Positions 1 to 64,000 of a stretch of DNA of 64,000 nt are shown one piece after another. This DNA is from Achromobacter deleyi (GTDB lineage: Bacteria > Pseudomonadota > Gammaproteobacteria > Burkholderiales > Burkholderiaceae_B). Below the pieces are notes generated by a model, which saw nothing but the letters and a program-made list of their open reading frames with translations, did no database searches and was not told the DNA's origin. Position 1 is the first letter of the stretch. Each line of letters starts with the position of its first letter. A program made the translations under genes and the position numbers. The DNA lies in contig NZ_CP065997.1 of assembly GCF_016127315.1 (NCBI RefSeq), positions 4,588,001-4,652,000 on the forward strand, in the 5' to 3' direction.

Positions 1-397
1 GCACGAAGCGGTCGGCCTCGGCGATGCGGCGCGATGCCGCCAGCATCAAGGCCAGCGCCGTGTCCGCGACGCAGGCGTCCAGCACGCCCGGCGTGTTGGT
101 GACCTGGACCTGGCGCGCTTGCGCCGCCGCCAGGTCGATAGTGTCGTAGCCGACGCCGAAACTGAAAATGCCCTCCAGCGCCGGCAGCGCCTCGATCAGG
201 TCGCGCGTGGCGCCGAAGCGCCCGCTGGTGGCGATGCCGCGGATGGCCGGGCCGTGCTCGCGCAGCAGCGCGGCCTGGTCGGGGCTTTGCCACCAGTGGT
301 GCACGCGGTAGCGCGACTCCAGCTCGGCGGTCAGCTCGGGCAGCAGGGGGCCGACCATCAGCAGGTCGGCGGTGGGGGAAGCTTGGGAAACGGTCAT
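1..397 (-). CDS. D-2-hydroxyacid dehydrogenase family protein, N-terminal part (cut by window edge)
   Basis: The ATG at 397 opens a frame running off the left edge (132 codons visible). Visible landmarks are an N-terminal catalytic-domain pattern with AIRGIATSGRFGA, then FSFGVGYDTID and VTNTPGVLDACVADTAL, which are typical of the substrate-binding lobe of NAD(P)-dependent D-2-hydroxyacid dehydrogenases of the glyoxylate/hydroxypyruvate reductase type. The Rossmann lobe and the catalytic Arg/Glu/His lie outside the window. The enzyme would interconvert a 2-keto acid and a D-2-hydroxy acid in the cytoplasm. It lies 100 bp downstream of the Bug receptor on the same strand, so the two may be co-transcribed and handle the same organic acid. 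That link and the exact substrate are inference. Confidence 0.8.
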   Translation of the reverse strand, partial: MTVSQASPTADLLMVGPLLPELTAELESRYRVHHWWQSPDQAALLREHGPAIRGIATSGRFGATRDLIEALPALEGIFSFGVGYDTIDLAAAQARQVQVTNTPGVLDACVADTALALMLAASRRIAEADRFV

Positions 398-497
398 GGG
401 CTGGGTGCTACGTTTGCGGCGGCGAGGCCGGGGAGGGCGGAACCGCGGTTGAGGAAGAGGGGACGGCGCCAGTGTGCGCGACCGGCGCCGCGGGTCG

Positions 498-1493
498 TCA
501 TTGCACCTGGATATGGCGTGTCTTGATGATCTGCCCGTAACGCTCGCGCTCGCTGGCCGCCAGCGTCTCCAGCTGCCTGGGCGTGGAGCCATGCGCCACC
601 GCGCCCTGCGATTCGAGCTTGGCCTTCATCGTCGGATCATTGGCGATGTCGCGGATCGCGGCCGACAGCTTGTCGATCACCGCCTGCGGCGTGCCCGCCG
701 GCGCCAGCACCGCGGTCCAGGATCCGGTCTGCGCGTTCTTGACGCCGGCCTCGTCGATGGTCGGCACGTTCGGCAGGGCGGGCGAGCGCGTCGCGCCGGT
801 CACGGCCAGGGCGCGCAGCTTGCCGGAATTGACGTAGGGAATGGTCTCCAGCACCGACGCGAACAGCATGTCCACGCGGCCCGCCATCAGGTCGGTCATG
901 GCGGGGCCGCCGCCCTTGTAGGGCACGTGCATCAGGTCGACCCCGGTGGCCTGCTGGAAGATCTCGCCCGACAGGTGCGGCGCGCCGCCGGTGCCCGAAC
1001 TGGCGTAGGTGTGCTTGCCGGGCTGCGCGCGCGCCAGCGCCACCAGCTCCGGCACGTCCTTGGCGGGCAGGCTGGCGGGCACCACCAGCACGAACGGCAG
1101 GTCCGAGAACAGCGACACCGGCGCGAAGGCCTTGGCCGGGTCGGAGTGCAGCTTGTAGATCCAGGGATTGATGGCCAGCATGCCGGAATTGGCGAACAGC
1201 AGCGTGTAGCCGTCGGCGTTGGCGCGCGCCACCAGGTCGGCGGCGATCTGGCCGCCGGCGCCGGGCCGGTTGTCCACCACCACCGAGGCGGCCAGCTTGT
1301 CGCCCAGCGCGGCCGCCAGCAGGCGCGCCGATATGTCGGTGCCGCCGCCGGGGGCGAACGGCACGATCAGGTTGATCGGGCGTTCCGGATACGGCGCGGC
1401 CCGCGCGGCGGCGGGCAGGATGGCACACGTGGCCAGGGCCAGCGTGGCGGCGATGAGCCGGCGGCGCGGGCGGTGGGTGGGGCTTGTCTCCAT
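498..1493 (-). CDS. Bug-family tripartite tricarboxylate transporter substrate-binding protein
   Basis: 331 residues, the usual length for this family. Residues 1 to about 32 form an export signal: a basic start, a hydrophobic stretch (LIAATLALATCAIL) and an Ala-rich cleavage region. The mature protein begins YPERPINLIVPFAPGGGTD, the hallmark of Bug (Bordetella uptake gene) receptors. Later motifs are VVDNRPGAGG, SSGTGGAPHLSGE and VPYKGGGPAMTDLMAGRVD. These periplasmic proteins bind carboxylic or related small acids, and most are orphans without an adjacent transporter, as here. It is divergent from the LysR gene at 1665, which likely controls it, and is followed by the dehydrogenase at 1-397. 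The ligand is not predictable from sequence. Confidence 0.92.
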   Translation of the reverse strand: METSPTHRPRRRLIAATLALATCAILPAAARAAPYPERPINLIVPFAPGGGTDISARLLAAALGDKLAASVVVDNRPGAGGQIAADLVARANADGYTLLFANSGMLAINPWIYKLHSDPAKAFAPVSLFSDLPFVLVVPASLPAKDVPELVALARAQPGKHTYASSGTGGAPHLSGEIFQQATGVDLMHVPYKGGGPAMTDLMAGRVDMLFASVLETIPYVNSGKLRALAVTGATRSPALPNVPTIDEAGVKNAQTGSWTAVLAPAGTPQAVIDKLSAAIRDIANDPTMKAKLESQGAVAHGSTPRQLETLAASERERYGQIIKTRHIQVQ

Positions 1494-1664
1494 GGCTTTC
1501 TCTTTGTAGTGAGCGGCTCGGGCCGCGGGGAAAACACTGCTGCGATGACACTCCTTCTGGCCCGGCCGGTCAGGCGCCTGGCGTTGCGGCCGAGTATAGG
1601 AATGCCAGCCGATGGATGACTGTTCGAGCTATAAATAGCATTGATCAATTCAAGGATTGGATCG

Positions 1665-2555
1665 ATGGAATTCCGCCAGCTCGAATGCTTCATCGCCGTG
1701 GCCGAGGAACTGCACTTTGGCCGCGCCGCCGCGCGGCTCTGCATGACGCAGCCGCCGCTGTCGCGCCAGATCCAGCTGCTGGAGCAGGACCTGGGCGTGA
1801 CGCTGTTCGAGCGCAGCAGCCGCCAGGTGGAGCTGAGCGCGGCCGGCCGCCGCTTCCTGCGCGACGCGCGCCACCTGCTGGAGTATTCAGCGCGCGCCGC
1901 CGCCACCGCGCGGCGCACCTCCGGCGGCGACGCGGGCCACATCACCCTGGGCTTCACGGCGGTGGCGTCGTACCGGCTGATGCCGTCGCTCATCGTGCGG
2001 GCCCGCAAGCGCCTGCCGGGCGTGGAGATCCAGTTGCGCGAAACCGTCAGCACCGACCTGTCGCGCCTGCTGCTGGGGCGCGAGCTGGACGCGATCCTGG
2101 CGCGCAGCGTGCCGCAGCAGGCCGGCATCGAGTCGCGCCTGATCGAGCGCGAACCGCTGGTGCTGGCGCTGCCCGCCGGGTCGCCGTTGTGCGCGCACGA
2201 AGTGGTGCCGCTGCGGCTGCTGCAAGGCCAGCCGTTCGTGTTGTATTCGCCGCGCGAGGGCAAGTATTTCTACGACCGCATCGTCGGCGCGTTCGGGCTG
2301 GCCGACGTGCAGCCCGACTACGTGCAGCGCGCCAGCCAGACGCATACCTTGCTGGCGCTGGTGCGGGTGGGCCTGGGCGTGGGCATCGTGCCCGATTCGG
2401 CGCGCGAGCTGCGCCTGGAGGGCGTGGAATTCCGTTCGCTGGGTCAGCGCGATCTGTACGCGGACATGTTTCTGGCCTGGCACGCGCAGCATGACAACCC
2501 GGCGTTGGACGCGTTCTTGCGGCAGGTGGCCGAGGTGCTGCCCGCGGCGGCCTGA
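1665..2555 (+). CDS. LysR-family transcriptional regulator
   Basis: 296 residues from the ATG at 1665. An upstream in-frame TTG at 1641 exists, but the conserved family start MEFRQLECF begins at 1665. Residues 1-60 are the winged HTH (FGRAAARLCMTQPPLSRQI) and the remainder is the LysR effector-binding fold. It is divergent from the Bug receptor gene with 171 bp between the two starts, the classical layout for a LysR regulator acting on its neighbour. Control of the receptor/dehydrogenase pair in response to an organic acid is inferred from this arrangement. Confidence 0.9.
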   Translation: MEFRQLECFIAVAEELHFGRAAARLCMTQPPLSRQIQLLEQDLGVTLFERSSRQVELSAAGRRFLRDARHLLEYSARAAATARRTSGGDAGHITLGFTAVASYRLMPSLIVRARKRLPGVEIQLRETVSTDLSRLLLGRELDAILARSVPQQAGIESRLIEREPLVLALPAGSPLCAHEVVPLRLLQGQPFVLYSPREGKYFYDRIVGAFGLADVQPDYVQRASQTHTLLALVRVGLGVGIVPDSARELRLEGVEFRSLGQRDLYADMFLAWHAQHDNPALDAFLRQVAEVLPAAA

Positions 2556-2643
2556 AGAGGGGGAGTCGATAGCCGCGGAGCGCGGCCTCGGGGCGTTGCC
2601 GCCGTTCCGTGCGGGGAAGGGCCGCGCCCGCCGTTGCCGCGGT

Positions 2644-3237
2644 TCAGCGCGCCGCGGCGGCGTTCGCTGTTGACTTCAGGCTTTCGATGATCCGCAGCCC
2701 GTCCAGATGGCGCTGCTCGCCGGTCTCGCAGGACTTGCAGATCGCGCCGACGTACAGGCCATCGACCACCGTCTCGGCGAACACGCCCGACCGGTATGGG
2801 GGCCGCACATCGGTCTCGACGCGATACCAGTCGCGATCGCCGATGCGCACCCGCTCCAGCGGCTGGCGGATATCGGCGTCGGGACCGGTCGCGCGCAGCA
2901 CCGCGCGCAGGCGGAAATAGCGCTTGAGCGGCGAGGCATAGAGCGCCTGCAACCGGGCGTCATCGTCGTCGCCTTCGAGCGGCTTGGCTTGCATCAGCAA
3001 GGTGCAGGTCTCCTGCGTCTGTTCGCAGGCCTCGCTTTCGCAGACCAGCTGCACGCGCCGCATGCCGCTGCGCGACACCTCGCCTTGCGGCGAGCCGTCC
3101 AGCGCCCAGCCCTCGGGCAGTCGCACCGACAGCCCGTGCGGCAGGTCGAGGGTCTCGGCCGATGCGGCCGGCGCCAGCGCGCCAAGCGCCAGCCCCCCGC
3201 ACAGCGCCGCCAGGCGGATCAACACCGGCCCGTTCAT
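2644..3237 (-). CDS. Exported protein of unknown function
   Basis: 197 residues from the ATG at 3237, which overlaps the stop of the upstream membrane-protein gene in an ATGA arrangement, so the two are translationally coupled. Residues 1 to about 25 form a signal peptide (hydrophobic LIRLAALCGGLALGALAPAA, then SAE). The mature part has four cysteines in two pairs (LVCESEACEQTQETC and ICKSCETGE), consistent with disulphide bonding in the periplasm. I do not recognise the family. A longer reading from 3429 would add 64 Arg-rich residues lying inside the neighbouring gene and is unlikely. Confidence 0.7.
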   Translation of the reverse strand: MNGPVLIRLAALCGGLALGALAPAASAETLDLPHGLSVRLPEGWALDGSPQGEVSRSGMRRVQLVCESEACEQTQETCTLLMQAKPLEGDDDDARLQALYASPLKRYFRLRAVLRATGPDADIRQPLERVRIGDRDWYRVETDVRPPYRSGVFAETVVDGLYVGAICKSCETGEQRHLDGLRIIESLKSTANAAAAR

Positions 3238-4535
3238 GGCGTGGCCCCTGTCTGCTGATGATTCCCGCCCGCGCCGCGCGTGAGGATGCGTTCGAACAAC
3301 GCCAATTGATCCGCGTCCAGCGCGCGTAGCGGCAGGATCAGCGGTTCGCCCTCCCGCCGCAGCAGGATCAGGTGCTCGCCTTGCCGCTCGATCCGGTCGA
3401 AGTCGGCCGTCGCGAAGTTGTTGCACCAACCGTCCTGCCAGACTTCGAGCCGGTCGTCATAGAGCCGCGCCTCGTGTTCCTCGGCCGGCATGCGCCGGTG
3501 CATTTGTCCGGCCAGCCGGTACGCGTGGCGGCGCCGGGACCAGGGATGCAGCAGGATGACGGCGGCCAGGAAGGCCCAGAACCCCAGCGTGATCTTCCAG
3601 AAACTGTCCGTGAACATCTCGCCAAAGAGCGGCAAGGCATAGCGCAGCGGCACCCGCTCGGAATCCAGCAGCCACAGCAGCACGAATATCAGGGGCACCA
3701 GCAGGGCGGTCAGCGCGAAGGCCAGCAGGAAGCCGCGCCGGCGGCGGCGCTGCATGCCGGGGCGTTCGATCTGCCACGAGATCGCGGCGGCGCGGTCGTC
3801 CTGGTTCAGCAGGAAACGCGTCGTCAGCAGCGGCGGCGCGGTCTCGGGCGCCGCTGCTTGCGGCGGGTGCCGCGTCGCGTCCGGCGCGCCGACGTGGCAG
3901 GAAGCGGCCCACGCCTTGATGCGCGCCACCTGCTCGCCGGACAGCGCCTGTCGGGGCAGGGCGTACACGTCCTCGATATTGTGCAGCTGGATGAACAGGT
4001 GCGCGGGCGTCTCGGCAATCCCCTGGATGCGCGAGCACGCCATGGCCGTCTTGCGCCCCGGCAGGGTGACGACAAGCCCGCCAGGCTCGAAGTGATAGAC
4101 GGGGTGGATCGTCTGGTCGAGCCCTTCGTCGCGGCACCAGCGCGCCAGGCGCCCGCGCACGATCGCCGGATGGCGAAAGTAGTAGATCAGCACCGGGATG
4201 GCCAGGATCAGGATGGGCAAGCCATCCAGGCCGAACAGGTCGTGAAAGAAGCGCGAGAGAAAAGGGCCGACCCCTTGCTCGCCGCTGTCCCGCCAGGCGG
4301 AGAACCCCAGCATCACCAGCAGCGCCAGCACCACCCAGGCCAGGATGTGCAGCGCGCGCCGCCGGGCGGCCCCGAACATGTCCGCGTAGCTGAACAGCGA
4401 GGCCGCGATGCGGTCCTGCAGCGCGATCGGCGCGGTCAGCGAGAAGCCGCCGGCGGGTGTCGCGCCGGGCGCCTCGTTCGGATGCGCGACGCGCGGCGTC
4501 AGCGTGCCGTCGGCAGCGGTGCTTGGCTCGGCCAT
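3234..4535 (-). CDS. Multi-pass membrane protein with YcxB-like C-terminal domain
   Basis: 433 residues from the ATG at 4535. Four hydrophobic segments are visible: ILAWVVLALLVMLGFSAW, LPILILAIPVLIYYF, LLAFALTALLVPLIFVLLWLL and ITLGFWAFLAAVILL. They form two pairs, each next to a soluble region (one with YHFEPGGLVVTLPG, the other with EARLYDDRLEVWQDG and a closing ILLRREGEPLILPLRALD). Both soluble parts resemble the PH-like YcxB module, so the protein may be an internal duplication. The role is unknown. It sits in a leftward cluster between a DCC thiol protein and an exported protein. Upstream in-frame starts up to 4793 lie within the next gene and are not needed. Confidence 0.7.
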   Translation of the reverse strand: MAEPSTAADGTLTPRVAHPNEAPGATPAGGFSLTAPIALQDRIAASLFSYADMFGAARRRALHILAWVVLALLVMLGFSAWRDSGEQGVGPFLSRFFHDLFGLDGLPILILAIPVLIYYFRHPAIVRGRLARWCRDEGLDQTIHPVYHFEPGGLVVTLPGRKTAMACSRIQGIAETPAHLFIQLHNIEDVYALPRQALSGEQVARIKAWAASCHVGAPDATRHPPQAAAPETAPPLLTTRFLLNQDDRAAAISWQIERPGMQRRRRRGFLLAFALTALLVPLIFVLLWLLDSERVPLRYALPLFGEMFTDSFWKITLGFWAFLAAVILLHPWSRRRHAYRLAGQMHRRMPAEEHEARLYDDRLEVWQDGWCNNFATADFDRIERQGEHLILLRREGEPLILPLRALDADQLALFERILTRGAGGNHQQTGATP

Positions 4536-4627
4536 GAGGTCTCCGTCAGGGGGTGACCCGCAATTTAGCATTGCTCCGTGGCGTGGCGTGGCGATGCGTG
4601 GTGCGGGCAACGGAGGGCGCGCCGCTG

Positions 4628-5017
4628 TCAGGCCGGCATCTTCTTCTTGCCCAGTAGCGCCAGCGTCAGCGCGCGGCCGCGGCTCATGAAGGGATACAGC
4701 GCCGCCGACAGGCAGGGGCGGCGGAAGATGGCGGCATTGATCTGGTTGAACAGGTCGCTGTCGGAGCTGATCAGCGCCAGCCGGTTGATGCAATCGGCGC
4801 CCCAGTAGATGTGCCCGTCCAGCCGCAGCAGCATGCCGTCGTTCAGGTCATAGCCGCGCTCGCGGAAATGCGCCACCAGTTCGGGGTGCTGGCGCATGTC
4901 GAGCATTTCGACGGGGCCGACCGCCTTGCGCAATTGCACCATCCGCACGTAGTTGGTGCAGAACGGGCAATCGCCGTCGTAGAGCAGGAAATTGCGGGGC
5001 GCGGTATCCATATTCAT
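4628..5017 (-). CDS. DCC1-like (DUF393) thiol-disulfide oxidoreductase family protein
   Basis: 129 residues. It begins with LLYDGDCPFCTNYVRM, the YDGDCxxC signature of the DUF393/DCC family; the CxxC-like site is DCPFC. The fold is thioredoxin-like, but the natural substrate of most members is unknown. The later segment RGYDLNDGMLLRLDGHIYWG is also typical of the family. It is the first gene of the leftward cluster that continues with the YcxB-like membrane protein 93 bp downstream. Confidence 0.8.
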   Translation of the reverse strand: MNMDTAPRNFLLYDGDCPFCTNYVRMVQLRKAVGPVEMLDMRQHPELVAHFRERGYDLNDGMLLRLDGHIYWGADCINRLALISSDSDLFNQINAAIFRRPCLSAALYPFMSRGRALTLALLGKKKMPA

Positions 5018-5153
5018 GACCCACAGCTTACCAGTGACCGGCGCCGCCTGCGCACCGGAGAGAGCGGCGATTTGCTGTCATGGACCGGTGATCGCCCGCA
5101 ACGCTTGCGCTACTGACGTGTACGCGAAGCGCAGCCGCTGGAGGCTTCGCCGC

Positions 5154-5765
5154 TCAAGCCGCTTCATTCGCCCACGCCAATGCCATGGCGTAGTCGCGCA
5201 CGTCGCGCGGCCACTCGGCGACCTGGCGCGCAAAGCCCGCGCGATCGTCCGCGTACAGCGCCCGCGTGGCCTCTTCAAACCCGGGCAGGTTGCCGCCCAT
5301 GCTCGACATGAAGTGGTACGCGGCTTCCTGCCGCTGGCGCTGCTGGTCGCGCGCCTCGTTGTCGCGGCGCGCCTGCTCCACCAGCTTGCGCAGCGCCACC
5401 GACGCGCCGCCGGGCTGCGTCGCCAGCCAGTCCCAATGGCGCGGCAGCAACGTCACTTCGCGCGGCACCACGCCCAGCTTGGGCCGGCCGCGGCCGCGCG
5501 GGGCGGCCTCGGCGGTGTCGGCGTCGTCAGCCGGCGCGGCAGTGGCCGCCGGCGCCTGATAGCGCTTGCGGATATCGGCGTCGCCGCCGCGCAGGTCCAG
5601 GTCGACCTGCTTGCCGCTCTGGTCGTCGAACACCAGGATGGCGGCGTCGCCGCGCGCGGCCTGGGCCTGCTTGACCGACAGCGCCACGTCGGCGAGGCCG
5701 CCGCGCGTCAGCAGGCGGTGGCCGTCGAACGCGGTGTGGGTGGAGGGAAGGGCAGTCTGCGTCAT
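5154..5765 (-). CDS. DUF2239 family protein
   Basis: 203 residues from the ATG at 5765. An upstream reading to 5906 adds 47 residues from the AT-rich promoter region and is unlikely. The N-terminus TAFDGHRLLTRGGLADVALS and the central VVPREVTLLPRHWDWLATQPG plus GGASVALRKLVEQARR are characteristic of this small family, which is mostly proteobacterial and of unknown function. The C-terminal half is rich in charged helices (DNEARDQQRQRQ) and ends FEEATRALYADDRAGFARQV. It stands alone, divergent from guaB. Confidence 0.75.
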   Translation of the reverse strand: MTQTALPSTHTAFDGHRLLTRGGLADVALSVKQAQAARGDAAILVFDDQSGKQVDLDLRGGDADIRKRYQAPAATAAPADDADTAEAAPRGRGRPKLGVVPREVTLLPRHWDWLATQPGGASVALRKLVEQARRDNEARDQQRQRQEAAYHFMSSMGGNLPGFEEATRALYADDRAGFARQVAEWPRDVRDYAMALAWANEAA

Positions 5766-5894
5766 GAGGGATGCGAAGGATATTCGCCCGGATGAATTTG
5801 ATGGTCGGCATTGTGAGCGATCGCCCGATCGCTTGTCAATATAATCCGGGTAAAAATAATGCGAGGAATAGTGCAAGGTCGCAACGCCTATTGA

Positions 5895-7448
<1,554 letters not shown>

Positions 7449-7482
7449 TCCCCGTACAGTCAACTACAATGTCATGCATCAC

Positions 7483-7535
7483 GCACCGGCAGAACCGCAG
7501 AATCAGTCAGCGGGTCTGCCGGTGCGGTTTTATTT
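7483..7535 (+). terminator. Intergenic hairpin between guaB and guaA (possible partial terminator)
   Basis: GCACCGGCAGA (7483-7493) pairs perfectly with TCTGCCGGTGC (7515-7525) to give an 11-bp GC-rich stem, followed by GGTTTTATTT. The 21-base loop is long for a classical terminator and the T run is interrupted, so read-through into guaA is likely. Confidence 0.5.
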
Positions 7536-7568
7536 ACAGCGATTTCATTCATTACCGGTAGAGTCTCC

Positions 7569-9161
7569 ATGCACCAGCGCATCCTCATTCTCGACTACGG
7601 TTCGCAAGTCACCCAACTGATCGCCCGCCGCGTGCGCGAAGCCGGCGTCTACTCCGAAGTGCATCCCGGCGACGTCGACGACGCCTTCATCCGCGACCAG
7701 ATGGCGCAGGGCCTGAAGGGCATCATCCTGTCGGGCAGCCACGCATCGGCCTACGAAGAAGGCTCCATGCGCGTGCCGCACGCCGTGTTCGAGCTGGGCG
7801 TGCCCGTGCTGGGCATCTGTTATGGCATGCAGTCCATGGCGCAACAGCTGGGCGGCGTGGTCAGCTTCTCCGACCACCGCGAATTCGGCTACGCCGAAGT
7901 CCGCGCCCACGGCCACACCAAGCTGCTGGAAGGCCTGGAAGACTTCGCCACCGCCGACGGCCACGGCATGCTCAAGGTCTGGATGAGCCACGGCGACAAG
8001 GTCACCGAGCTGCCCCCGGGCTTCAAGCTGATGGCTTCCACGCCGTCCTGCCCCATCGCCGGCATGGCCGACGAAGATCGCCGCTTCTACGCGGTGCAGT
8101 TCCACCCCGAAGTCACGCACACCGTGCAAGGCAAGGCCATGCTGGCCCGCTTCGTCAACGAGATCTGCGAATGCCAGGGCGACTGGAACATGCCCGACTA
8201 CGTCGCCGAAGCCGTCGCCCGCATCCGCGAGCAGGTCGGCCAGGACGAAGTCATCCTCGGCCTGTCCGGCGGCGTCGACTCGTCGGTGGCCGCGGCCCTG
8301 ATCCACAAGGCCATCGGCGACCAGCTGACCTGCGTCTTCGTCGACCACGGCCTCTTGCGCCTGGACGAAGGCAAGCAGGTCATGCAGACCTTCGCCGAGA
8401 ACATGGGCGTCAAGATCATCCACGTCGACGCCACCGCCCAGTTCATGGGCAAGCTGTCCGGCGTGGCCGACCCCGAAGCCAAGCGCAAGATCATCGGCCG
8501 CGAGTTCGTCGAAGTGTTCCAGGAACAAGCCGGCAAGCAGAAGAGCGCCAAGTGGCTGGCCCAGGGCACCATCTACCCCGACGTCATCGAATCGGCCGGC
8601 GCCAAGACCGGCAAGGCCACCTCGATCAAGTCGCACCACAACGTCGGCGGCCTGCCGGACACGTTGAACCTGCAGCTGCTGGAACCCCTGCGCGAACTGT
8701 TCAAGGACGAAGTCCGCGAACTGGGCGTGGCCCTCGGCCTGCCGCCGCAGATGGTCTACCGCCATCCGTTCCCGGGCCCGGGCCTGGGCGTGCGCATCTT
8801 GGGCGAGGTCAAGCACGAGTACGCCGAGCTGCTGCGCCGCGCCGATGCGATCTTCATCGAAGAACTGCGCAATACCAAGGACGAGGCCAGCGGCCTGACC
8901 TGGTACGAGCTGACCTCGCAGGCGTTCGCCGTGTTCCTGCCGGTGAAGTCGGTGGGGGTGATGGGGGATGGCCGCACCTACGAATATGTCGTGGCGCTGC
9001 GGGCTGTGCAGACGTTCGACTTCATGACGGCTGATTGGGCGCCGCTGCCGCATCCGTTGCTGGCTCGGGTTTCCTCGCGGATTATTAATGAGGTGCGGGG
9101 GATCAACCGGGTGGTGTATGACGTGTCGAGCAAGCCGCCTGCGACGATTGAGTGGGAGTGA
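7569..9161 (+). CDS. guaA: GMP synthase (glutamine-hydrolysing)
   Basis: 530 residues. It converts XMP to GMP using glutamine and ATP. The N-terminal class I amidotransferase domain (about 1-200) has the nucleophile Cys84 in GICYGMQSM and the His/Glu pair in FHPEVTHT. The ATP-pyrophosphatase domain has the P-loop [11 protein letters not shown]. The C-terminal dimerisation domain ends in the conserved ATIEWE. The last codons coincide with the left attachment core of the integrated element, so the integration leaves the gene intact. guaA 3' ends are a known island integration hotspot. Confidence 0.98.
9143..9161 (+). other. Left attachment core (attL) within guaA 3' end
   Basis: The last codons of guaA, GACGATTGAGTGGG plus the stop region, match a sequence at 57396-57409 at 12 of 14 positions. 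Islands that target guaA regenerate these terminal codons. The call rests on this match plus the adjacent IHF site, arm repeats and integrase. Confidence 0.55.
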
Positions 9162-9207
9162 CGGAGCGTCTTTCGAGGGCTATCGCCAGGTATCGGTGGA
9201 ATTTACT

Positions 9208-9220
9208 TAACTTGTTGATA
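9208..9220 (+). promoter_or_regulatory. Perfect IHF consensus site in attL
   Basis: TAACTTGTTGATA matches the IHF consensus (reverse form YAAN4TTGATW) at every defined base. It lies 47 bp past guaA, between the core and the TGACGGTAA repeats, where IHF bends attachment DNA for tyrosine recombinases. Flanking it, GGCTATCGCC occurs at 9178 and 9251 and TATCGGTGG at 9191 and 9244. Confidence 0.6.
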
Positions 9221-9288
9221 TTAAAAAGATAAGTTGCGTTTTCTATCGGTGGCTATCGCCGGCCAGCAGAACGGGTCGGCGACAGAAC

Positions 9289-9432
9289 TGACGGTAAGCC
9301 CCGAAGGTCGGATCCAGACCCTCCTGTTTACTATTGAGACCGAACCGGTCTTTGACGGTAAAAAACTCCTGAGGAAAGCTTGTTTCATGCGGCTTTCCGA
9401 GCATCAACGGGTCTCCAGGTCCCTGACGGTAA
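9289..9432 (+). repeat. Three direct TGACGGTAA repeats: probable integrase arm-type sites
   Basis: TGACGGTAA occurs at 9289-9297, 9353-9361 and 9424-9432, all in the same orientation and all just upstream of the integrase start at 9463. A fourth copy lies at 57319-57327 near the proposed right end. Short same-strand repeats next to an integrase gene are expected arm-binding sites, and binding there could also autoregulate the integrase promoter. The 300 bp between guaA and the integrase hold no other gene. Confidence 0.6.
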
Positions 9433-9462
9433 AAGCCGTCACGAACAGGAGGAACACCCTCA

Positions 9463-10722
9463 ATGCTCACCGACACAGCACTGCGCAATCTCAAGCCTAA
9501 GTCCAAGATTTATAAGGTTTTTGACCGCGATGGCATGTACGTGGCGGTATCGACCGCCGGTACCATCACCTTCCGCTACGATTACCGTCTCAACGGACGC
9601 CGCGAGACGCTGACGCTCGGACGGTATGGGCCGGCCGGCATGTCGCTGGCCATGGCCCGAGAACGACTACTCGATGCCAAGCGGTCCGTCGATCAGGGCC
9701 TTTCCCCGGCGCTGGAGAAGCAGCGGGCCAAGCGGCGACTGACGGCCGCCAGGACCTTCGGCGAGATGACGGAACGCTGGCTGGCCGATGCCCGCATGGC
9801 CGACAGCACCCGGGCGATGCGCAAGCACATCATCGACCGCGACATCCTGCCGGTCTTCCAGAACCGGAAGCTGAAGGAAGTCACCCCCGACGACCTCCGG
9901 GCGCTGTGCAACAAGGTGAAGGCGCGCGGCGCGCCGGCCACGGCCATCCATGTCCGCGACATCGTGAAGCAGGTCTATGCCTTCGCCATCCTGCATGGCG
10001 AGCGGCTCGCCAACCCAGCCGACGACGTGAAGGCGGCGTCGATCGCGACCTTCGTTCCCAAGGACCGGGCGCTCTCGCCCGCCGAGATCCGGCTGGCCTT
10101 CCACCAACTGGAGACCATCGCGTCCTATCCGACCATTCGGCTGGCCTTGCGGCTGATCCTGCTGACGATGGTGCGCAAGAGCGAACTGGTCGAGGCCACC
10201 TGGAGCGAGGTGGATTTCGAGAACGCCACCTGGACGATTCCGAAGGTGCGGATGAAGGGGCGCAAGCCGCACGTGGTTTACCTGTCGCGGCAGGCGATGG
10301 ACATCTTCGTAGCCCTACACACCTGCGCGGCTGGCTCGCGATTCGTGCTGCCGTCGCGCTATGACCCCGATCGGTGCATGTCGCATGCAACGCTCAACCG
10401 GGTGACCCAGCTCATTGGGTCGCGTGCGAAGGAAGCCGGGTTGCCGCTGGAGCCATTCACGGTGCACGACCTGCGGCGCACCGCTTCCACACTGCTCAAC
10501 GAGGTGGGCTTCAACGGGGACTGGATCGAGAAGTGCCTGGCGCACGAAGAGGGCAGCCGGACTTCGCGCTCGGTCTACAACAAGGCCGAGTACGCCGGGC
10601 CGCGGCGGCACATGCTCCAAGAATGGGCCGACATGGTGGAGGCGTGGGTCGATGGGCGCACGCATCTGCCGAAGCTGGTGCCCGAGGACGTGTCGGTCCC
10701 GGTGCTCAGCCCGGCTTTGTGA
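9463..10722 (+). CDS. int: Tyrosine-type site-specific integrase (P4-like, DUF4102 N-terminus)
   Basis: 419 residues, with a good Shine-Dalgarno (AGGAGG at 9448). Residues 1 to about 85 form the arm-binding DUF4102-like domain (DRDGMYVAVSTAGTITFRYD, LGRYGPAGMSLAMARE), followed by the SAM-like core-binding domain and the catalytic domain. Catalytic residues are Arg238 (TMVRKSELVEA), His335-x-x-Arg338 (VHDLRRTAS), His361 (LAHEEGSR) and the nucleophile Tyr372 (SVYNKAEY). It should catalyse recombination between the element and the guaA 3' end. It lies directly beside guaA. It is not obviously the Tn4371-type integrase normally found with this backbone, suggesting module exchange. Confidence 0.93.
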   Translation: MLTDTALRNLKPKSKIYKVFDRDGMYVAVSTAGTITFRYDYRLNGRRETLTLGRYGPAGMSLAMARERLLDAKRSVDQGLSPALEKQRAKRRLTAARTFGEMTERWLADARMADSTRAMRKHIIDRDILPVFQNRKLKEVTPDDLRALCNKVKARGAPATAIHVRDIVKQVYAFAILHGERLANPADDVKAASIATFVPKDRALSPAEIRLAFHQLETIASYPTIRLALRLILLTMVRKSELVEATWSEVDFENATWTIPKVRMKGRKPHVVYLSRQAMDIFVALHTCAAGSRFVLPSRYDPDRCMSHATLNRVTQLIGSRAKEAGLPLEPFTVHDLRRTASTLLNEVGFNGDWIEKCLAHEEGSRTSRSVYNKAEYAGPRRHMLQEWADMVEAWVDGRTHLPKLVPEDVSVPVLSPAL

Positions 10723-10832
10723 GGGAGGGGCGCATGATGACCTTGATGGGAACCGCTTCTGGGGGGCAGTCCAAGGTTTGCGTTTGTCAAGAAAAGATCA
10801 CTCTGGATGATCTTTTTCCTGAATTTTCAAAC

Positions 10833-10892
10833 TTGCGGCTCTTGGAGGAGGTTTATAAATCTGATATTTTGAGCACTATGGATGCTCAAAAT
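10833..10892 (+). promoter_or_regulatory. Promoter and palindromic operator of the abiE operon
   Basis: In an AT-rich pocket, TTGCGG (10833) and TATAAA (10854) form a plausible promoter with a short 15-base spacer. A perfect 9-bp inverted repeat, ATTTTGAGC (10866-10874) and GCTCAAAAT (10884-10892), straddles the preferred abiEi start codon at 10878. AbiEi antitoxins are known to repress their own operon through inverted repeats. Confidence 0.55.
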
Positions 10893-11699
10893 TCACGAAA
10901 ATTGAACCGTTTGCTGGCCGAACTGGGCGATACGCGCCTGGTGTCCAGCCGCTGGTTGCGCACGCATGACTACTCCAACAGCCTAGTTGCGCGCTATGTG
11001 GGCAGCGGCTGGCTGGTGTCGCCGGCGCGCGGCGTGTACATGCGCGCCGGCGGGCGGCTGCAATGGGATGGGGTGGTCCGCAGCCTGCAGGTCGGGGAGG
11101 GCATGCCACTGCATGTCGGGGGACGCTTTGCGCTGGCCTTGCAAGGGCACGAGCACTACTTGCGCCTGGGTGATGCCGGGACGATCACGCTTTACGGACC
11201 GACGCCTCCGCCGGGCTGGGTCGGCAAGCTGTCCATGGAGCAGCGCTTCGAGTACCAGGGCAGGGGGCCGTTGGACCTGTCGGCCGTGCCCGTCACGGCG
11301 GAAGTCTCCGAGAAGGCGCTGTCCGAGGCGGGCTTGGCCTGGCATTCCGCTGCGCCTGGTGTCGATGCCTTGGTCTGCTCGACGCCCGAGCGGGCCATGC
11401 TGGAGCTGTGCGATGGCGTATCGGATGCGGCAGGGGTCTACGAGGCCGATGCGCTGATGCAGGCCATGACCACGCTGCGCCCACAGCGCGTCGGCCTGCT
11501 GCTGCGCCACTGCCGCAGCATCAAGGCCAAGCGGCTGTTCCTGGCACTGGCCGATCGCCATCGGCATGCGTGGCTGGCGCATGTGCCGTTGGATGGCGTC
11601 GATCTGGGCCGGGGCAAGCGTGCGCTGGTGCCCGGCGGGCGCCTGCATCCGACCTACCAGATCACCTTGCCAGGAGACCTCGATGAGCACCTGGCTTGA
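10878..11699 (+). CDS. abiEi: AbiEi-family antitoxin (type IV toxin-antitoxin)
   Basis: 273 residues from the ATG at 10878. An upstream ATG pair at 10734/10737 after a GGGAGGGG would add 48 residues, but that stretch is AT-rich and looks like promoter. The N-terminal wHTH-type start NSRKLNRLLAELGDTRLVSS and GYVGSGW-like SNSLVARYVGSGWLVSPARG are typical of AbiEi. The C-terminal part (STPERAMLELCDGV, LRHCRSIKAKRLFLALADRH) is the antitoxin domain. It represses the operon and counteracts AbiEii. It overlaps abiEii by 17 bp. On a mobile element the pair gives both stabilisation and abortive phage resistance. Confidence 0.85.
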   Translation: MDAQNSRKLNRLLAELGDTRLVSSRWLRTHDYSNSLVARYVGSGWLVSPARGVYMRAGGRLQWDGVVRSLQVGEGMPLHVGGRFALALQGHEHYLRLGDAGTITLYGPTPPPGWVGKLSMEQRFEYQGRGPLDLSAVPVTAEVSEKALSEAGLAWHSAAPGVDALVCSTPERAMLELCDGVSDAAGVYEADALMQAMTTLRPQRVGLLLRHCRSIKAKRLFLALADRHRHAWLAHVPLDGVDLGRGKRALVPGGRLHPTYQITLPGDLDEHLA

Positions 11700-12627
11700 T
11701 CGGTGGGACCGGCGCTACACCGACCGGGTGCGGCTGCTGGTCGAGATCCTGCCGGTGCTGGCCCAGGAGCCGCGCTTCGCGCTCAAGGGCGGCACCGCCA
11801 TCAACCTGCTCGAGCATGACCTGCCGCGTCTGTCGGTGGACATCGACCTGGCCTGGCTGCCGGTGCACGACTACGCCGAGGATGCGAAGCTGATCGCCGA
11901 AGCACTCGGACGACTGGCCGACGCGATGCGCGCCCGGCCTTTGCAATTGCAGGTGCAGGCCTCGGCGGGCGAAGGCGGGGCGGTCACCCGGCTGGTGGCC
12001 AGTCGCGGCCGCGCGCGTGTGCAGATCGAGACGACGCCGGTGATGCGCGGGACGGTGCATCCGGTGCGGGCCATGGTCGTGCGCCCGAAGGTGGAGGAGG
12101 CGTTCGGCTTCGCCGAGGTGCAGGTGCTGGATTTCGCCGACCTGTATGCCGGAAAGCTGGCGGCGGCATTGTCGCGGCAGCATCCGCGTGATCTGTTCGA
12201 CGTGGGCCTGCTGCTGGAGGATGAACGAGCGGATGCTGGTCTATGGCGGACCTTTCTCGTGTACCTGACATGCAGCCCAAAGCCAGCATGGGAAATGCTG
12301 TCGCCGCGCGTACCTGCGGATTTCCAGGCCACCTTCGAGGCCCATTTCAAAGGTATGACGACCGAGCCTATCAGCGTGGCGGCATTGCTGGAGAGCCGTG
12401 AGCGTCTGTTGGCACGGGTGGCGCATTGGCTGGACGAGCCGTCGCGCACCTTTCTGCAATCGGTAGAGGACGGGCAGCCAGATTTCGGGTTGATCGGCCT
12501 TGCTCATGCGGTCGACCTGCCCGGGGTGCGGCGCAAGTTGCACAACCTGGCGCAGCGCACGGCGGCTAAACGCGCTGCGGATCGTGGGCAGTTGGCGGAC
12601 GTGCTGGCGCGCATCAAGGTGCGATGA
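11683..12627 (+). CDS. abiEii: AbiEii/AbiGii-family nucleotidyltransferase toxin
   Basis: 314 residues from the ATG at 11683 (SD AGGAGA). The nucleotidyltransferase signature is clear: FALKGGTAINLLEHDLPRLS with Gly36-Gly37-Thr38, then SVDIDLAW with Asp53 and Asp55. Later come VQIETTPV and VLDFADLYAGKLAAAL with HPRDLFDV, matching the conserved K/D motifs of the family. Such toxins transfer nucleotides to tRNA or other targets and arrest growth. Its start lies inside the end of abiEi, so expression is coupled to the antitoxin. Confidence 0.88.
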   Translation: MSTWLDRWDRRYTDRVRLLVEILPVLAQEPRFALKGGTAINLLEHDLPRLSVDIDLAWLPVHDYAEDAKLIAEALGRLADAMRARPLQLQVQASAGEGGAVTRLVASRGRARVQIETTPVMRGTVHPVRAMVVRPKVEEAFGFAEVQVLDFADLYAGKLAAALSRQHPRDLFDVGLLLEDERADAGLWRTFLVYLTCSPKPAWEMLSPRVPADFQATFEAHFKGMTTEPISVAALLESRERLLARVAHWLDEPSRTFLQSVEDGQPDFGLIGLAHAVDLPGVRRKLHNLAQRTAAKRAADRGQLADVLARIKVR

Positions 12628-12661
12628 CGTGGCGGCAATACAAGCGGATGGAGCGATCGCG

Positions 12662-12904
12662 ATGGTTCACGACTTCACATTGGTCTATGCGCTGAATCCT
12701 GAGCTGGATTCGCAGGATGAGGTCCTGCGCCGGCTGGCCGGCAGCGACTGTGCCGACGCCACGGTGGGCTGGGGTCGGCCTGGGCACGTCGCGCTGGCCT
12801 TTAGCCGGGAGGCACGAGACCGAGATGTGGCGGTCACGTTTGCTGTAGCTCAGATGGCACGAGTGCTGCTCGGGGCGGAACTGGTCAGGGTGGATGCCGG
12901 GTAG
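12662..12904 (+). CDS. Small conserved accessory protein of unknown function
   Basis: 80 residues from the ATG at 12662. The sequence MVHDFTLVYALNPELDSQDE, then GCADATVGWGRPG-like and VALAFSREARDRDVAVTFAV, suggests a compact alpha/beta protein with no signal peptide or membrane segment. I recall similar short proteins beside regulators on conjugative elements but cannot assign a function. It is 34 bp after abiEii on the same strand and convergent with the AlpA gene, with 25 bp between their ends. Coding quality is good, with high GC3 and no rare codons. Confidence 0.6.
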   Translation: MVHDFTLVYALNPELDSQDEVLRRLAGSDCADATVGWGRPGHVALAFSREARDRDVAVTFAVAQMARVLLGAELVRVDAG

Positions 12905-12929
12905 TCACCGTGGACGTCAGAGGGCGGTG

Positions 12930-13292
12930 TCATCGAACAGGGCGGTGCCGACGCAGCCTCACGTCCGGGCCGGGCGATGTGTCGGCCTCTGCTGATCGCG
13001 AGGCTTGCTTGCGGCTTTCTATCCAGGCTTCGACTTCTTCCAGATCCCAGACCACGCAGCGCGGCGTCAGCCGGAAGCGCCGGGGAAACTCGTCGCGCTG
13101 CTCCATTTCGTAGATGGTGGTTTCCGCCAAGGGTACGATCTGATGCAGCTCACGTCGGCGGATCGTGCGGCGAAAGGGGAGCGGTGATCCCTTCGAGAGC
13201 TGCGGAAGCTCGGCGTACCGCTCGGCGCCGGGGTGAGGCAGGGAAGCATTGGGTTGTGCTGAAGTCCTGAGCGTTTCTGAGTTGGCAGCCAT
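12930..13292 (-). CDS. AlpA-family HTH DNA-binding regulator
   Basis: 120 residues from the ATG at 13292. The C-terminal half holds the AlpA/excisionase-like winged HTH: IRRRELHQIVPLAETTIYEM, FPRRFRLTPRCVVWDLEEV, EAWIESRKQ. The N-terminal 50 residues are polar and probably disordered. AlpA-type proteins regulate integrase or transfer genes or act as directionality factors on islands. A longer frame to 13520 exists, but the extra 76 residues lack family similarity. Confidence 0.8.
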   Translation of the reverse strand: MAANSETLRTSAQPNASLPHPGAERYAELPQLSKGSPLPFRRTIRRRELHQIVPLAETTIYEMEQRDEFPRRFRLTPRCVVWDLEEVEAWIESRKQASRSAEADTSPGPDVRLRRHRPVR

Positions 13293-13705
13293 CGTCCAGA
13301 TTCCATGGGGTTCGCAATGAACGTCATGGTGGCTATCGGTGGCGATTGCGACAACTTGCTGCAGCAAGGCCAAGCGTAGGAAAGCAGCATCCCGGCGTTC
13401 CGCCGTCGGGCTCGCAGGGTGCGCCCCGCGCCTCTGCGAGTCGCGGCCATTCAGCTTTGATCCCTGATGCCTTCGGCCTGGATCGTTGATCCGGGCCTGC
13501 GCGCTGCGCTTGCCTTCCACTTCTTCGTTGGAGATGGAGAGGCGGGCTTGCTGTTCTCTTCACCGTATCACGGCGTTCTCGCCGTCAATGACTGCGCGTG
13601 CTCGCACGCTTGCGGCCTGTCGGCCGTCTGTGATCCCTGACTGCTTGCGCTGCGCCGTGAGGCGCCGGTTCCGGGCAATTCCGCCCGAGCAACCGGAGCA
13701 CGATC
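13293..13705. other. 413-bp intergenic region between alpA and radC
   Basis: No convincing gene is seen on either strand. It must contain the divergent control region of alpA (leftward) and the radC-like gene (rightward). Only short GC hairpins are visible and no clear -35/-10 pair stands out. Confidence 0.5.
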
Positions 13706-14215
13706 ATGTCGCAACTGTCCTTTTCCTCTTTCGATTCGCTGCTGCATGTGCGCGTTACCCAAGGCCGCTATCGGCTGGCCTCTGTCGAACAGATCCTTGA
13801 AGCGGCACGCGAGGCTATCGACCAGAAGATGCAGCGCGGTACCGAGTTCAGTTCACCAGCCGTCGTGAAGGAGTACCTGCACGCTAAACTGGCAGGCTTC
13901 GAGCATGAAGTGTTCGCCGTTCTGTTCCTCGACACCCAGCATCGCTTGATCGAGTACACCGAGATGTTCCGCGGCACCATCGACAGCGCATCCGTGCATC
14001 CGCGCGAAGTCGTCAAGGAGGCGCTGCGGGCCAATGCAGCAGCAGTGATCCTGGCACACAACCACCCCAGCGGGCATCCAGAGCCCAGTGCTGCGGACAG
14101 GGCGCTGACGCGGCAGCTCAAGGCAGCGTTGGAATTGGTGGACGTGCGCACGCTGGACCACATCATCGTTGCTGGCAGTGCTACTACGTCATTTGCAGAG
14201 CGAGGTTTGCTCTGA
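13706..14215 (+). CDS. radC: RadC-family JAB/MPN domain protein
   Basis: 169 residues. The JAMM-type metal site is visible as His118-x-His120 (LAHNHPSG) with Asp131 (SAADRAL), preceded by AVLFLDTQHRLIEYTEMFRG and VHPREVVKEAL. The N-terminal HhH part of chromosomal RadC is missing, as is usual for the short copies found on mobile elements and near defence loci. Metal-dependent nuclease or deubiquitinase-like activity is often proposed, but the in vivo role is unsettled. It ends just before a strong terminator at 14220. Confidence 0.9.
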   Translation: MSQLSFSSFDSLLHVRVTQGRYRLASVEQILEAAREAIDQKMQRGTEFSSPAVVKEYLHAKLAGFEHEVFAVLFLDTQHRLIEYTEMFRGTIDSASVHPREVVKEALRANAAAVILAHNHPSGHPEPSAADRALTRQLKAALELVDVRTLDHIIVAGSATTSFAERGLL

Positions 14216-14219
14216 CCTC

Positions 14220-14240
14220 GGGGGCTTCGGCCCCCTTTTT
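14220..14240 (+). terminator. Rho-independent terminator after radC
   Basis: GGGGGC (14220-14225), a TTCG tetraloop, GCCCCC (14230-14235) and TTTTT form a textbook terminator 5 bp after the radC stop codon. Confidence 0.9.
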
Positions 14241-14385
14241 GCTGCGCCAGATAGCCCAGGCACGGTACTTCGAGAACGAGGATGGCACGCACGGCTTGAT
14301 CTGGTCGCAGCACGCCTGACGGCGGCCACCAAGCCCCGCCTATTGCGGCGGGGTGCATTTCAAGATTGGAGTCCCCGCAATTCCC

Positions 14386-14802
14386 CTACAACTCTCCATC
14401 GTCCTTCAGCTTCTGGATATCATTCGAGATTGTCTTCTGAGATCGCAAGGTGCGTTTTGCAATTTCAACTTGCGACAATCCCTCTTGCGCAAGCTCTTTG
14501 ACGACCTTTCTCCGCTCCGCAGGCGGCTGTTGAGCGACATGATCGGTCTGTCGTCGAACCAGGCCAGAAAGCACAGTTTCTTTCTTGATAATGCGCTGCT
14601 TTCCATCCGCAGAATCAACAGTGAAACTCACGGAGTTTGCTGTCTGCTTGAATTCATATCCGCGGATTGCGCCAGTCTGAACTTGCTCTGCTAAAGCGTG
14701 CAGTTGAGCAGCCACCTGTTGATTATTCAAAGATGTCAAGTTCCCACTTGACGCACCCTTGACGACTAATTCGCCATTGGACTTCTTGGTTGCCACGTAC
14801 AT
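14386..14802 (-). CDS. Hypothetical protein with C-terminal helix-turn-helix
   Basis: 138 residues from the ATG at 14802; a second ATG at 14838 would give 150, and neither has a well-spaced SD. The C-terminus LAQEGLSQVEIAKRTLRSQK plus TISNDIQKLKDDGEL looks like an HTH of the sigma-factor or resolvase type. The rest (GASSGNLTSLNNQQVAAQL, FKQTANSVSFTVDSADGK) is not recognised. Codon use is markedly AT-richer than the backbone, suggesting recent acquisition. Four CTAG-centred sequences lie just upstream (14853-14888), so it may be autoregulated. A GC hairpin at 14334-14353 follows its 3' end. Confidence 0.6.
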   Translation of the reverse strand: MYVATKKSNGELVVKGASSGNLTSLNNQQVAAQLHALAEQVQTGAIRGYEFKQTANSVSFTVDSADGKQRIIKKETVLSGLVRRQTDHVAQQPPAERRKVVKELAQEGLSQVEIAKRTLRSQKTISNDIQKLKDDGEL

Positions 14803-14852
14803 CCCCTTTCGATAGCACACGCGCGAATTGGCATGCATCGGGTCGAAGCATA

Positions 14853-14888
14853 TCTAGAATTTCTAGAAAATACTAGTAACTTCTAGAA
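14853..14888. promoter_or_regulatory. Four CTAG-centred palindromes at about 10-bp spacing
   Basis: TCTAGA (14853), TTCTAGAA (14861), TACTAGTA (14871) and TTCTAGAA (14881) follow one another, so the CTAG centres are 9, 10 and 10 bp apart and lie on one face of the helix. CTAG is rare in this GC-rich sequence. The cluster sits upstream of the HTH gene at 14802 and over the stop codon of the XRE gene, and looks like a cooperative operator. Confidence 0.55.
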
Positions 14889-15200
14889 ATTCTGTGGGAT
14901 GTCGTTTGGCACTGACTCGCTAGGGAGCAGCTTAGTCTCCGTCTCAGCCATCAGCGCTGCTGTGCTGCACTCCAATGCACCGGCGATCTTGAAGATGATC
15001 GCCAGGGTCGGCGAATGCTCGCCACGCTCTATCTTGCCCATATGTGAACGTTCAATGCCAGCCAGATTGGCCAGCGTTTCCTGGGCGATGCCGCGCTCCG
15101 TGCGCAGCGCACGCACCGCCGCGCCGAAGGCCTGGGCCAGCTCGGCGTCGAAGGTGATGGAGCCGGCCGGTCGGCCGCGCTGGACGGTTCGCTTCTGCAT
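14883..15200 (-). CDS. XRE-family HTH transcriptional regulator
   Basis: 105 residues from the ATG at 15200. The Cro/CI-type HTH is explicit: AVRALRTERGIAQETLANLA, GIERSHMGKIERGEHSPTLA, then IIFKIAGALECSTAALM. The N-terminal 25 residues (QKRTVQRGRPAGSITFDAEL) are a basic extension. The start codon lies inside an inverted repeat, GCTTCTG/CAGAAGC (15191-15210), suggesting autorepression. It is divergent from the DUF2958 gene and precedes the orphan HTH gene on the same strand. Confidence 0.85.
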   Translation of the reverse strand: MQKRTVQRGRPAGSITFDAELAQAFGAAVRALRTERGIAQETLANLAGIERSHMGKIERGEHSPTLAIIFKIAGALECSTAALMAETETKLLPSESVPNDIPQNF

Positions 15201-15210
15201 AGACAGAAGC
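15191..15210. promoter_or_regulatory. Inverted repeat over the XRE start codon
   Basis: GCTTCTG (15191-15197) and CAGAAGC (15204-15210) are perfect 7-bp arms with a 6-bp spacer that includes the start codon of the XRE gene; probably its own operator. Confidence 0.45.
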
Positions 15211-15405
15211 GTCGATTCGCGGCACAATTAAAACCACGTTATATTTAACTCATTCATCGGTTTTCCTGTCCTATGCCTCTATGGGAGTCCGCAGCGCCGG
15301 GTCTCATCAAAAGTGGAGAGCCTGATCCATGGATTTCTTGACTTCCGTACATGCGCCTTGGTGCTTCTACGCTTTTGCGGATGGACGGGCATGCGCATGT
15401 GCGTT

Positions 15406-15459
15406 TTCGTGGGAAGTCGGGGATGCGGGTCTGCGGCTTCGTGCATTCGTGGGAATGCA
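15406..15459 (+). promoter_or_regulatory. Repeated TTCGTGGGAA sites upstream of the DUF2958 gene
   Basis: TTCGTGGGAA occurs at 15406-15415 and again 40 bp later at 15446-15455. The second copy lies in a 7-bp inverted repeat, TGCATTC (15442) and GAATGCA (15453), ending 3 bp before the start codon at 15463. This fits an operator for translation- or transcription-level control. Confidence 0.4.
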
Positions 15460-15462
15460 TCC

Positions 15463-15792
15463 ATGACGCAGCTCATCACTGACGACGAGCGCGCACGAAT
15501 GCTGGTCAACGGGCAGGGCACCGATGCATTGCCCGTGGTGCGACTGTTCACCCCTGACGCGCACGCCACCTGGCTGCTGGCCGCACTCGATCCGGCCGAT
15601 CGCGATACGGCCTGGGGGCTGATCGACCTCGGAATAGGCATGCCCGGCCTGGGCAATGTGAAGCTGTCCGATCTGGCGTCCATCATCGGGCCGCGCAAGC
15701 AGCCGGTGATGCGCGATCGCTACTTCCAGCCGGTGCGGCGGCTATCGGAGTACCTGCGGCTGGCCAAAGAAAACGGCTCGATCACCGACTGA
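15463..15792 (+). CDS. DUF2958 domain-containing protein
   Basis: 109 residues from the ATG at 15463; upstream in-frame starts lie in the operator region. The sequence TDDERARMLVNGQG, VVRLFTPDAHATWLLAALDP, DTAWGLIDLGIGMPGLGNVK and MRDRYFQPVRRLSEYLRLAK is the DUF2958 pattern, a small protein common on conjugative elements of Proteobacteria. The function is unknown. It is divergent from the XRE regulator gene, which may control it. Confidence 0.85.
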   Translation: MTQLITDDERARMLVNGQGTDALPVVRLFTPDAHATWLLAALDPADRDTAWGLIDLGIGMPGLGNVKLSDLASIIGPRKQPVMRDRYFQPVRRLSEYLRLAKENGSITD

Positions 15793-16129
15793 CCAACCCC
15801 CAGCAACAACAGCGCACTCTGACTATTTCAGGCTTACCCAAGACCTGCACAGTCTGAATCCGCACTCTTGCACCGAAGCGGTGCGCTTCTGTTGCAAACA
15901 GTCATGATCTTTGGTGCGGGCTGCTGCACGGTGCTCCATGCTGCGCGCCATTTTTCCGGAGGCGTAGCCGTCGCATTGAGACGATTTCCGCAATGCCCTG
16001 GAGCCAATCGGTCTTGATACCAGCAGTTACAACTTATCCCGATTTCGATGACGACTTGATGGCGGCCCGATAGCTCCTGCACGCCGGAATCCGTGGCGAC
16101 GTTCCTGCTGAATGACAGGAGGCCGCGTC
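15793..16129. other. 337-bp intergenic region before the DUF2285 gene
   Basis: No supported gene is present. A GAAGCG/CGCTTC hairpin with a 3-base loop lies at 15875-15889, bracketed by TTGCA and TTGCAA. The region presumably holds the promoter of the DUF2285-HTH-repA-parA set. Confidence 0.45.
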
Positions 16130-16927
16130 ATGGCTGACCCCAGCGCCGAACACTGGTATCCGACCGCCGCGTATCTCTACACGCTGCACCTCGACGGCCC
16201 CGCGCTGGCGTGGGAATACCTGCGCCGCCACCCGGACTACCGCCGCGACTGGCTGCGCCGGCGCCGCCGGCCAGAGGCCGCCGCGCGCTGGGGATTGCGC
16301 CTGCTGGAAGATCCCGCCCTGGATGCGCGCGACGCGCATCCGGCCTGGTTCCCTGACCACGATGCCGTCGTGCAGCTCTACCCGGACGCCGACCCGCCAC
16401 CCGACGCGGTGGCCTTCGCGTTCTGGCGCCTCCCCGGCCAGAAACGCCTGATCCACGATGGCAAGCGCCTGGTGCTGCTGGCGCGCTGGCCGGGCTGCTG
16501 CCTGCGGCTGGTGATCGCTCCCGGCTTGGCCGACGGCATGGCTTACGCCTATGCCATCCGCGCCTGCGCCGCATCCTGCGGACGCTATCAGGCGCTGGCG
16601 GCCGAACTGGACAAGCTGGCCGCCGCTGGCGATGCAGCGCCAGCGGGAACGGCACGGTCGCGGCCGGCCCCCGCTGCGTTGCTGGAGTTGAACACGCTCC
16701 AGGCGCTCGACGGCACCCTCGCGGGCGCGTCCCTGCGCGACGTGGCCGAAGGGCTGTTCGGCGTCGATGCCGTCGCCGACGACTGGTACGCCGACAGCGC
16801 CTTGCGCGCCCGCGTTCGCCGGCTGGTGCGCCGGGGCGATGCGCTGATGCGCGGCGGCTATCGCCGTCTGGCACAGCTTCCGCCCGTTGCACAGGGACGC
16901 GCTGCATCCCCTGCAAAACGTCCCTGA
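16130..16927 (+). CDS. DUF2285 domain-containing protein
   Basis: 265 residues from the ATG at 16130 (SD AGGAGG at 16117). The N-terminal region YLYTLHLDGPALAWEYLRRH plus PDYRRDWLRRRR corresponds to the transcriptional-regulator-like domain often fused upstream of DUF2285. The DUF2285 part includes AFWRLPGQKRLIHDGKRLVL and LLELNTLQALDGTLAGASLR, with the closing RARVRRLVRRGDALMRGGYR. It is regularly found between the accessory region and repA on Tn4371-like elements. A regulatory or replication-accessory role is inferred from position only. Confidence 0.85.
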   Translation: MADPSAEHWYPTAAYLYTLHLDGPALAWEYLRRHPDYRRDWLRRRRRPEAAARWGLRLLEDPALDARDAHPAWFPDHDAVVQLYPDADPPPDAVAFAFWRLPGQKRLIHDGKRLVLLARWPGCCLRLVIAPGLADGMAYAYAIRACAASCGRYQALAAELDKLAAAGDAAPAGTARSRPAPAALLELNTLQALDGTLAGASLRDVAEGLFGVDAVADDWYADSALRARVRRLVRRGDALMRGGYRRLAQLPPVAQGRAASPAKRP

Positions 16928-17002
16928 TCAGGAAGCCTTGCTTTCTTGAAAGTGCCTCTATCCGGCCGCGTGGTGTGGCCGGGCTTGATGGAGGTACATC
17001 CC

Positions 17003-17287
17003 ATGCGACCCGCTCCCTTGCGGCCTGCCGCCGCTGCTGTCGCTGCCCCCGTGCAGCCCCAACGCTACCTGACCAACGACGAAGCCGCCGAATACCTGCG
17101 GCTGTCGCCGCGCACGCTGGAGAAGCAGCGCGTGATCGGCGGAGGCCCCAAGTTCCGCAAGTTCGGCCGCCGCGTCATGTACGCGGTGGCCGACCTCGAT
17201 GCCTGGGCCGACCAGCGCAGCTACGAGGCCACGTCCGACCCGGAATATGCCGAGCGTCACGCGGGCGACTACCGTGATGGCCGCTGA
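17003..17287 (+). CDS. Excisionase-like helix-turn-helix protein
   Basis: 94 residues from the ATG at 17003, with GGAGG 8 bases upstream. After a Pro/Ala-rich N-terminus comes the MerR/Xis-like HTH: RYLTNDEAAEYLRLSPRTLE, KFRKFGRRVMYAVADLDAWA. The protein ends in DPEYAERHAGDYRDGR. Such proteins act as recombination directionality factors or as regulators. Here it directly precedes repA with a 2-base gap, so it is probably part of the replication operon. Confidence 0.8.
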   Translation: MRPAPLRPAAAAVAAPVQPQRYLTNDEAAEYLRLSPRTLEKQRVIGGGPKFRKFGRRVMYAVADLDAWADQRSYEATSDPEYAERHAGDYRDGR

Positions 17288-17289
17288 TC

Positions 17290-18171
17290 GTGCGCTCGCC
17301 GGTGGCCATCGTCATGTCCAGCCCATCGCTGCCGTCGGGGCAGCGATCGCCGCAGCGGGAACAGCTCGACCTGTTCCGCGCGCTGCCGGGCGACGGCATG
17401 GCGCCGCGCGACAACCAGGACTTGATGGCCTTTCCGTTCTTCTCGCTGGCGAAGTCGCGGCGCACGGCGCCGATCGACTTCCGCAACGGGAACATCACCA
17501 TCCGCGTGGAAGGCACGGCCGAGCACGGCATCGCCACGATATGGGATGCCGACGTGTTGATTTGGGCAGCCTCGCAGATCGTGGAGGCGCGCGACGCAGG
17601 CATTCGCCCGTCGCGCTGGATACACGCCACGCCCTACGAAATCCTGCGCTTCATCGGGCGCGGCACGTCCCTCAACGACTACCAGCGCCTGAAAGCCGCA
17701 CTCGACCGGCTGCAATCGACCAGCGTGGCGACTTCCATCCGCGAAACCACCGGGCGGCGCTTGCACCGCTTTTCATGGGTGAACGAATGGCGCGAACTGG
17801 CCGACGCCAGCGGCACGCCGCTGGGCATCGAGTTGATCCTGCCGGACTGGTTCTATGCCGGCGTACTCGACGCCGCCCTGGTACTGACCATCGACCCGGC
17901 CTATTTCCGCTTGAAGGGCGGTATCGAACGCTGGCTGTACCGCCTGGTGCGCAAGCACGGCGGGCGGCAGGAACACGGCTGGCAATTCGACTTCCGGCAT
18001 CTGCACCGCAAGTCCGGCAGCGCGGCGCGCTTCTCGGACTTCGCCTACGACCTGCGCGTGCTGGTCGCACGTCAGTCGCTGCCCGGCTACGTCCTGGGCA
18101 TCGAGCCGATGCCGGGCGAAAGGCTGGAACTGCTGACCTTCCGGCCCGTGCCGTTCACGGCACGGGGATAA
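17290..18171 (+). CDS. repA: Replication initiator protein A (RPA family)
   Basis: 293 residues from a GTG at 17290; an in-frame ATG at 17314 is an alternative. Family features are QREQLDLFRALPGDGMAPRD, NQDLMAFPFFSLAKSRRTAP and FSWVNEWRELADASG, then LPDWFYAGVLDAALVLTIDP and RWLYRLVRKHGGRQEHGWQF. RPA-type proteins initiate replication of plasmids and of conjugative elements in their excised form. Three iterons lie 26-89 bp after the stop codon, which fits a RepA-binding origin. It is followed by parA. The likely job is maintenance of the circular intermediate. Confidence 0.9.
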   Translation: MRSPVAIVMSSPSLPSGQRSPQREQLDLFRALPGDGMAPRDNQDLMAFPFFSLAKSRRTAPIDFRNGNITIRVEGTAEHGIATIWDADVLIWAASQIVEARDAGIRPSRWIHATPYEILRFIGRGTSLNDYQRLKAALDRLQSTSVATSIRETTGRRLHRFSWVNEWRELADASGTPLGIELILPDWFYAGVLDAALVLTIDPAYFRLKGGIERWLYRLVRKHGGRQEHGWQFDFRHLHRKSGSAARFSDFAYDLRVLVARQSLPGYVLGIEPMPGERLELLTFRPVPFTARG

Positions 18172-18196
18172 ATGCGGGAAAACGTGTGGACGGCCT

Positions 18197-18341
18197 CGTG
18201 CTATCAGGAGTACCGGGTATCGTGCTATCGGGAGTACGACCCTCGTGCTATCAGGAGTACGAAAACGCCGCAAAGCCAGTAACGGCGCGGGTTTGTGCTC
18301 CCTCTAACTTACCTAACTATAAATCTCTAACTTTTAGTAGA
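18197..18341 (+). repeat. Three 17-bp iterons plus AT-rich tract: probable oriV
   Basis: CGTGCTATCAGGAGTAC occurs at 18197-18213, 18221-18237 (one mismatch, A to G) and 18244-18260, at periods of 24 and 23 bp. Immediately downstream (18299-18341) lies an AT-rich tract containing CTAACT three times, unlike the surrounding GC-rich DNA. RepA-bound iterons next to an AT-rich unwinding region are the classic replication-origin layout. Confidence 0.8.
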
Positions 18342-18412
18342 AGCGCGCCGTTTCGGTGGACAACCGCGAAACGGCACGGCCAGGCCGGCTTTCCAGCAGG
18401 GAGGGCCGCGCC

Positions 18413-19051
18413 ATGATCTTCGCGTTTCTCAACCAGAAAGGCGGCGTCGGCAAGACCACGCTCGCCACGCACATCGCCGGCGAGCTGGCGATGCGCGGCC
18501 TGCACGTCATCCTGCTGGACGCCGACCCGCAAGGTTCCTCACTCGACTGGACGCAGCGCAGAAGCCAGCAGGGCTTGCCCCGGCTGTTCAGCGCCGTGGG
18601 CCTCGCCCGCGAAACGCTGCATCAGGAGGCGCCAGAGCTGGCCCGCCGCGCCGATCACATCATCATCGACGGCCCGCCGCGCATCGCCGCCCTGGCGCGT
18701 TCCGCGCTGCTGGCGGCCGAGCGCGTGCTGATTCCCGTGCAGCCCAGCCCGTATGACCTGTGGGCCAGCGCCGAGATGGTGGCGCTGATCCGCGAGGCGC
18801 AAGTCTTTCGGCCTGCGCTGCGCGCGGCCTTCGTCATCAATCGGCGCGTCAGCACCACCATCATCGGCCGGGAAGCGCGGCAATCGCTGGCCGAACAGCC
18901 GCTGCCGGCGCTGCGCAGCGAAGTGCGCCAGCGCATCGTCTTCGCCGACAGCGTGGCCGCTGGCCGGCTCGCCCGCGAGACGGCGCCCGAAAGCGCCGCC
19001 GCACGCGAGATCGCCGTGCTCACCGATGAACTGCTGCGGTGGCCCACATGA
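18413..19051 (+). CDS. parA: ParA-family partition ATPase
   Basis: 212 residues from the ATG at 18413. The deviant Walker A is MIFAFLNQKGGVGKTTLATH with Lys9 and Lys14, the A' region VILLDADPQGSSLDW, and the Walker B region DHIIIDGPPRIAALARSAL. It would drive segregation of the replicating circular form of the element. It overlaps the next small gene by 4 bp (ATGA), which likely encodes its DNA-binding partner. Confidence 0.93.
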   Translation: MIFAFLNQKGGVGKTTLATHIAGELAMRGLHVILLDADPQGSSLDWTQRRSQQGLPRLFSAVGLARETLHQEAPELARRADHIIIDGPPRIAALARSALLAAERVLIPVQPSPYDLWASAEMVALIREAQVFRPALRAAFVINRRVSTTIIGREARQSLAEQPLPALRSEVRQRIVFADSVAAGRLARETAPESAAAREIAVLTDELLRWPT

Positions 19052-19311
19052 GCAGCCCACGCAGCAAGCGCGTCGGCATCGGCGCACGTCCGCCCGCGAA
19101 TCCGCACGCCGAGGCGTGGATTCGCCAGGGCAATGCCGATGCGCTCAACAAGGGCGACCTCTACACGGCCCGCCTGACCCTCGACGTGACGCCCGCGCTG
19201 CGCGCTCGCATCAAGATCGCCGCCTTCGGCCAAGGCGTGACCGTGGCCGATCTGCTGCGCGGACTGCTGGAGCGCGAGTTTCCAGAACACCGCAGGGAGA
19301 ACACCCCATGA
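19048..19311 (+). CDS. Small ParB/RHH-like partition partner
   Basis: 87 residues from the ATG at 19048, translationally coupled to parA. Features are GIGARPPANPHAEAWIRQGN, YTARLTLDVTPALRARIKIA and VTVADLLRGLLEREF. The second half reads like a ribbon-helix-helix (beta strand, then two helices). A small RHH protein after a short ParA resembles type Ib partition (ParG-like). Binding of a centromere near the iterons is inferred, not seen. Confidence 0.7.
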   Translation: MSSPRSKRVGIGARPPANPHAEAWIRQGNADALNKGDLYTARLTLDVTPALRARIKIAAFGQGVTVADLLRGLLEREFPEHRRENTP

Positions 19312-19865
19312 CTGCATCCGCTTCGCCTGCCGCTGGCGCGGCAACGGCTGCACCGGCTGCTGCGCCGCCGCCTTCGCTTTCGACGCTCGCCGGCCAGGCT
19401 GGCAGCATGCCGCTGACTCGCGTATCGCTCGCCTACATTGAACCGCGCTTCAAGCTCTACCTGCGTTTCGGCGAACCGACGCGCACGCTGCGACTCGACC
19501 GCTGGCGGCGCTGCGCGGTGTTCCTGCCGCGTGCAATGTTCTGCCGCGTGCGCTGGGAGGCAAACGACTACGGCACGATCCGCTGGCAGCTCATGGTGAT
19601 GCAAGCCGCCACGCCGCTGGACGACATGCAGCGCATCCCCGGCGTGCGGCCGGGCGCACGCCTGCTGCTGCACGCCGAAGGCGAGAACGCGGTGCGTGCC
19701 GTGCTGAAACGCATCGACGGCATCGACGCGCAGGGCATCGCCGCCATCGACGTGTCGCCCGCGTACTGGCGCACGCTGGGCAACCGTCTGGCGGCCCGCC
19801 TGCCTCTGCCCGAATACACCGCCGAGCGGCACGCCGTCTGGCTGGCTGGAAAGGCTCTGCCATGA
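19308..19865 (+). CDS. DUF2840 domain-containing protein
   Basis: 185 residues from the ATG at 19308 (SD AGGGAGA), overlapping the preceding gene by 4 bp. After an Ala/Pro-rich N-terminal 40 residues come LTRVSLAYIEPRFKLYLRFG, RLDRWRRCAVFLPRAMFCRV and TIRWQLMVMQAATPLDDMQR, the DUF2840 pattern. It is a conserved part of the parA-traF region of Tn4371-like elements. Its function is unknown; co-transcription with parA and traF suggests a transfer or maintenance role. Confidence 0.85.
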   Translation: MTASASPAAGAATAAPAAAPPPSLSTLAGQAGSMPLTRVSLAYIEPRFKLYLRFGEPTRTLRLDRWRRCAVFLPRAMFCRVRWEANDYGTIRWQLMVMQAATPLDDMQRIPGVRPGARLLLHAEGENAVRAVLKRIDGIDAQGIAAIDVSPAYWRTLGNRLAARLPLPEYTAERHAVWLAGKALP

Positions 19866-20461
19866 CGACCCAATCCAACACCACATGCACGCACGAAGCC
19901 GCGCCGCATCCTCGCTCGCGCCTGCGCGTTCGCATCGTGCTGGCGGGCTTTGCCGCCGTCGGCCTCGTTGCGCTGGCCTGGGCGGCTTTCGTGTCGCCGC
20001 TGCCGCGTCTGACCTACAACCCGTCCGACAGCGTGGCGGTCGGCTGGTATCGCATAGAACCGTTCGACCCGCGCACCGCCTCGCTGCCACGTCCGCTGTC
20101 CGTGGACAGCATCGTGCTGGTGCCGCTGCCCGACAGGGCCGCCACGCTGGCTGCGCAGCGCGGCTACCTGCCGACGCGCGTGCCGCTGCTCAAACGTGTG
20201 GGCGCGGTCGCGCCGCAACACGTTTGCATCGTCGCCGGGCAGGTACGCATCGACGGCGTGCCTGCGGCCGCCGCGCTGCATGTCGATCGGCTGGGCCGGC
20301 CGCTGCCATCCTGGCCGCATTGCCGGCCACTGGCCGAGGGCGAGTTGTTCCTGTTGAGCGTGACCAATCCGGCGTCGTTCGACAGCCGCTATTTCGGCCC
20401 GGTCAGCGCATCCGCCGTGATCGGCGTCGCGCACCCGGTCTGGCTGGAGACACGCCCATGA
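19862..20461 (+). CDS. traF: TraF-like conjugative signal peptidase (S26 family)
   Basis: 199 residues. One N-terminal membrane segment (residues about 24-45, IVLAGFAAVGLVALAWAAFV) anchors a periplasmic domain. The S26 active site is probably Ser57 in NPSDSVAVGWYRI, with Lys111 in VPLLKRVGA. In RP4 the TraF peptidase cleaves and cyclises the pilin TrbC; here TrbC is encoded at 30689. It overlaps DUF2840 by 4 bp, and the next frame starts inside its stop codon. Confidence 0.88.
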   Translation: MTTQSNTTCTHEAAPHPRSRLRVRIVLAGFAAVGLVALAWAAFVSPLPRLTYNPSDSVAVGWYRIEPFDPRTASLPRPLSVDSIVLVPLPDRAATLAAQRGYLPTRVPLLKRVGAVAPQHVCIVAGQVRIDGVPAAAALHVDRLGRPLPSWPHCRPLAEGELFLLSVTNPASFDSRYFGPVSASAVIGVAHPVWLETRP

Positions 20462-20913
20462 TGGCCGCCGATTCACTGCACGTTGCCGTGCCTCTCATCG
20501 TGCCATCGGGCATGCCGTTCCGGCTGCCGCCGCCGTGTCGTCGGGCGTGCAGCGCGGGCGCATTCGCGCCGCGCTTCGCGCAACATCCGGCGCAGCCGTC
20601 CAACGTGCAGGCGTCTTGCCTCGAACGCGCCCGGCCTGCGGCCATTAGCGCTTTCGCCGGCGGGCTGGCTGCAAGCAGCGCAGCGCCGCCGGGCCGCCGA
20701 CGCCCGGAGCGACAGCGAGAGGCAAAGGCGGAAGGCAAGACAAAAGGACGCGGCACCGGGCCGCGTCGAAAGCCTGTCTGCACATGGGGGTGGTGCGGCA
20801 CGGAGCGGCTTCGCCACCGTGCCGCGTGGGGCGCGAGGCTCGCGCCAATGCAGGCATGTTCGCGTGCTTTGCACGACAGGACACGCCGTAGCTTGCGGGA
20901 AGCGCAGCCATGA
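20458..20913 (+). CDS. Doubtful 151-residue frame between traF and the relaxase
   Basis: The frame runs from ATG 20458, overlapping the traF stop by 4 bp, to TGA 20913, overlapping the relaxase start by 4 bp. That tight fit argues for a real coupled gene. Against it, the product is very Arg- and Ala-rich (PPGRRRPERQREAK, AWGARLAP), has no recognisable domain, and its last third covers strong inverted repeats that look like an origin of transfer. It may be a chance frame over oriT. Confidence 0.35.
   Translation: MMAADSLHVAVPLIVPSGMPFRLPPPCRRACSAGAFAPRFAQHPAQPSNVQASCLERARPAAISAFAGGLAASSAAPPGRRRPERQREAKAEGKTKGRGTGPRRKPVCTWGWCGTERLRHRAAWGARLAPMQACSRALHDRTRRSLREAQP
20795..20846 (+). other. Hairpin cluster upstream of the relaxase: oriT candidate
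   Basis: GCGGCACGG (20795-20803) pairs perfectly with CCGTGCCGC (20817-20825) around an inner GGC/GCC hairpin. It is followed by GGCGCGAG-G-CTCGCGCC (20830-20846), a near-continuous 17-base palindrome. Strong inverted repeats just before a relaxase gene are the usual form of oriT. No nic site is identifiable from sequence alone. Confidence 0.45.
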
Positions 20914-22916
20914 CCGACCGCCGCGACGACGATTTCCGCGTGCACCCCAGCGCCCCGAAGAACCGGGGCAAGGGCCAGGGGCAGAGCTTCGTTGCCAAGG
21001 TGCTCAAGCAGGCGGGCAAGGCCAGCGGCGGCAAGTCCTCGATGCGCCATTCCGCAGCCGGCGGCAGCGGCGCACGCGCCGGCCAGCTCCCCGGTTCACG
21101 GCTTGGGCGCGGCCACACGGCGGCGCGTTTCGCGGGCGCGAAGCTGACGCCCATGTCGCGGCGCGTGACCATCAAGACCCTGCTGGTCAACCAGCGCAAC
21201 GCCAGCCCGCAGTCGCTCGCCAAGCACCTGCGCTACATCGAGCGCGACGGCGCCGGGCGCGATGGCGAACCTGGGCGAGCCTACGGGCCGCAGACCGACG
21301 AAGCCGACCTTGATGCTTTCAAGGAGCGGGCCGCCGACGACCGACACCATTTCCGCTTCATCGTCTCGCCCGAGGACGGCGCCGAGCTGGACGACCTGCG
21401 CACCTACACCCGGCACCTGGTGAACCGGATGGAAGCCGACCTGGGGACGCGGCTGGATTGGGTGGCGGTGGATCACTGGAACACCGACAACCCGCACACA
21501 CACCTGATCGTGCGCGGGCGCGACGACACCGGCAAAGACCTCATCATCGCTGGCGACTACATCGCCCACGGCTTCCGCCACCGGGCCGCCGAGTTGGCGA
21601 CCGAATGGCTGGGGCTGCGCACCGAACTGGAGATCCAGCAGACCTTGCAGCGCGAGGTGGAACAGGAGCGGTGGACAAGCCTCGACCGCACATTGCAGCG
21701 CGAGGCCGGCGAGGATGGCCGGGTGCAGATCGAACGCTTCAACGAACCGACGTTGCAGCGCCAGCGCCTGCTGCTGATCGGCCGCCTGCAGCGCTTGCAG
21801 CGCCTGGGCCTGGCCGACGAGGTGCAGCCCGGTACTTGGGCCGTCCATGCCGATGCCGAGAAGACCTTGCGCGCCCTGGGCGAGCGCGGCGACATCATCC
21901 GCACGATGCAGCGGGCCATGAGCGGCCAGCCGCGCGAGCTGGCGGTGTTCGAGCCGGGCGAGGATGCTGATGGAAGCGGCCGCACCATCGTCGGCCGCGT
22001 GGCCGCCAAGGGGCTGGCCGACGAGCTACACGACCGCGGCTATCTGGTCATCGACGGCACCGACGGCAAGGCCCACTACGTTGCGTTGAACGCCCGCGAC
22101 GAGCTGGCGAACTATCCCACCGGCTCGGTGGTGGAAGTGCGCGGTTCCGCCGAGGTACGGGCGGCCGACAGGAACATCGTCGCACTGGCGAGCGATGGCC
22201 TGTATCGCGCCGATCATCACCTGGCGATCGAACAGGGCCGGGCCAAGCCTGGACGCGACCCGCAGGAAGTCGTCGCCGCCCACGTTCGCCGCTTGGAAGC
22301 CCTGCGCCGCGCCGGCATCGTGGAGCGCGTGTCCGATGGTTTATGGAAGGTGCCGGACGATCTGGCCGAACGTGGCCGTCAGCACGATGCGCAACGGTTG
22401 GGCGGTGTGGCGGTGGAGCTGAAATCGCACCTACCCATCGAGCGGCAGGCCCGCGTCATCGGCGCAACCTGGCTGGATCAGCAGTTGATCGGTGGCAGCC
22501 AGGGATTGGGCGACCTGGGCTTTGGCGGCGAGGTCAAGAACACCCTGCAACAGCGCGCCGACTTCCTGGCCGAACAGGGGCTGGCGGAGCGGCGCGGGCA
22601 GCGCGTGATCCTTGCGCGCAACCTGCTGGCGACGCTGCGCGGGCGCGATTTGGCGAAGGCCGCGCAGGACATTGCCGCCGAAACTGGCTTGGAGCATCGG
22701 CCTGTGGCCGACGGGCAGCGCGTAGCCGGCATCTACCGGCGCAACGTCATGCTCGCCAGCGGGCGTTACGCCATGCTCGATAACGGCATGGGATTCAGCC
22801 TGGTGCCGTGGCGGCCGGTGATCGAGCAGCGGCTGGGACAGCAAATCGCCGCATCAGTGCGTGGCGGTGGGGTGTCGTGGGAGATAGGGCGGCAACGCGG
22901 GCCTGCAATCGGATAA
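20910..22916 (+). CDS. Conjugative relaxase (VirD2-like N-terminus, DUF3363)
   Basis: 668 residues. Residues about 80-250 form the relaxase domain. The metal-binding histidine triad includes His196 and His198 (NPHTHLIVRG), preceded by WVAVDHWN, and there is HLRYIERDGAGRDGEPGRAY. The C-terminal half (QRLGGVAVELKSHLPIERQA, VIGATWLDQQLIGG, GQRVAGIYRRNVMLASGRYA) is DUF3363. The protein nicks oriT and pilots the strand through the TraG/Trb apparatus. The basic N-terminus (KNRGKGQGQSFVAKVLKQAG) is usual. The stop at 22916 is followed by 100 bp before the TetR gene, where the cargo begins. Confidence 0.92.
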   Translation: MTDRRDDDFRVHPSAPKNRGKGQGQSFVAKVLKQAGKASGGKSSMRHSAAGGSGARAGQLPGSRLGRGHTAARFAGAKLTPMSRRVTIKTLLVNQRNASPQSLAKHLRYIERDGAGRDGEPGRAYGPQTDEADLDAFKERAADDRHHFRFIVSPEDGAELDDLRTYTRHLVNRMEADLGTRLDWVAVDHWNTDNPHTHLIVRGRDDTGKDLIIAGDYIAHGFRHRAAELATEWLGLRTELEIQQTLQREVEQERWTSLDRTLQREAGEDGRVQIERFNEPTLQRQRLLLIGRLQRLQRLGLADEVQPGTWAVHADAEKTLRALGERGDIIRTMQRAMSGQPRELAVFEPGEDADGSGRTIVGRVAAKGLADELHDRGYLVIDGTDGKAHYVALNARDELANYPTGSVVEVRGSAEVRAADRNIVALASDGLYRADHHLAIEQGRAKPGRDPQEVVAAHVRRLEALRRAGIVERVSDGLWKVPDDLAERGRQHDAQRLGGVAVELKSHLPIERQARVIGATWLDQQLIGGSQGLGDLGFGGEVKNTLQQRADFLAEQGLAERRGQRVILARNLLATLRGRDLAKAAQDIAAETGLEHRPVADGQRVAGIYRRNVMLASGRYAMLDNGMGFSLVPWRPVIEQRLGQQIAASVRGGGVSWEIGRQRGPAIG

Positions 22917-23016
22917 CGCCGGCCGTCGCCAGCTCAGGGGCTGGTTCTCACGCTAGCCCATGTTTTTCGTCAATCGCAGAAAGAGGCAAACGTAAGCGTC
23001 GGCGCGAGGCGCGATG

Positions 23017-23595
23017 CTATGTAAAGGCCTGCAGTGCGAGGCATCCGATCTTCCTTAGCTGGTCTGGCGGCATTCCTGCTCGCGCGCTGACTTTTAACCC
23101 CGCTAACGAAGAGAGCAAGAAATGCGCGGCGACATCAGGGTCTATGTCTCTGCGGACTTCGTTCGCTTCTTTCGCTCGCTGGATTGCTGATACGAGAGGT
23201 TTCAGAAGAATTGCAGCGATCACTTCTGACGATTCTGTAATTGCTGAGTCTCGGCGACCGAACTCACAGATTGCGCTGGTGCCGAGGCACACAGGACTTG
23301 GGCTATTTTCGCAGCGATCGACAAACGATGAGAGAACCTTTGATATTCCTTCGATTAGTGTCGAACCGCTGTGGAGATCTTCGACAATCTGCGTGGCCTG
23401 ATCGCGGTTATAGCGTTGCAAAGCCTCGACATACAACGCGTGTTTGGACACAAAGGTATCGTAAAAACTCTGACGCCCAATTCCCATTGCCGCACGAAGC
23501 TCCTCGGTCGAGGTGCCTCCATATCCATTGTTGGCAAACACGTCTATCGCGCATCGTAGCGCTTCGTCCCGGTCAAATTCCTTTGGTCTAGCCAT
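23017..23595 (-). CDS. TetR/AcrR-family transcriptional regulator
   Basis: 192 residues from the ATG at 23595. The N-terminal HTH is MARPKEFDRDEALRCAIDVF, YGGTSTEELRAAMGIGRQSF, YDTFVSKHALYVEAL. The C-terminal ligand domain includes FVDRCENSPSPVCLGTSAIC, a TetR_C subgroup often linked to reductase or dehydrogenase genes. It is divergent from the SDR gene with a 279-bp gap containing a TGGACA palindrome. Repression of the SDR-GST pair, relieved by a reactive small molecule, is inferred. GC is lower than in the ICE backbone. Confidence 0.88.
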   Translation of the reverse strand: MARPKEFDRDEALRCAIDVFANNGYGGTSTEELRAAMGIGRQSFYDTFVSKHALYVEALQRYNRDQATQIVEDLHSGSTLIEGISKVLSSFVDRCENSPSPVCLGTSAICEFGRRDSAITESSEVIAAILLKPLVSAIQRAKEANEVRRDIDPDVAAHFLLSSLAGLKVSARAGMPPDQLRKIGCLALQAFT

Positions 23596-23815
23596 GTTGC
23601 TGCCATCACAGTTGATTAGGGGTGCACAGGATGCGCGACGATTTTTATGATACGCGAATCCGCCGGTTTCGACGGTGCGGGGCTTCGCGAGAAAAAGTAT
23701 AGGGCATGGCAGAGTTTGAGCATGCCTGCACAGTGCGATTCGTGTATGCATGAACGTTCCCTCCAGCTTTTTGAAGGCTACAGCCTGAGGCCTTGTGGGG
23801 CAATGATGATAGTTA

Positions 23816-23831
23816 TGGACAGCTGTGTCCA
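23816..23831. promoter_or_regulatory. Palindromic operator candidate for the TetR regulator
   Basis: TGGACA-GCTG-TGTCCA is a perfect 6-bp inverted repeat with a 4-bp spacer, 44 bp before the SDR start codon in the divergent TetR/SDR region, a typical location for a TetR operator. Confidence 0.55.
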
Positions 23832-23874
23832 GAATTGGCATACTGTGGCAAATCATCAGAGAACGGAGTCGGTC

Positions 23875-24678
23875 ATGACCAGGACAGTGTTGTTGACGGG
23901 GACGTCGAGCGGATTGGGCGATGCAGCGGCACGCCGGTTTCTCGATCAGGGGTGGAACGTGGTTGCCACGGCGCGGAATCCACAGAAGGCTCTGGTGGGT
24001 CTGGATCATCCGAACCTGCTGAGAACTCGCCTCGACGTAACGGATACGCAGTCTGTCCACGCCGCGTTTGAAGAGGCAGAGACCCGCTTCGGTGAGATTG
24101 ATGTTGTAGTTAATAACGCAGGCATCGGGCTGGGCGGCCCGCTTGAGGGGATCGACCTCGTCCAGTTGCGTGAGCATCTGGAGGTCAATGTGGTCGGCGT
24201 AGCCGCCGTGTGCAGGATCGCCATCCCTCGCATGCGCAAGCAGGGCAAAGGTTTGCTGATCAATGTTTCTTCCGCGGCTGGCCAGGTCGGGCTCCCGTAC
24301 CTGAGCCCGTACAGCGCTGGCAAGTTCGCTATAGAGGGGCTATCCGAAGCACTGCGTTATGAACTTAAGCCCTTTGGCATACGGGTAAAGCTCATTGAGC
24401 CGGGTGGAATACGGTCTCGATTCTCGCACATCTGGTCGCAGGCGGATGCCTATGAACCTACCACAAGCCTTGTTCGCGAACGTATGGCTGAGGGGGCGCT
24501 CCGAGCACCTGCCCCTGAGGTCACTGCAGCCACAGTCGTTGCTGCGGCGAACGATCCGTCCGACAAACTGCGTTATCGCGCATCGGATGCAAAGACTCTA
24601 TTGAGAATCTGGGGACTGCTTCCAGATCCCCTATGGACAAAGTTTGTCGGGAAAGTCTTTGGGCTACCTCGTTCCTAG
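23875..24678 (+). CDS. Short-chain dehydrogenase/reductase
   Basis: 267 residues from the ATG at 23875. The cofactor motif is TVLLTGTSSGLGDAAARR (Gly9, Gly13, Gly15), followed by NNAGIGLGGPL. The catalytic set is Ser133, Tyr146 and Lys150 (SSAAGQVG, PYSAGKFA), spaced normally. An Ala-Arg pair after the second strand (VVATARNPQ) suggests NADP(H) preference. It is the first gene of a small cargo operon with the GST 37 bp downstream. The substrate is unknown; a reactive carbonyl is plausible. Confidence 0.9.
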   Translation: MTRTVLLTGTSSGLGDAAARRFLDQGWNVVATARNPQKALVGLDHPNLLRTRLDVTDTQSVHAAFEEAETRFGEIDVVVNNAGIGLGGPLEGIDLVQLREHLEVNVVGVAAVCRIAIPRMRKQGKGLLINVSSAAGQVGLPYLSPYSAGKFAIEGLSEALRYELKPFGIRVKLIEPGGIRSRFSHIWSQADAYEPTTSLVRERMAEGALRAPAPEVTAATVVAAANDPSDKLRYRASDAKTLLRIWGLLPDPLWTKFVGKVFGLPRS

Positions 24679-24715
24679 TCCAACCTATGTTGCTTTGGTT
24701 TTTAAAGGTTACTTC

Positions 24716-25639
24716 ATGCCAGAGATCATTCTTCATCATTTTGATGCCTCGCCTTTTGCGGAAAAGATCCGCCTGATTTTCGGCCTGAAAGATCTGTCTT
24801 GGGCTTCAGTGGACGCCGAACTGATCATGCCGAAACCCAAGCTCACCGCCCTCACTGGCGGTTACCGGAAGACCCCGGTCATGCAGATAGGCGCAGATAT
24901 CTATTGCGATTCCCGTCTTATCGCCGTCGAGCTTGAGCGGCGTTTCCCTGAACCCACGATTTTTCCTGAAGAAAGCCGGGGCCTGTCGCTGGCGCTCTCT
25001 TCATGGAGCGATCACGACCTGCATATTGCCAGTTCTGGTTCTGCAATTGGCGTCAATATCCATCAATTCCCAGAGTCGTTGATGCGTGACCGAAAGGCCT
25101 ATTTCGGCGACTTCATGAATGTCGAAGGTCTGGAACCAGAAATCCCTCACTTGACCACCCAACTGCGTGCTCATGTTCATTTGATAGAGCAACAGCTCAC
25201 TGATGGCCGCAGCTTTCTGTTGGGGAGCGAGCCGGGCTTGATCGACTTCCACGCATATGTCGAGGTCTGGACTGCATTGGCGCATATCCCGTTCGCTAAG
25301 GCCCTGTTCGAACCATTCAAACATTTGCCCGCCTGGATCGCCCGTATCCAAAAGATTGGTCGCGGGCAGCGTATCGAGATTACTTCGGAAGACGCGCATG
25401 CCATCGCGCGCCAAGCGTCTCCTAAGGTCCTTCGAGAAGTTGACCGCACAGATGCCCTTGGCCTCGCAGATGGCGACGAGATCATAGTCACCCCAGACGA
25501 CTATGGCCGTGTTCCTGTGAGTGGAAGGCTTGTAACGCTCACTGTGCATGAGGTAGCGATAGAACGAGAGGATGAAGTCGTCGGGACGGTGGCGGTCCAC
25601 TTCCCACGCATAGGATTCCGAATTTCAAAGACTGATTGA
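24716..25639 (+). CDS. Glutathione S-transferase family protein
   Basis: 307 residues from the ATG at 24716. The thioredoxin-like N-domain is clear: IILHHFDASPFAEKIRLIFG, the cis-Pro motif region YRKTPVMQIGADIYCDSRLI (KTPVMQ, then DSRLIAVELERRFP). The helical C-domain has RSFLLGSEPGLIDFHAYVEV. The last 70 residues (DALGLADGDEIIVTPDDYGR) are an extra beta-rich tail not usual in short GSTs. Co-cargo with an SDR and a TetR regulator suggests detoxification of an electrophile. Confidence 0.85.
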   Translation: MPEIILHHFDASPFAEKIRLIFGLKDLSWASVDAELIMPKPKLTALTGGYRKTPVMQIGADIYCDSRLIAVELERRFPEPTIFPEESRGLSLALSSWSDHDLHIASSGSAIGVNIHQFPESLMRDRKAYFGDFMNVEGLEPEIPHLTTQLRAHVHLIEQQLTDGRSFLLGSEPGLIDFHAYVEVWTALAHIPFAKALFEPFKHLPAWIARIQKIGRGQRIEITSEDAHAIARQASPKVLREVDRTDALGLADGDEIIVTPDDYGRVPVSGRLVTLTVHEVAIEREDEVVGTVAVHFPRIGFRISKTD

Positions 25640-25750
25640 CGGCAACGGTGTCTGCAAAACGGGGGTTACTAGGATTCCTGTCGCGCGATGGGCATGACTG
25701 AGTTCTTTGTTGTGCGGACACCATCCACTTCTTCAAGGAGGGACAGGGAA

Positions 25751-26695
25751 ATGGAGCTGCGGCACCTGCGTTGCTTCCTGGCTGTGGCCGAGGAACTACA
25801 CTTCGCCCGCGCAGCCGAGCGGTTGCACATCGAGCAATCGCCCCTGTCGCGCGCCATCAAGGAACTGGAAGAGGACTTGGGCGTGGTTCTGTTCGCACGT
25901 ACCACGCGCAGCACGCGCCTGACCCGTGCCGGCAAGCTGTTTCTCGATCATGTGCCGCGCGTTCTTGCCGCCTTGCAGCAGGCGCGTGAGAGCGTGAAAG
26001 CAGCGACCAATGGTTTCCAAGGTCAGTTGCGCGTCGCACTTTCCGATGGCATCACACCATCGCGCCTACCAGCTCTGCTTGCGCTTTGCCGCCAGGAAGA
26101 ACCTGAAGTCGAAATTCGGCTGTTCGAGGTTCCACTGTCGCGACAGATCAAGGGCCTGCACGACGATCTGTACGACGTAGGATTTGCCCAGGCCGATGAA
26201 GTTGGCGACGGCATCGTGGTCGTGCCCGTCTGGAACGACCCGCTAATGGTGGCCGTGCCGACACGCCATCCCCTGCTGGCCCACAAGCGTATCCCGCTCG
26301 AAGAGCTGCTGCGCTATCCGCTGGTGCTGTGCGATCCGCAGGCGTGCGAAGGTCATGCTCGGCAGGTGGATCGCGTGCTGCGCCGAGTGGACATGGAACC
26401 GTTAGTAGCCGAGCGGGTGTCATCCTGCGATCTGATGATGGCATTGGTCTCTGCAGGCTTCGCGCTAGGCCTGGCTGGCGCTGCACACATTACGGCTAGC
26501 AGGGAACAGGGCGTCGTGGCGCGTCCTTTGGCGGGCCACCCGCGGCTGCTTACGACCTATCTGCTGCGCCTGGATGGCGAACATTCGGAAACGCTGGCCC
26601 GCTTCATCGAGCGCGTGCAAGCTATCGAATCGCCTGAAATTGCTAGACCAATCCCAGGCCGCTTCCCTGATCCCCCGGAGGAACCCAAGCCATGA
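25751..26695 (+). CDS. LysR-family regulator at the head of the conjugation module
   Basis: 314 residues from the ATG at 25751. The wHTH is MELRHLRCFLAVAEELHFAR, AAERLHIEQSPLSRAIKELE, EDLGVVLFARTTRSTRLT, and the effector domain follows. Its stop overlaps the EexN lipoprotein start by 4 bp (26692). A LysR gene in exactly this place, before traG, recurs on Tn4371-like elements, so it probably controls transfer genes rather than the GST cargo. That function is an inference from position. Confidence 0.88.
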   Translation: MELRHLRCFLAVAEELHFARAAERLHIEQSPLSRAIKELEEDLGVVLFARTTRSTRLTRAGKLFLDHVPRVLAALQQARESVKAATNGFQGQLRVALSDGITPSRLPALLALCRQEEPEVEIRLFEVPLSRQIKGLHDDLYDVGFAQADEVGDGIVVVPVWNDPLMVAVPTRHPLLAHKRIPLEELLRYPLVLCDPQACEGHARQVDRVLRRVDMEPLVAERVSSCDLMMALVSAGFALGLAGAAHITASREQGVVARPLAGHPRLLTTYLLRLDGEHSETLARFIERVQAIESPEIARPIPGRFPDPPEEPKP

Positions 26696-26955
26696 AGAAG
26701 ACCATCACGCTCTTGCTAATCGTGGTGCTGACAGCCTGCGGTCAATCCGAAACACCAGAGAGGACAGATATACCGACCGTGGAGGAGTTGGCCGCCAATC
26801 CTGCTCGGCTGAAGGAATTTCGCGAGCAGTGCAAGACCGACCGCGCCAAGTTGGCCGATGTGTTGTGCGACCGGGTAGCCGAGGCCACACGCAAGCGGTT
26901 CTATAACGATGGCACGGTGCCCTATACGCCGCCGGAGAATCCGCCCAAGTTCTGA
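26692..26955 (+). CDS. eexN: EexN-family entry-exclusion lipoprotein
   Basis: 87 residues. Signal peptide with lipobox VVLTACG (Cys about 17), then TVEELAANPARLKEFREQCK and CDRVAEATRKRFYND, the EexN/TrbK-like pattern with two cysteines in the mature part. Such lipoproteins block redundant transfer into a cell already carrying the element. A second, related lipoprotein lies at 34555 inside the trb operon. A strong terminator follows. Confidence 0.8.
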   Translation: MKKTITLLLIVVLTACGQSETPERTDIPTVEELAANPARLKEFREQCKTDRAKLADVLCDRVAEATRKRFYNDGTVPYTPPENPPKF

Positions 26956-26997
26956 TCGTAGGCGCTTCGCCACGAATCTTCCGACTTCTTGCTCGAC

Positions 26998-27031
26998 ACG
27001 CCGCAACGCGCTATCGCTTGCGGCGTTTTTT
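26998..27031 (+). terminator. Rho-independent terminator between eexN and traG
   Basis: ACGCCGCAA (26998-27006) pairs perfectly with TTGCGGCGT (27018-27026), followed by a run of T to 27031. It separates the LysR-eexN transcript from traG. Confidence 0.85.
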
Positions 27032-27190
27032 CTGCCCGCGCCCCTGCGCGAAATCTTGCTTTTTACTCGACCTTTCTTCCGATAACGGTCTTTGACCGGC
27101 ACCGACCCGGCACTGATCCTCGCGCTATGCGGCACGTCCTTGTGCCGCGTGTGTGCGAGGAATCAGCGCAGGAGAAATCGGAGGCCAGTC

Positions 27191-29188
27191 ATGCAAGGTC
27201 AGGGCGTGCTGTTCGGGCAGATCGCCGCTGTTTTCAGCATCGTGATCGCCGGTGTATGGAGTGCAACGCAATGGACAGCGGCAGCCCTCGGACATCAATT
27301 ACGCCTTGGCTCGCCCTGGTTCGACTTCTTTGGCACGCCGGTCTATCACCCCTGGCGGCTCTTTGAATGGTGGTTCTTCTTCGATGCCTACGCGCCGCAT
27401 GTCTTCGACACCGGCGGCGCGATTGCGGGCGGCAGCGGCTTTCTGGCCGTGGTGGTCGCCATCGCCATGTCGGTCTGGCGCTCGCGGCAGGCCAAGCTGG
27501 TCACGACCTACGGCTCGGCGCGCTGGGCTGATGCCGCCGACATCCGCAAGGCTGGGCTGACCCAGCCGGCCGGGGTCTTCCTCGGCCTGTATCGCGACCA
27601 GTACCTGCGCCATGAAGGCCCGGAACACGTCTTGACCTTCGCGCCGACCCGCAGCGGCAAAGGCGTCGGCCTGGTCGTGCCGACCTTATTGAGCTGGCCT
27701 GCATCCGTCGTCGTCCACGACATCAAAGGAGAGAACTGGACGCTCACCGCAGGCTGGCGCTCGCGGTTCAGCCATTGCCTGCTGTTCAACCCCACCGATG
27801 CGAAGTCGGCGGCCTACAACCCGCTGCTGGAAGTTCGGCGCGGCGCGCATGAAGTGCGCGACGTGCAGAACGTGGCGGACATTCTTGTCGATCCCGACGG
27901 CGCGCTCGAACGCAGGAACCATTGGGAAAAGACCAGTCACGCGCTGCTGGTCGGCGCCATCTTGCATGTGCTCTACGCCGGCACCGACAAGACTCTGCGC
28001 GGGGTGGCGAATTTCCTGTCCGATCCCGCGTGTCCGTTCGAGCTGACGCTGCACCGGATGATGACGACCGCGCACCTGGGCGATGCGCCGCATCCCGTCG
28101 TCGCATCCGCCGCGCGCGAAGTGCTCAACAAGTCGGACAACGAACGCTCCGGCGTGTTAAGCACCGCCATGTCGTTCCTCGGCCTGTACCGCGATCCCAC
28201 GGTGGCCGAAGTCACGTCACGCTGCGACTGGCGCATCGCCGACCTGATTTCTGCCGAGCATCCCGTATCGCTGTACCTGGTGGTGCCGCCTTCGGACATC
28301 AGCCGCACCAAGCCGCTGATCCGGCTGATCCTCAACCAGATCGGGCGGCGGCTCACCGAATCGCTTGACGGCTCCGACGGCATCGCCCGCCGCCACAAGC
28401 TGCTGCTGATGCTCGACGAGTTTCCGGCGCTGGGCCGCCTGGACTTCTTCGAGTCCGCGCTTGCCTTCATGGCCGGCTACGGCATCCGCAGCTTTCTCAT
28501 CGCTCAGAGCCTGAACCAGATCGACAAGGCGTATGGGCAGAACCATTCCATTCTCGACAACTGCCACGTCCGCGTGACGTTTTCGACGAACGACGAACGC
28601 ACGGCGAAAAGGATTTCGGAAACCTTGGGCACGGCCACTGAACTGCGCGCGCAGCGCAACTATGCCGGCCACAGATTGGCTCCGTGGCTCGGGCACCTGA
28701 TGGTGTCGCGGCAGGAAACCGCGCGTCCGCTGCTCACCCCTGGCGAGGTGATGCAGCTTCCGCCCGATGAGTCGGTGGTGATGGTGTCCAGCCTGCCGCC
28801 GATCAAGGCGAAGAAGCTGCGCTACTACGCCGACGCCAACTTCCAGCAGCGCGTGTTGTCGCCGCCTGCGCTTGCGGCCGGGCGCTATGCCGATGCGCCG
28901 CCGGCCCGACCCGACGATTGGAGCGGCCTGGCGATTCCCGCCGTACCCGCCGCGCCAGCCACGGCATTCGCCGATGACCTTGGCGGCGCCGACGACGGCG
29001 GCCCGCGCCGTCAGCCCGAACTCTCCGAAACCGTCGCCTACGACCCCCTGCCGGACGCGCACGCGACCGACCTGGCGCTGCTCGATGACGACGACCTGCC
29101 GCTGCCGCTTCCCGGCCAGCTCGACCCCGCGATGCAGCGCACGGCCCGGCTGGCATCGCTGAACCCCAACGACGGAATCGACCTATGA
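27191..29188 (+). CDS. traG: VirD4-like conjugal coupling protein TraG
   Basis: 665 residues from the ATG at 27191. Two N-terminal membrane segments (IAAVFSIVIAGVWSA; GFLAVVVAIAMSVW) precede a cytoplasmic ATPase. Walker A is TFAPTRSGKGVGLVVPTLLS with Lys157; Walker B is LLLMLDEFPALGRLDFF with Asp409. It links the relaxosome to the mating pore and powers DNA export. The C-terminal 100 residues are Ala/Pro/Asp-rich. It overlaps the CopG gene by 4 bp and heads the trb operon; 235 bp with a terminator and presumably a promoter lie upstream. Confidence 0.95.
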   Translation: MQGQGVLFGQIAAVFSIVIAGVWSATQWTAAALGHQLRLGSPWFDFFGTPVYHPWRLFEWWFFFDAYAPHVFDTGGAIAGGSGFLAVVVAIAMSVWRSRQAKLVTTYGSARWADAADIRKAGLTQPAGVFLGLYRDQYLRHEGPEHVLTFAPTRSGKGVGLVVPTLLSWPASVVVHDIKGENWTLTAGWRSRFSHCLLFNPTDAKSAAYNPLLEVRRGAHEVRDVQNVADILVDPDGALERRNHWEKTSHALLVGAILHVLYAGTDKTLRGVANFLSDPACPFELTLHRMMTTAHLGDAPHPVVASAAREVLNKSDNERSGVLSTAMSFLGLYRDPTVAEVTSRCDWRIADLISAEHPVSLYLVVPPSDISRTKPLIRLILNQIGRRLTESLDGSDGIARRHKLLLMLDEFPALGRLDFFESALAFMAGYGIRSFLIAQSLNQIDKAYGQNHSILDNCHVRVTFSTNDERTAKRISETLGTATELRAQRNYAGHRLAPWLGHLMVSRQETARPLLTPGEVMQLPPDESVVMVSSLPPIKAKKLRYYADANFQQRVLSPPALAAGRYADAPPARPDDWSGLAIPAVPAAPATAFADDLGGADDGGPRRQPELSETVAYDPLPDAHATDLALLDDDDLPLPLPGQLDPAMQRTARLASLNPNDGIDL

Positions 29189-29649
29189 GCCAGTACCGAC
29201 TCAACCTGTTCATTCAGCCCGAGCACGCCAAGCGCCTGGACGAATTGGCCGCCAAGAAAGGCGTGTCGAAATCCAGCATCGTCGCGGCGGCGCTGGCGTC
29301 CTGGCTGTCGCCGGACGCGGGCGACCAGCGTGAGGCGGCCATCGCCAAGCGGCTGGATCGGCTGTCGCGCCAGACCGAGCGCATGGAGCGCGATCAGAAC
29401 ATCCAGATCGAAACGCTGGCGCTGTTCGTCCGCTACTTCCTGACCGTGAGCACGCCGGTTCCCGAAGCGCACCAGGAAGCGGCACGCGCCCAAGGCAAGG
29501 CCCGCTTCGAGCAGTTCGTCGAACAACTCGGCCGCCACCTGCTGCGCGGCCGCAGCCTCGTGCGCGACGTGGTGGAAGAACTGCACCCGGACACCGCACG
29601 GATGGATGACGCGGCGGCGCTGGCCGAAGCCCAGGAGCGTGCCTCATGA
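29185..29649 (+). CDS. CopG/ribbon-helix-helix regulator of the trb operon
   Basis: 154 residues, overlapping traG and trbB by 4 bp each. The RHH is at the N-terminus: YRLNLFIQPEHAKRLDELAA, KKGVSKSSIVAAALASWL. The remainder is helical (IAKRLDRLSRQTERMERDQN), likely a coiled coil for oligomerisation. Similar proteins sit between traG and trbB on Tn4371-like elements; autoregulation of the transfer operon is the probable role. Confidence 0.82.
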   Translation: MSQYRLNLFIQPEHAKRLDELAAKKGVSKSSIVAAALASWLSPDAGDQREAAIAKRLDRLSRQTERMERDQNIQIETLALFVRYFLTVSTPVPEAHQEAARAQGKARFEQFVEQLGRHLLRGRSLVRDVVEELHPDTARMDDAAALAEAQERAS

Positions 29650-30692
29650 GTGCCGTTCCGCAGTTCCCGCCCGAGCCCCGTTCGTCCGCCGCGACCTCGC
29701 TCGATCGCCGCATCCAGATGCTGCGTACCGCAATGGGGCCGGTGATCGCCACCGCGCTCGAAGACCCGGACGTGGTGGAAGTCATGCTCAACCCCGACCG
29801 CACACTATGGGTCGATCGGCTGTCGTCGGGCCGTGCGCCGTTGGGCGTGGAGCTGCCCGAAGCCGATGGCGAACGCATCATCCGGCTGGTCGCGGCCCAC
29901 GTCGGCGCGGAAGTGCATCGCGGCCAGCCACTGCTGACCGCCGAGCTGCCGGAGACGGGCGAACGCTTCGAGGGCATCTTGCCGCCTGCCGCGCCCGGCC
30001 CGGCGTTCGCGCTGCGCAAGCGTGCTGTGAACATCATCGGCCTGGATCAGTATGTGGCTGACGGCATCCTCACCGCCGGGCAAGCGGACTTCCTTAGCCG
30101 CGCCGTGCGCGAGCGGCAGAACATCCTGATCGCCGGCGGCACCAGCACCGGCAAGACCACGCTGGCGAACGCGCTACTGGCCGAGATCGCCGCCACCGGC
30201 GACCGCGTGCTGGTGCTCGAAGACACCATCGAGCTGCAATGCGCGGCCCGCGATCATGTGCCGCTGCGCACTCGCGCCGGCGTGGTGTCCATGACCGAGC
30301 TGGTGCGCGCCACGATGCGCCTGCGCCCCGACCGCGTGATCGTCGGCGAAGTGCGCGGCGGCGAAGCCCTCGACCTCATCAAAGTGTGGGGCACGGGACA
30401 CCCCGGCGGCATCGCCACGATCCACGCCGGTTCCGCGCTGGGCGCGCTGCTGCGCCTCGAACAGTTGATTCTCGAAGTCGCGGTGAATCCGCCGCGGGCG
30501 CTGATCGCCGAAGCGGTCAACGTCGTCATCCACATCGCCGGACGTGGCCGCAAGCGCCACGTCGAAAACATTGCCCGCCTCAATGGCTTCGACGCCGCCG
30601 GCTATCGCCTGGCGGACGCGATGGAAACACCGTTTCCCGCGCCGCCGCCGCCTTCCTCCCCGTCCCCTGACCACCCTGGAGAACTGCCATGA
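29646..30692 (+). CDS. trbB: TrbB conjugation ATPase (VirB11-like)
   Basis: 348 residues. Walker A is ILIAGGTSTGKTTLANALLA with Lys170, followed by the Asp box VLVLEDTIELQC and the His box region GTGHPGGIATIHAG. The N-terminal domain has VVEVMLNPDRTLWVDRLSSG. It is a hexameric secretion ATPase at the cytoplasmic face of the mating channel. It overlaps CopG and trbC by 4 bp. Confidence 0.95.
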   Translation: MSAVPQFPPEPRSSAATSLDRRIQMLRTAMGPVIATALEDPDVVEVMLNPDRTLWVDRLSSGRAPLGVELPEADGERIIRLVAAHVGAEVHRGQPLLTAELPETGERFEGILPPAAPGPAFALRKRAVNIIGLDQYVADGILTAGQADFLSRAVRERQNILIAGGTSTGKTTLANALLAEIAATGDRVLVLEDTIELQCAARDHVPLRTRAGVVSMTELVRATMRLRPDRVIVGEVRGGEALDLIKVWGTGHPGGIATIHAGSALGALLRLEQLILEVAVNPPRALIAEAVNVVIHIAGRGRKRHVENIARLNGFDAAGYRLADAMETPFPAPPPPSSPSPDHPGELP

Positions 30693-31072
30693 CGCAGATG
30701 AACGCTGTTGCTTTCCGTTTTTCCGTAAATCCGGCCTCAATCCTTGCGCGCCTGCGCCGCCTGGCCGCGCCGGCACACCACGGCCTGCTGCTGGCCGCCG
30801 TCATGCTGATGACGGCCGGCACGGCGAAGGCCGCCGGTTCCTCGATGCCGTGGGAAGGCCCGCTGCAATCCATCCTCGATTCCATCCAGGGGCCGGTCGC
30901 GCGCATCGTCGCGGTCATCATCATCATCGCCACGGGCCTGGCGCTGGCCTTCGGCGACACGTCGGGCGGATTTCGCAAGCTCATCCAGATCGTGTTCGGG
31001 TTGAGCATCGCGTTCGCCGCGTCCTCGTTCTTCCTGTCGTTCTTCAGCTTCTCCGGCGGGGCGGTCGTATGA
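30689..31072 (+). CDS. trbC: TrbC/VirB2-family conjugative pilin
   Basis: 127 residues. A long signal region (residues to about 45, GLLLAAVMLMTAGTAKAAG) precedes a mature pilin with two hydrophobic helices (IVAVIIIIATGLALAFGD and IVFGLSIAFAASSFFLSFF), the VirB2 topology. TraF at 19862 is the likely processing peptidase. It is coupled to trbB and trbD by 4-bp overlaps. Confidence 0.93.
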   Translation: MTQMNAVAFRFSVNPASILARLRRLAAPAHHGLLLAAVMLMTAGTAKAAGSSMPWEGPLQSILDSIQGPVARIVAVIIIIATGLALAFGDTSGGFRKLIQIVFGLSIAFAASSFFLSFFSFSGGAVV

Positions 31073-31338
31073 GTACGGCCAGCGACCTTCCGGGCTTCGA
31101 GGTGCCGCTGCACCGCTCGCTGACCGAACCGATCCTCATGGGCGGGGCGCCGCGCACGGTCGCCATTGCGAACGGCACGCTCGCCGCTGCCGTGGGCCTG
31201 GGACTGCAACTGTGGATTCCGGGGCTTGTGCTCTGGCTCGTCGGCCATTCGCTGGCGGTGTGGGGGGCGCGCGTCGATCCGCAGTTCATGCAGGTCTTCG
31301 CCCGGCACATCAAGCACAAACCGCTGCTCGACGTGTAG
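31069..31338 (+). CDS. trbD: TrbD conjugal transfer membrane protein (VirB3-like)
   Basis: 89 residues from the ATG at 31069. FEVPLHRSLTEPILMGGAPR is the VirB3/TrbD start, and two adjacent hydrophobic stretches (VAIANGTLAAAVGLGLQLWI; GLVLWLVGHSLAVWGA) form a hairpin in the inner membrane. It ends DPQFMQVFARHIKHKPLLDV. It is a small inner-membrane component working with TrbE. Confidence 0.92.
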   Translation: MSTASDLPGFEVPLHRSLTEPILMGGAPRTVAIANGTLAAAVGLGLQLWIPGLVLWLVGHSLAVWGARVDPQFMQVFARHIKHKPLLDV

Positions 31339-31351
31339 GGGGGATGCCGCG

Positions 31352-33802
31352 ATGCTGAACCTCGCCGAATACCGCCAGCGCCCGGCCTTGCTCGCTGACT
31401 GGCTGCCGTGGGCCGGGCTGGTCGCGCCCGGCGTCGTCTTGAATAAGGACGGCAGTTTCCAGCGCACGGCACGATTCCGCGGCCCCGATCTGGACAGCGC
31501 CACGCAAGGCGAGTTGATCGCCGCGTCTGCACGGCTCAACAACGCGCTGCGCCGGCTGGGTTCTGGCTGGGCCTTGTTCATCGAGGCCGAGCGCCAATCC
31601 GCCGCCGACTATCCGCATTCCGACTTCCCCGAACCGTTGTCCTGGCTCGTCGATGAAGAACGCCGCGCCGCGTTCGAGGAATCGGGCCATCACTTCGAGA
31701 GCGCCTATCACCTGACGGTGGCTTTCCTGCCGCCGGAGGAATCCCGCGCCCGCGCCGCCAAGCTGCTCTACGAGAACTCGCCCGGCGATGGCGTGGATTG
31801 GGACGGCCGCCTCGATGCCTTCGTGGCGGAAACCGATCGCGTGTTCGACCTGCTCGACGGCGTGATGCCGGAAATCGCCTGGCTGGACGACAGCCAGACG
31901 CTGACCTACCTGCACGCGACCGTCTCGACGCGGCGCTATCGCATCGGCGTCCCCGAAGTGCCTTTCCATCTGGACGCGCTGCTGGCCGACTCCGCGCTGG
32001 TTGGTGGCCTAGCGCCCACGCTGGGCGACCAGCACCTGCGCGTGGTGTCGGTGCGGGGCTTTCCGACCTCGACCTGGCCGGGCCTGCTGGACGACCTCAA
32101 CCGCCTGGGCTTTGCCTATCGCTGGAGCACGCGCTTCCTGTGCATGGACAAGGCCGAAGCGGAAAAGGAACTCGGCCGCCTGCGCCGCCAGTGGTTTGCC
32201 AAGCGCAAGAACGTGGTCGCGCTCCTGAGAGAAACCATCTTCCAGCAGGAATCGCCGCTGGTGGATACCGACGCCAGCAACAAGGCGGCCGATGCCGACG
32301 CGGCCTTGCAGGAGCTGGGCAGCGATCAAGTCGCGTTCGGCTACCTTACCGCCACGGTGACGGTGCTCGATGCCGACCCGGCCGTGGCCGACGAGAAGCT
32401 GCGCATGGTGGAGCGCGTCATCCAGGGCCGGGGTTTCGTGACCATTCCCGAAACCCTCAACGCCGTGGATGCCTGGCTGTCGTCCATTCCCGGCAACGCA
32501 TACGCCAACGTGCGCCAGCCCATCGCCTCGACGCTGAACCTGGCGCACATGATGCCGCTGTCGGCGGTATGGGCCGGGCCGGAGAAGAACGGCCACCTCG
32601 ACGGCCCGCCGCTGATCGTCACCCGCACCGATGGCGCGACGCCGTTCCGGCTGGTGACGCACATCGGCGACGTGGGGCATACGCTAGTCGCTGGCCCAAC
32701 CGGCATGGGCAAGTCGGTCTTGCTGGCGACGCTGGCCTTGCAGTTCCGCCGCTACTTCGGCTCGCGGATCTTCGCATTCGACATGGGCCGCTCCATGCGC
32801 GCCACCATCCTCGGCCTCGGCGGCGAGCACTACGACCTGGGCGCCGATGGCGGCATCGCGTTCCAGCCGCTCGCGCGCATCGACCATGAGGGCTACCGTT
32901 CCTGGGCCGCCGAATGGGTGGAAGGCCGGCTGTTGCATGAAGGCGTGACCGTCGGCCCGGACGAGAAGGTGGCCATCTGGTCGGCACTCGGCAGCCTCGC
33001 CGGTGCGCCGATGGAACAGCGCACGATGACCGGGCTTTCCGTGCTGCTGCAATCGAACGCGCTGCGCCAGGCGCTCTCGCCCTACGTGCTCGGCGGAGCC
33101 CACGGCAAGCTGCTGGACGCCGACCAAGACCGGCTGGGCATGGCCGACGTGCAGGGCTTCGAGATGGAAGAACTGATGCACAGCCCCGCCGCCGTGCAAG
33201 CGGTGCTGCGCTACCTGTTCGCCTGCTTCGACGAGCGTTTCGATGGCGCACCCACGCTGCTGATCCTAGATGAAGCGTGGCTGTTCCTTGATGAGCCGTC
33301 TTTCGCGGCCCGCATCCGCCAATGGCTCAAGACGCTCAGGAAAAAAAACGTCAGCGTCATCTTCGCCACGCAGTCGCTGGCCGACATCAAGGATTCGAGC
33401 ATCGCGCCCGCGATCATCGAAAGCTGCGCGAGCAGGATTTTCTTACCTAACCCGCAGGCCACCGAGCCGCAGATTCGCACGATCTACGAGGGCTTCGGCC
33501 TCAACAGCCGGCAAATCGAAATCGTCGCCACCGCGCAGCCCAAGCGCGACTACTACTACCAATCGCGCCTCGGCAATCGCCTGTTCGACCTCGACCTGGG
33601 GCCGGCCGCGCTCGCGTTCGCGGGCACATCCACGCCGCAAGACCAACGCGACATAGACCGCGTGCTGACGCAGGCCGGCGCACCCGGCTTTGCCGGCGCA
33701 TGGCTGCGCCATCGCGGCCTTGATTGGGCCGCCGACCTGCTGCCGTCCGCACCGGCGGCCGCTTCGTTCCTCAACGCCCAACCACTGGAGGTTTCACCAT
33801 GA
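31352..33802 (+). CDS. trbE: TrbE conjugation ATPase (VirB4-like)
   Basis: 816 residues from the ATG at 31352. The N-terminal TrbE/CagE domain starts LNLAEYRQRPALLADWLPWA. The C-terminal ATPase has Walker A LVAGPTGMGKSVLLATLALQ with Lys454 and Walker B TLLILDEAWLFLDEPS. VYEGFGLNSRQIEIVA-like text near the end is typical. It is the largest pore ATPase, required for pilus assembly and DNA transfer. It follows trbD by 13 bp and overlaps trbJ by 4 bp. Confidence 0.95.
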   Translation: MLNLAEYRQRPALLADWLPWAGLVAPGVVLNKDGSFQRTARFRGPDLDSATQGELIAASARLNNALRRLGSGWALFIEAERQSAADYPHSDFPEPLSWLVDEERRAAFEESGHHFESAYHLTVAFLPPEESRARAAKLLYENSPGDGVDWDGRLDAFVAETDRVFDLLDGVMPEIAWLDDSQTLTYLHATVSTRRYRIGVPEVPFHLDALLADSALVGGLAPTLGDQHLRVVSVRGFPTSTWPGLLDDLNRLGFAYRWSTRFLCMDKAEAEKELGRLRRQWFAKRKNVVALLRETIFQQESPLVDTDASNKAADADAALQELGSDQVAFGYLTATVTVLDADPAVADEKLRMVERVIQGRGFVTIPETLNAVDAWLSSIPGNAYANVRQPIASTLNLAHMMPLSAVWAGPEKNGHLDGPPLIVTRTDGATPFRLVTHIGDVGHTLVAGPTGMGKSVLLATLALQFRRYFGSRIFAFDMGRSMRATILGLGGEHYDLGADGGIAFQPLARIDHEGYRSWAAEWVEGRLLHEGVTVGPDEKVAIWSALGSLAGAPMEQRTMTGLSVLLQSNALRQALSPYVLGGAHGKLLDADQDRLGMADVQGFEMEELMHSPAAVQAVLRYLFACFDERFDGAPTLLILDEAWLFLDEPSFAARIRQWLKTLRKKNVSVIFATQSLADIKDSSIAPAIIESCASRIFLPNPQATEPQIRTIYEGFGLNSRQIEIVATAQPKRDYYYQSRLGNRLFDLDLGPAALAFAGTSTPQDQRDIDRVLTQAGAPGFAGAWLRHRGLDWAADLLPSAPAAASFLNAQPLEVSP

Positions 33803-34542
33803 AGACCAAGCCCTGTTTGCTGTCCGCCTCGCTCGCTGCCGCGCTGTCTGTCTCGCTGATGCTCGCACAGCCGGTGGCCGCCATCACTGTGTTCGATCCA
33901 TCGAACTTCGTGCAGAACACGCTGACCGCCGTTCGCACGCTTGAGCAGATCAACAACCAAATCAACCAGCTCCAGAACGAAGCACAGATGCTAATGAACC
34001 AGGCGCTCAACCTCGCGCGTCTGGACTTCAACATCGTCAACCGTCTGCGCTCGACGCTCGCCACCACCGAACGCCTGATCGCCGAGGCGCAGGGGCTGGC
34101 CTACGACGTGACGAGCATGGATCGGGAGTTCGCGCGCCTATATCCCGAGCAGTACGCCGCCACCGTCAGCGGCGACCGCATGGCGCAGGACGCCCGCGAA
34201 CGCTGGCAGAACAGCTTGAACGGCCTGCACACCGCCATGCGGATGCAAGCCCAGGTGTCGCAGAACCTGACCCAAGACGAAAGCGCGCTGGCCGATCTGG
34301 TCAGCCAGAGCCAGTCCGCCACCGGCGCGCTGCAAGCCATGCAGGCGACGAACCAGCTCCTTGCCTTGCAGGCCAAGCAGTCCATCCAGGCGCAGCAGCT
34401 CCAGATCACGCAAGACCGTGCGGCGTCGCTGGAACTGGCGCGGCAGGCGGCGGCCACCGAGCGCGCCCGCGAAATGCGGCGGCGCTTCCTCGGCACCGGC
34501 ACGCCATACACGCCGCAGCGCGTGGACTTCTACGGCAACTGA
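33799..34542 (+). CDS. trbJ: TrbJ conjugal transfer protein (VirB5-like)
   Basis: 247 residues from the ATG at 33799. Signal peptide residues 1 to about 28 end in PVAAITVFDPSNFVQN, which is the family's mature start. The body is mostly helical (LEQINNQINQLQNEAQMLMN; QAKQSIQAQQLQITQDRAAS), as in VirB5 proteins that sit at the pilus tip or periplasm. It ends GTPYTPQRVDFYGN. It lies in the trb operon between trbE and the second entry-exclusion lipoprotein. Confidence 0.92.
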   Translation: MKTKPCLLSASLAAALSVSLMLAQPVAAITVFDPSNFVQNTLTAVRTLEQINNQINQLQNEAQMLMNQALNLARLDFNIVNRLRSTLATTERLIAEAQGLAYDVTSMDREFARLYPEQYAATVSGDRMAQDARERWQNSLNGLHTAMRMQAQVSQNLTQDESALADLVSQSQSATGALQAMQATNQLLALQAKQSIQAQQLQITQDRAASLELARQAAATERAREMRRRFLGTGTPYTPQRVDFYGN

Positions 34543-34554
34543 CGGGAGACGGCC

Positions 34555-34887
34555 ATGCAATGCGTCCTCGCTCTGTCGGCTTCTCTGCTGGCCCTGCTGC
34601 TGACCGCGTGCGGCCAGCAGCAGGCCGAAGACCTGGCCGATGCCTTGACCGCCGATCCCGTGCGGCTCACGGCGCTGCGCGCGCAATGCGCGGCCGACCG
34701 GCAAGCCGTGGGCGAGGACGCCTGCCGCGCTGCCGCCGAAGCGTTCCGGCAGCGCTTCTTCGCCGGCCAGGCCGGGCCGGACGAATACCGGACGCTGGCC
34801 GATCTGCCGCCCATTCCGCCGAGCTTCGATGAACCCGCCGATGGCGGCGAAACGCCGGCCTCGCCTGCATCCGAGGACACGCCATGA
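34555..34887 (+). CDS. TrbK/EexN-like entry-exclusion lipoprotein
   Basis: 110 residues. Lipobox ALLLTACG (Cys about 19), then TADPVRLTALRAQCAADRQA and CRAAAEAFRQRFFAG, alignable by eye with the EexN protein at 26692 (both have ADPxRLxxxRxQCxxDR). This is the trbK position of RP4-type operons. Two copies on one element suggest duplication or divergence of exclusion specificity. It overlaps trbL by 4 bp. Confidence 0.82.
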   Translation: MQCVLALSASLLALLLTACGQQQAEDLADALTADPVRLTALRAQCAADRQAVGEDACRAAAEAFRQRFFAGQAGPDEYRTLADLPPIPPSFDEPADGGETPASPASEDTP

Positions 34888-36272
34888 ACGACGTGACCAT
34901 CATCGACCGCTTTCTGGATACGTTCTCGCGCTACATCGACTCCGGGTTCGGGTTACTGCAAGGCGAAGTGGCGTTCCTGACCGCCACGCTCATCGTCATC
35001 GACATGACAATCGCCGGCCTGTATTGGGCCATGAGCCACGCAACCGGCCAAGGCGAGGACGTGATCGCCAAGCTGCTGCGCAAGGTGCTCTACGTCGGCG
35101 CCTTCGCCTACATCATCGGTAACTTCAACTGGCTGGCCGGCATCGTGTTCCGCTCGTTCGCCGGCCTGGGCCTGACGGCCACCGGCTCGGCCATCACGAT
35201 GGAGAACTTCCTGCAACCGGGGCGGCTGGCGAAGACCGGCATCGACGCGGGTGCGCCGATTCTGGAGCAGATCGGCGACATGGCCGGCTTCCCCGAGGTG
35301 TTCGTGAACCTCGACCCCATCGTGGTGATGTTCCTCGCCTGGCTGGTGGTGATCCTCTGCTTCTTCGTGCTGGCGGTGCAGCTTTTCATCACGTTGATCG
35401 AGTTCAAGCTGACCACGCTCGCCGGCTTCGTGCTGGTGCCGTTCGCGCTCTGGAACAAGACCTCGTTCCTCGCGGAAAAGGTGCTCGGCAACGTGGTGTC
35501 GTCTGGCGTCAAGGTACTGGTGCTGGCCGTGATCGTCGGCATCGGTTCGGGCCTGTTCGCCGAGTTCCAGACCGTGCCGGATGAACCGTCCATCGACCAT
35601 GCCCTGGTCGTGATGCTCGCCTCGCTTGCGCTGCTGGCGCTGGGCATCTTCGGGCCAGGCATCGCCACCGGCCTGGTGTCCGGTGCGCCACAGCTTGGCG
35701 CGGGCGCGATGGCCGGTGCCGCTGTCGGCGCTGTTGGCACGGGCGTTGCCATTGGCGCCGCCGCGACTGGTGTGGGCGGTGCGGTCATGGCCGGGGCGCG
35801 TATGGCGCCGGCCGCCGCCAAGTTGGCCGGCAGCGGTGCGCGTGCCGCTGCCTCGACGGCCGGTAGCGCCCGGTCGGCGTTCCAGGCCGGTTCCGCCGCA
35901 GCCGGTGGCGGGGCCAAAGGCGCGATGGCGGGCCTGGGCAACGTCGCCAAGACCGGCGCGCAGGCCGCCGGCCAGAATGCCGCCGCCGGGGCGCGTTCGC
36001 TCAAAGACCGGACAGCCGCCGCTTTCCGCGCCGACGGCGCGGCACCGGCTTCTGGCGGCGGTGCGGCAGCGACCAGCGGCGCCGCCACCCAAGGGAGCGC
36101 AGCCGAAGGCGATGCCCCGGCCGCCGCCGGGCAGAAGCAACCGGCCTGGGCCAAGCGCCTGCACCGCCGCCAGCAGATGACCCATGCCGCGACCACCACC
36201 GCCCACACGCTGCGCGGTGGCGATGGCGGCGGCTCAGGGCAAGGCCCAAGCCTGCGCGATTCCGATTCATAA
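34884..36272 (+). CDS. trbL: TrbL conjugal transfer membrane protein (VirB6-like)
   Basis: 462 residues. The N-terminal 260 residues contain about six hydrophobic segments (VAFLTATLIVIDMTIAGLYW; VMFLAWLVVILCFFVLAVQL; ALVVMLASLALLALGIFGPG). The C-terminal 190 residues are a Gly/Ala-rich low-complexity tail, usual for TrbL, ending in a polar segment. It forms the inner-membrane channel with TrbD and TrbE. It overlaps the lipoprotein gene by 4 bp and lies 12 bp before trbF. Confidence 0.93.
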   Translation: MNDVTIIDRFLDTFSRYIDSGFGLLQGEVAFLTATLIVIDMTIAGLYWAMSHATGQGEDVIAKLLRKVLYVGAFAYIIGNFNWLAGIVFRSFAGLGLTATGSAITMENFLQPGRLAKTGIDAGAPILEQIGDMAGFPEVFVNLDPIVVMFLAWLVVILCFFVLAVQLFITLIEFKLTTLAGFVLVPFALWNKTSFLAEKVLGNVVSSGVKVLVLAVIVGIGSGLFAEFQTVPDEPSIDHALVVMLASLALLALGIFGPGIATGLVSGAPQLGAGAMAGAAVGAVGTGVAIGAAATGVGGAVMAGARMAPAAAKLAGSGARAAASTAGSARSAFQAGSAAAGGGAKGAMAGLGNVAKTGAQAAGQNAAAGARSLKDRTAAAFRADGAAPASGGGAAATSGAATQGSAAEGDAPAAAGQKQPAWAKRLHRRQQMTHAATTTAHTLRGGDGGGSGQGPSLRDSDS

Positions 36273-36284
36273 GGAGAGACGACC

Positions 36285-36989
36285 ATGCGATTCAAGCGAC
36301 CGCAGGTGCGCTATGCCGATACGCCGCAGCCTGCCACTCCATATCAATCCGCTGCGCAGGTGTGGGACGAGCGTATCGGCTCGGCCCGCGTGCAGGCGAA
36401 GAACTGGCGGCTGATGGCTTTCGGCTGCCTGGTGCTGGCGCTGTTGATGGGCGGTGGCCTGGTGTGGCGCTCGGCGCAGTCCATCGTCACGCCTTATGTC
36501 GTGGAAGTGGACAATGCCGGACAGGTACGCGCCGTGGGCGAAGCGGCCACGCCGTACCGGCCCAACGACGCGCAGACGGCGCACCACATCGCGCGCTTCA
36601 TCACGCTGGTTCGGTCGCTGTCCATCGACCCCATCGTGGTGCGGCAGAACTGGCTGGATGCCTACGACTACACCACCGACAGGGGCGCGGCCGTGCTCAA
36701 CGACCACGCCCGCACCAACGACCCGTTCGCACGCATCGGCCGCGAGTCGGTGACGGTGCAGATCACCAGTGTCGTGCGCGCCAGCGACACGTCGTTCAAC
36801 GTGCGCTGGACGGAGCGCCGCTACGTCAATGGCGCGGCCGCCGGGCTGGAGCGGTGGACGGCCGTGGTGTCCATCGTGCTGCAAACCCCGCGCACCGAGG
36901 AACGTCTGCGCCACAACCCGCTTGGCATCTACGTCAACGGCCTGTCGTGGAGCCGCGAGCTGGATTCTTCCGAAGGAGCCAAGCCATGA
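36285..36989 (+). CDS. trbF: TrbF conjugal transfer protein (VirB8-like)
   Basis: 234 residues. A single N-terminal membrane helix (LMAFGCLVLALLMGGGLVW, residues about 43-61) is followed by the VirB8-type periplasmic domain: SIVTPYVVEVDNAGQVRAVG, FITLVRSLSIDPIVVRQNWL, FNVRWTERRYVNGAAAGLER. It scaffolds assembly of the channel. It overlaps trbG by 4 bp. Confidence 0.94.
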   Translation: MRFKRPQVRYADTPQPATPYQSAAQVWDERIGSARVQAKNWRLMAFGCLVLALLMGGGLVWRSAQSIVTPYVVEVDNAGQVRAVGEAATPYRPNDAQTAHHIARFITLVRSLSIDPIVVRQNWLDAYDYTTDRGAAVLNDHARTNDPFARIGRESVTVQITSVVRASDTSFNVRWTERRYVNGAAAGLERWTAVVSIVLQTPRTEERLRHNPLGIYVNGLSWSRELDSSEGAKP

Positions 36990-37972
36990 ACCTGCCTTTC
37001 CGCTTTTACGCTTTGCCGTTGATGCTTCTTGTCCTGGCGGGCTGCGCCACGCAGGGCAAGCCGCCGCCGACCATTTCGCTCGATGAGCCCGTGCAGGCCC
37101 AGCCGTTGCCTGAACCGCCCAAGCCGGTCGAAGTGGTGGAGGTGCCAACGGTGCTGCCGATGCCGGCGCAGTTGAAACCGCTGCCCGAGGTGGACGAAGC
37201 GGCGCCTGAGCCGACCGACGAAACCGTGCGCGTATCGAAGGCTAACGCCGAGGCGCGCATTGCGCCCACGCGCGAGGGCTACGTCAACGCGATTCAAGTC
37301 TGGCCGTACACCGACGGCGCGCTGTATCAGGTCTATGCCGCGCCGGGGCGCGTGACCGTGATTTCGCTCCAGCCCGGCGAAGAATTGGTGACAGTCGCCG
37401 CCGGCGATACCGTGCGCTGGATCGTCGGCGACACGTCCAGCGGCAGCGGCGACGAACTGCACATCAATGTGCTGGTGAAGCCGATCCGTTCCGGGTTGAA
37501 GACGAATTTGGTCATCACCACCAGCCGCCGGACGTACCTGCTGGAACTCACTTCGACCGAACGCGCCTGGATGGCATCGGTGTCCTGGGATTACCCGAGA
37601 GATCGGATGCTGGCCTTGCAGCGCCAGGCGCAGGCCGCGCAGGCGACCGCGCCAGTCGATACCGGCCTGTCGCTTGAGCGCATCCGCTTCCGCTACGCGA
37701 TCAGCGGCAGCAATCCGCCGTGGAAGCCGCTGCGCGCTTTCGACGACGGCGAGAAGGTCTATATCCAGTTCCCGCCGGGCATCGCCCAAGGCGAGTTGCC
37801 GCCGCTGTTCGTCATCGGCGCACAGGGCGACGGGCAACTGGTGAATTACCGCTTCCGCTCGCCGTACTACATCGTCGATCGCCTGTTTGGCGCGGCCGAA
37901 CTGCGCCTCGGCGGGGATAAGGGCGACGTGGTACGCATCGAGCGCACCGACGGCATTGCGCGGGGGAACTGA
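36986..37972 (+). CDS. trbG: P-type conjugative transfer protein TrbG (VirB9-like)
   Basis: 328 residues from the ATG at 36986. Lipoprotein-like signal LPLMLLVLAGCATQG, then a Pro-rich linker with PEPPKPVEVVEVPTVLPMPA. The VirB9 domain has INAIQVWPYTDGALYQVYAA and RIRFRYAIS-like text, ending in YIVDRLFGAAELRLGG. It is an outer-membrane-associated core complex component. It lies 2 bp before trbI. Confidence 0.93.
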   Translation: MNLPFRFYALPLMLLVLAGCATQGKPPPTISLDEPVQAQPLPEPPKPVEVVEVPTVLPMPAQLKPLPEVDEAAPEPTDETVRVSKANAEARIAPTREGYVNAIQVWPYTDGALYQVYAAPGRVTVISLQPGEELVTVAAGDTVRWIVGDTSSGSGDELHINVLVKPIRSGLKTNLVITTSRRTYLLELTSTERAWMASVSWDYPRDRMLALQRQAQAAQATAPVDTGLSLERIRFRYAISGSNPPWKPLRAFDDGEKVYIQFPPGIAQGELPPLFVIGAQGDGQLVNYRFRSPYYIVDRLFGAAELRLGGDKGDVVRIERTDGIARGN

Positions 37973-37974
37973 CC

Positions 37975-39267
37975 ATGAGCCAGGATGACACTCCCGACGT
38001 TGCCGCGCCGCAGGCGGTCAAGGTCGAACCCGAGACGGTGGCGCTGCGCGCCCAGCCGCGGCCGGTCACACGGCTGAACCGGCGCACGCTGGCCATCCTC
38101 GCCGGCGGCCTGTCGGTCGCCGTGCTCGGCGCGTTGATGTGGTCATTGCAACCGCAGCGGCGCACGGTCAACGAGCAGACCGAGCTTTACAACGTCGATC
38201 GCGTTTCACGCTCCGAAGGACTCGATCAGCTTCCGGCCGACTATTCCAAGCTGCCGCCGACATTGCCCCCCGGTCTGCCCGAGCTGGGGCCACCGCTGCC
38301 GGGCGATCTTGGGCCGGCCATCGTGAACTCGCAGCAGCCGGCCGAAGCCGCCTACGCCGCCCCTGGTCACGACCCGGCCGAGGCGGAACGCCTGGCCCGC
38401 TTGAAGGAGGCCGAGGAAGCGGCTGCATCGTCGGTATTCTTCCGCACCGGCACCCAGCAAGCCGCGCCGGTGGCGCAGTCGCAGGTGGCCGCCGCGCCGG
38501 GCTTCGCCGCCACTGCGGCCTTCGACCCGATGGCGGCCGGGCCGGCTTCGACGGCGGCCCAGCCCGCCGACCCGACGGCCGTGCAGAACAGGCAAGACCA
38601 GAAAGAGGCGTTCCAGCAAGCCGGAACCACGGAAACCCGTAATTCCGGCAACCTGCAAATGCCCGCATCGCCGTATCAGGTGATGGCCGGAACGGTGGTC
38701 GCCGGCGCGCTGGTCACGGGCATCAAGTCGGACTTGCCCGGCGACGTGATCGCCACGGTGACAGAGCCGGTCTATGACACGGCCACCGGGCGCTTCCTGC
38801 TGATTCCGCAGGGTTCGCGCATCCTCGGCCGCTACAACAGCCAGGTCAGCTACGGGCAGAGCCGCGTTCAAGTCGCCTGGAACCGGATCATCCTGCCCGA
38901 CACGTCTTCGCTCACGCTCGACAACCTGACCGGCACTGACCCGGCCGGCTACGCGGGCCTGGAGGATGGCGTCGATTGGCATTGGGATCGCATCTTCGCC
39001 GGCGCGGTGCTGACCACTCTGCTGGGCGTCGGTGCCGAGCTGGCCGCGCCGGAGAACCGGCAAGACGGCGATCGCATCATCATCGCCGGACGCGACAGCG
39101 CGCAGGACAGCATCAATCAGGTCGGCCAGGAGATGACCCGGCGCAACCTCAACATCCAGCCCACCTTGACCGAGCGGCCGGGCCTGCCGGTTCGCATCAT
39201 CGTCAATCGGGATCTGGTGTTGCGGCCGTACCAGCCGCTGTTCTTCAATCGGGGGACTTCACGATGA
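37975..39267 (+). CDS. trbI: TrbI conjugal transfer protein (VirB10-like)
   Basis: 430 residues. One membrane helix (TLAILAGGLSVAVLGALMW, residues about 40-60), a Pro/Ala-rich linker, then the VirB10 beta-barrel domain: SPYQVMAGTVVAGALVTGIK, LPGDVIATVTEPVYDTATGR, LLIPQGSRILGRYNSQVSYG. It ends GLPVRIIVNRDLVLRPYQP. It spans both membranes in the core complex. It overlaps the DUF2274 gene by 4 bp. Confidence 0.94.
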   Translation: MSQDDTPDVAAPQAVKVEPETVALRAQPRPVTRLNRRTLAILAGGLSVAVLGALMWSLQPQRRTVNEQTELYNVDRVSRSEGLDQLPADYSKLPPTLPPGLPELGPPLPGDLGPAIVNSQQPAEAAYAAPGHDPAEAERLARLKEAEEAAASSVFFRTGTQQAAPVAQSQVAAAPGFAATAAFDPMAAGPASTAAQPADPTAVQNRQDQKEAFQQAGTTETRNSGNLQMPASPYQVMAGTVVAGALVTGIKSDLPGDVIATVTEPVYDTATGRFLLIPQGSRILGRYNSQVSYGQSRVQVAWNRIILPDTSSLTLDNLTGTDPAGYAGLEDGVDWHWDRIFAGAVLTTLLGVGAELAAPENRQDGDRIIIAGRDSAQDSINQVGQEMTRRNLNIQPTLTERPGLPVRIIVNRDLVLRPYQPLFFNRGTSR

Positions 39268-39482
39268 GCACGACCAAGAAGCTGCGACTCGGGCCGCTGC
39301 CGAAGACCGAGAGCATCAAGCTGACCTTCGCTTGCCCGGCCAGCCTGAAAGCCGACCTCGACCGCTACGCCGCGCTGCACGCGCAGGCGTATGGCGAGAC
39401 GGTCGATGCCGTGACGCTGATCCCGCACATGCTGGAGGCGTTCATCGCTGGGGATCGAGGATTCAGAAGAATACGTGGGTGA
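39264..39482 (+). CDS. DUF2274 domain-containing protein
   Basis: 72 residues from the ATG at 39264. LRLGPLPKTESIKLTFACPA, SLKADLDRYAALHAQAYGET and LIPHMLEAFIAGDRGF match DUF2274, a small protein that closes the trb operon on Tn4371-like elements. The pattern (beta strand then two helices) resembles a ribbon-helix-helix. It is the last backbone gene before the defence cargo. Confidence 0.85.
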   Translation: MSTTKKLRLGPLPKTESIKLTFACPASLKADLDRYAALHAQAYGETVDAVTLIPHMLEAFIAGDRGFRRIRG

Positions 39483-39728
39483 CTTGATGTCGAAATGTGG
39501 GCCAAAAGCAGGCTGTCATTGCTGGGTGTTAAACGGCGTACCCGATGTTCAGAGCAAGTGACATCCGAAGTCCCGAACGATTGGTCATGGGCATCCCCCT
39601 AGATGACCGCCAGGCGAGGGTACGCAGATCAGCGTTGGAACGTCGGTATAATTTTGGCGCGTATTTTTATACAAGATAATGACGGATCTAGCGCTAACTT
39701 TTCTACAAAACTACGCTTCAGCTAAATC
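39483..39728. other. Backbone/cargo junction without gene
   Basis: 246 bp with no supported gene. Base composition shifts from the GC-rich transfer module to a mixed, AT-richer stretch (39650-39730), consistent with the insertion boundary of the defence cargo. No inverted or direct terminal repeats of a transposon are seen. Confidence 0.4.
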
Positions 39729-40085
39729 TCAAGAAGTACTTTTGATCTCAGCGGCAGCTTCGATGAGACGCTTAATCTCTTTTTCTGTAAAACATGCGTC
39801 ACGTAGATAACGTAACAGATTGAGCACTTCACGTTGGTCTCGAAGGTAGTCCACAACGTCTGGGTCCGTAGAAGAGGACAACCGAAAGAGAACATCCGGG
39901 TCCGCCGCAAGAACTCGCGCCAGTTCTTTGATCACTTCAGGTCGAGGTGGGCTCTCCTTGCCTCGTTCAATACGGCTGAGGTAAGCCGGCGAGATGCCAA
40001 CCTTGGTGGCTGTCTCTCGTAAGCCTAGATCCTGGGCTGTACGCAGTGAGCGGACAGTGTCGCCGAAATTCTTCATCCCTCGCAT
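39729..40085 (-). CDS. mad1: MADS-associated XRE-family HTH regulator (MAD1-like)
   Basis: 118 residues from the ATG at 40085; a second ATG at 40076 is equally possible. The N-terminal Cro/CI HTH is VRSLRTAQDLGLRETATKVG, ISPAYLSRIERGKESPPRPE. A helical C-terminus follows (YLRDQREVLNLLRYLRDACF, TEKEIKRLIEAAAE). It is divergent from the large defence operon across a 24-bp palindrome, so it probably represses that operon and itself. Numbering as MAD1 follows my memory of the methylation-associated defence system and should be checked against the family models. Confidence 0.8.
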   Translation of the reverse strand: MRGMKNFGDTVRSLRTAQDLGLRETATKVGISPAYLSRIERGKESPPRPEVIKELARVLAADPDVLFRLSSSTDPDVVDYLRDQREVLNLLRYLRDACFTEKEIKRLIEAAAEIKSTS

Positions 40086-40096
40086 GCTATCTCAAT

Positions 40097-40120
40097 GTTT
40101 AGCGTTGCGCAACACTTAAC
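40097..40120. promoter_or_regulatory. 24-bp palindromic operator of the MADS locus
   Basis: GTTTAGCGTTGC (40097) and GCAACACTTAAC (40109) form a centre-symmetric repeat with 10 of 12 paired positions, 12 bp upstream of the XRE start. A further half-site-like GCGTTTAACG lies about 20 bp downstream toward mad2. It is the probable binding site of the XRE regulator. Confidence 0.6.
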
Positions 40121-40197
40121 GAAGCTGGTAAAGTCTGGCGTTTAACGGCAACTTCCAGTATCCCGTCCCCAGGTGAGGGGAGGGCAGGAGCAGTGTC

Positions 40198-40404
40198 ATG
40201 AGCAACGACGAAGTGATGCGGATAAGGGAAGTCGCGGCCCTATTGAAGGTCGGAGAAAAAACCGCCTATTCCATGGCCCAAGCCGGCGAGCTTCCCGCAT
40301 TTAAAGTTCGGGGCCAGTGGCGCTTCTCCCGAAAGGACATCGACATGTGGATCGAGCAACAGAAACACGCAACCCAAGAGTTCGGCGAGGACAGTCACCA
40401 ATGA
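40198..40404 (+). CDS. mad2: MADS-associated excisionase-type HTH protein (MAD2-like)
   Basis: 68 residues. VMRIREVAALLKVGEKTAYS, MAQAGELPAFKVRGQWRFSR, KDIDMWIEQQ is a single MerR/excisionase-like HTH_17 domain and nothing else. It lies 28 bp before the first methylase gene and opens the operon. In the reference MADS locus I recall two HTH genes before the methylases, so this is likely MAD2, a co-regulator rather than a true excisionase. Confidence 0.8.
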   Translation: MSNDEVMRIREVAALLKVGEKTAYSMAQAGELPAFKVRGQWRFSRKDIDMWIEQQKHATQEFGEDSHQ

Positions 40405-40432
40405 CATCTAACTCGGCGATCGGAGCTTTTAT

Positions 40433-42436
40433 ATGAGCAAAAAGAAGAACATGCACGCCGAGAGCACGATTCCGGCGGGATACGTGCTCGACTATGTTTC
40501 CGGAGAACAACTCAAAGAAACAAAAAAAGAGCTTGTCCGGCAGCGCGTGGTTCGCGCCTTGATTCACGAATATGGATTCTCGCCAGAAGATATGGAGCTT
40601 GATTTTTCCATTGGCGGCCGTAAGAAGGTTGACATAGCGATCTTCCACCACGGCAAAGAACACAGTATCGAGAATCTGGGCCGCGCTGTAGTTTGCCGTC
40701 AGGAGCCGAACGTCGGTAAGAATGCGGTGCGCATCCGTGACTTCGAACAAGCGTCAAGAGACCTCGATGATATCGAGGTCATCATGCGGGAGGTCGAAGC
40801 GGTTCAGTACGGTCTGTGGACCAATGGTCTGGAGTTCTTCTTCGTCGAGAAGGAACAGAAACGCTTTGAAACCAAGTGCAGCCCCATAGGCGACTGGCCG
40901 ATTGCAGAGGAGTCAGTCGGCACCAAGGACGTCATCTCCGATGCTCATACCCGAATCGCCGACAACGAGATGCTCAAGATCACCTTCCGCCGTTGCCACA
41001 ACTACATCCATGGCAACGAAGGGATGCCGAAGGATGCCGCCTTCTGGCAGTTCCTCTATCTGATCTTCTGCAAGATGCACGATGAGAATCTGCGGGGCAA
41101 GCAGCGCCAGGCGTGGAAACGCCGATTCTGGGCGGGCCCAAAGGAGCAGTTCGAGCCACAGGGCCGCAAAGCTATTCGCGCCCGTATCGAAGAGCTCTTC
41201 ACCGACGTCAAGAAGCAGTACAAGAGCATCTTTCGGGGCAATGAAGAGATCGCACTCTCCGATCGGGCGTTGGCTTTTATCGTTTCCGAATTGGCCAAGT
41301 ACGATTTCACCCGTACTGACGTCGATGCCAAGGGCGTGGCCTATCAAGAGTTGGTAGGCGTCAATCTCCGCGGCGATCGTGGTCAGTATTTCACTCCTCG
41401 AGGGGTCGTGAAGCTGGTAATTGAAATGCTCGAGCCCAAGGAGTGCGAAACATTATTGGACCCGGCATGCGGCACAGGCGGATTTCTAGTTGCCACCCTG
41501 GGCTACATGTTGAAGAAATTTCGCGATGAGAAGGACACGCAAGCTGGCAAAGAGAGCACAACAGACTTTCTAAGCGTCCATGAGAGACTAAAGGAGTACG
41601 CAGCTGCCAATGTGTTCGGAGCAGACTTTGACCCGTTCCTGATCCGCGCGGCCCAGATGAACATGGTGCTGGCAGGCGACGGTCGGGGGCATATCTACAA
41701 TATCAATTCCCTGGAATTTCCCCTGGGACACTTGGGTGATTTGCCTCCCGCAAAAAAAGATATCCCGCTGGGGTCGGTGGATATCATTGCCACCAATCCT
41801 CCTTTTGGCTCCGATATTCCAATAACTGATAAGCATATTTTGGAGCAATACGAGCTGGCGCACACCTGGGAACCGGACGGCGATGGCGGCTTCCGCAACA
41901 CAGGCACTTCCAAGAGCAGCGTTGCGCCGGAGATTCTCTTCATTGAGCGCTGCATCAAGTGGCTCAAGCCGGGCACCGGCCGCATGGGCGTCGTCCTGCC
42001 CGATGGCGTTCTCGGCAACCCGGCGGCGGAATACATCCGCTGGTGGATCATGCGTGAAACCCAGGTGCTTGCCTCTGTTGACTTGCCTGTGGAAGCCTTT
42101 ATCGCCGAGGCAAATGTCAACATCCTCACCAGCCTGCTGTTTCTGCGCCGAAAGAGTGAAGAAGAAAAACGCGTTGAGGCTTTGGGCGGCATTGATGGAT
42201 ATCCAGTCTTCATGGCTGTGGCCGACAAGGTTGGCTTCGACCGCCGTGGCAACAAGCTTTACAAACGCACGCCGGACGGCGAGGAGATCGTCGAACCCAA
42301 ACAGCATATTGAACGCATCCGCATCGGTGGGCGCATCGTGGAACGCACCCTGACCCGTAGAGAAAAGATCGAGGACAACGATCTGCCGGTCATCGCTGAG
42401 AAGTACCGCGAATTTCTTAAGGAGCAGAACGGATGA
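40433..42436 (+). CDS. mad3: N-6 DNA methyltransferase with HsdR-N-like N-terminus (MAD3-like)
   Basis: 667 residues. Residues about 30-120 resemble the N-terminal domain of type I R subunits (RVVRALIHEYGFSPEDMELD, GGRKKVDIAIF), but the usual E-x-K is replaced by VVCRQE. The methylase domain is HsdM-like: SAM motif I LLDPACGTGGFLV (Asp343-Pro-Ala-Cys-Gly-Thr-Gly) and catalytic motif IV TNPPFG (Asn455-Pro-Pro-Phe). RGQYFTPRGVVKLVIEMLEP is the HsdM lead-in. It should methylate adenine N6 together with the S-like subunit. It overlaps the paralogous mad4 by 4 bp. Confidence 0.88.
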   Translation: MSKKKNMHAESTIPAGYVLDYVSGEQLKETKKELVRQRVVRALIHEYGFSPEDMELDFSIGGRKKVDIAIFHHGKEHSIENLGRAVVCRQEPNVGKNAVRIRDFEQASRDLDDIEVIMREVEAVQYGLWTNGLEFFFVEKEQKRFETKCSPIGDWPIAEESVGTKDVISDAHTRIADNEMLKITFRRCHNYIHGNEGMPKDAAFWQFLYLIFCKMHDENLRGKQRQAWKRRFWAGPKEQFEPQGRKAIRARIEELFTDVKKQYKSIFRGNEEIALSDRALAFIVSELAKYDFTRTDVDAKGVAYQELVGVNLRGDRGQYFTPRGVVKLVIEMLEPKECETLLDPACGTGGFLVATLGYMLKKFRDEKDTQAGKESTTDFLSVHERLKEYAAANVFGADFDPFLIRAAQMNMVLAGDGRGHIYNINSLEFPLGHLGDLPPAKKDIPLGSVDIIATNPPFGSDIPITDKHILEQYELAHTWEPDGDGGFRNTGTSKSSVAPEILFIERCIKWLKPGTGRMGVVLPDGVLGNPAAEYIRWWIMRETQVLASVDLPVEAFIAEANVNILTSLLFLRRKSEEEKRVEALGGIDGYPVFMAVADKVGFDRRGNKLYKRTPDGEEIVEPKQHIERIRIGGRIVERTLTRREKIEDNDLPVIAEKYREFLKEQNG

Positions 42437-44457
42437 GCGATCAAGACGACATCATTGAAGCTCCGCAGGATGCTGCCGAAGAGAGCGGCCCGGATAACTT
42501 TTTCATCGACATCCTGACCGGCAACAAGGAAAGCGCCTCAGCCAAGAAGCTGCTGGTGCAGAAGGTTCTGCGCCAGCTCATCGAAAGCTACGGGTTTGAT
42601 CGGAACGACCTGGAGGTGAATTACAGCCCCCAGATCTCTGGGCAAGGGCGCAAGCGCATCGACATCGCGATTTTCCGTCCCGATGCCGAGCACAACAACG
42701 ACAACCTGCAGCGCATCATCCTCTGCAAGAATCAGAAAAAGCGCGACAAGCTCCGCTCCATTGCCGAGGCCGACGCCGACCTGCGAGAGCTCAAGGAACT
42801 GCTGGAACTGATCCCAGGCGCGACCCTTGGCATGTGGACCAACGGGCAGGAGGAATTCCTGTTCCAGATCGAGCGCGCCCGTTTTGAAGTCCGGCCCAAA
42901 CCGTTGGGTGTTTGGCCGGTTCCGGGCGAGCGCACCACCGATCTCGATCGCACCGGCGGTGTCATTCAGGTCAGCGCCGAAGTGGAAGATCTGGAAGACG
43001 CCCTGATGCGCTGTCGCCAATATCTGAACCGCAACCTTGGTCTCGATCACAAGGATTCCTTCAAGCAGTTGGCCGTGCTGATGCTGGCCAAGATCCACGA
43101 CGAGACCCTGTCCACCGGTGAGCGCAAGTTCTGGATCAGGGGTGACGAGCCTTTCACCGAGGCCGGCCAACAGGCCATTGCTCAGCGCATCACCGAATCC
43201 ATTGCCGCCGCCAAGGCCTGGCAACCGAACCTGCTGACCCGTGGCTGGGATCTGACGCTGGCACCCCACGAGACCGCCCGCGTGGTCATGGAGCTGGCCC
43301 GTTACTCCCTGAGCGAAACCCAGCCCCGTTACCGTACCGGGGCCTTCCGTGCGGTTGCCCGCAGCGTGATGGACGGCCGCGAGGGCCGCTACCCCACGCC
43401 GCTCAACGTGGCCGAAATGGCGGTGGAGATGCTTGACCCGCAACCCGGCGAACGCATCATGGACTGCTCCAGCGGCACCGGCACCTTCCTGGCCATGACC
43501 GCCGCGCACATCTTCAAGAAGAAACTGGCAGGCCTCGGCACCACGCCTGAAGAGGCCACCAACGAACAGATCCGCCAGGCGCAAAACGAGACCGCCGCCT
43601 GGGCGGCCAGCAATGCCCTGGGCTGTGACATCGATCCCTTCCTCGCCGTCGCCAGCCGCATGAACGTGTTGTTCACCACCGGCAATCCCGGTCGTGTGTT
43701 CCGCATCGATGCTCGCACCTTCCCGGACGGGGATCTTGACGGTGTTGAGGATGCTTGTCGCGCGATGAGCCGGAACCTAGGAGATATGGATATAGTCCTG
43801 CTTAACCCCTGGTTCTCCACCCAAGACACCGTGAGCGACACCTCCATCCTGGAGCGCTACGACCTGGGCAACAACTGGGAGCGCGACGAAGAAGGTGGAT
43901 TCCGCAACACTGGCAATCTAAACATCGGCGGTGTGCCGCCCGAGGTGCTGTTTATCGAACGCGCCCTGCAATGGGTGAAGCCCGGCACCGGCCGCGTTGG
44001 CATCCTGTTGCCCGATGGCTTGCTGGGCAATCCCAGCGACGAGTACGTGCGCTGGTGGATTCTCCGCCACTGCGAGGTCTTGGCCTCGGTTGACCTGCCG
44101 GTGGAGCCGTTCAAGGTCACGGTGAAGGAATATGGCCTGACGCCTGCCTTGCCCAGTCTCTTGGTTCTGCGCCGCCGCAGCCAGGAAGAGCTCATCAATA
44201 CCGAACACCCCGAATACAAGGTCTTCATGGCCGTGGTGGACCGGGCTGGTGTAGACGCCCGGGGCAATCTCCTGTTCCAGCGAGCCCCCGATGGAGAGGA
44301 ACTGGTTTTCGATGAGGAAGTGATCGAGCGGGTTCGAGAAGGCGGTGAAGTGGAAATCCGTCGGACCACACGCCGTAACCGCCGTGTTCATGACGAGCTG
44401 CCGCTGGTGGCAGAGAAATACAAGGAATTCCGCGCAAACGGCGAGGTGACGTTATGA
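42433..44457 (+). CDS. mad4: Divergent N-6 DNA methyltransferase paralogue (MAD4-like)
   Basis: 674 residues, same layout as mad3: an N-terminal HsdR-N-like region (YGFDRNDLEVNYSP, RKRIDIAIF, then IILCKN where E-x-K is expected) and an HsdM-like domain with RYPTPLNVAEMAVEMLDPQP. Motif I is IMDCSSGTGTFLA (Asp344) and motif IV is NPWF (Asn458-Pro-Trp-Phe) instead of NPPF/Y. The Asn is kept, so activity is not excluded, but the altered second proline suggests a partner or altered-specificity role. The shared C-terminus (PVIAEKYREF in mad3, PLVAEKYKEF here) shows the two are duplicates. Confidence 0.87.
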   Translation: MSDQDDIIEAPQDAAEESGPDNFFIDILTGNKESASAKKLLVQKVLRQLIESYGFDRNDLEVNYSPQISGQGRKRIDIAIFRPDAEHNNDNLQRIILCKNQKKRDKLRSIAEADADLRELKELLELIPGATLGMWTNGQEEFLFQIERARFEVRPKPLGVWPVPGERTTDLDRTGGVIQVSAEVEDLEDALMRCRQYLNRNLGLDHKDSFKQLAVLMLAKIHDETLSTGERKFWIRGDEPFTEAGQQAIAQRITESIAAAKAWQPNLLTRGWDLTLAPHETARVVMELARYSLSETQPRYRTGAFRAVARSVMDGREGRYPTPLNVAEMAVEMLDPQPGERIMDCSSGTGTFLAMTAAHIFKKKLAGLGTTPEEATNEQIRQAQNETAAWAASNALGCDIDPFLAVASRMNVLFTTGNPGRVFRIDARTFPDGDLDGVEDACRAMSRNLGDMDIVLLNPWFSTQDTVSDTSILERYDLGNNWERDEEGGFRNTGNLNIGGVPPEVLFIERALQWVKPGTGRVGILLPDGLLGNPSDEYVRWWILRHCEVLASVDLPVEPFKVTVKEYGLTPALPSLLVLRRRSQEELINTEHPEYKVFMAVVDRAGVDARGNLLFQRAPDGEELVFDEEVIERVREGGEVEIRRTTRRNRRVHDELPLVAEKYKEFRANGEVTL

Positions 44458-45869
44458 GCAGAAAGTTTCAATGTAAGGTTGTGCCAAGTATCTGGATTGA
44501 ACACAACGGTCGCCGCCTTGACTGCGGGCCTTATGTGTCAGGAGCGATAGAAGCAAAAGAGCTTTTAAGTCAGATGAACACAACTCCGCTGACGGATTTG
44601 ACCACTGGGCATAAGGGTGGGATCTATAATGGTTCACCCTTTGTCCGGAACTATGTGGAAGATCCAGATCATGGCGTTCCATTTTTGACCACATCCTCTT
44701 TGCTTCAGGCTGATCTGACCAATCTTTCACTGCTGAGCAAGCGAGATGCCCGCTCCAGACAGCTTAGTTTCCTCGAAATAAAGCCGGATATGACTCTCAT
44801 TACCTGCTCTGGAAGCATCGGCAGAATGGCCTATGCCAGGTCAGACATGAAGGGGATTTGGTCAAATCAGGACATCATGAAGGTTGTCCCAAATCCAGAC
44901 TTAGTTAAATCTGGTTATCTCTATGCCTACCTATGCAGCAAGTTCGGAGTCCCTCTTATTGCCTCCGGAACATATGGCGCAATTATTCCGCATATTGAGC
45001 CGCAGCATATCGCCGATCTCCCTGTTCCGCGCCTTGGCATCGTGGAAGATCAGGCTCATGAGCTAGTTCAACAAGCCGCAAATAAACGCGTTGAAGCCAG
45101 TAGAATCATTGCGAGAGCTATCGCGCAATTAGAAAGTGCCGCGGGCCTACAAGCGCTACCTTCCAGTAAATCAGATGGCATTCCACTCAGCTTGAGTGTC
45201 ACACCTTCTTCGAACCTGATGAAGCGGATGGACGGCGCCTTTCATAGTTTGTTTCATCGTGATGCTGTAAGGGCCCTCGAAACCGCATCGGTTCCGACGA
45301 CCACTGTAGCAAATAAGGCGGTATCCATAGTCGAGCCGAAACGATTCAAGAGAATCCAGATTGATGATCCGGAGTTTGGTATTCCAATGTTCGGAACATC
45401 GGCATTGATGTGGGCGGACCCACAGCCCAGCTATCTCATACCAAAAAACATGAGTGATATTGATGAGCTGTTGGTAGATCAGAAGACAGTGCTCGTTCCT
45501 CGATCTGGGCAGATATCTGGCATTATCGGCACTGCCGTCCTTCCTTATGGCGCCATAGTTGGATCTGCTGTCTCAGAAGATGCAATTAGAATTAATTGCT
45601 CGAATGAGATTATTGCCGGTTTTCTTTTCATTGTACTTAGATCCGAGTATGGGCGCCGCCAACTCAAAGCTCGCGCATATGGCTCCTCCATTCCGCATCT
45701 AGATGTTAACCAGATCGGGGAAACTCTGGTGCCTGACCTAGATGATGAGGTCATCGAGGAAATTGGTGCAATGGGCCTACAGAGCGCCAAACTTCGACAT
45801 GAGGCCATTGAACACGAAGGCAAAGCCCGCCGCCTCGTGGAGCGTGCAATCGAAGAGGGCGGCCGCTAA
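44454..45869 (+). CDS. mad5: Type I restriction S-like specificity subunit (MAD5-like)
   Basis: 471 residues. Two related halves are visible: DPDHGVPFLTTSSLLQADL near residue 70 and DPEFGIPMFGTSALMWADP near residue 305. Each is followed by a 'can be tested, no repeat' core (TLITCSGSIGRMAYARSDM; TVLVPRSGQISGIIGTAVL) and PHIEPQHIADLPVP or PHLDVNQIGETLVP ends. This is the two-TRD layout of HsdS, giving a bipartite recognition sequence to the methylases. Codon use is AT-richer than mad3 and mad4, as expected for a gene under specificity exchange. It overlaps mad4 by 4 bp and mad6 by one base. Confidence 0.85.
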   Translation: MSRKFQCKVVPSIWIEHNGRRLDCGPYVSGAIEAKELLSQMNTTPLTDLTTGHKGGIYNGSPFVRNYVEDPDHGVPFLTTSSLLQADLTNLSLLSKRDARSRQLSFLEIKPDMTLITCSGSIGRMAYARSDMKGIWSNQDIMKVVPNPDLVKSGYLYAYLCSKFGVPLIASGTYGAIIPHIEPQHIADLPVPRLGIVEDQAHELVQQAANKRVEASRIIARAIAQLESAAGLQALPSSKSDGIPLSLSVTPSSNLMKRMDGAFHSLFHRDAVRALETASVPTTTVANKAVSIVEPKRFKRIQIDDPEFGIPMFGTSALMWADPQPSYLIPKNMSDIDELLVDQKTVLVPRSGQISGIIGTAVLPYGAIVGSAVSEDAIRINCSNEIIAGFLFIVLRSEYGRRQLKARAYGSSIPHLDVNQIGETLVPDLDDEVIEEIGAMGLQSAKLRHEAIEHEGKARRLVERAIEEGGR

Positions 45870-48800
45870 TGGCAAAAGTCATACCCATCGGGCAACCCGC
45901 GAACGAATCTGAACGTCAGGCCATTGGTTTCCTCCGGGATCATCTTCCCGATGGCTGGCTGATCTTCCATAACTTCGAGATGCGCCAAGGGCAGGAGGTG
46001 TTCGAAATCGACATCGCCATCCTCGCGCCTCATGCGGTGTATCTGGTGGATGTCAAAGGGACGCGGGGCAACATCGATGTGTATGGCTCCAAGTGGTATC
46101 CGCAGGGGCGGCAACCGTTTCACTCGCCCCTCGCGAAGCTTCGTCACCACGCGAAGGTGATGGCCAGCTTCATCCGCGATAGCAATCCCGGTCAGATCGA
46201 GCTGCGCAAGGCTCATGTCCATGCCGCGGTGTTGCTCACTGCTGATGACGCCGCCGTGTTCGATCAGGCGGGCATCGACAGCCCGGACGTGACCGACTTC
46301 AAGCACTGCCTGAAATACTTCCGCGACGCGAGCCGTATCCCTGACAACCGGCTGGATAACATCACCCGCTTCCACTCGCAGATCGCCAAGGCAATCACCG
46401 GCACCGCCAAGCCTAAGAGCGCGGCGCTGGTGTTCCGCGACTGGCAGGTGGAAGAGAAGCTGGGCGGCACCGACCGCTACACCGAGTACCGCGCCAAACA
46501 CAACCTGTTGGGCAAGAGTGGCGGCATGGCCCGCCTGCGGGTCTACCAGGCAGACCCATACCAGGATGAGGCCGCCCGCAAGGCAGAGTTCAAGAAGATC
46601 AGCAACGCCTATCGCGCCGTGGCGCACATGCCGACCCACGCCAATGTGTTGGCGGTGAAGGATCTGTTCGTCTCAGACGATGAAGACAAGGTGGTGCTGG
46701 TCACTGAGGATCTGCCTGGCCAGGCCCTGCGCCTGCACATCAACAAGGTCTCGATGGCGCTGACCTTCGATCAGAAGCTCCAAGTGATGCGCGACGTGCT
46801 GTCGGCCCTGGACCATGCGCACCGGCATGAGGTGATCCACCGCAACCTGACCCCGGACGCCATTCTGCTGACCAAGGGCGGCCAGGCCCGGGTAACCGAT
46901 TTCGATTTCGCCAGGGTGGGCAAGAACCGCACCTCTACCATCGCCGATCAGGTGGTGGATGATCTGGATGCTGTCTACCAGGCTCCAGAGTGCTTCAAGG
47001 ACCCGACCCAGGCCAGCATTGCCTCTGACCTCTATGCCGCCGGGCTCATTTTTTACGAGCTGCTGACCGGCGAGCTGCCATTTGAAAGCGTCGACCAGAT
47101 GATGGAGGCCGATGGCAAGTTCCCCATCAAGCCGTCGGAGCACAAGCCGGACCTGCCCAAGGGGATCGACGAGTGGTTGCAGAAGTTCTGCGAGTTTGAC
47201 CCCGAGGAGCGGCAAACGAGCGCAGCCATCGCTCGCAAGGCCCTGGATGACCTGATTCTGCCCGAGGCCAAGAACGACTCCGGCCCGGCCGTGGTTGTGC
47301 CACAGCTCCCGGATGGCCTGATGAACTTGCCGCAGGATTTCATCCTGGCGGATCGCTTCCGCATTCAGAAGAAGCTGGGTAGCGGCGGCTTCGGCGTCGC
47401 CTACAAGGTGTTCGATTCCCTGGGCGATGTGGTGCGCGTCATCAAGCTGGTGACCAAGGACCGCCGCAGCGTGTACGAACGGCTGCGCCGCGAGTACAAG
47501 ACCCTGACCAATCTCCCCGAACATCCGCATGTGGTGAAGGTGATCTGGGCGGATCGCATGGCCGATGCCAAGCAGACGCCTTACATTGTCTTTGAGTATG
47601 TGGAAGGTTTGGATGTTTCCGATCTGATCGATGCCGAGGCGTTGTCGCTGGATGATGCCGTGCGCATCGTGCGCGAGGCAGCCGAGGGGCTGGCCCATCT
47701 CCACAAGCACGGCGTTTACCATCAGGACGTCAAGCCCTCCAATCTGCTATGGACGGACAAAGGCGTTCGCATCATCGATTTCAACGTCGCGGTCTCCGAG
47801 AACGATGAGGTTCAAGGTGGTGGCGGCACGCGCCGTTACCTGCCGCCGGATTACGACTACTCCTCCGAGCCGGATGCTTCGGATCGAATGGATCGTGACC
47901 TCTATGCCTTGGGCATCTCCTTCTATGAGTGCCTGACCGGCAAGTATCCATTCGACGATCCCACGCCACCGATCAAGACTCAGCTCAGGGACCCCAAGCA
48001 GTTCAAAGGCTGCGCCGACCTCAGCTCGTCGCTGGTCAATGTGCTGGCGAAGATGATCGCGCCGGAGCGCAAGGATCGGTTTGCGTCGGCGGAGGAGTTC
48101 TTGATTACCCTGGCCGAGGTCAAGCGCCTGCGCTCGGTGCTGACGACCGGCGAGATTGGTGCCGGACCCAAGGTGGTGTCCAAGCTGGGTTTCGAGCTGA
48201 CCAAGCCCAACACCAACCCCTTTGTAACCCACCTGCTGACGCTCTATAGCCAGAGCCAGGTGTCCAACGCAGGCACCCGTGGCCTCGACGAAGTTGGCAA
48301 GGCCACCTACGTGTCGACTTATCTGGACGAAAAGCTCAAGCCCACGCTGCTAAAGGGCGAGTTCCGTTTGGTCATCATCAGCGGTAACGCCGGCGACGGC
48401 AAGACGGCCTTCATCCAGCAGTTCGAGGCCTTTGTCGAGAGCAAGGGCGCACAGATACAGCGCGGCGCGAACGGGGCTGTGTTCCAGCTCAAGGGGCATA
48501 CCTACCAAAGCAACTACGACGGCAGCCAGGATGAAGGCGACGAGCGCAACGATGCCGTGCTTCAGAAGTTCTTCGCTCCCTTCGCGGGCAAAGATGCCTC
48601 CGGCTGGCCCGAGAATCAGACCCGCCTAATCGCCATCAACGAGGGACGGCTGGTCGACTTCTTCCTTGAGCATGAAGAAGAGTTCCCGTTGCTTGCCAAG
48701 CAGATCCAGCAGGGCTTGGCCGGAGCTGCTCCGGAAGACGGTATCGCAGTTATCAACCTCAACCTGCGCTCGGTGGTCGCCGAACCCGAGGAAGGTCAGC

Positions 48801-50011
48801 CTTCGATTCTGGAGCGACTGATCGCTCGCATGACGCAGCAGGAATACTGGCAGGCATGCGACAAGTGCGATCTCAAGGGCAAATGCTACGCCTATCACAA
48901 CGCCCGGACCTTCCAGGACCCGGTTGCCGGTCCCAAGGTGATTGAGCGCCTGAAGATGCTCTACACCATTACGCACCTGCGCGGCCGACTGCACATCACC
49001 ATGCGCGACCTTCGTTCGGCGCTGGCCTTCATGCTGGTAGGCACCCAGGATTGCGACGGCATTCACCACCTCTATCAGAACGGCGGAGAAGAAATCCAGA
49101 ATCGCATCCTTGACGGTTTCTATTTCAACTCGTGGCTTGGCGGGGCGGAAGGATCCAATGACCGGCTGATTGCCTTGCTGCGCGAAATTGACGTTGCCGA
49201 AGTCAGCAATCCCGACCTGGACCGCGAGCTTGGCTTCCTCAATCCCAAGACCAAGACCATGAGCCGCTTCTCGTTCGCGGAGCGGGCTGGGTATGACGAT
49301 GAACTTGTGGCGACGCTGTTCCGCAATCTGCCTCGCGATTACTCGTCGAAGAACCGAGCGCGACTGATCGCCAAGCATCGCAATTATCTATCGCATATGC
49401 GCCGTCGCCACTTCTTTGAGCGACGCGACACCGGCTGGAAGGAGATGCTGCCATATGGAAGCATCGATCCCTTCCTAGATGCCATTGAGCAGCCGGGAGC
49501 GAAAAGCGCAGATGAGGTTACAGCTATTCTTCGAGCCATCAACCGGGGCGAAGGTCTGAGCGATCCGGCGCGTTTGGGCAACCAGTTGGCGCTGCGTGTT
49601 CGCCAGGTGGATAAGGGCACCATCCGCAGTTACCGTCTCTTTGACGGCAACCATTTCACGCTCCGCACCGAGCAGGAAACAGCGGCTCATCCTTTCCTTG
49701 AATGCCTGTCTCAGGCGCTAGTGCTGCTTTACGACTCCGGTGACGGGCATAAGGCCAGCCTGCGCATCAATCTTGACATCTATGAAATGCTGATGCGGCT
49801 CAACAACGGCTACCGTCCCAGCATCGAGGAACATGAAGGTTTCCTGTTAAGTCTGGCGGTATTCAAAAACCTGTTATCTGCTGCACTCTATCAAGAAGTT
49901 CTGCTGACGGAAAATGGGCTCCGGTTCTACCAGATAAACAGAAAAGAGGATGGCGTATTGGCATTGGGTGTTTCTGAAAAGGGGGCTGAATATCATGTCA
50001 ATCAAGGGTAG
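45869..50011 (+). CDS. mad6: NERD - double protein kinase - P-loop ATPase (MAD6-like)
   Basis: 1380 residues. A NERD nuclease-like domain at about 10-130 has EIDIAILAPHAVYLVDVKG (Asp48, Asp61, Lys63). A first kinase-like domain (about 195-465) is degenerate: the catalytic loop is HRNLTPDA (Asn326 for Asp, Thr328 for Lys). A second kinase domain (about 490-755) is near canonical: KKLGSGGFGVAYK, VIKL with Lys526, HQDVKPSN with Asp620 and Lys622, and DFN at 637-639 for DFG. The C-terminal half carries a P-loop, SGNAGDGKTAF (Lys845), and a CxxCx5C cluster at 997-1006. It probably senses infection and signals by phosphorylation; that is inference. Confidence 0.87.
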   Translation: MAKVIPIGQPANESERQAIGFLRDHLPDGWLIFHNFEMRQGQEVFEIDIAILAPHAVYLVDVKGTRGNIDVYGSKWYPQGRQPFHSPLAKLRHHAKVMASFIRDSNPGQIELRKAHVHAAVLLTADDAAVFDQAGIDSPDVTDFKHCLKYFRDASRIPDNRLDNITRFHSQIAKAITGTAKPKSAALVFRDWQVEEKLGGTDRYTEYRAKHNLLGKSGGMARLRVYQADPYQDEAARKAEFKKISNAYRAVAHMPTHANVLAVKDLFVSDDEDKVVLVTEDLPGQALRLHINKVSMALTFDQKLQVMRDVLSALDHAHRHEVIHRNLTPDAILLTKGGQARVTDFDFARVGKNRTSTIADQVVDDLDAVYQAPECFKDPTQASIASDLYAAGLIFYELLTGELPFESVDQMMEADGKFPIKPSEHKPDLPKGIDEWLQKFCEFDPEERQTSAAIARKALDDLILPEAKNDSGPAVVVPQLPDGLMNLPQDFILADRFRIQKKLGSGGFGVAYKVFDSLGDVVRVIKLVTKDRRSVYERLRREYKTLTNLPEHPHVVKVIWADRMADAKQTPYIVFEYVEGLDVSDLIDAEALSLDDAVRIVREAAEGLAHLHKHGVYHQDVKPSNLLWTDKGVRIIDFNVAVSENDEVQGGGGTRRYLPPDYDYSSEPDASDRMDRDLYALGISFYECLTGKYPFDDPTPPIKTQLRDPKQFKGCADLSSSLVNVLAKMIAPERKDRFASAEEFLITLAEVKRLRSVLTTGEIGAGPKVVSKLGFELTKPNTNPFVTHLLTLYSQSQVSNAGTRGLDEVGKATYVSTYLDEKLKPTLLKGEFRLVIISGNAGDGKTAFIQQFEAFVESKGAQIQRGANGAVFQLKGHTYQSNYDGSQDEGDERNDAVLQKFFAPFAGKDASGWPENQTRLIAINEGRLVDFFLEHEEEFPLLAKQIQQGLAGAAPEDGIAVINLNLRSVVAEPEEGQPSILERLIARMTQQEYWQACDKCDLKGKCYAYHNARTFQDPVAGPKVIERLKMLYTITHLRGRLHITMRDLRSALAFMLVGTQDCDGIHHLYQNGGEEIQNRILDGFYFNSWLGGAEGSNDRLIALLREIDVAEVSNPDLDRELGFLNPKTKTMSRFSFAERAGYDDELVATLFRNLPRDYSSKNRARLIAKHRNYLSHMRRRHFFERRDTGWKEMLPYGSIDPFLDAIEQPGAKSADEVTAILRAINRGEGLSDPARLGNQLALRVRQVDKGTIRSYRLFDGNHFTLRTEQETAAHPFLECLSQALVLLYDSGDGHKASLRINLDIYEMLMRLNNGYRPSIEEHEGFLLSLAVFKNLLSAALYQEVLLTENGLRFYQINRKEDGVLALGVSEKGAEYHVNQG

Positions 50012-51638
50012 AGACAAGGAATTCAGAACACCTAAGGTCAGTTATTTGCATTGGCAGCACACGGAAATGGATCGTGTGCTGACCATGCTATTTCCTCGCC
50101 TCAAATTCAATGGCTATGGCAGTCGCAAGCCGCCACGCGCAAATATTTTGCAGCCAGAAGAATTTGCAGATGAAATGATGCTGTCCGAAGAGGTTAAGCA
50201 GTATTTTGAGGGCTTTGACGAACATCCCTCCATTGTCCACAAGTGGGTAGAGACCGAACTTCTTGATGTGGTAAATCGGGGCAAGTCGAATCAAGCTGTC
50301 GCCTCTCCACGACCGCTTCATGGAGAGACCTACAAATTTCGAAATGCGAAGCACTGCCGTGACTATGGGGCAGCCGAGCAGATTTATTGGATGCTCTACT
50401 ATGCCCGCAAAGGCAAGGGCCAGGCCGCCCGAGACACGCTAAAGCGCTTCTTTTTTCCTGGGATTGACCATGTAACCGGTAGGCATGAATCCGGCACGGT
50501 CGTCGATGTAGAAACCCAAGCGCTACTTCGCTTCGATTCTCAAGTTACTCAGGACACACAGGACTCCAAGGAGCCCGAGCGCTTTCCACCACTTCTGATC
50601 GATCATGCCGACACCATGGCCGACGACCTTCTGCGGCTATTGGCCTATGAGCCCTATATTCCTCGCTCGGTGCTGGTGGATTACCTAAAAACCCTGATGG
50701 CATTCCATCTGGCGCTCTACCACCTCAAGCTGTTGCAGATACTGCCCAAGCTGGTGAAGCAGCGCTCGGACAATGCGCTGGAGAGTTCACCTGATCCCGT
50801 GGCGCTGGTCGTGGATATGGGGAACGTCAACAATCCGCATATGGTCGAGCTGGCTCGCAGGTCCACTGACCGGCTCTATCGCCAGATTCCTGCCTTTGTG
50901 CAGGCCAATTTCGTCGTCAAGAAGCTCGATGAGATGGCGGAATACCTGAGCAAGAAGACGGGCAAGCTGGCTACTCCAGGGGGCGGCGTGTTCACCGTCG
51001 GCGATCTGGTTTCTCTACTGAAGCCCGAGCACGACGCCGAGCTCCAAGCCTACTTCAAGTTCCGCCTGGCCAGCTTGATCGAGGAATCGACCTCTGGAAA
51101 CGAGGACATCGATCCGGAAATCCGGGAAGTCACCGCCATGGGCCTTGGTGAGTTCGAATCCTTCATCGAAATCCTGATGGCATATCGCGGGAAGTATCAC
51201 CGCCAGTACATCACTGAGTGCCTGGACTCACTGCTGCTGAAGAACAAGGAGAACGGCCTGTTGGCCCAATCCCGAACCAAGGGAAGTCCTCGGCGGTTTG
51301 TGCTGGGAAGCAAGCTTCTTGAAGTGCTCCTTCAGGTGGCTGTGCTCACTCAGGATGGCGGGCGTTTCGTGACCCGCGAGGTTCGCATTGAGGAGTTGCT
51401 GGCCTTTTTGAGAAGCCGCTACGGCCTTCACATCGACCGGCTGCCGGAAGGAGCACAGGCCAACAGCAGCATCCTCGACAGACGCGCCCTGCGCCTCAAT
51501 CTAGAAGCCTTCAAGCGTCGCCTGCGTGAAATCGGGTTCTACGAGGACCTGTCGGATGCCTACGTGACCCAGAAGGTATCGCCCCGCTATGCGATTGAGA
51601 GAAATGACGGAACAGATAAAACCGGGAGGCGTGCATGA
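49995..51638 (+). CDS. mad7: MADS protein of unknown fold (MAD7-like)
   Basis: 547 residues from the ATG at 49995, which lies 17 bp inside the end of mad6. No membrane segment, nucleotide-binding or nuclease motif can be recognised. Notable conserved-looking stretches are YAAEQIYWMLYYARKG-like, YEPYIPRSVLVDYLKTLMAF, LYHLKLLQILPKLVKQRS and VTREVRIEELLAFLRSRYGL. The C-terminal part resembles a winged helix by pattern only. Tight coupling between mad6 and mad8 suggests it bridges the kinase and the translocase. The name follows my memory of the eight-gene MADS set. Confidence 0.75.
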   Translation: MSIKGRDKEFRTPKVSYLHWQHTEMDRVLTMLFPRLKFNGYGSRKPPRANILQPEEFADEMMLSEEVKQYFEGFDEHPSIVHKWVETELLDVVNRGKSNQAVASPRPLHGETYKFRNAKHCRDYGAAEQIYWMLYYARKGKGQAARDTLKRFFFPGIDHVTGRHESGTVVDVETQALLRFDSQVTQDTQDSKEPERFPPLLIDHADTMADDLLRLLAYEPYIPRSVLVDYLKTLMAFHLALYHLKLLQILPKLVKQRSDNALESSPDPVALVVDMGNVNNPHMVELARRSTDRLYRQIPAFVQANFVVKKLDEMAEYLSKKTGKLATPGGGVFTVGDLVSLLKPEHDAELQAYFKFRLASLIEESTSGNEDIDPEIREVTAMGLGEFESFIEILMAYRGKYHRQYITECLDSLLLKNKENGLLAQSRTKGSPRRFVLGSKLLEVLLQVAVLTQDGGRFVTREVRIEELLAFLRSRYGLHIDRLPEGAQANSSILDRRALRLNLEAFKRRLREIGFYEDLSDAYVTQKVSPRYAIERNDGTDKTGRRA

Positions 51639-54600
51639 GTAATGCGTTCACCAGGCTTTCCCAGGATAAGTTGAACGCGGCGGTCGCTTGTCTACTGTGC
51701 CCCCGTATCGAAGCGATCCTGGGTGACCGTGGCCCAGGCCACTGCATGCGGGTCACCGATCTCGATGACGAGGTAATGGAGTCGGTCTGCAAGAAACTAC
51801 GTCGGACCCGGCCCGACGGAAACATCTTTATCCTCGGCAGCCATGATCAGGAGGGCCAGCCCTTCCGAGTCACTTCCACCAAACTGGTGGAGTTGCGCAA
51901 CCCGGACGCGAACGGCGACCTGCGTCAGCCTTTGCTGGTCTTCATACCGACTTCGCTTCGCACCAGCGCCGAGGACTCGTTCGGTGTGGCGACCTTCGAG
52001 GAGCTGACCTTCGCCGGTATCTACGAGGACCTTATCGACTCGCTGCTTGATCGGCTCCCGACAACACTGGTTCGCCATGCTCGCGATCTTTTGGGCATCC
52101 TCACCGAGGAGGAGTGGTTGTTTGCTGACCATGTTTCGCGCGTGCGGTACCTGCTCACTGCGCTCGAAAACGGGATTGATGGAGAAACCCTCGGGGCCAG
52201 CCTGTATGAATTGACGTTGATTCCAGACTTTAAGCTCTTTGCCGATCCCGGCCTGGTCAATGGCAAGATTCGCCGTAACCTCGGCAGCGTCCGCAGTCTG
52301 ATGGCCTCGCACAAGTCGGTTCGTGGTCGTATCGCCCATCTGGGACTCAGCGACAAGGCATTGGAGTCGCGACTATTCACCTATTTTGAAAAATACGATG
52401 TCCAGGAGCCCGAATCCTGGACGCCGCCCATCGCGACCGACAAGAGCTGGTGGAGCATTTCTTTCGACAAATGGACGTTCCAGGAAGAGCTTTCGCTGGA
52501 CAAGGTCCTGCTGACAGTGCTGGAGACCGACTTGCCGGTCGTTCAGGAGGATGAGACTGACGACCAACTCTCCGGCCTCATCGGGCAACAGGTTCTGGTG
52601 CCGAACGACCGCCGCAAAATGAACGTGGCGTTCGAGGTTAGCCCTCACCCTGGCAAGGTCAGCGGGCTTGATCATTTTACGGTTCAGATCATTTCGCAGA
52701 ATGACGGCCCGGTAGGGAAATCTAAAAAAGTCAAGGCGTGGACGCCGAACCGCCTGCAATGCACGACCAACTTGGCCAAGCTCAATAAGATCGAATTCGA
52801 AGAAGGATGGCATTTCATCCGTGTAATGCCTTGGACGGCCGATGGCGATCCGATTCCGCTGGAAGCGGATTCCGCCTCGGAGGGTGCAAGACGTTCCTAC
52901 GAGAGCGAACCTTTCTACGTCCTGCCCGGTGGCAACATCGAGGAAGAACCACCCCAACGCGCCATACCCATTGAGCAGAGCCTGGAGCATGCGCGTTTCC
53001 GGCTGCAACTGACTGCCCTGGGCGATGAACGCGATCCCGATGATATCGCCATCAGTGGTGTCGCCTGGGCCGAGGGCGGTCGTTCCAAGAAGACCTCTCG
53101 CCAGGAAACGCTACACGCAAAATTCGGTCGTGAGGGCGCGGTTCAGATCCCGCTTTCGCGTATGCTCAAAACCATCGAGCAGCGCATCTTGGCAGAGCCT
53201 AAGCACCCGTCAGGCTGGCGAATGCAGATCAATCTGGATACCGCCGAGCCGCCTTCCGAGGTTGGACTCACGCTGCCATCTTCCGCCGGGATGGCTTCCT
53301 TCCTAGCTGCCCGCGAAGAGTTTTTTGCAGCAGTACGCAAAGGCACTGCCGAGCTGATCATGCAGGGGCTTTCGTTCCGCGACTCGGAAAGAGAATGCCT
53401 CGCGTATGCTGAAAGCTACCTTGACTTGGTCAGGAGCCTCATCCGTCAGGCCGAGACGACTTCTGGTGCCGAGCGTCAGCAACACTTGCAAGCGCTCAGA
53501 AATGTGCTGGCCGTCGACTCCATTCATGTCATCTTGACCGACTTCGGTGGAAGGCACCGGGAGGCTGTTTTGGTCTCCCCAACCCATCCGCTCCGTGCCT
53601 TGTGGCTGAGCAGTTGGGTCGCCCTGGGTAAGGATTGGATTGAGAAGATCAAGTCAGGCGGGAAGGATCACATTCCTCACGTCCGTTCCGCGCTGTTGGA
53701 TGGCCTTGTGCCCTCTGCCTACCCGGTCGGTATTCCCGTCGAGGATGGCCGCATCTTCACTCCGGTGGACAACCTGAATGCTTTCTGGGCGCTCTACGCC
53801 CCGACGACCGAGGAAAATTCCCGTGGTCTGATGGCGGAAATCTGTTCGGCTCTTGGCTTGGCCGAGCCCTCTGCGGCGGGAACAGATATTTCCGGACAGG
53901 TCATTGCGGACAAGATCGAGCGCTATCTCTCTCAGCATCCCTATGTTCGAGAGTTATCACTGAACATCTTCAACCCTGGGGCCGGATCGGTGATTGCGGA
54001 GGCTCTGCTATCGCTCCAGCAGAAGCGTGAGCATGCCGATTTGCGCTATGACGTGCGGCTCTTTAACACCGATCCTGACTCACCTGTTTTGGGCGAGGCC
54101 CTTGAGTCGATGGTCCGTCCCGGAGCCACGGTAAACGAGGCCGCCGACGCATTTGCGACCTCAACGGGTAGCCATCTGTTCTCCAAGCTGAACTTGGCCA
54201 AGCACCCACTGAACGAATTTCATGCAAATTCCAAGGAGTTCCCGGCGCACATCAGCGTTCTTCTGGATGTTTTTCCCGCCGAGGAGCTTTCCATTGCAGA
54301 GAAACCGATGGGAGTGACCCCGCTGCATGGGCTGATACAGGACTTCGACACTGAGTTCGTTGATGACGATTCGGGGACCTTCTGGAACAAGCGGCCGATT
54401 GTCGGGCGCTCCCTCGGCGCGGACAACCATACGGCGTGCTTCGATTTGCTGTCGTCCCTGAGCCGACACGTCTGTTTTGCTACCTCAGCGGTTGCTGCTT
54501 CTGGTGCCAGCTTCAAAGCTGTGCCTGTGGTGACCCTTGGCCTCGATGTGGCCCAACGAGAACTGATCTACGAGGTTCACCAGGTCAGCGATTGGGTGTT

Positions 54601-57106
54601 CACCATCGACCGAAATATGGGGATTGAGTTCTTCGACCATGGCGGCCGGAAGAACAGACCGGACTATCTGATTGACTATGTGCCGGGAGCCAGCTCCCAG
54701 GCGACACATAACCTGATCATCTCGTCGCGCTCGAACGATGAACTGGAGGCGATGCTGAAGCCGGTGCTGCTTGAGCATGGCTTGTCCGCCGACGGCGAGC
54801 AGTCGGTTCAGATCCTGGCAAATCTGCGGTCGCTGTCCGGTCAGCTTGCCCTGAAGCTGATTTCTGCTCGCACACAACAGGCGGAAGCACTTGGTCTGGC
54901 TTTGGCTCGGCTCTACCTCGAATATCAGGGCGCATTGAGCAATCAGGTCATTGTGCCGTTGGATGCGCACACAGACCTTTACCGCTCAAGCGGTGAGTCA
55001 GATGGTGTCAATGATGCAATCAGCCTACAACGCACCGACTTGGGATTGTTCGACTTGGATTTGAACACCAGAACGATCACTTGCAACCTGGTCGAGGTGA
55101 AATGCTATTCGCAAGTTGGCGACTTTGCGGCCTTCAACCAACTGAAGGAACGGATTTCCGCCCAGATCAATCAGAGCGAGCGCATCCTCCAGCGCCACTT
55201 TGACCCGGCCTTGAAGAAGCCGGATCGGCCGGATAGATTGCTCAAGAGCCGGGAGTTGGCTCAGATCCTTCGTTTCTATCTAGAGCGCTCACTGCGTTAC
55301 GGGATCTTTGATGCGACTGCTGCGCAGGAAGCACGAGGGTTACTTGAGTCCATCGAGCAGGGCTACTCGCTTCAGTTCAGACGCTGCGCCCTGATCTTCG
55401 ACTTCGACAAGACCGGAACCGAGGCCCCTGACAACGAGGTGGGCATTGAATTCCACCGCATCGGCAAGGATCTCATTCACGCCTTACTGCAGAACTGCCG
55501 CAATCCTGTTTCAGTCGAGATTGAGGAAGAACCGACCGCACGCCTTCTTAGCGAGCAGTTCATACCAAACGTGCCGAAACTTGAGACCGCGGCCTTTATC
55601 GCACCCAAGAGAGCACGGTCAACGTCCTGGACGATGGATGAGCTCTGGGACGATGATCCGGAGGTACCAATCACCGCGCCAGCACTCGCGGCCGCAGAGG
55701 ATGCACCTGCGCCTGCTCATCAAGAGGCAGAAGAACAGGTGAGCGCTGTCGAGCCAACCTCACCGCCTTCTATCGCTTCGGAAGTAGACAGCGAGGACGA
55801 ACAACCTGCCGTGGCTGCGGTACCGGAAGCACATGCTGAACCAGAGCCTGAAGGACACCCGGCGTCTGAGCCTGTGCCTCAAGCAGAGGCCAGCTATGAC
55901 ATCATGCTCGGCGTCAATGGCGGCTCGCCTCAGTACGGACTACTCGGAGAGGTCTCCGGTAGAAAAGTCGCGCTAGATCTCAACCACACCCACACGATCA
56001 GTCTCTTTGGGGTTCAAGGCGGCGGCAAGAGCTACACCCTTGGAACGGTAATCGAGATGGCCTCTATGCCGTTCCAGCATATCAACGTGCTGCCAAGCCC
56101 GCTTGCCACGGTTATCTTCCATTACAGCCCGACGCAGGATTATGCGCCGGAGTTCACCTCGATGATCAATGCCAACTCGGTGGAAGAGGAGATTCACGTC
56201 CTTCGCGAACGTTACAAGGCCAACCCAGAAGCGCTTAAGGATGTGCTGATTCTTACCCCTGCGAACAAGGTGGATGATCGCCGGGCCGAGTACCCGGATA
56301 TCGAGGTTAAGCCGATTGCTTTCTCTGCCTCCGAGCTTAAGGCCGCCCACTGGAAATTCCTGATGGGCGCGATTGGCAGTCAGAGCATGTACATGCGCCA
56401 AATCAATCTAATCATGAGGGGACTGCGCGACAACCTGACCTTGGACGCCCTACGAGCAGGCATTGATAACTCTGGCCTGTCCGATCACCTGAAAGAGCTG
56501 GCCCAGACGCGCCTGCTGTTCGCTAGTGAATACATTGAGGATAACCAACGGCTTCAAGACCTCATCCGTCCGGGCCGCTTGATCATCGTGGATCTGCGTG
56601 ACGAGTACATCGAAAAGGACGAGGCGCTCGGTCTGTTCGTTGTGATGTTGCAGATTTTCTCGGAAGCGACTTACCAAGGAGGCGCTTTTAACAAGCTCGT
56701 GGTCTTCGATGAAGCTCACAAATACATCGAGAACGATGACCTAGTTTCCGGCTTAGTAGAAGTCGTCCGTGAGATGCGACATAAAGGGACCAGCATCATG
56801 GTTGCCTCTCAGGACCCACCATCGGTACCTGTCTCCTTGATCGAGCTGTCATCACAGATCATCTTGCACAAATTCAACTCGCCTGCTTGGTTGAAGCATA
56901 TTCAGAAAGCAAATGCCGCCCTCGGTGAGTTGACTTCTGACAAGATGAGTCATCTTGTCAGCGGTGAAGCTTATGTGTGGTCTAGTAAGGCTTCTGACGA
57001 CTCCTTCACCAGGGGGGCGGTGAAAATTAAGTGCCGTCCTCGCATCACACAACATGGTGGCGGCACTAAGACCGCCGTGGGGCGGCCGCCGAAGCAAGCG
57101 CGTTAG
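51635..57106 (+). CDS. mad8: Giant ATPase with PD-(D/E)XK-like motif and HerA/FtsK-type C-terminus (MAD8-like)
   Basis: 1823 residues. The N-terminal 1100 residues are not recognised. At 1140-1156, DLDLNTRTITCNLVEVKCY gives Asp1140 followed by Glu1154-Val-Lys1156, a nuclease-type D...ExK pattern. A Pro/Glu/Ala-rich linker covers about 1350-1430. The C-terminal ATPase has Walker A SLFGVQGGGKSYTLG (Lys1465), Walker B LVVFDEAHKY (Asp1692-Glu1693) and IMVASQDPPSVPVSL, as in HerA/DndH-like translocases. It is probably the effector that pumps and cuts non-self DNA; this is inferred. It closes the operon and overlaps mad7 by 4 bp. Confidence 0.85.
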   Translation: MSNAFTRLSQDKLNAAVACLLCPRIEAILGDRGPGHCMRVTDLDDEVMESVCKKLRRTRPDGNIFILGSHDQEGQPFRVTSTKLVELRNPDANGDLRQPLLVFIPTSLRTSAEDSFGVATFEELTFAGIYEDLIDSLLDRLPTTLVRHARDLLGILTEEEWLFADHVSRVRYLLTALENGIDGETLGASLYELTLIPDFKLFADPGLVNGKIRRNLGSVRSLMASHKSVRGRIAHLGLSDKALESRLFTYFEKYDVQEPESWTPPIATDKSWWSISFDKWTFQEELSLDKVLLTVLETDLPVVQEDETDDQLSGLIGQQVLVPNDRRKMNVAFEVSPHPGKVSGLDHFTVQIISQNDGPVGKSKKVKAWTPNRLQCTTNLAKLNKIEFEEGWHFIRVMPWTADGDPIPLEADSASEGARRSYESEPFYVLPGGNIEEEPPQRAIPIEQSLEHARFRLQLTALGDERDPDDIAISGVAWAEGGRSKKTSRQETLHAKFGREGAVQIPLSRMLKTIEQRILAEPKHPSGWRMQINLDTAEPPSEVGLTLPSSAGMASFLAAREEFFAAVRKGTAELIMQGLSFRDSERECLAYAESYLDLVRSLIRQAETTSGAERQQHLQALRNVLAVDSIHVILTDFGGRHREAVLVSPTHPLRALWLSSWVALGKDWIEKIKSGGKDHIPHVRSALLDGLVPSAYPVGIPVEDGRIFTPVDNLNAFWALYAPTTEENSRGLMAEICSALGLAEPSAAGTDISGQVIADKIERYLSQHPYVRELSLNIFNPGAGSVIAEALLSLQQKREHADLRYDVRLFNTDPDSPVLGEALESMVRPGATVNEAADAFATSTGSHLFSKLNLAKHPLNEFHANSKEFPAHISVLLDVFPAEELSIAEKPMGVTPLHGLIQDFDTEFVDDDSGTFWNKRPIVGRSLGADNHTACFDLLSSLSRHVCFATSAVAASGASFKAVPVVTLGLDVAQRELIYEVHQVSDWVFTIDRNMGIEFFDHGGRKNRPDYLIDYVPGASSQATHNLIISSRSNDELEAMLKPVLLEHGLSADGEQSVQILANLRSLSGQLALKLISARTQQAEALGLALARLYLEYQGALSNQVIVPLDAHTDLYRSSGESDGVNDAISLQRTDLGLFDLDLNTRTITCNLVEVKCYSQVGDFAAFNQLKERISAQINQSERILQRHFDPALKKPDRPDRLLKSRELAQILRFYLERSLRYGIFDATAAQEARGLLESIEQGYSLQFRRCALIFDFDKTGTEAPDNEVGIEFHRIGKDLIHALLQNCRNPVSVEIEEEPTARLLSEQFIPNVPKLETAAFIAPKRARSTSWTMDELWDDDPEVPITAPALAAAEDAPAPAHQEAEEQVSAVEPTSPPSIASEVDSEDEQPAVAAVPEAHAEPEPEGHPASEPVPQAEASYDIMLGVNGGSPQYGLLGEVSGRKVALDLNHTHTISLFGVQGGGKSYTLGTVIEMASMPFQHINVLPSPLATVIFHYSPTQDYAPEFTSMINANSVEEEIHVLRERYKANPEALKDVLILTPANKVDDRRAEYPDIEVKPIAFSASELKAAHWKFLMGAIGSQSMYMRQINLIMRGLRDNLTLDALRAGIDNSGLSDHLKELAQTRLLFASEYIEDNQRLQDLIRPGRLIIVDLRDEYIEKDEALGLFVVMLQIFSEATYQGGAFNKLVVFDEAHKYIENDDLVSGLVEVVREMRHKGTSIMVASQDPPSVPVSLIELSSQIILHKFNSPAWLKHIQKANAALGELTSDKMSHLVSGEAYVWSSKASDDSFTRGAVKIKCRPRITQHGGGTKTAVGRPPKQAR

Positions 57107-57472
57107 CGTCCCGTCAGCGGCTTTGAACGGCTCATGCTAGGAATGCCGTCGGCTTGTTGAATGATTATTTTTAGCGGTCCATGTGGGCATTCGGCCGCGA
57201 GAGATGTTCTCACGTGAGCCAAGCCGCGCTAAGATGTAATCCGATTGACAATGAAGTCGAAAACGTCGCTTCCTCGAGAATCGCCCCATGTCCCGCGCCA
57301 GCAAAAGATGTGGGCCTCTGACGGTAAAAGCGACGGTGAGTACTCATGTCAATTGCAGTCAATCCCTTTAACCATACGGGTTTGAGAGCCCCGTTGATGA
57401 TCGAGTGGGCGGACGGGTTACAGCGTAGCTGAGCGAACTTTATCGTGGTTAGCGGCGCCACTCTGAATCAGC
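57107..57472. other. Probable right end (attR region) of the ICE; no gene
   Basis: 366 bp between the stop of mad8 and the 3' end of the convergent helicase gene. It holds a fourth TGACGGTAA (57319-57327) within the 14-mer CTGACGGTAAAAGC shared with the left end, a related CGACGGTGA just after it, and GATGATCGAGTGGG (57396-57409) resembling the guaA 3' end. No promoter-like or terminator-like hairpin with a T run is obvious, though both flanking genes end here. Confidence 0.5.
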
Positions 57473-60400
57473 TCACACGCTATTTTTGTTTGATTCGAGA
57501 TCAGCGCTGAAGGTGTTTGAGGGCTCGAGCTGAATTTGGAGATCCTCAAGAGCTGTAATGTCTGAGCCATCCACCATGAGCGTATGAAGGTATTCCAATA
57601 ACTCGTCTTGTCTCGGCTGTCCGAATGCAAGTCGATATATAGCTAGACTACGTTTAAGCCACGCGAGTCGCGTGATTTCCCGACTGAACGGCAGCATCGG
57701 CACGCGCCGCTCGACGCGCACGGAACCTTCGTAGATCCAATAGGGGATGAGATCGGTGTCCACTGCCGCCTCAGACCGCGCGTGCTCGAACATCAGCTTC
57801 CACGGATCGTCAGGAGCCTGCCCGCGGCCCCTGACGACCGCGGCCTGACGCTCGGCTAGGTTGAGGCGCACGGCATGGCCCTTGAAGCGGTGGACGCGGC
57901 CTTCGCGCTGCTCGAGGTCCACCGGGTTGCTCGGCAAGTTCCAGTGATAGACGCGATAGCAATAGGGATGAAAGTCCAGCCCTTCCTGGCCGACTGACGT
58001 GGTGGCGAGAACGAACGGCCGGAACGGTGAGTTGAAGGCGTCGCGCACGCCTCCGAGCCGCGCGACGGCGCCGTCTTCGTCCTTGTAGTCGGCGAGCCGC
58101 ATGGCGAAGCGTCCGCGCATCTGGAACTTGCTGATGGCGAGGGACTCTCCATCGACCTGTACGTCATCGACGTCGATCTGCGACGGGCGGATGGCCAGGG
58201 CCTGAGCCATGGTGTGGGCAACACCGATTGCGCGATCCTCGGCTGGGCGGGCCCCGAGACCTTCGGCATCGACGAGGTAATGTGCGTATTCGTCCAGGAC
58301 GGCCTGTAGGTTGTGCTGGGCGCAATAGGCCAGCACGCGGCGCCAGTAGTGATCGTCGGTATCCCGTCGCAGCAAGGCGACCGCGTCATGCTGATTGAAC
58401 AGCGCCCGGAACGACCAGGCGACTTCAGCCGCTGCGCTTAGCAAGCGCGGGTCATCCCACGCCAGCTCGGGCGCGATCCGCTTGAGGGCACGAAGAGCGC
58501 AGACGGCCGGACTGCCGAGCGCGACGTCAACCAGTAGATCCGAAAGATCGTCGGACGGAGCGCCGATGTCGCGAGTCTTCACCGCTGTCGCTAGTTCGGC
58601 GACATGATCGTGGAAGGCGTCTTCGCTCGCCAAGGCGCGCATGCCGTGCGGCGTTTCTAGCCAGGCGCGGGATCGCGCGCCCAGCAGGTCATCGATCACG
58701 GCTGGGGCGGCCCACTCGGCGCTGTGCGCGTCCTGATGCGATACCGCGCTTTCCTTCAAAGCACCGAGGGCGGGCTTGAGGCGGTCGCCCACAGCGGAGC
58801 GCATTCCCTCCAGCGACAGGGCGGCCCTCGTTCCGCTGAACACCGCCAGCGGATCGGCCAGCTCGGCGAGCGCCGGCGAGGGATAGATCAGCAGCAGCGC
58901 GCGCAGACCCGCGAGCCGGCCGTGATCCTGCCGAAACTGCAAGGGACGCAAGCGATGCTGCTCGAAATAGCGCCGGCCGGATTCGCCGACGCCCATGCGC
59001 CGTTCGGCTTCGTAGGACAGCAGGGCTGCGATCGCATCGGGCACCATGGACCAGGACGAAAATATCAGCGCCTTGGTCAGCGGGGCCTTGGCTCGCGCCT
59101 CGCCGTAATAGGGCATGGCGGCGGGTATCCAAAGGTTCTGTTCCAGATGCTGGCCGAAGATGTCGTCCATGATCGCGCGCATGCGACCGTTGGCCGGGTC
59201 CAGCGGCGCATAGGCGTCGATGGCGTCGTGATCGAGCATGGCCGGTCGAGCCGCCTGGATTGCGGTGCGGAGCACGGCCGAAGGCGCGTCGATCTGGTCT
59301 TCCAGTAGCCGCTTCAGGCTGTAGTGGCGCATGAAGTTGAGCAGATAGGGCGAAGACTTCCAGTATTCGATGATCTCCGGTGCATCGAGCGTGCGCGCCA
59401 CCTGAGAAACGGCGGATGCCTGCGCGAGGTCGGTGGGCGCGATCGAGACCGCAATGGGAGGCTCGCTCATCATAGAGTCGCGCTCGACCGTGGATGCGAC
59501 CCGCTCGGTTCGGGCGATCACACGACGCAGGCGCCGTTCGATGGTCTGGCGGGTCTCGACCGCTGAGGCATGTGACTGTGGGAGGGCATGTAAGAGGCCG
59601 CGGAAGGCGCGCATTTCACGCGCCAGCGTGGCTGCCACCTCCGGCCCCTTTTCCCGGCCGTAGAGGAAACTCAGGGTCTCAAGGAAGTCCTGATAGTGGT
59701 CGCCTTCGTCGGGCTCGTCGCCGGCGAGCGTGAGCATCCGGTAGGGTGTGGCGGAGAGCAGCAAGGTGCGGGCGCCATGCCCGTCGCCTCCCGAGTAGTC
59801 GAACAGTTCGCGCGCGAGGATCGCCGCGTCGCTGTCGCCATGCAGCAAATCCCGAAACCGCTGGAACTCGTCCATGATGATGAGGTCGGGTTTCAGCGCA
59901 TCCACGCAGGCGTGGGACAGCTTGGCGCGGAGCCGGGCGACCAGGCTGTTGCGGGGCTGTGTCATTTCTGCGGGATAGGTGTCCCGGCGGCGCGGGAAGA
60001 GTTCGCAAATCCGTTCGAGTTCCTCGAACAGGTCGCGATCCGCCTGCACTTCGCGGCGGAAACGCTCGAGGATGCGCTTGTCGACGCCTTCGAGGGTGAG
60101 GTTGTCCACAGCGCGGTTCCAACCCTCGACGCCGGCCGTGACCTGCAACAGGTTGTGCAGGCCGCGCGGGCGCGTAACGAGGTCGCGCAGGAGATGGAAC
60201 AGCAAGGCGCGTTCCTGCGTCACACCCGTCGCGGAGCGCAGATCGAAGGTTGTGCCCGGCGTCAGGCTGATGAAGTTCACCCTGTTGGCGTCGAGGCCCG
60301 CCTGGTCGCGCAGTTGCAGGGGAACGAGCGTCATGCGGGTCGGCAGGGCCAGCTCGCGCCGCCCGAGGACGTTCAGCCGGTTGAGGTTCTGGGCGGCGAT

Positions 60401-60646
60401 CGCCTGGTTCGAGCAGATGTAGAGGATGTCGATCCGCTTGGTGTTGTCCCACAGGTGTTCGATCATGCGGGCGATGACCCCCCGCGCCACCATCGTCTTG
60501 CCGAGGCCGACTTCGTCGGCGACCAGGAACTGGCGGACAGGATCGTCCTGGCCGTAGAGCCGATCAAAGACGTAGTCGACGGTGCGCCGCTGAAAGACTT
60601 TGAGGGGAGCGAGCGCCACGTCGGCGCGAAACCGTTCATTCGGCAT
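57473..60646 (-). CDS. Large SF2 (SNF2-like) DEAD/DEAH-type helicase
   Basis: 1057 residues from the ATG at 60646, overlapping the PLD gene by 11 bp; starts at 60655 and 60673 are possible. Motif I is FLVADEVGLGKTMVARGV (Lys50), motif II LIIMDEFQRF (Asp259, DEFQ box) and motif III LLLSATPYRM. The second RecA domain has KALIFSSWSM, then TSVGQEGLDFHPYCYRVYHW and VDLEQREGRVHRFKG for motifs V and VI. A long insertion (about 540-830) separates the lobes. Similar helicases occur with PLD proteins in DISARM-like and other phage-defence loci. It is last in the leftward operon. Confidence 0.85.
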   Translation of the reverse strand: MPNERFRADVALAPLKVFQRRTVDYVFDRLYGQDDPVRQFLVADEVGLGKTMVARGVIARMIEHLWDNTKRIDILYICSNQAIAAQNLNRLNVLGRRELALPTRMTLVPLQLRDQAGLDANRVNFISLTPGTTFDLRSATGVTQERALLFHLLRDLVTRPRGLHNLLQVTAGVEGWNRAVDNLTLEGVDKRILERFRREVQADRDLFEELERICELFPRRRDTYPAEMTQPRNSLVARLRAKLSHACVDALKPDLIIMDEFQRFRDLLHGDSDAAILARELFDYSGGDGHGARTLLLSATPYRMLTLAGDEPDEGDHYQDFLETLSFLYGREKGPEVAATLAREMRAFRGLLHALPQSHASAVETRQTIERRLRRVIARTERVASTVERDSMMSEPPIAVSIAPTDLAQASAVSQVARTLDAPEIIEYWKSSPYLLNFMRHYSLKRLLEDQIDAPSAVLRTAIQAARPAMLDHDAIDAYAPLDPANGRMRAIMDDIFGQHLEQNLWIPAAMPYYGEARAKAPLTKALIFSSWSMVPDAIAALLSYEAERRMGVGESGRRYFEQHRLRPLQFRQDHGRLAGLRALLLIYPSPALAELADPLAVFSGTRAALSLEGMRSAVGDRLKPALGALKESAVSHQDAHSAEWAAPAVIDDLLGARSRAWLETPHGMRALASEDAFHDHVAELATAVKTRDIGAPSDDLSDLLVDVALGSPAVCALRALKRIAPELAWDDPRLLSAAAEVAWSFRALFNQHDAVALLRRDTDDHYWRRVLAYCAQHNLQAVLDEYAHYLVDAEGLGARPAEDRAIGVAHTMAQALAIRPSQIDVDDVQVDGESLAISKFQMRGRFAMRLADYKDEDGAVARLGGVRDAFNSPFRPFVLATTSVGQEGLDFHPYCYRVYHWNLPSNPVDLEQREGRVHRFKGHAVRLNLAERQAAVVRGRGQAPDDPWKLMFEHARSEAAVDTDLIPYWIYEGSVRVERRVPMLPFSREITRLAWLKRSLAIYRLAFGQPRQDELLEYLHTLMVDGSDITALEDLQIQLEPSNTFSADLESNKNSV

Positions 60647-62492
60647 GCGCGGCATCCTGCGTGGCGAGCGCAATGCGGAATGTGTTCCAGAGTGCGCGGA
60701 ACTCGGCCGGAATCGGATCGGTATCGTCTCCGTCGCCGGTTTCCAGGCGTGCGATCAGCCGTTCAACGGCGCGAAGCTGGTCCCCGCCCCGGCAGAAGGC
60801 CCGAACCATCTCCTCGAGGATGGGCGCGTCGTCGCTTGCCGCGCGCCAGGCGCCCTGACCTGACCTGTCCTGCGCCGCGAGGGCGGCGGCGAATGGATCG
60901 CCCAATTCGGAGAGGAGCAGCCGGAGATAGCGGAAGAAGGCGTCCTTGCTGTCGATCACCCAGCGCAGGATCGCGGCGTGGCGCTCTGCGGGCAGCCCCT
61001 CCATCTTGAGCCCGGTGCTGAATAGGATCGAGACGTCTTCCGTCTCGTCCGTCAGGTGACAGGCGAGGAACCGGGTAAGGTCGACCAAGGGCATTGTGCC
61101 AAGGTCGGCGGGCTGTCCCTGTCGGAGCGGCTCCAGCACATCGCACGCATGTCCTTCGCCCCGCGTGATCGGCCAAACTCGCAGCGCACCGAGCCCGGTA
61201 AGGGGCAGCGGTTCGGACGGGATCAGCCAGACCCGCCAGACCGGCGCGCCATCGGCGGCGTGCTCGCCGCGCTCGCAACGGAGCGTGAGGCCGCTGCGGC
61301 AAATCTCGCGCCGGGCCTGATCCAAACGGGCCTCGGCGGCTCGTTGCGTGGCATCGGCGGCTCCCGTCTCGTCGCGGACGAACGGCCGCGTCAGCCGGCC
61401 AAACCCCTTGTCGCCGAGGATCTCCTCGACGCTGCCGACCCGCGATCGCTTCCCGGTCAGGGTGGTGAAGATCTCGACATTGCTGCCGGTCAGCAGTGCC
61501 GGCCGCGTGGCGTTTCCCGAGCCGACCGTGATCGCGGTGTCCCAGCCGCGTTCGGCGATGAACGCCTTGGCATGGAGCCCTTGCAGGGCCGCTGCGTCCT
61601 CCTCCTCGCCATCTTCCGTGGCCGCCATTTCGTCGAGCACGGCCACGCGGGCAAAGCCATCGAGAGTGGCGCCGGGCACCTGGGCGAGTTCGTCGGATCG
61701 CCCGATGAAGATGGGCTTTTCGGCGCTGGCCAGACCGGCGAGCATCGACAAGGTTTGATCGTCGCAGAAGGGCGAGACTACGCCCAGCCGAACGCAGGGT
61801 TCCGGGCGCCATGGCTTTCCGCCGAGGCCATTGACGGCGAAGGAGACGCTCTGGAACGGTTCGGGCAGGCTCCATTCGGCGCGGCGCATGTCTTCGGCCA
61901 GGTCATCGACAAGCGTCTTCATTCCGTCGGGAACGCCGACGGTCGCGAGGTCGGGGAGCTGGCGAAGGAAGTCGGCGACCGGGCGGTTGACGGCTTTGGG
62001 CTGCCTGGTGATCACGCCATCGAGGGTGGCGGCGATGTCCCATGAGCGATCGCGCGTCAGGTTTCTGGAGAGAATGAGCAGACGCAGGCGGGCGGGGTCT
62101 TCGGGCTGCAACGGCGTGAAGCGCAGCGCCCACATCTTGGGGTGGAAGGCCCCGCCTTGAGGGGCGGCGACCTCGACGATGATGCGTTCGAGCAGCGAGC
62201 AAAGGCGGGAATGTGGCCGGGCGCTCGCCTGGATATGGCCGGCGTCGGTGAAGACGACGAGGCGGCCGGCGATGCGCTCGGCGCCTTCCAGCAGCGCCAG
62301 AGGATGAGAGAGAATGTCGTCGCGGTTCTCGGAGGCGAAGAGCGCCAGACTGACCGGCACGGCGAGCGCGGTCTCGAAGTCGAGCGAGAAGGTCGCGGCG
62401 ACCGCCGAGTCGAAGACATAGCCCGCCGGCGGCTGAAGATTGGCGCCGTAGAGCATTCGCTGTTCGGGATCTAGGCTGCGGCTATTCAGCAT
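60636..62492 (-). CDS. Phospholipase-D-family protein with two HKD motifs
   Basis: 618 residues from the ATG at 62492, which overlaps the DUF6361-like gene by 11 bp. HKD motif one is FHPKMWALRF (His117, Lys119) followed by LILSRNLTRD (Ser142, Asn144). Motif two is LHAKAFIAER (His307, Lys309) followed by VGSGNATRPA (Ser325, Asn327). Both active-site sets are complete, so it is likely a nuclease or phosphodiesterase. The C-terminal third is helical with no known domain. Gene order and overlaps place it in one operon with the helicase and the DUF6361-like gene. Confidence 0.85.
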   Translation of the reverse strand: MLNSRSLDPEQRMLYGANLQPPAGYVFDSAVAATFSLDFETALAVPVSLALFASENRDDILSHPLALLEGAERIAGRLVVFTDAGHIQASARPHSRLCSLLERIIVEVAAPQGGAFHPKMWALRFTPLQPEDPARLRLLILSRNLTRDRSWDIAATLDGVITRQPKAVNRPVADFLRQLPDLATVGVPDGMKTLVDDLAEDMRRAEWSLPEPFQSVSFAVNGLGGKPWRPEPCVRLGVVSPFCDDQTLSMLAGLASAEKPIFIGRSDELAQVPGATLDGFARVAVLDEMAATEDGEEEDAAALQGLHAKAFIAERGWDTAITVGSGNATRPALLTGSNVEIFTTLTGKRSRVGSVEEILGDKGFGRLTRPFVRDETGAADATQRAAEARLDQARREICRSGLTLRCERGEHAADGAPVWRVWLIPSEPLPLTGLGALRVWPITRGEGHACDVLEPLRQGQPADLGTMPLVDLTRFLACHLTDETEDVSILFSTGLKMEGLPAERHAAILRWVIDSKDAFFRYLRLLLSELGDPFAAALAAQDRSGQGAWRAASDDAPILEEMVRAFCRGGDQLRAVERLIARLETGDGDDTDPIPAEFRALWNTFRIALATQDAAHAE

Positions 62493-63660
62493 GGGCGAGA
62501 TCCCGCAGGTGGGATTTGGCCTGCGCCCAGCGGAAGCTGAGGCGATCTGCGCCCGATGCGCCGGTCCAGCGGTCACGGACAGCGTGATTAGCGTAGCGGG
62601 ACTGGCTGGTCTTGAGCCGGCGTTCGCGCTCCTCGACGAGCCGCCGCGCCGCGGGCGCCGAGATTACCTGCTCCGTCCCGGCCAGAACCAGATCGCGCCA
62701 CTCATTCACGAACTGCTTGGCGGCTGGTCGGACGGCGTGCGCTGGGTGCTCCACGACATTCCAGAAATCATCGAGCGACCACGCGCGGACTGCGCCGGTA
62801 TCGAGTTCGTCGCTCCAGGCTTCAAGCCGAGCGCGATAGTCCTCTATCCAGTCGTCGCGCTGGCGCAGCTCGCTGAGCGCGAGGTTATAGAGCAGCGCGG
62901 CGCCGTGCATCACATGGGAGAAGATTTCCCCATGCTGGACGAGGCGGCGCGCTGCGGATGGAAACGCCGACAGATGGGGGTGCGTCCAGATGTAGTCGCA
63001 GCCCGCGTCGATGCCTTCGCGCGCCAGCATCGTGAGCAGTGCGGTGGGCTGGCTGGCGATCAGGCGGTCGATGAGGAATTGCGCCTCGTCGGTGGTCAGG
63101 CGGAAGACGGCGTGCTCAAGCAGGTCGCCGGGCATCTGAGGCAAGGCTGGATTCCAGAAGGCGGGCGTCTGGGCGCCGGCCAGAGCGTCTTCGCCGCTGG
63201 ATGCGCCGCGCGACCGGCCACGGCCCCGCAAGGCGACGAACAGACTGTCGAGCGAGCCCGGAAAGACCCGGATGCCCCACGCGCCCAGGCCAGCCCAATA
63301 GACGGAACTCGGCAACCGCTGGAGCCGTGGTCCTGCATCCCGGCCGATGATGCCGTTGAACTCACCGCCGGCTTTCAGGGCGTCAGCAAGCCGGATTTCG
63401 GTGTCGCGCGCCTCGGTGCGGAGCTGCGCTTCAGGGACTTCGCGCTTTTCCAGCGCCCGATAGAGCCAGGGAATGAACAACATGTATCGCAGGCGCGTCT
63501 GGATCGTGCTCGTGCCCGGAAAGAGGTGATCGGCGATGGAATCCCGGATCGCCCCCAGCCCCAGCTCGTCGCGGGTCTCGCGCTCCTGAAAGAGCGCCAT
63601 GATGCGCTGCGCGCGCTCCCGCTCGGCTTCATCGAAATCGATCCAGGCAAGAGACGACAT
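62482..63660 (-). CDS. DUF6361-like family protein
   Basis: 392 residues. It starts SSLAWIDFDEAERERAQRIM, ALFQERETRDELGLGAIRDS, IADHLFPGTSTIQTRLRYML, the pattern I associate with DUF6361. The middle contains FNGIIGRDAGPRLQRLPSSV and YWAGLGAWGIRVFPGS. The C-terminus is basic (RLVEERERRLKTSQSRY). No catalytic motif is recognisable. It lies between the nuclease-helicase fragment (4-bp gap) and the PLD gene (11-bp overlap), so it is a fixed part of the cluster. The family function is unknown to me. Confidence 0.72.
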   Translation of the reverse strand: MSSLAWIDFDEAERERAQRIMALFQERETRDELGLGAIRDSIADHLFPGTSTIQTRLRYMLFIPWLYRALEKREVPEAQLRTEARDTEIRLADALKAGGEFNGIIGRDAGPRLQRLPSSVYWAGLGAWGIRVFPGSLDSLFVALRGRGRSRGASSGEDALAGAQTPAFWNPALPQMPGDLLEHAVFRLTTDEAQFLIDRLIASQPTALLTMLAREGIDAGCDYIWTHPHLSAFPSAARRLVQHGEIFSHVMHGAALLYNLALSELRQRDDWIEDYRARLEAWSDELDTGAVRAWSLDDFWNVVEHPAHAVRPAAKQFVNEWRDLVLAGTEQVISAPAARRLVEERERRLKTSQSRYANHAVRDRWTGASGADRLSFRWAQAKSHLRDLAHAE

Positions 63661-63664
63661 GGGC

Positions 63665-64000
63665 TCAGGCCGCCTCGCTCTCGGTCGGCTTCGTCGGCAG
63701 GACGGGAATGACGGTGCCGGAGGTCATCAGCACGATCAGGCCGCGGTCGGCGCCGGTCATGTCGAGATAGGCCCGCACCTGCGCGCGATAATGATCGAGC
63801 GTTCCCGGCGTCGGCGTCACATCGCTTTTCCAGTCCACGACGACGGCGGGGCGGCCCTCGGCCGTCAGGGTCAGGGCATCGGCGATCCCGGCCGTTGCGG
63901 TTTCCACGCCGTCGGCCGCCTGTGCGGAATAGACGGGAAATTCGGCGAGAAGACCCGGCCGCAGGGCCGCGATGTCAGGCAGAGCCAGGGCGCGGGCCAC
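63665..64000 (-). CDS. C-terminal PD-(D/E)XK nuclease domain of a probable UvrD/AddA-type protein (cut by window edge)
   Basis: Only 111 residues are visible; the frame continues past the right edge. GIADALTLTAEGRPAVVVDW followed by KSDV shows the RecB-type core: Asp in GIAD, then D-W-K (the D-x-K of motif III). YRAQVRAYLDMTGADRGLIV is the QxxxY-like motif IV. This domain normally ends UvrD/RecB/AddA helicase-nucleases, which would make it the helicase-nuclease of the four-gene cluster. The helicase part is inferred and lies outside the window. Confidence 0.75.
   Translation of the reverse strand: MARALALPDIAALRPGLLAEFPVYSAQAADGVETATAGIADALTLTAEGRPAVVVDWKSDVTPTPGTLDHYRAQVRAYLDMTGADRGLIVLMTSGTVIPVLPTKPTESEAA

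Follow-up and report, generated by a model that had tools for sequence, protein, structure and literature searches.

A defence operon of the MADS kind is encoded on a 64,000-nucleotide stretch of Achromobacter deleyi DNA (contig NZ_CP065997.1, positions 4,588,001 to 4,652,000; hereafter the window). Judged by its sequence, the operon is a real and intact MADS-kind gene set in a two-methylase, seven-gene variant (Table 1), and we consider it fairly probable that this variant is a defence operon in which a type I-like methylation module is coupled to a translocase-nuclease of the Dnd/SspFGH type. MADS is the methylation-associated defense system, reportedly the subject of Maestri et al. 2024.

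Table 1. Features of the window, with positions counted from its first nucleotide
Feature	Position	Strand	Evidence
End of homology to the genus's other Tn4371-like elements	39466..39475	.	Comparison of element copies
XRE-family regulator, outside the named MAD families	39729..40085	-	HTH_31/HTH_3
Operator-like site TTTAG[CT]GTnnnGCAACAC, between XRE and mad1	40098..40115	+	Motif count
mad1, excisionase-like HTH protein, 68 aa	40198..40404	+	NF047737 MAD1, 86.7 bits (cut-off 80); PADLOC mad1, 29 bits
mad2 (M1), HsdM-like N6-adenine methylase, motif IV NPPF	40433..42436	+	NF047738 (MAD2), 1017 bits (cut-off 720)
M2, second MAD2-type methylase, motif IV NPWF	42433..44457	+	NF047738 (MAD2), 804 bits (cut-off 720)
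mad5 (S), HsdS-like specificity subunit, exchangeable target-recognition domains	44454..45869	+	NF047740 (MAD5), 485 bits (cut-off 400)
mad6, NERD + pseudokinase + Ser/Thr kinase + SspF/DndF-like P-loop domain	45869..50011	+	NF047741 (MAD6), 866 bits (cut-off 460)
mad7, DndG/SspG-like protein	49995..51638 (ORF from 49950)	+	NF047733 (MAD7), 663 bits (cut-off 410)
mad8, DndH/SspH-like protein	51635..57106	+	NCBIfam MAD8, 235 bits (cut-off 175)
Complete Azaca-type set: ZacC 57473-60673, ZacB 60636-62576, ZacA 62482-63660	57473..63660	-	PADLOC; ZacC 1149, ZacB 572, ZacA 452 bits

All seven operon genes exceeded the NCBIfam equivalog cut-offs for MADS families (MAD1, MAD2, M2 as a second protein of the MAD2 type, MAD5, MAD6, MAD7 and MAD8), and the six named families stand in the order of MADS as represented in NCBIfam and PADLOC. 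M1, M2, S, MAD6, MAD7 and MAD8 are consecutive ORFs whose neighbours overlap by 1 to 62 bp. A preliminary description of this DNA had claimed a complete eight-gene MADS operon. Its intact set of overlapping genes was reproduced in ORFs, coordinates and overlaps; its divergent XRE gene, HTH gene, two HsdM-like methylases and HsdS-like subunit were borne out by ORFs and profiles; and the MADS identity stood, with mad6-mad8, the genes by which it had proposed to be judged, matching the curated profiles. The completeness of eight did not stand: with MAD3 and MAD4 absent and the second methylase in their slot, the set departs from the canonical eight. The count of eight had included the XRE gene and the second MAD2-type methylase.

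The operon could still be read as an ordinary MADS of the originally published kind that counts the second methylase among its eight genes, given that seven genes match MADS equivalogs and that RefSeq labels copies with this layout in E. coli as mads1, mads2, mads2 and mads5-8. However, MAD3 (an AAA ATPase) and MAD4 (a small protein) are distinct families, each above its NCBIfam cut-off in 3 of the 3 other loci tested for it (MAD3 in L034, L041 and L057; MAD4 in L037, L041 and L057), whereas no protein of this operon matched either profile; the PADLOC MAD4 profile gave no match across the whole genome. Under the NCBIfam and PADLOC numbering the eight-gene reading is refuted for gene content, and we regard it as very unlikely. 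The PADLOC mad3 profile was rejected as a genome-wide marker because it is a general ATPase profile, uninformative in that each of the 61 genomes and 14 controls gave a match.

As had been proposed, no HsdR-type helicase/translocase was found among the operon matches, by which the operon differs from type I restriction-modification; the matches include just HSDR_N-like domains in M1 and M2. The best matches were likewise not to BREX. PglW of Type 2 BREX/Pgl shares the NERD-pseudokinase-kinase order with MAD6, but its match covers just these domains, at 233 bits versus a cut-off of 990, and the C-terminus of MAD6 is F-like; BREX was rejected on this basis, and no operon protein matched PglZ. 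MAD7 had no match in phage records.

MAD6 comprises a NERD nuclease domain, a pseudokinase (HRN), a Ser/Thr kinase (HxD, DFN) and a P-loop C-terminus (48200-50011), and the SspF profile matched this C-terminus at 104 bits (E 2e-30). The profile of the MAD6 C-terminus found the F gene in 4/4 reference loci and none of their other ORFs (75 ORFs). In hhalign comparisons the matched pairs reached 98.8% (MAD6 C-terminus with F), 67.9% (MAD7 with G; E 5e-5) and 88.5% (middle part of MAD8 with H), versus no more than 0.5% for any of eight mismatched pairs, a set that excludes MAD6 C-terminus with H and MAD8 with F. Sequence comparison gives strong grounds for a resemblance of the MAD6 C-terminus to SspF/DndF, and weaker grounds for those of MAD7 to SspG and of MAD8 to SspH/DndH. 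The SspG profile matched MAD7 at 33.9 bits (E 4e-9); the similarity is confined to the C-terminal part, the MAD7 profile found G in 2/4 reference loci, and the SspG family matched 5/369 genomes, one of them through the window's MAD7. The MAD7 family alignment begins at residue 16 of the ORF. Matches of the DndH and SspH profiles to MAD8 were weak (25 and 21 bits), MAD8 profiles found H in 0/4 reference loci, and hhalign gave 6.1% for the HerA part by itself.

Residues 743-1005 of MAD8 (53861-54649) model as a methyltransferase fold, in a model of moderate quality (pLDDT 62.8, pTM 0.51), and this domain contains no [NDS]PP[FYW] motif. It is followed by a conserved PD-(D/E)xK-like D...ExK, in which E1154-x-K1156 (55094-55102) is invariant, and by a C-terminal HerA ATPase from about 55922. 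Structure comparison with VIA-align gave no nuclease fold among the 50 rows listed, which cover the methyltransferase part; the structure alignments comprised 39 rows for MAD8 and 29 for M2. Against the sequences of solved structures, MAD8 matched mostly HerA-type ATPases over its C-terminus, and the same searches with the MAD6 C-terminus and MAD7 returned nothing useful. DndH is laid out as a methyltransferase fold, a nuclease motif and HerA (PMC10853773), and MAD8 appears to be built likewise. In order and size, the MAD6 C-terminus resembles F, and MAD7 and MAD8 appear to resemble G and H. In contrast to SspFGH/DndFGH, the operon couples them to HsdM/HsdS-like genes, and no Dnd/Ssp phosphorothioate modification family was found among the operon protein matches. 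In MAD6 the F-like part is further joined to NERD and to two kinase domains, an arrangement already published for some DndF proteins (PMC10853773). The preliminary description had mentioned neither this kinship nor the adjacent Azaca set.

M1 retains NPPF in all 38 aligned loci (rows of at least 70% length each) and in every slot type. Its N-terminal HSDR_N-like domain has lost the Glu of E-x-K in the same 38 rows (Cys in 36, Val in 2), and Cys occupies this position in 31/31 M2 proteins, on which grounds the HSDR_N domains of both methylases were rejected as nucleases. The window's S is 99% identical to that of L020 yet only 36-42% identical to those of L011-L013, even though MAD6-8 of the latter loci are 97-99% identical to the window's; by these values and an identity profile, S domains are swapped between near-identical operons.

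M2 is 37% identical to M1 and has an HsdM-like fold, matching EcoKI M and PacII M1M2S among others in structure comparison. Its motif IV, NPWF (43804-43815), is present in 31/31 loci (of 32 with M2; L038, in pieces, was left out and the truncated L023 kept) and in 120/120 listed homologues out of at least 474 matches, a set that may share a few members with the 31 loci. A second motif, [ED]GRYPTP, has GRYPTP in 31/31 loci. PacII, a non-canonical type I M1M2S system, is similar in that a single S gene accompanies two unlike M subunits, with NPPF in M1, but its M2 has NPPY and AAEF where the window's has NPWF and GRYPTP, and the operon has no HsdR. In PacII-type systems, an m6A M1 (NPPF) and an m4C M2 (NPPY) are paired on one S (PMC9613975).

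Given this pairing, M2 could be an active methylase of a third pocket type that writes a different mark, e.g. N4-methylcytosine, on the second strand, like an NPPY-type M2. M2 is strictly conserved and retains D-x-x-x-G-T-G for SAM as well as an aromatic residue and the N and P of motif IV. However, both NPPY and NPPF are absent: Trp replaces the second proline, a residue that belongs to the base cage in PacII M2, and there is a different partner motif. We hold an active M2 to be possible, at somewhat under an even chance. M2 might instead be a pseudo-methylase that binds SAM and DNA without methylating and provides structural asymmetry or sensing, so that each site is marked on one strand only. 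The loss of NPP[FYW] throughout the 31 loci and the 120 listed homologues (sets that may overlap slightly) and the replacement of M2 by unrelated proteins (mad3/4, Fic) elsewhere point this way, whereas the retained SAM motif and catalytic Asn would be needless in a dead enzyme; we rate a pseudo-methylase as plausible, though short of evens.

M2 lies in the slot between mad2 and mad5 where the eight-gene system has mad3 and mad4. Across 43 of the 49 loci including the window (L022, L036, L039, L040, L048 and L052 do not show the slot), it holds M2 in 32, mad3+mad4 in 6, Fic in 2 and neither in 3. The slot state switches repeatedly, with 9 changes on a quick MAD6 tree in which 16/40 inner branches are weak, rows L058, L057, L049, L050, L041, L038 and L034 are long, and rows L058, L046, L045, L049 and L047 have odd composition. 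Short M2-like fragments accompany the Fic gene of L026 and follow mad4 in L037, and additional genes are present in L029, L053 (metallopeptidase-like) and L045 (DUF1828). The four slot states, their changes on the tree, these fragments and the extra genes would all fit a plug-in site whose sensors or backup effectors can be exchanged, with M2 an insert rather than a writer. However, this draws on only 43 loci and a quick tree, and M2 is homologous to M1 with an HsdM fold, so a DNA-marking role is the simpler guess; we consider the plug-in reading rather unlikely. Because loci without M2 exist, an obligatory M1-M2-S complex is unproven and M2 is dispensable for some MADS.

For the coupled system that we favour, M1 and S (with M2) would assemble into a type I-like complex and mark bipartite sites of the cell's own DNA. 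M2 would most likely be the asymmetric counterpart of M1 on the opposite side of S, and would either modify the second strand differently or leave a one-strand mark. MAD6, MAD7 and MAD8 would assemble into an F-G-H-type restriction complex related to SspFGH/DndFGH, in which the MAD6 C-terminus may serve as the F-like nucleotide-binding core, MAD7 as the G-like DNA-binding subunit, and MAD8 as the H-like subunit. MAD8 would combine a HerA translocase and a PD-(D/E)xK-like nuclease with a methyltransferase-fold domain that is probably inactive. In the proposed anti-phage action, DNA lacking the mark would be bound, translocated on and nicked or cut; NERD, the pseudokinase and the kinase, all joined to F in MAD6, could act as gating or backup effectors. 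DndFGH is reported to nick and translocate DNA (PMC11662687), and the F/G/H-like attack proteins suggest how MADS may work. A broader proposal, which we put forward tentatively and with the balance against it, is that MADS is a modular chassis with a fixed M1+S writer, a fixed FGH-type attack complex and a slot for the third-pocket-type methylase M2, the mad3/4 ATPase pair or Fic, M2 making the self-mark asymmetric (a non-m6A mark or none on the second strand) as read by the FGH complex.

The XRE gene and the operator-like site fall outside the MADS profile sets. XRE homologues lie upstream in 10/48 other loci (L016, L021, L025, L026, L027, L034, L041, L054, L055 and L056); L047, L057 and L058 show more than 1 kb upstream of mad2 without one, and most remaining loci end short of this region. 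The operator-like site occurs once in the window and once each in 19/48 other MADS loci, spanning M2, mad3/4, Fic and empty-slot types, and is a perfect 9-bp inverted repeat in L025. The other 29/48 loci, many too short to reach it, gave no exact match. XRE may repress the operon through this conserved palindrome.

Upstream of the operon lie conjugation genes for a relaxase, TraG and Trb proteins, a backbone that we take to be Tn4371-like. TraG, TrbB, TrbE, TrbL and TrbF exceeded a cut-off; RlxS (661 versus 850) and TrbI (201 versus 386) fell below theirs. A right-end tail present in 6/7 other element copies (two of them nearly identical) is absent after 39475, and a search of the remaining window and of the 40 kb beyond it did not recover the tail. 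Strong TrbE matches were absent from the MADS contigs of 12 relatives, two of which had marginal matches there. The backbone had been called self-transmissible: its conjugative genes are present, but the lack of the right end at the junction, and of a strong TrbE match on the MADS contigs of the 12 relatives, leaves self-transmission unproven. A search for long direct repeats flanking the element gave one 17-bp match only, and scanning the window plus 52 kb of additional flanking sequence for tRNA genes led nowhere. Next to the operon lie the three Zac genes, which we take to constitute an Azaca system.

A 2026 review still gives the restriction step of MADS as unknown (PMC12904381). The F-G-H similarity would turn this step into testable predictions as to the residues that cut, those that translocate and the subunit that reads DNA. 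An unusual methylome is predicted from the NPWF methylase together with the exchangeable slot, and the two may offer a natural experiment in module swapping.

Seven genes of the window scored above the curated NCBIfam cut-offs for MADS families (MAD1, MAD2, MAD2 again, MAD5, MAD6, MAD7 and MAD8), which bears out the MADS identity proposed in the preliminary description. The operon is also intact, as had been supposed: its reading frames have no interrupting stop and agree in length with those of relatives. GC content falls from 0.63–0.69 across 34–40 kb to 0.52–0.61 across the operon. The set is not, however, the complete eight-gene one then claimed. The NCBIfam and PADLOC MADS sets include MAD3, which is an AAA ATPase, and a small protein, MAD4, but no operon protein matched the NCBIfam profile of either; 3/3 tested MAD3 and 3/3 tested MAD4 proteins from other loci scored above cut-off. 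Both accompany the remaining MAD genes in L034, L037, L041 and L057, the last a Piscinibacter plasmid. In the window a second MAD2-type methylase (M2) takes their place, and the operon is a real, intact, seven-gene MADS variant whose family membership suggests a defence role. RefSeq annotation gives the same layout in both E. coli records examined, two of the 10 genomes (of 5426) with a MAD7 match.

Features of the window and of two other MADS loci
Feature	Position	Strand	Remarks
AbiEii-type toxin homologue	11566–12627		near integrase
Low-GC cargo	23017–26695		flanked by relaxase and TraG; comprises TetR, short-chain dehydrogenase, GST-like and LysR genes
Abrupt end of homology to seven other conjugative-element copies of the genus	39466–39475		
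MADS operon	39729–57106		XRE gene (minus strand), 68-aa HTH gene, six large overlapping genes
Operator-like site TTTAG[CT]GTnnnGCAACAC	40098		
Complete Azaca set (ZacC, ZacB, ZacA)	57473–63660	minus	directly downstream of MADS operon, convergent
IS3-like insertion (by eye)	L023, 3320–4446		Rhodocyclaceae MAG; truncates M2, MAD6–MAD8 remain open
PP2C phosphatase and Fic gene	L058, 22097–23910		Bacteroides plasmid; directly after mad8 of a MADS-like operon without M2 or mad3/4

M2 shares 37% identity with the first methylase, M1. NPPF is present in M1 at 38/38 aligned loci and NPWF in M2 at 31/31; the partner motif reads RGQYFTP in 37/38 M1 and [ED]GRYPTP in 31/31 M2 sequences, and M2 retains the SAM motif. 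When L046, whose M2 is the most divergent, served as the query of a separate homologue search, at least 474 matches came back; among those listed, 120/120 carried NPWF and 0/120 [NDS]PP[FYW]. The predicted M2 structure (pLDDT 66.9) matched BsaXI, EcoKI M and PacII M1M2S. In PacII-type systems, M1 (NPPF) makes m6A and M2 (NPPY) m4C on opposite strands (PMC9613975). The MADS M2 belongs to neither class. Among the papers searched, none had both whole words, NPWF and methyltransferase, in those spellings.

We compared the window with 44 loci from named genomes and with those of two E. coli records and two plasmid records. Where the mad2–mad5 gap was visible (43 loci), it held M2 in 32, mad3 and mad4 in six (scoring as such the diverged genes of L049 and L050), a Fic protein in two (L026, by Pfam; L054, by eye from the translation) and none of these in three (L027, L047 and L058). 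Mapped on a quickly built MAD6 tree, this content requires nine changes: L027 (empty) and L037 (mad3/4) each lie within a supported, otherwise M2-type clade, and L041, of mad3/4 type, is paired with L033, of M2 type, with support 99. Next to its Fic gene, L026 retains 65 residues of an M2 N-terminus (57%), and in L037 a short stretch past mad4 (49 residues, 53%, 41 bits) resembles the M2 C-terminus; such remnants are expected if M2 was replaced. Judged from these sequences, the gap behaves as an exchangeable slot. Additional genes were seen in L029 (metallopeptidase-like, weak Pfam match), L053 (putative metallopeptidase-like) and L045 (DUF1828). The phosphatase/Fic pair of L058 may be the counterpart of the MAD6 kinase.

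Specificity also appears to have been exchanged, through the HsdS-like MAD5, between near-identical operons. Between the window and L011–L013, identity is 97–99% for MAD6, MAD7 and MAD8 but 36–42% for MAD5, whereas a Thiogranum MAG (L020) has a MAD5 99% identical to the window's. Most of the MAD5 differences fall in the two internal segments where the recognition domains would be expected, and its ends are better preserved.

The operator-like site occurs once each in 19/48 other loci, whatever the slot holds, upstream of mad1 or, where mad1 was undetected (L016, L025, L034, L054), of mad2. The exact site is absent from the remaining 29/48, many too short on that side, although some (such as L030, L047, L057 and L058) have visible upstream DNA. 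In all nine cases with at least some 300 bp of DNA on the far side (the window, L016, L025, L026, L027, L034, L054, L055, L056), an XRE homologue abuts it, and none was found in L047, L057 or L058 despite more than 1 kb of upstream sequence. XRE may thus regulate itself through this site.

Genes upstream of the operon match TraG, TrbB, TrbE, TrbL and TrbF, with RlxS and TrbI under cut-off; the genome has two further related trbI copies. Past the end of homology, 6/7 other element copies (two nearly identical) run about 330 bp to a common T-rich end. No such end was found over the remainder of the window and the next 40 kb; the defence cluster may have replaced it. Among 12 relatives, strong TrbE matches occurred in one genome, on contigs other than the MADS contig. 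Two had marginal matches on the MADS contig (E 5e-4 and 9e-4), one in an 825-aa frame about 26 kb from the operon, and may carry another conjugation ATPase there. Each of the two E. coli operons belongs to an island that adjoins an integrase at tRNA-Leu or tRNA-Phe. Horizontal spread is therefore plain, but spread together with this element is not.

MADS and Azaca form a two-system defence cluster in the window; in L025 a ZacA homologue (43%) starts about 3.9 kb past MAD8. The AbiEii-type homologue is possibly a further defence or toxin–antitoxin gene.

The points of use are the NPWF methylase, which is invariant, the slot with its exchangeable content, the kinship of the putative attack module to SspFGH/DndFGH (MAD6 to F, and probably MAD7 to G and MAD8 to H), and the conserved operator-like site.
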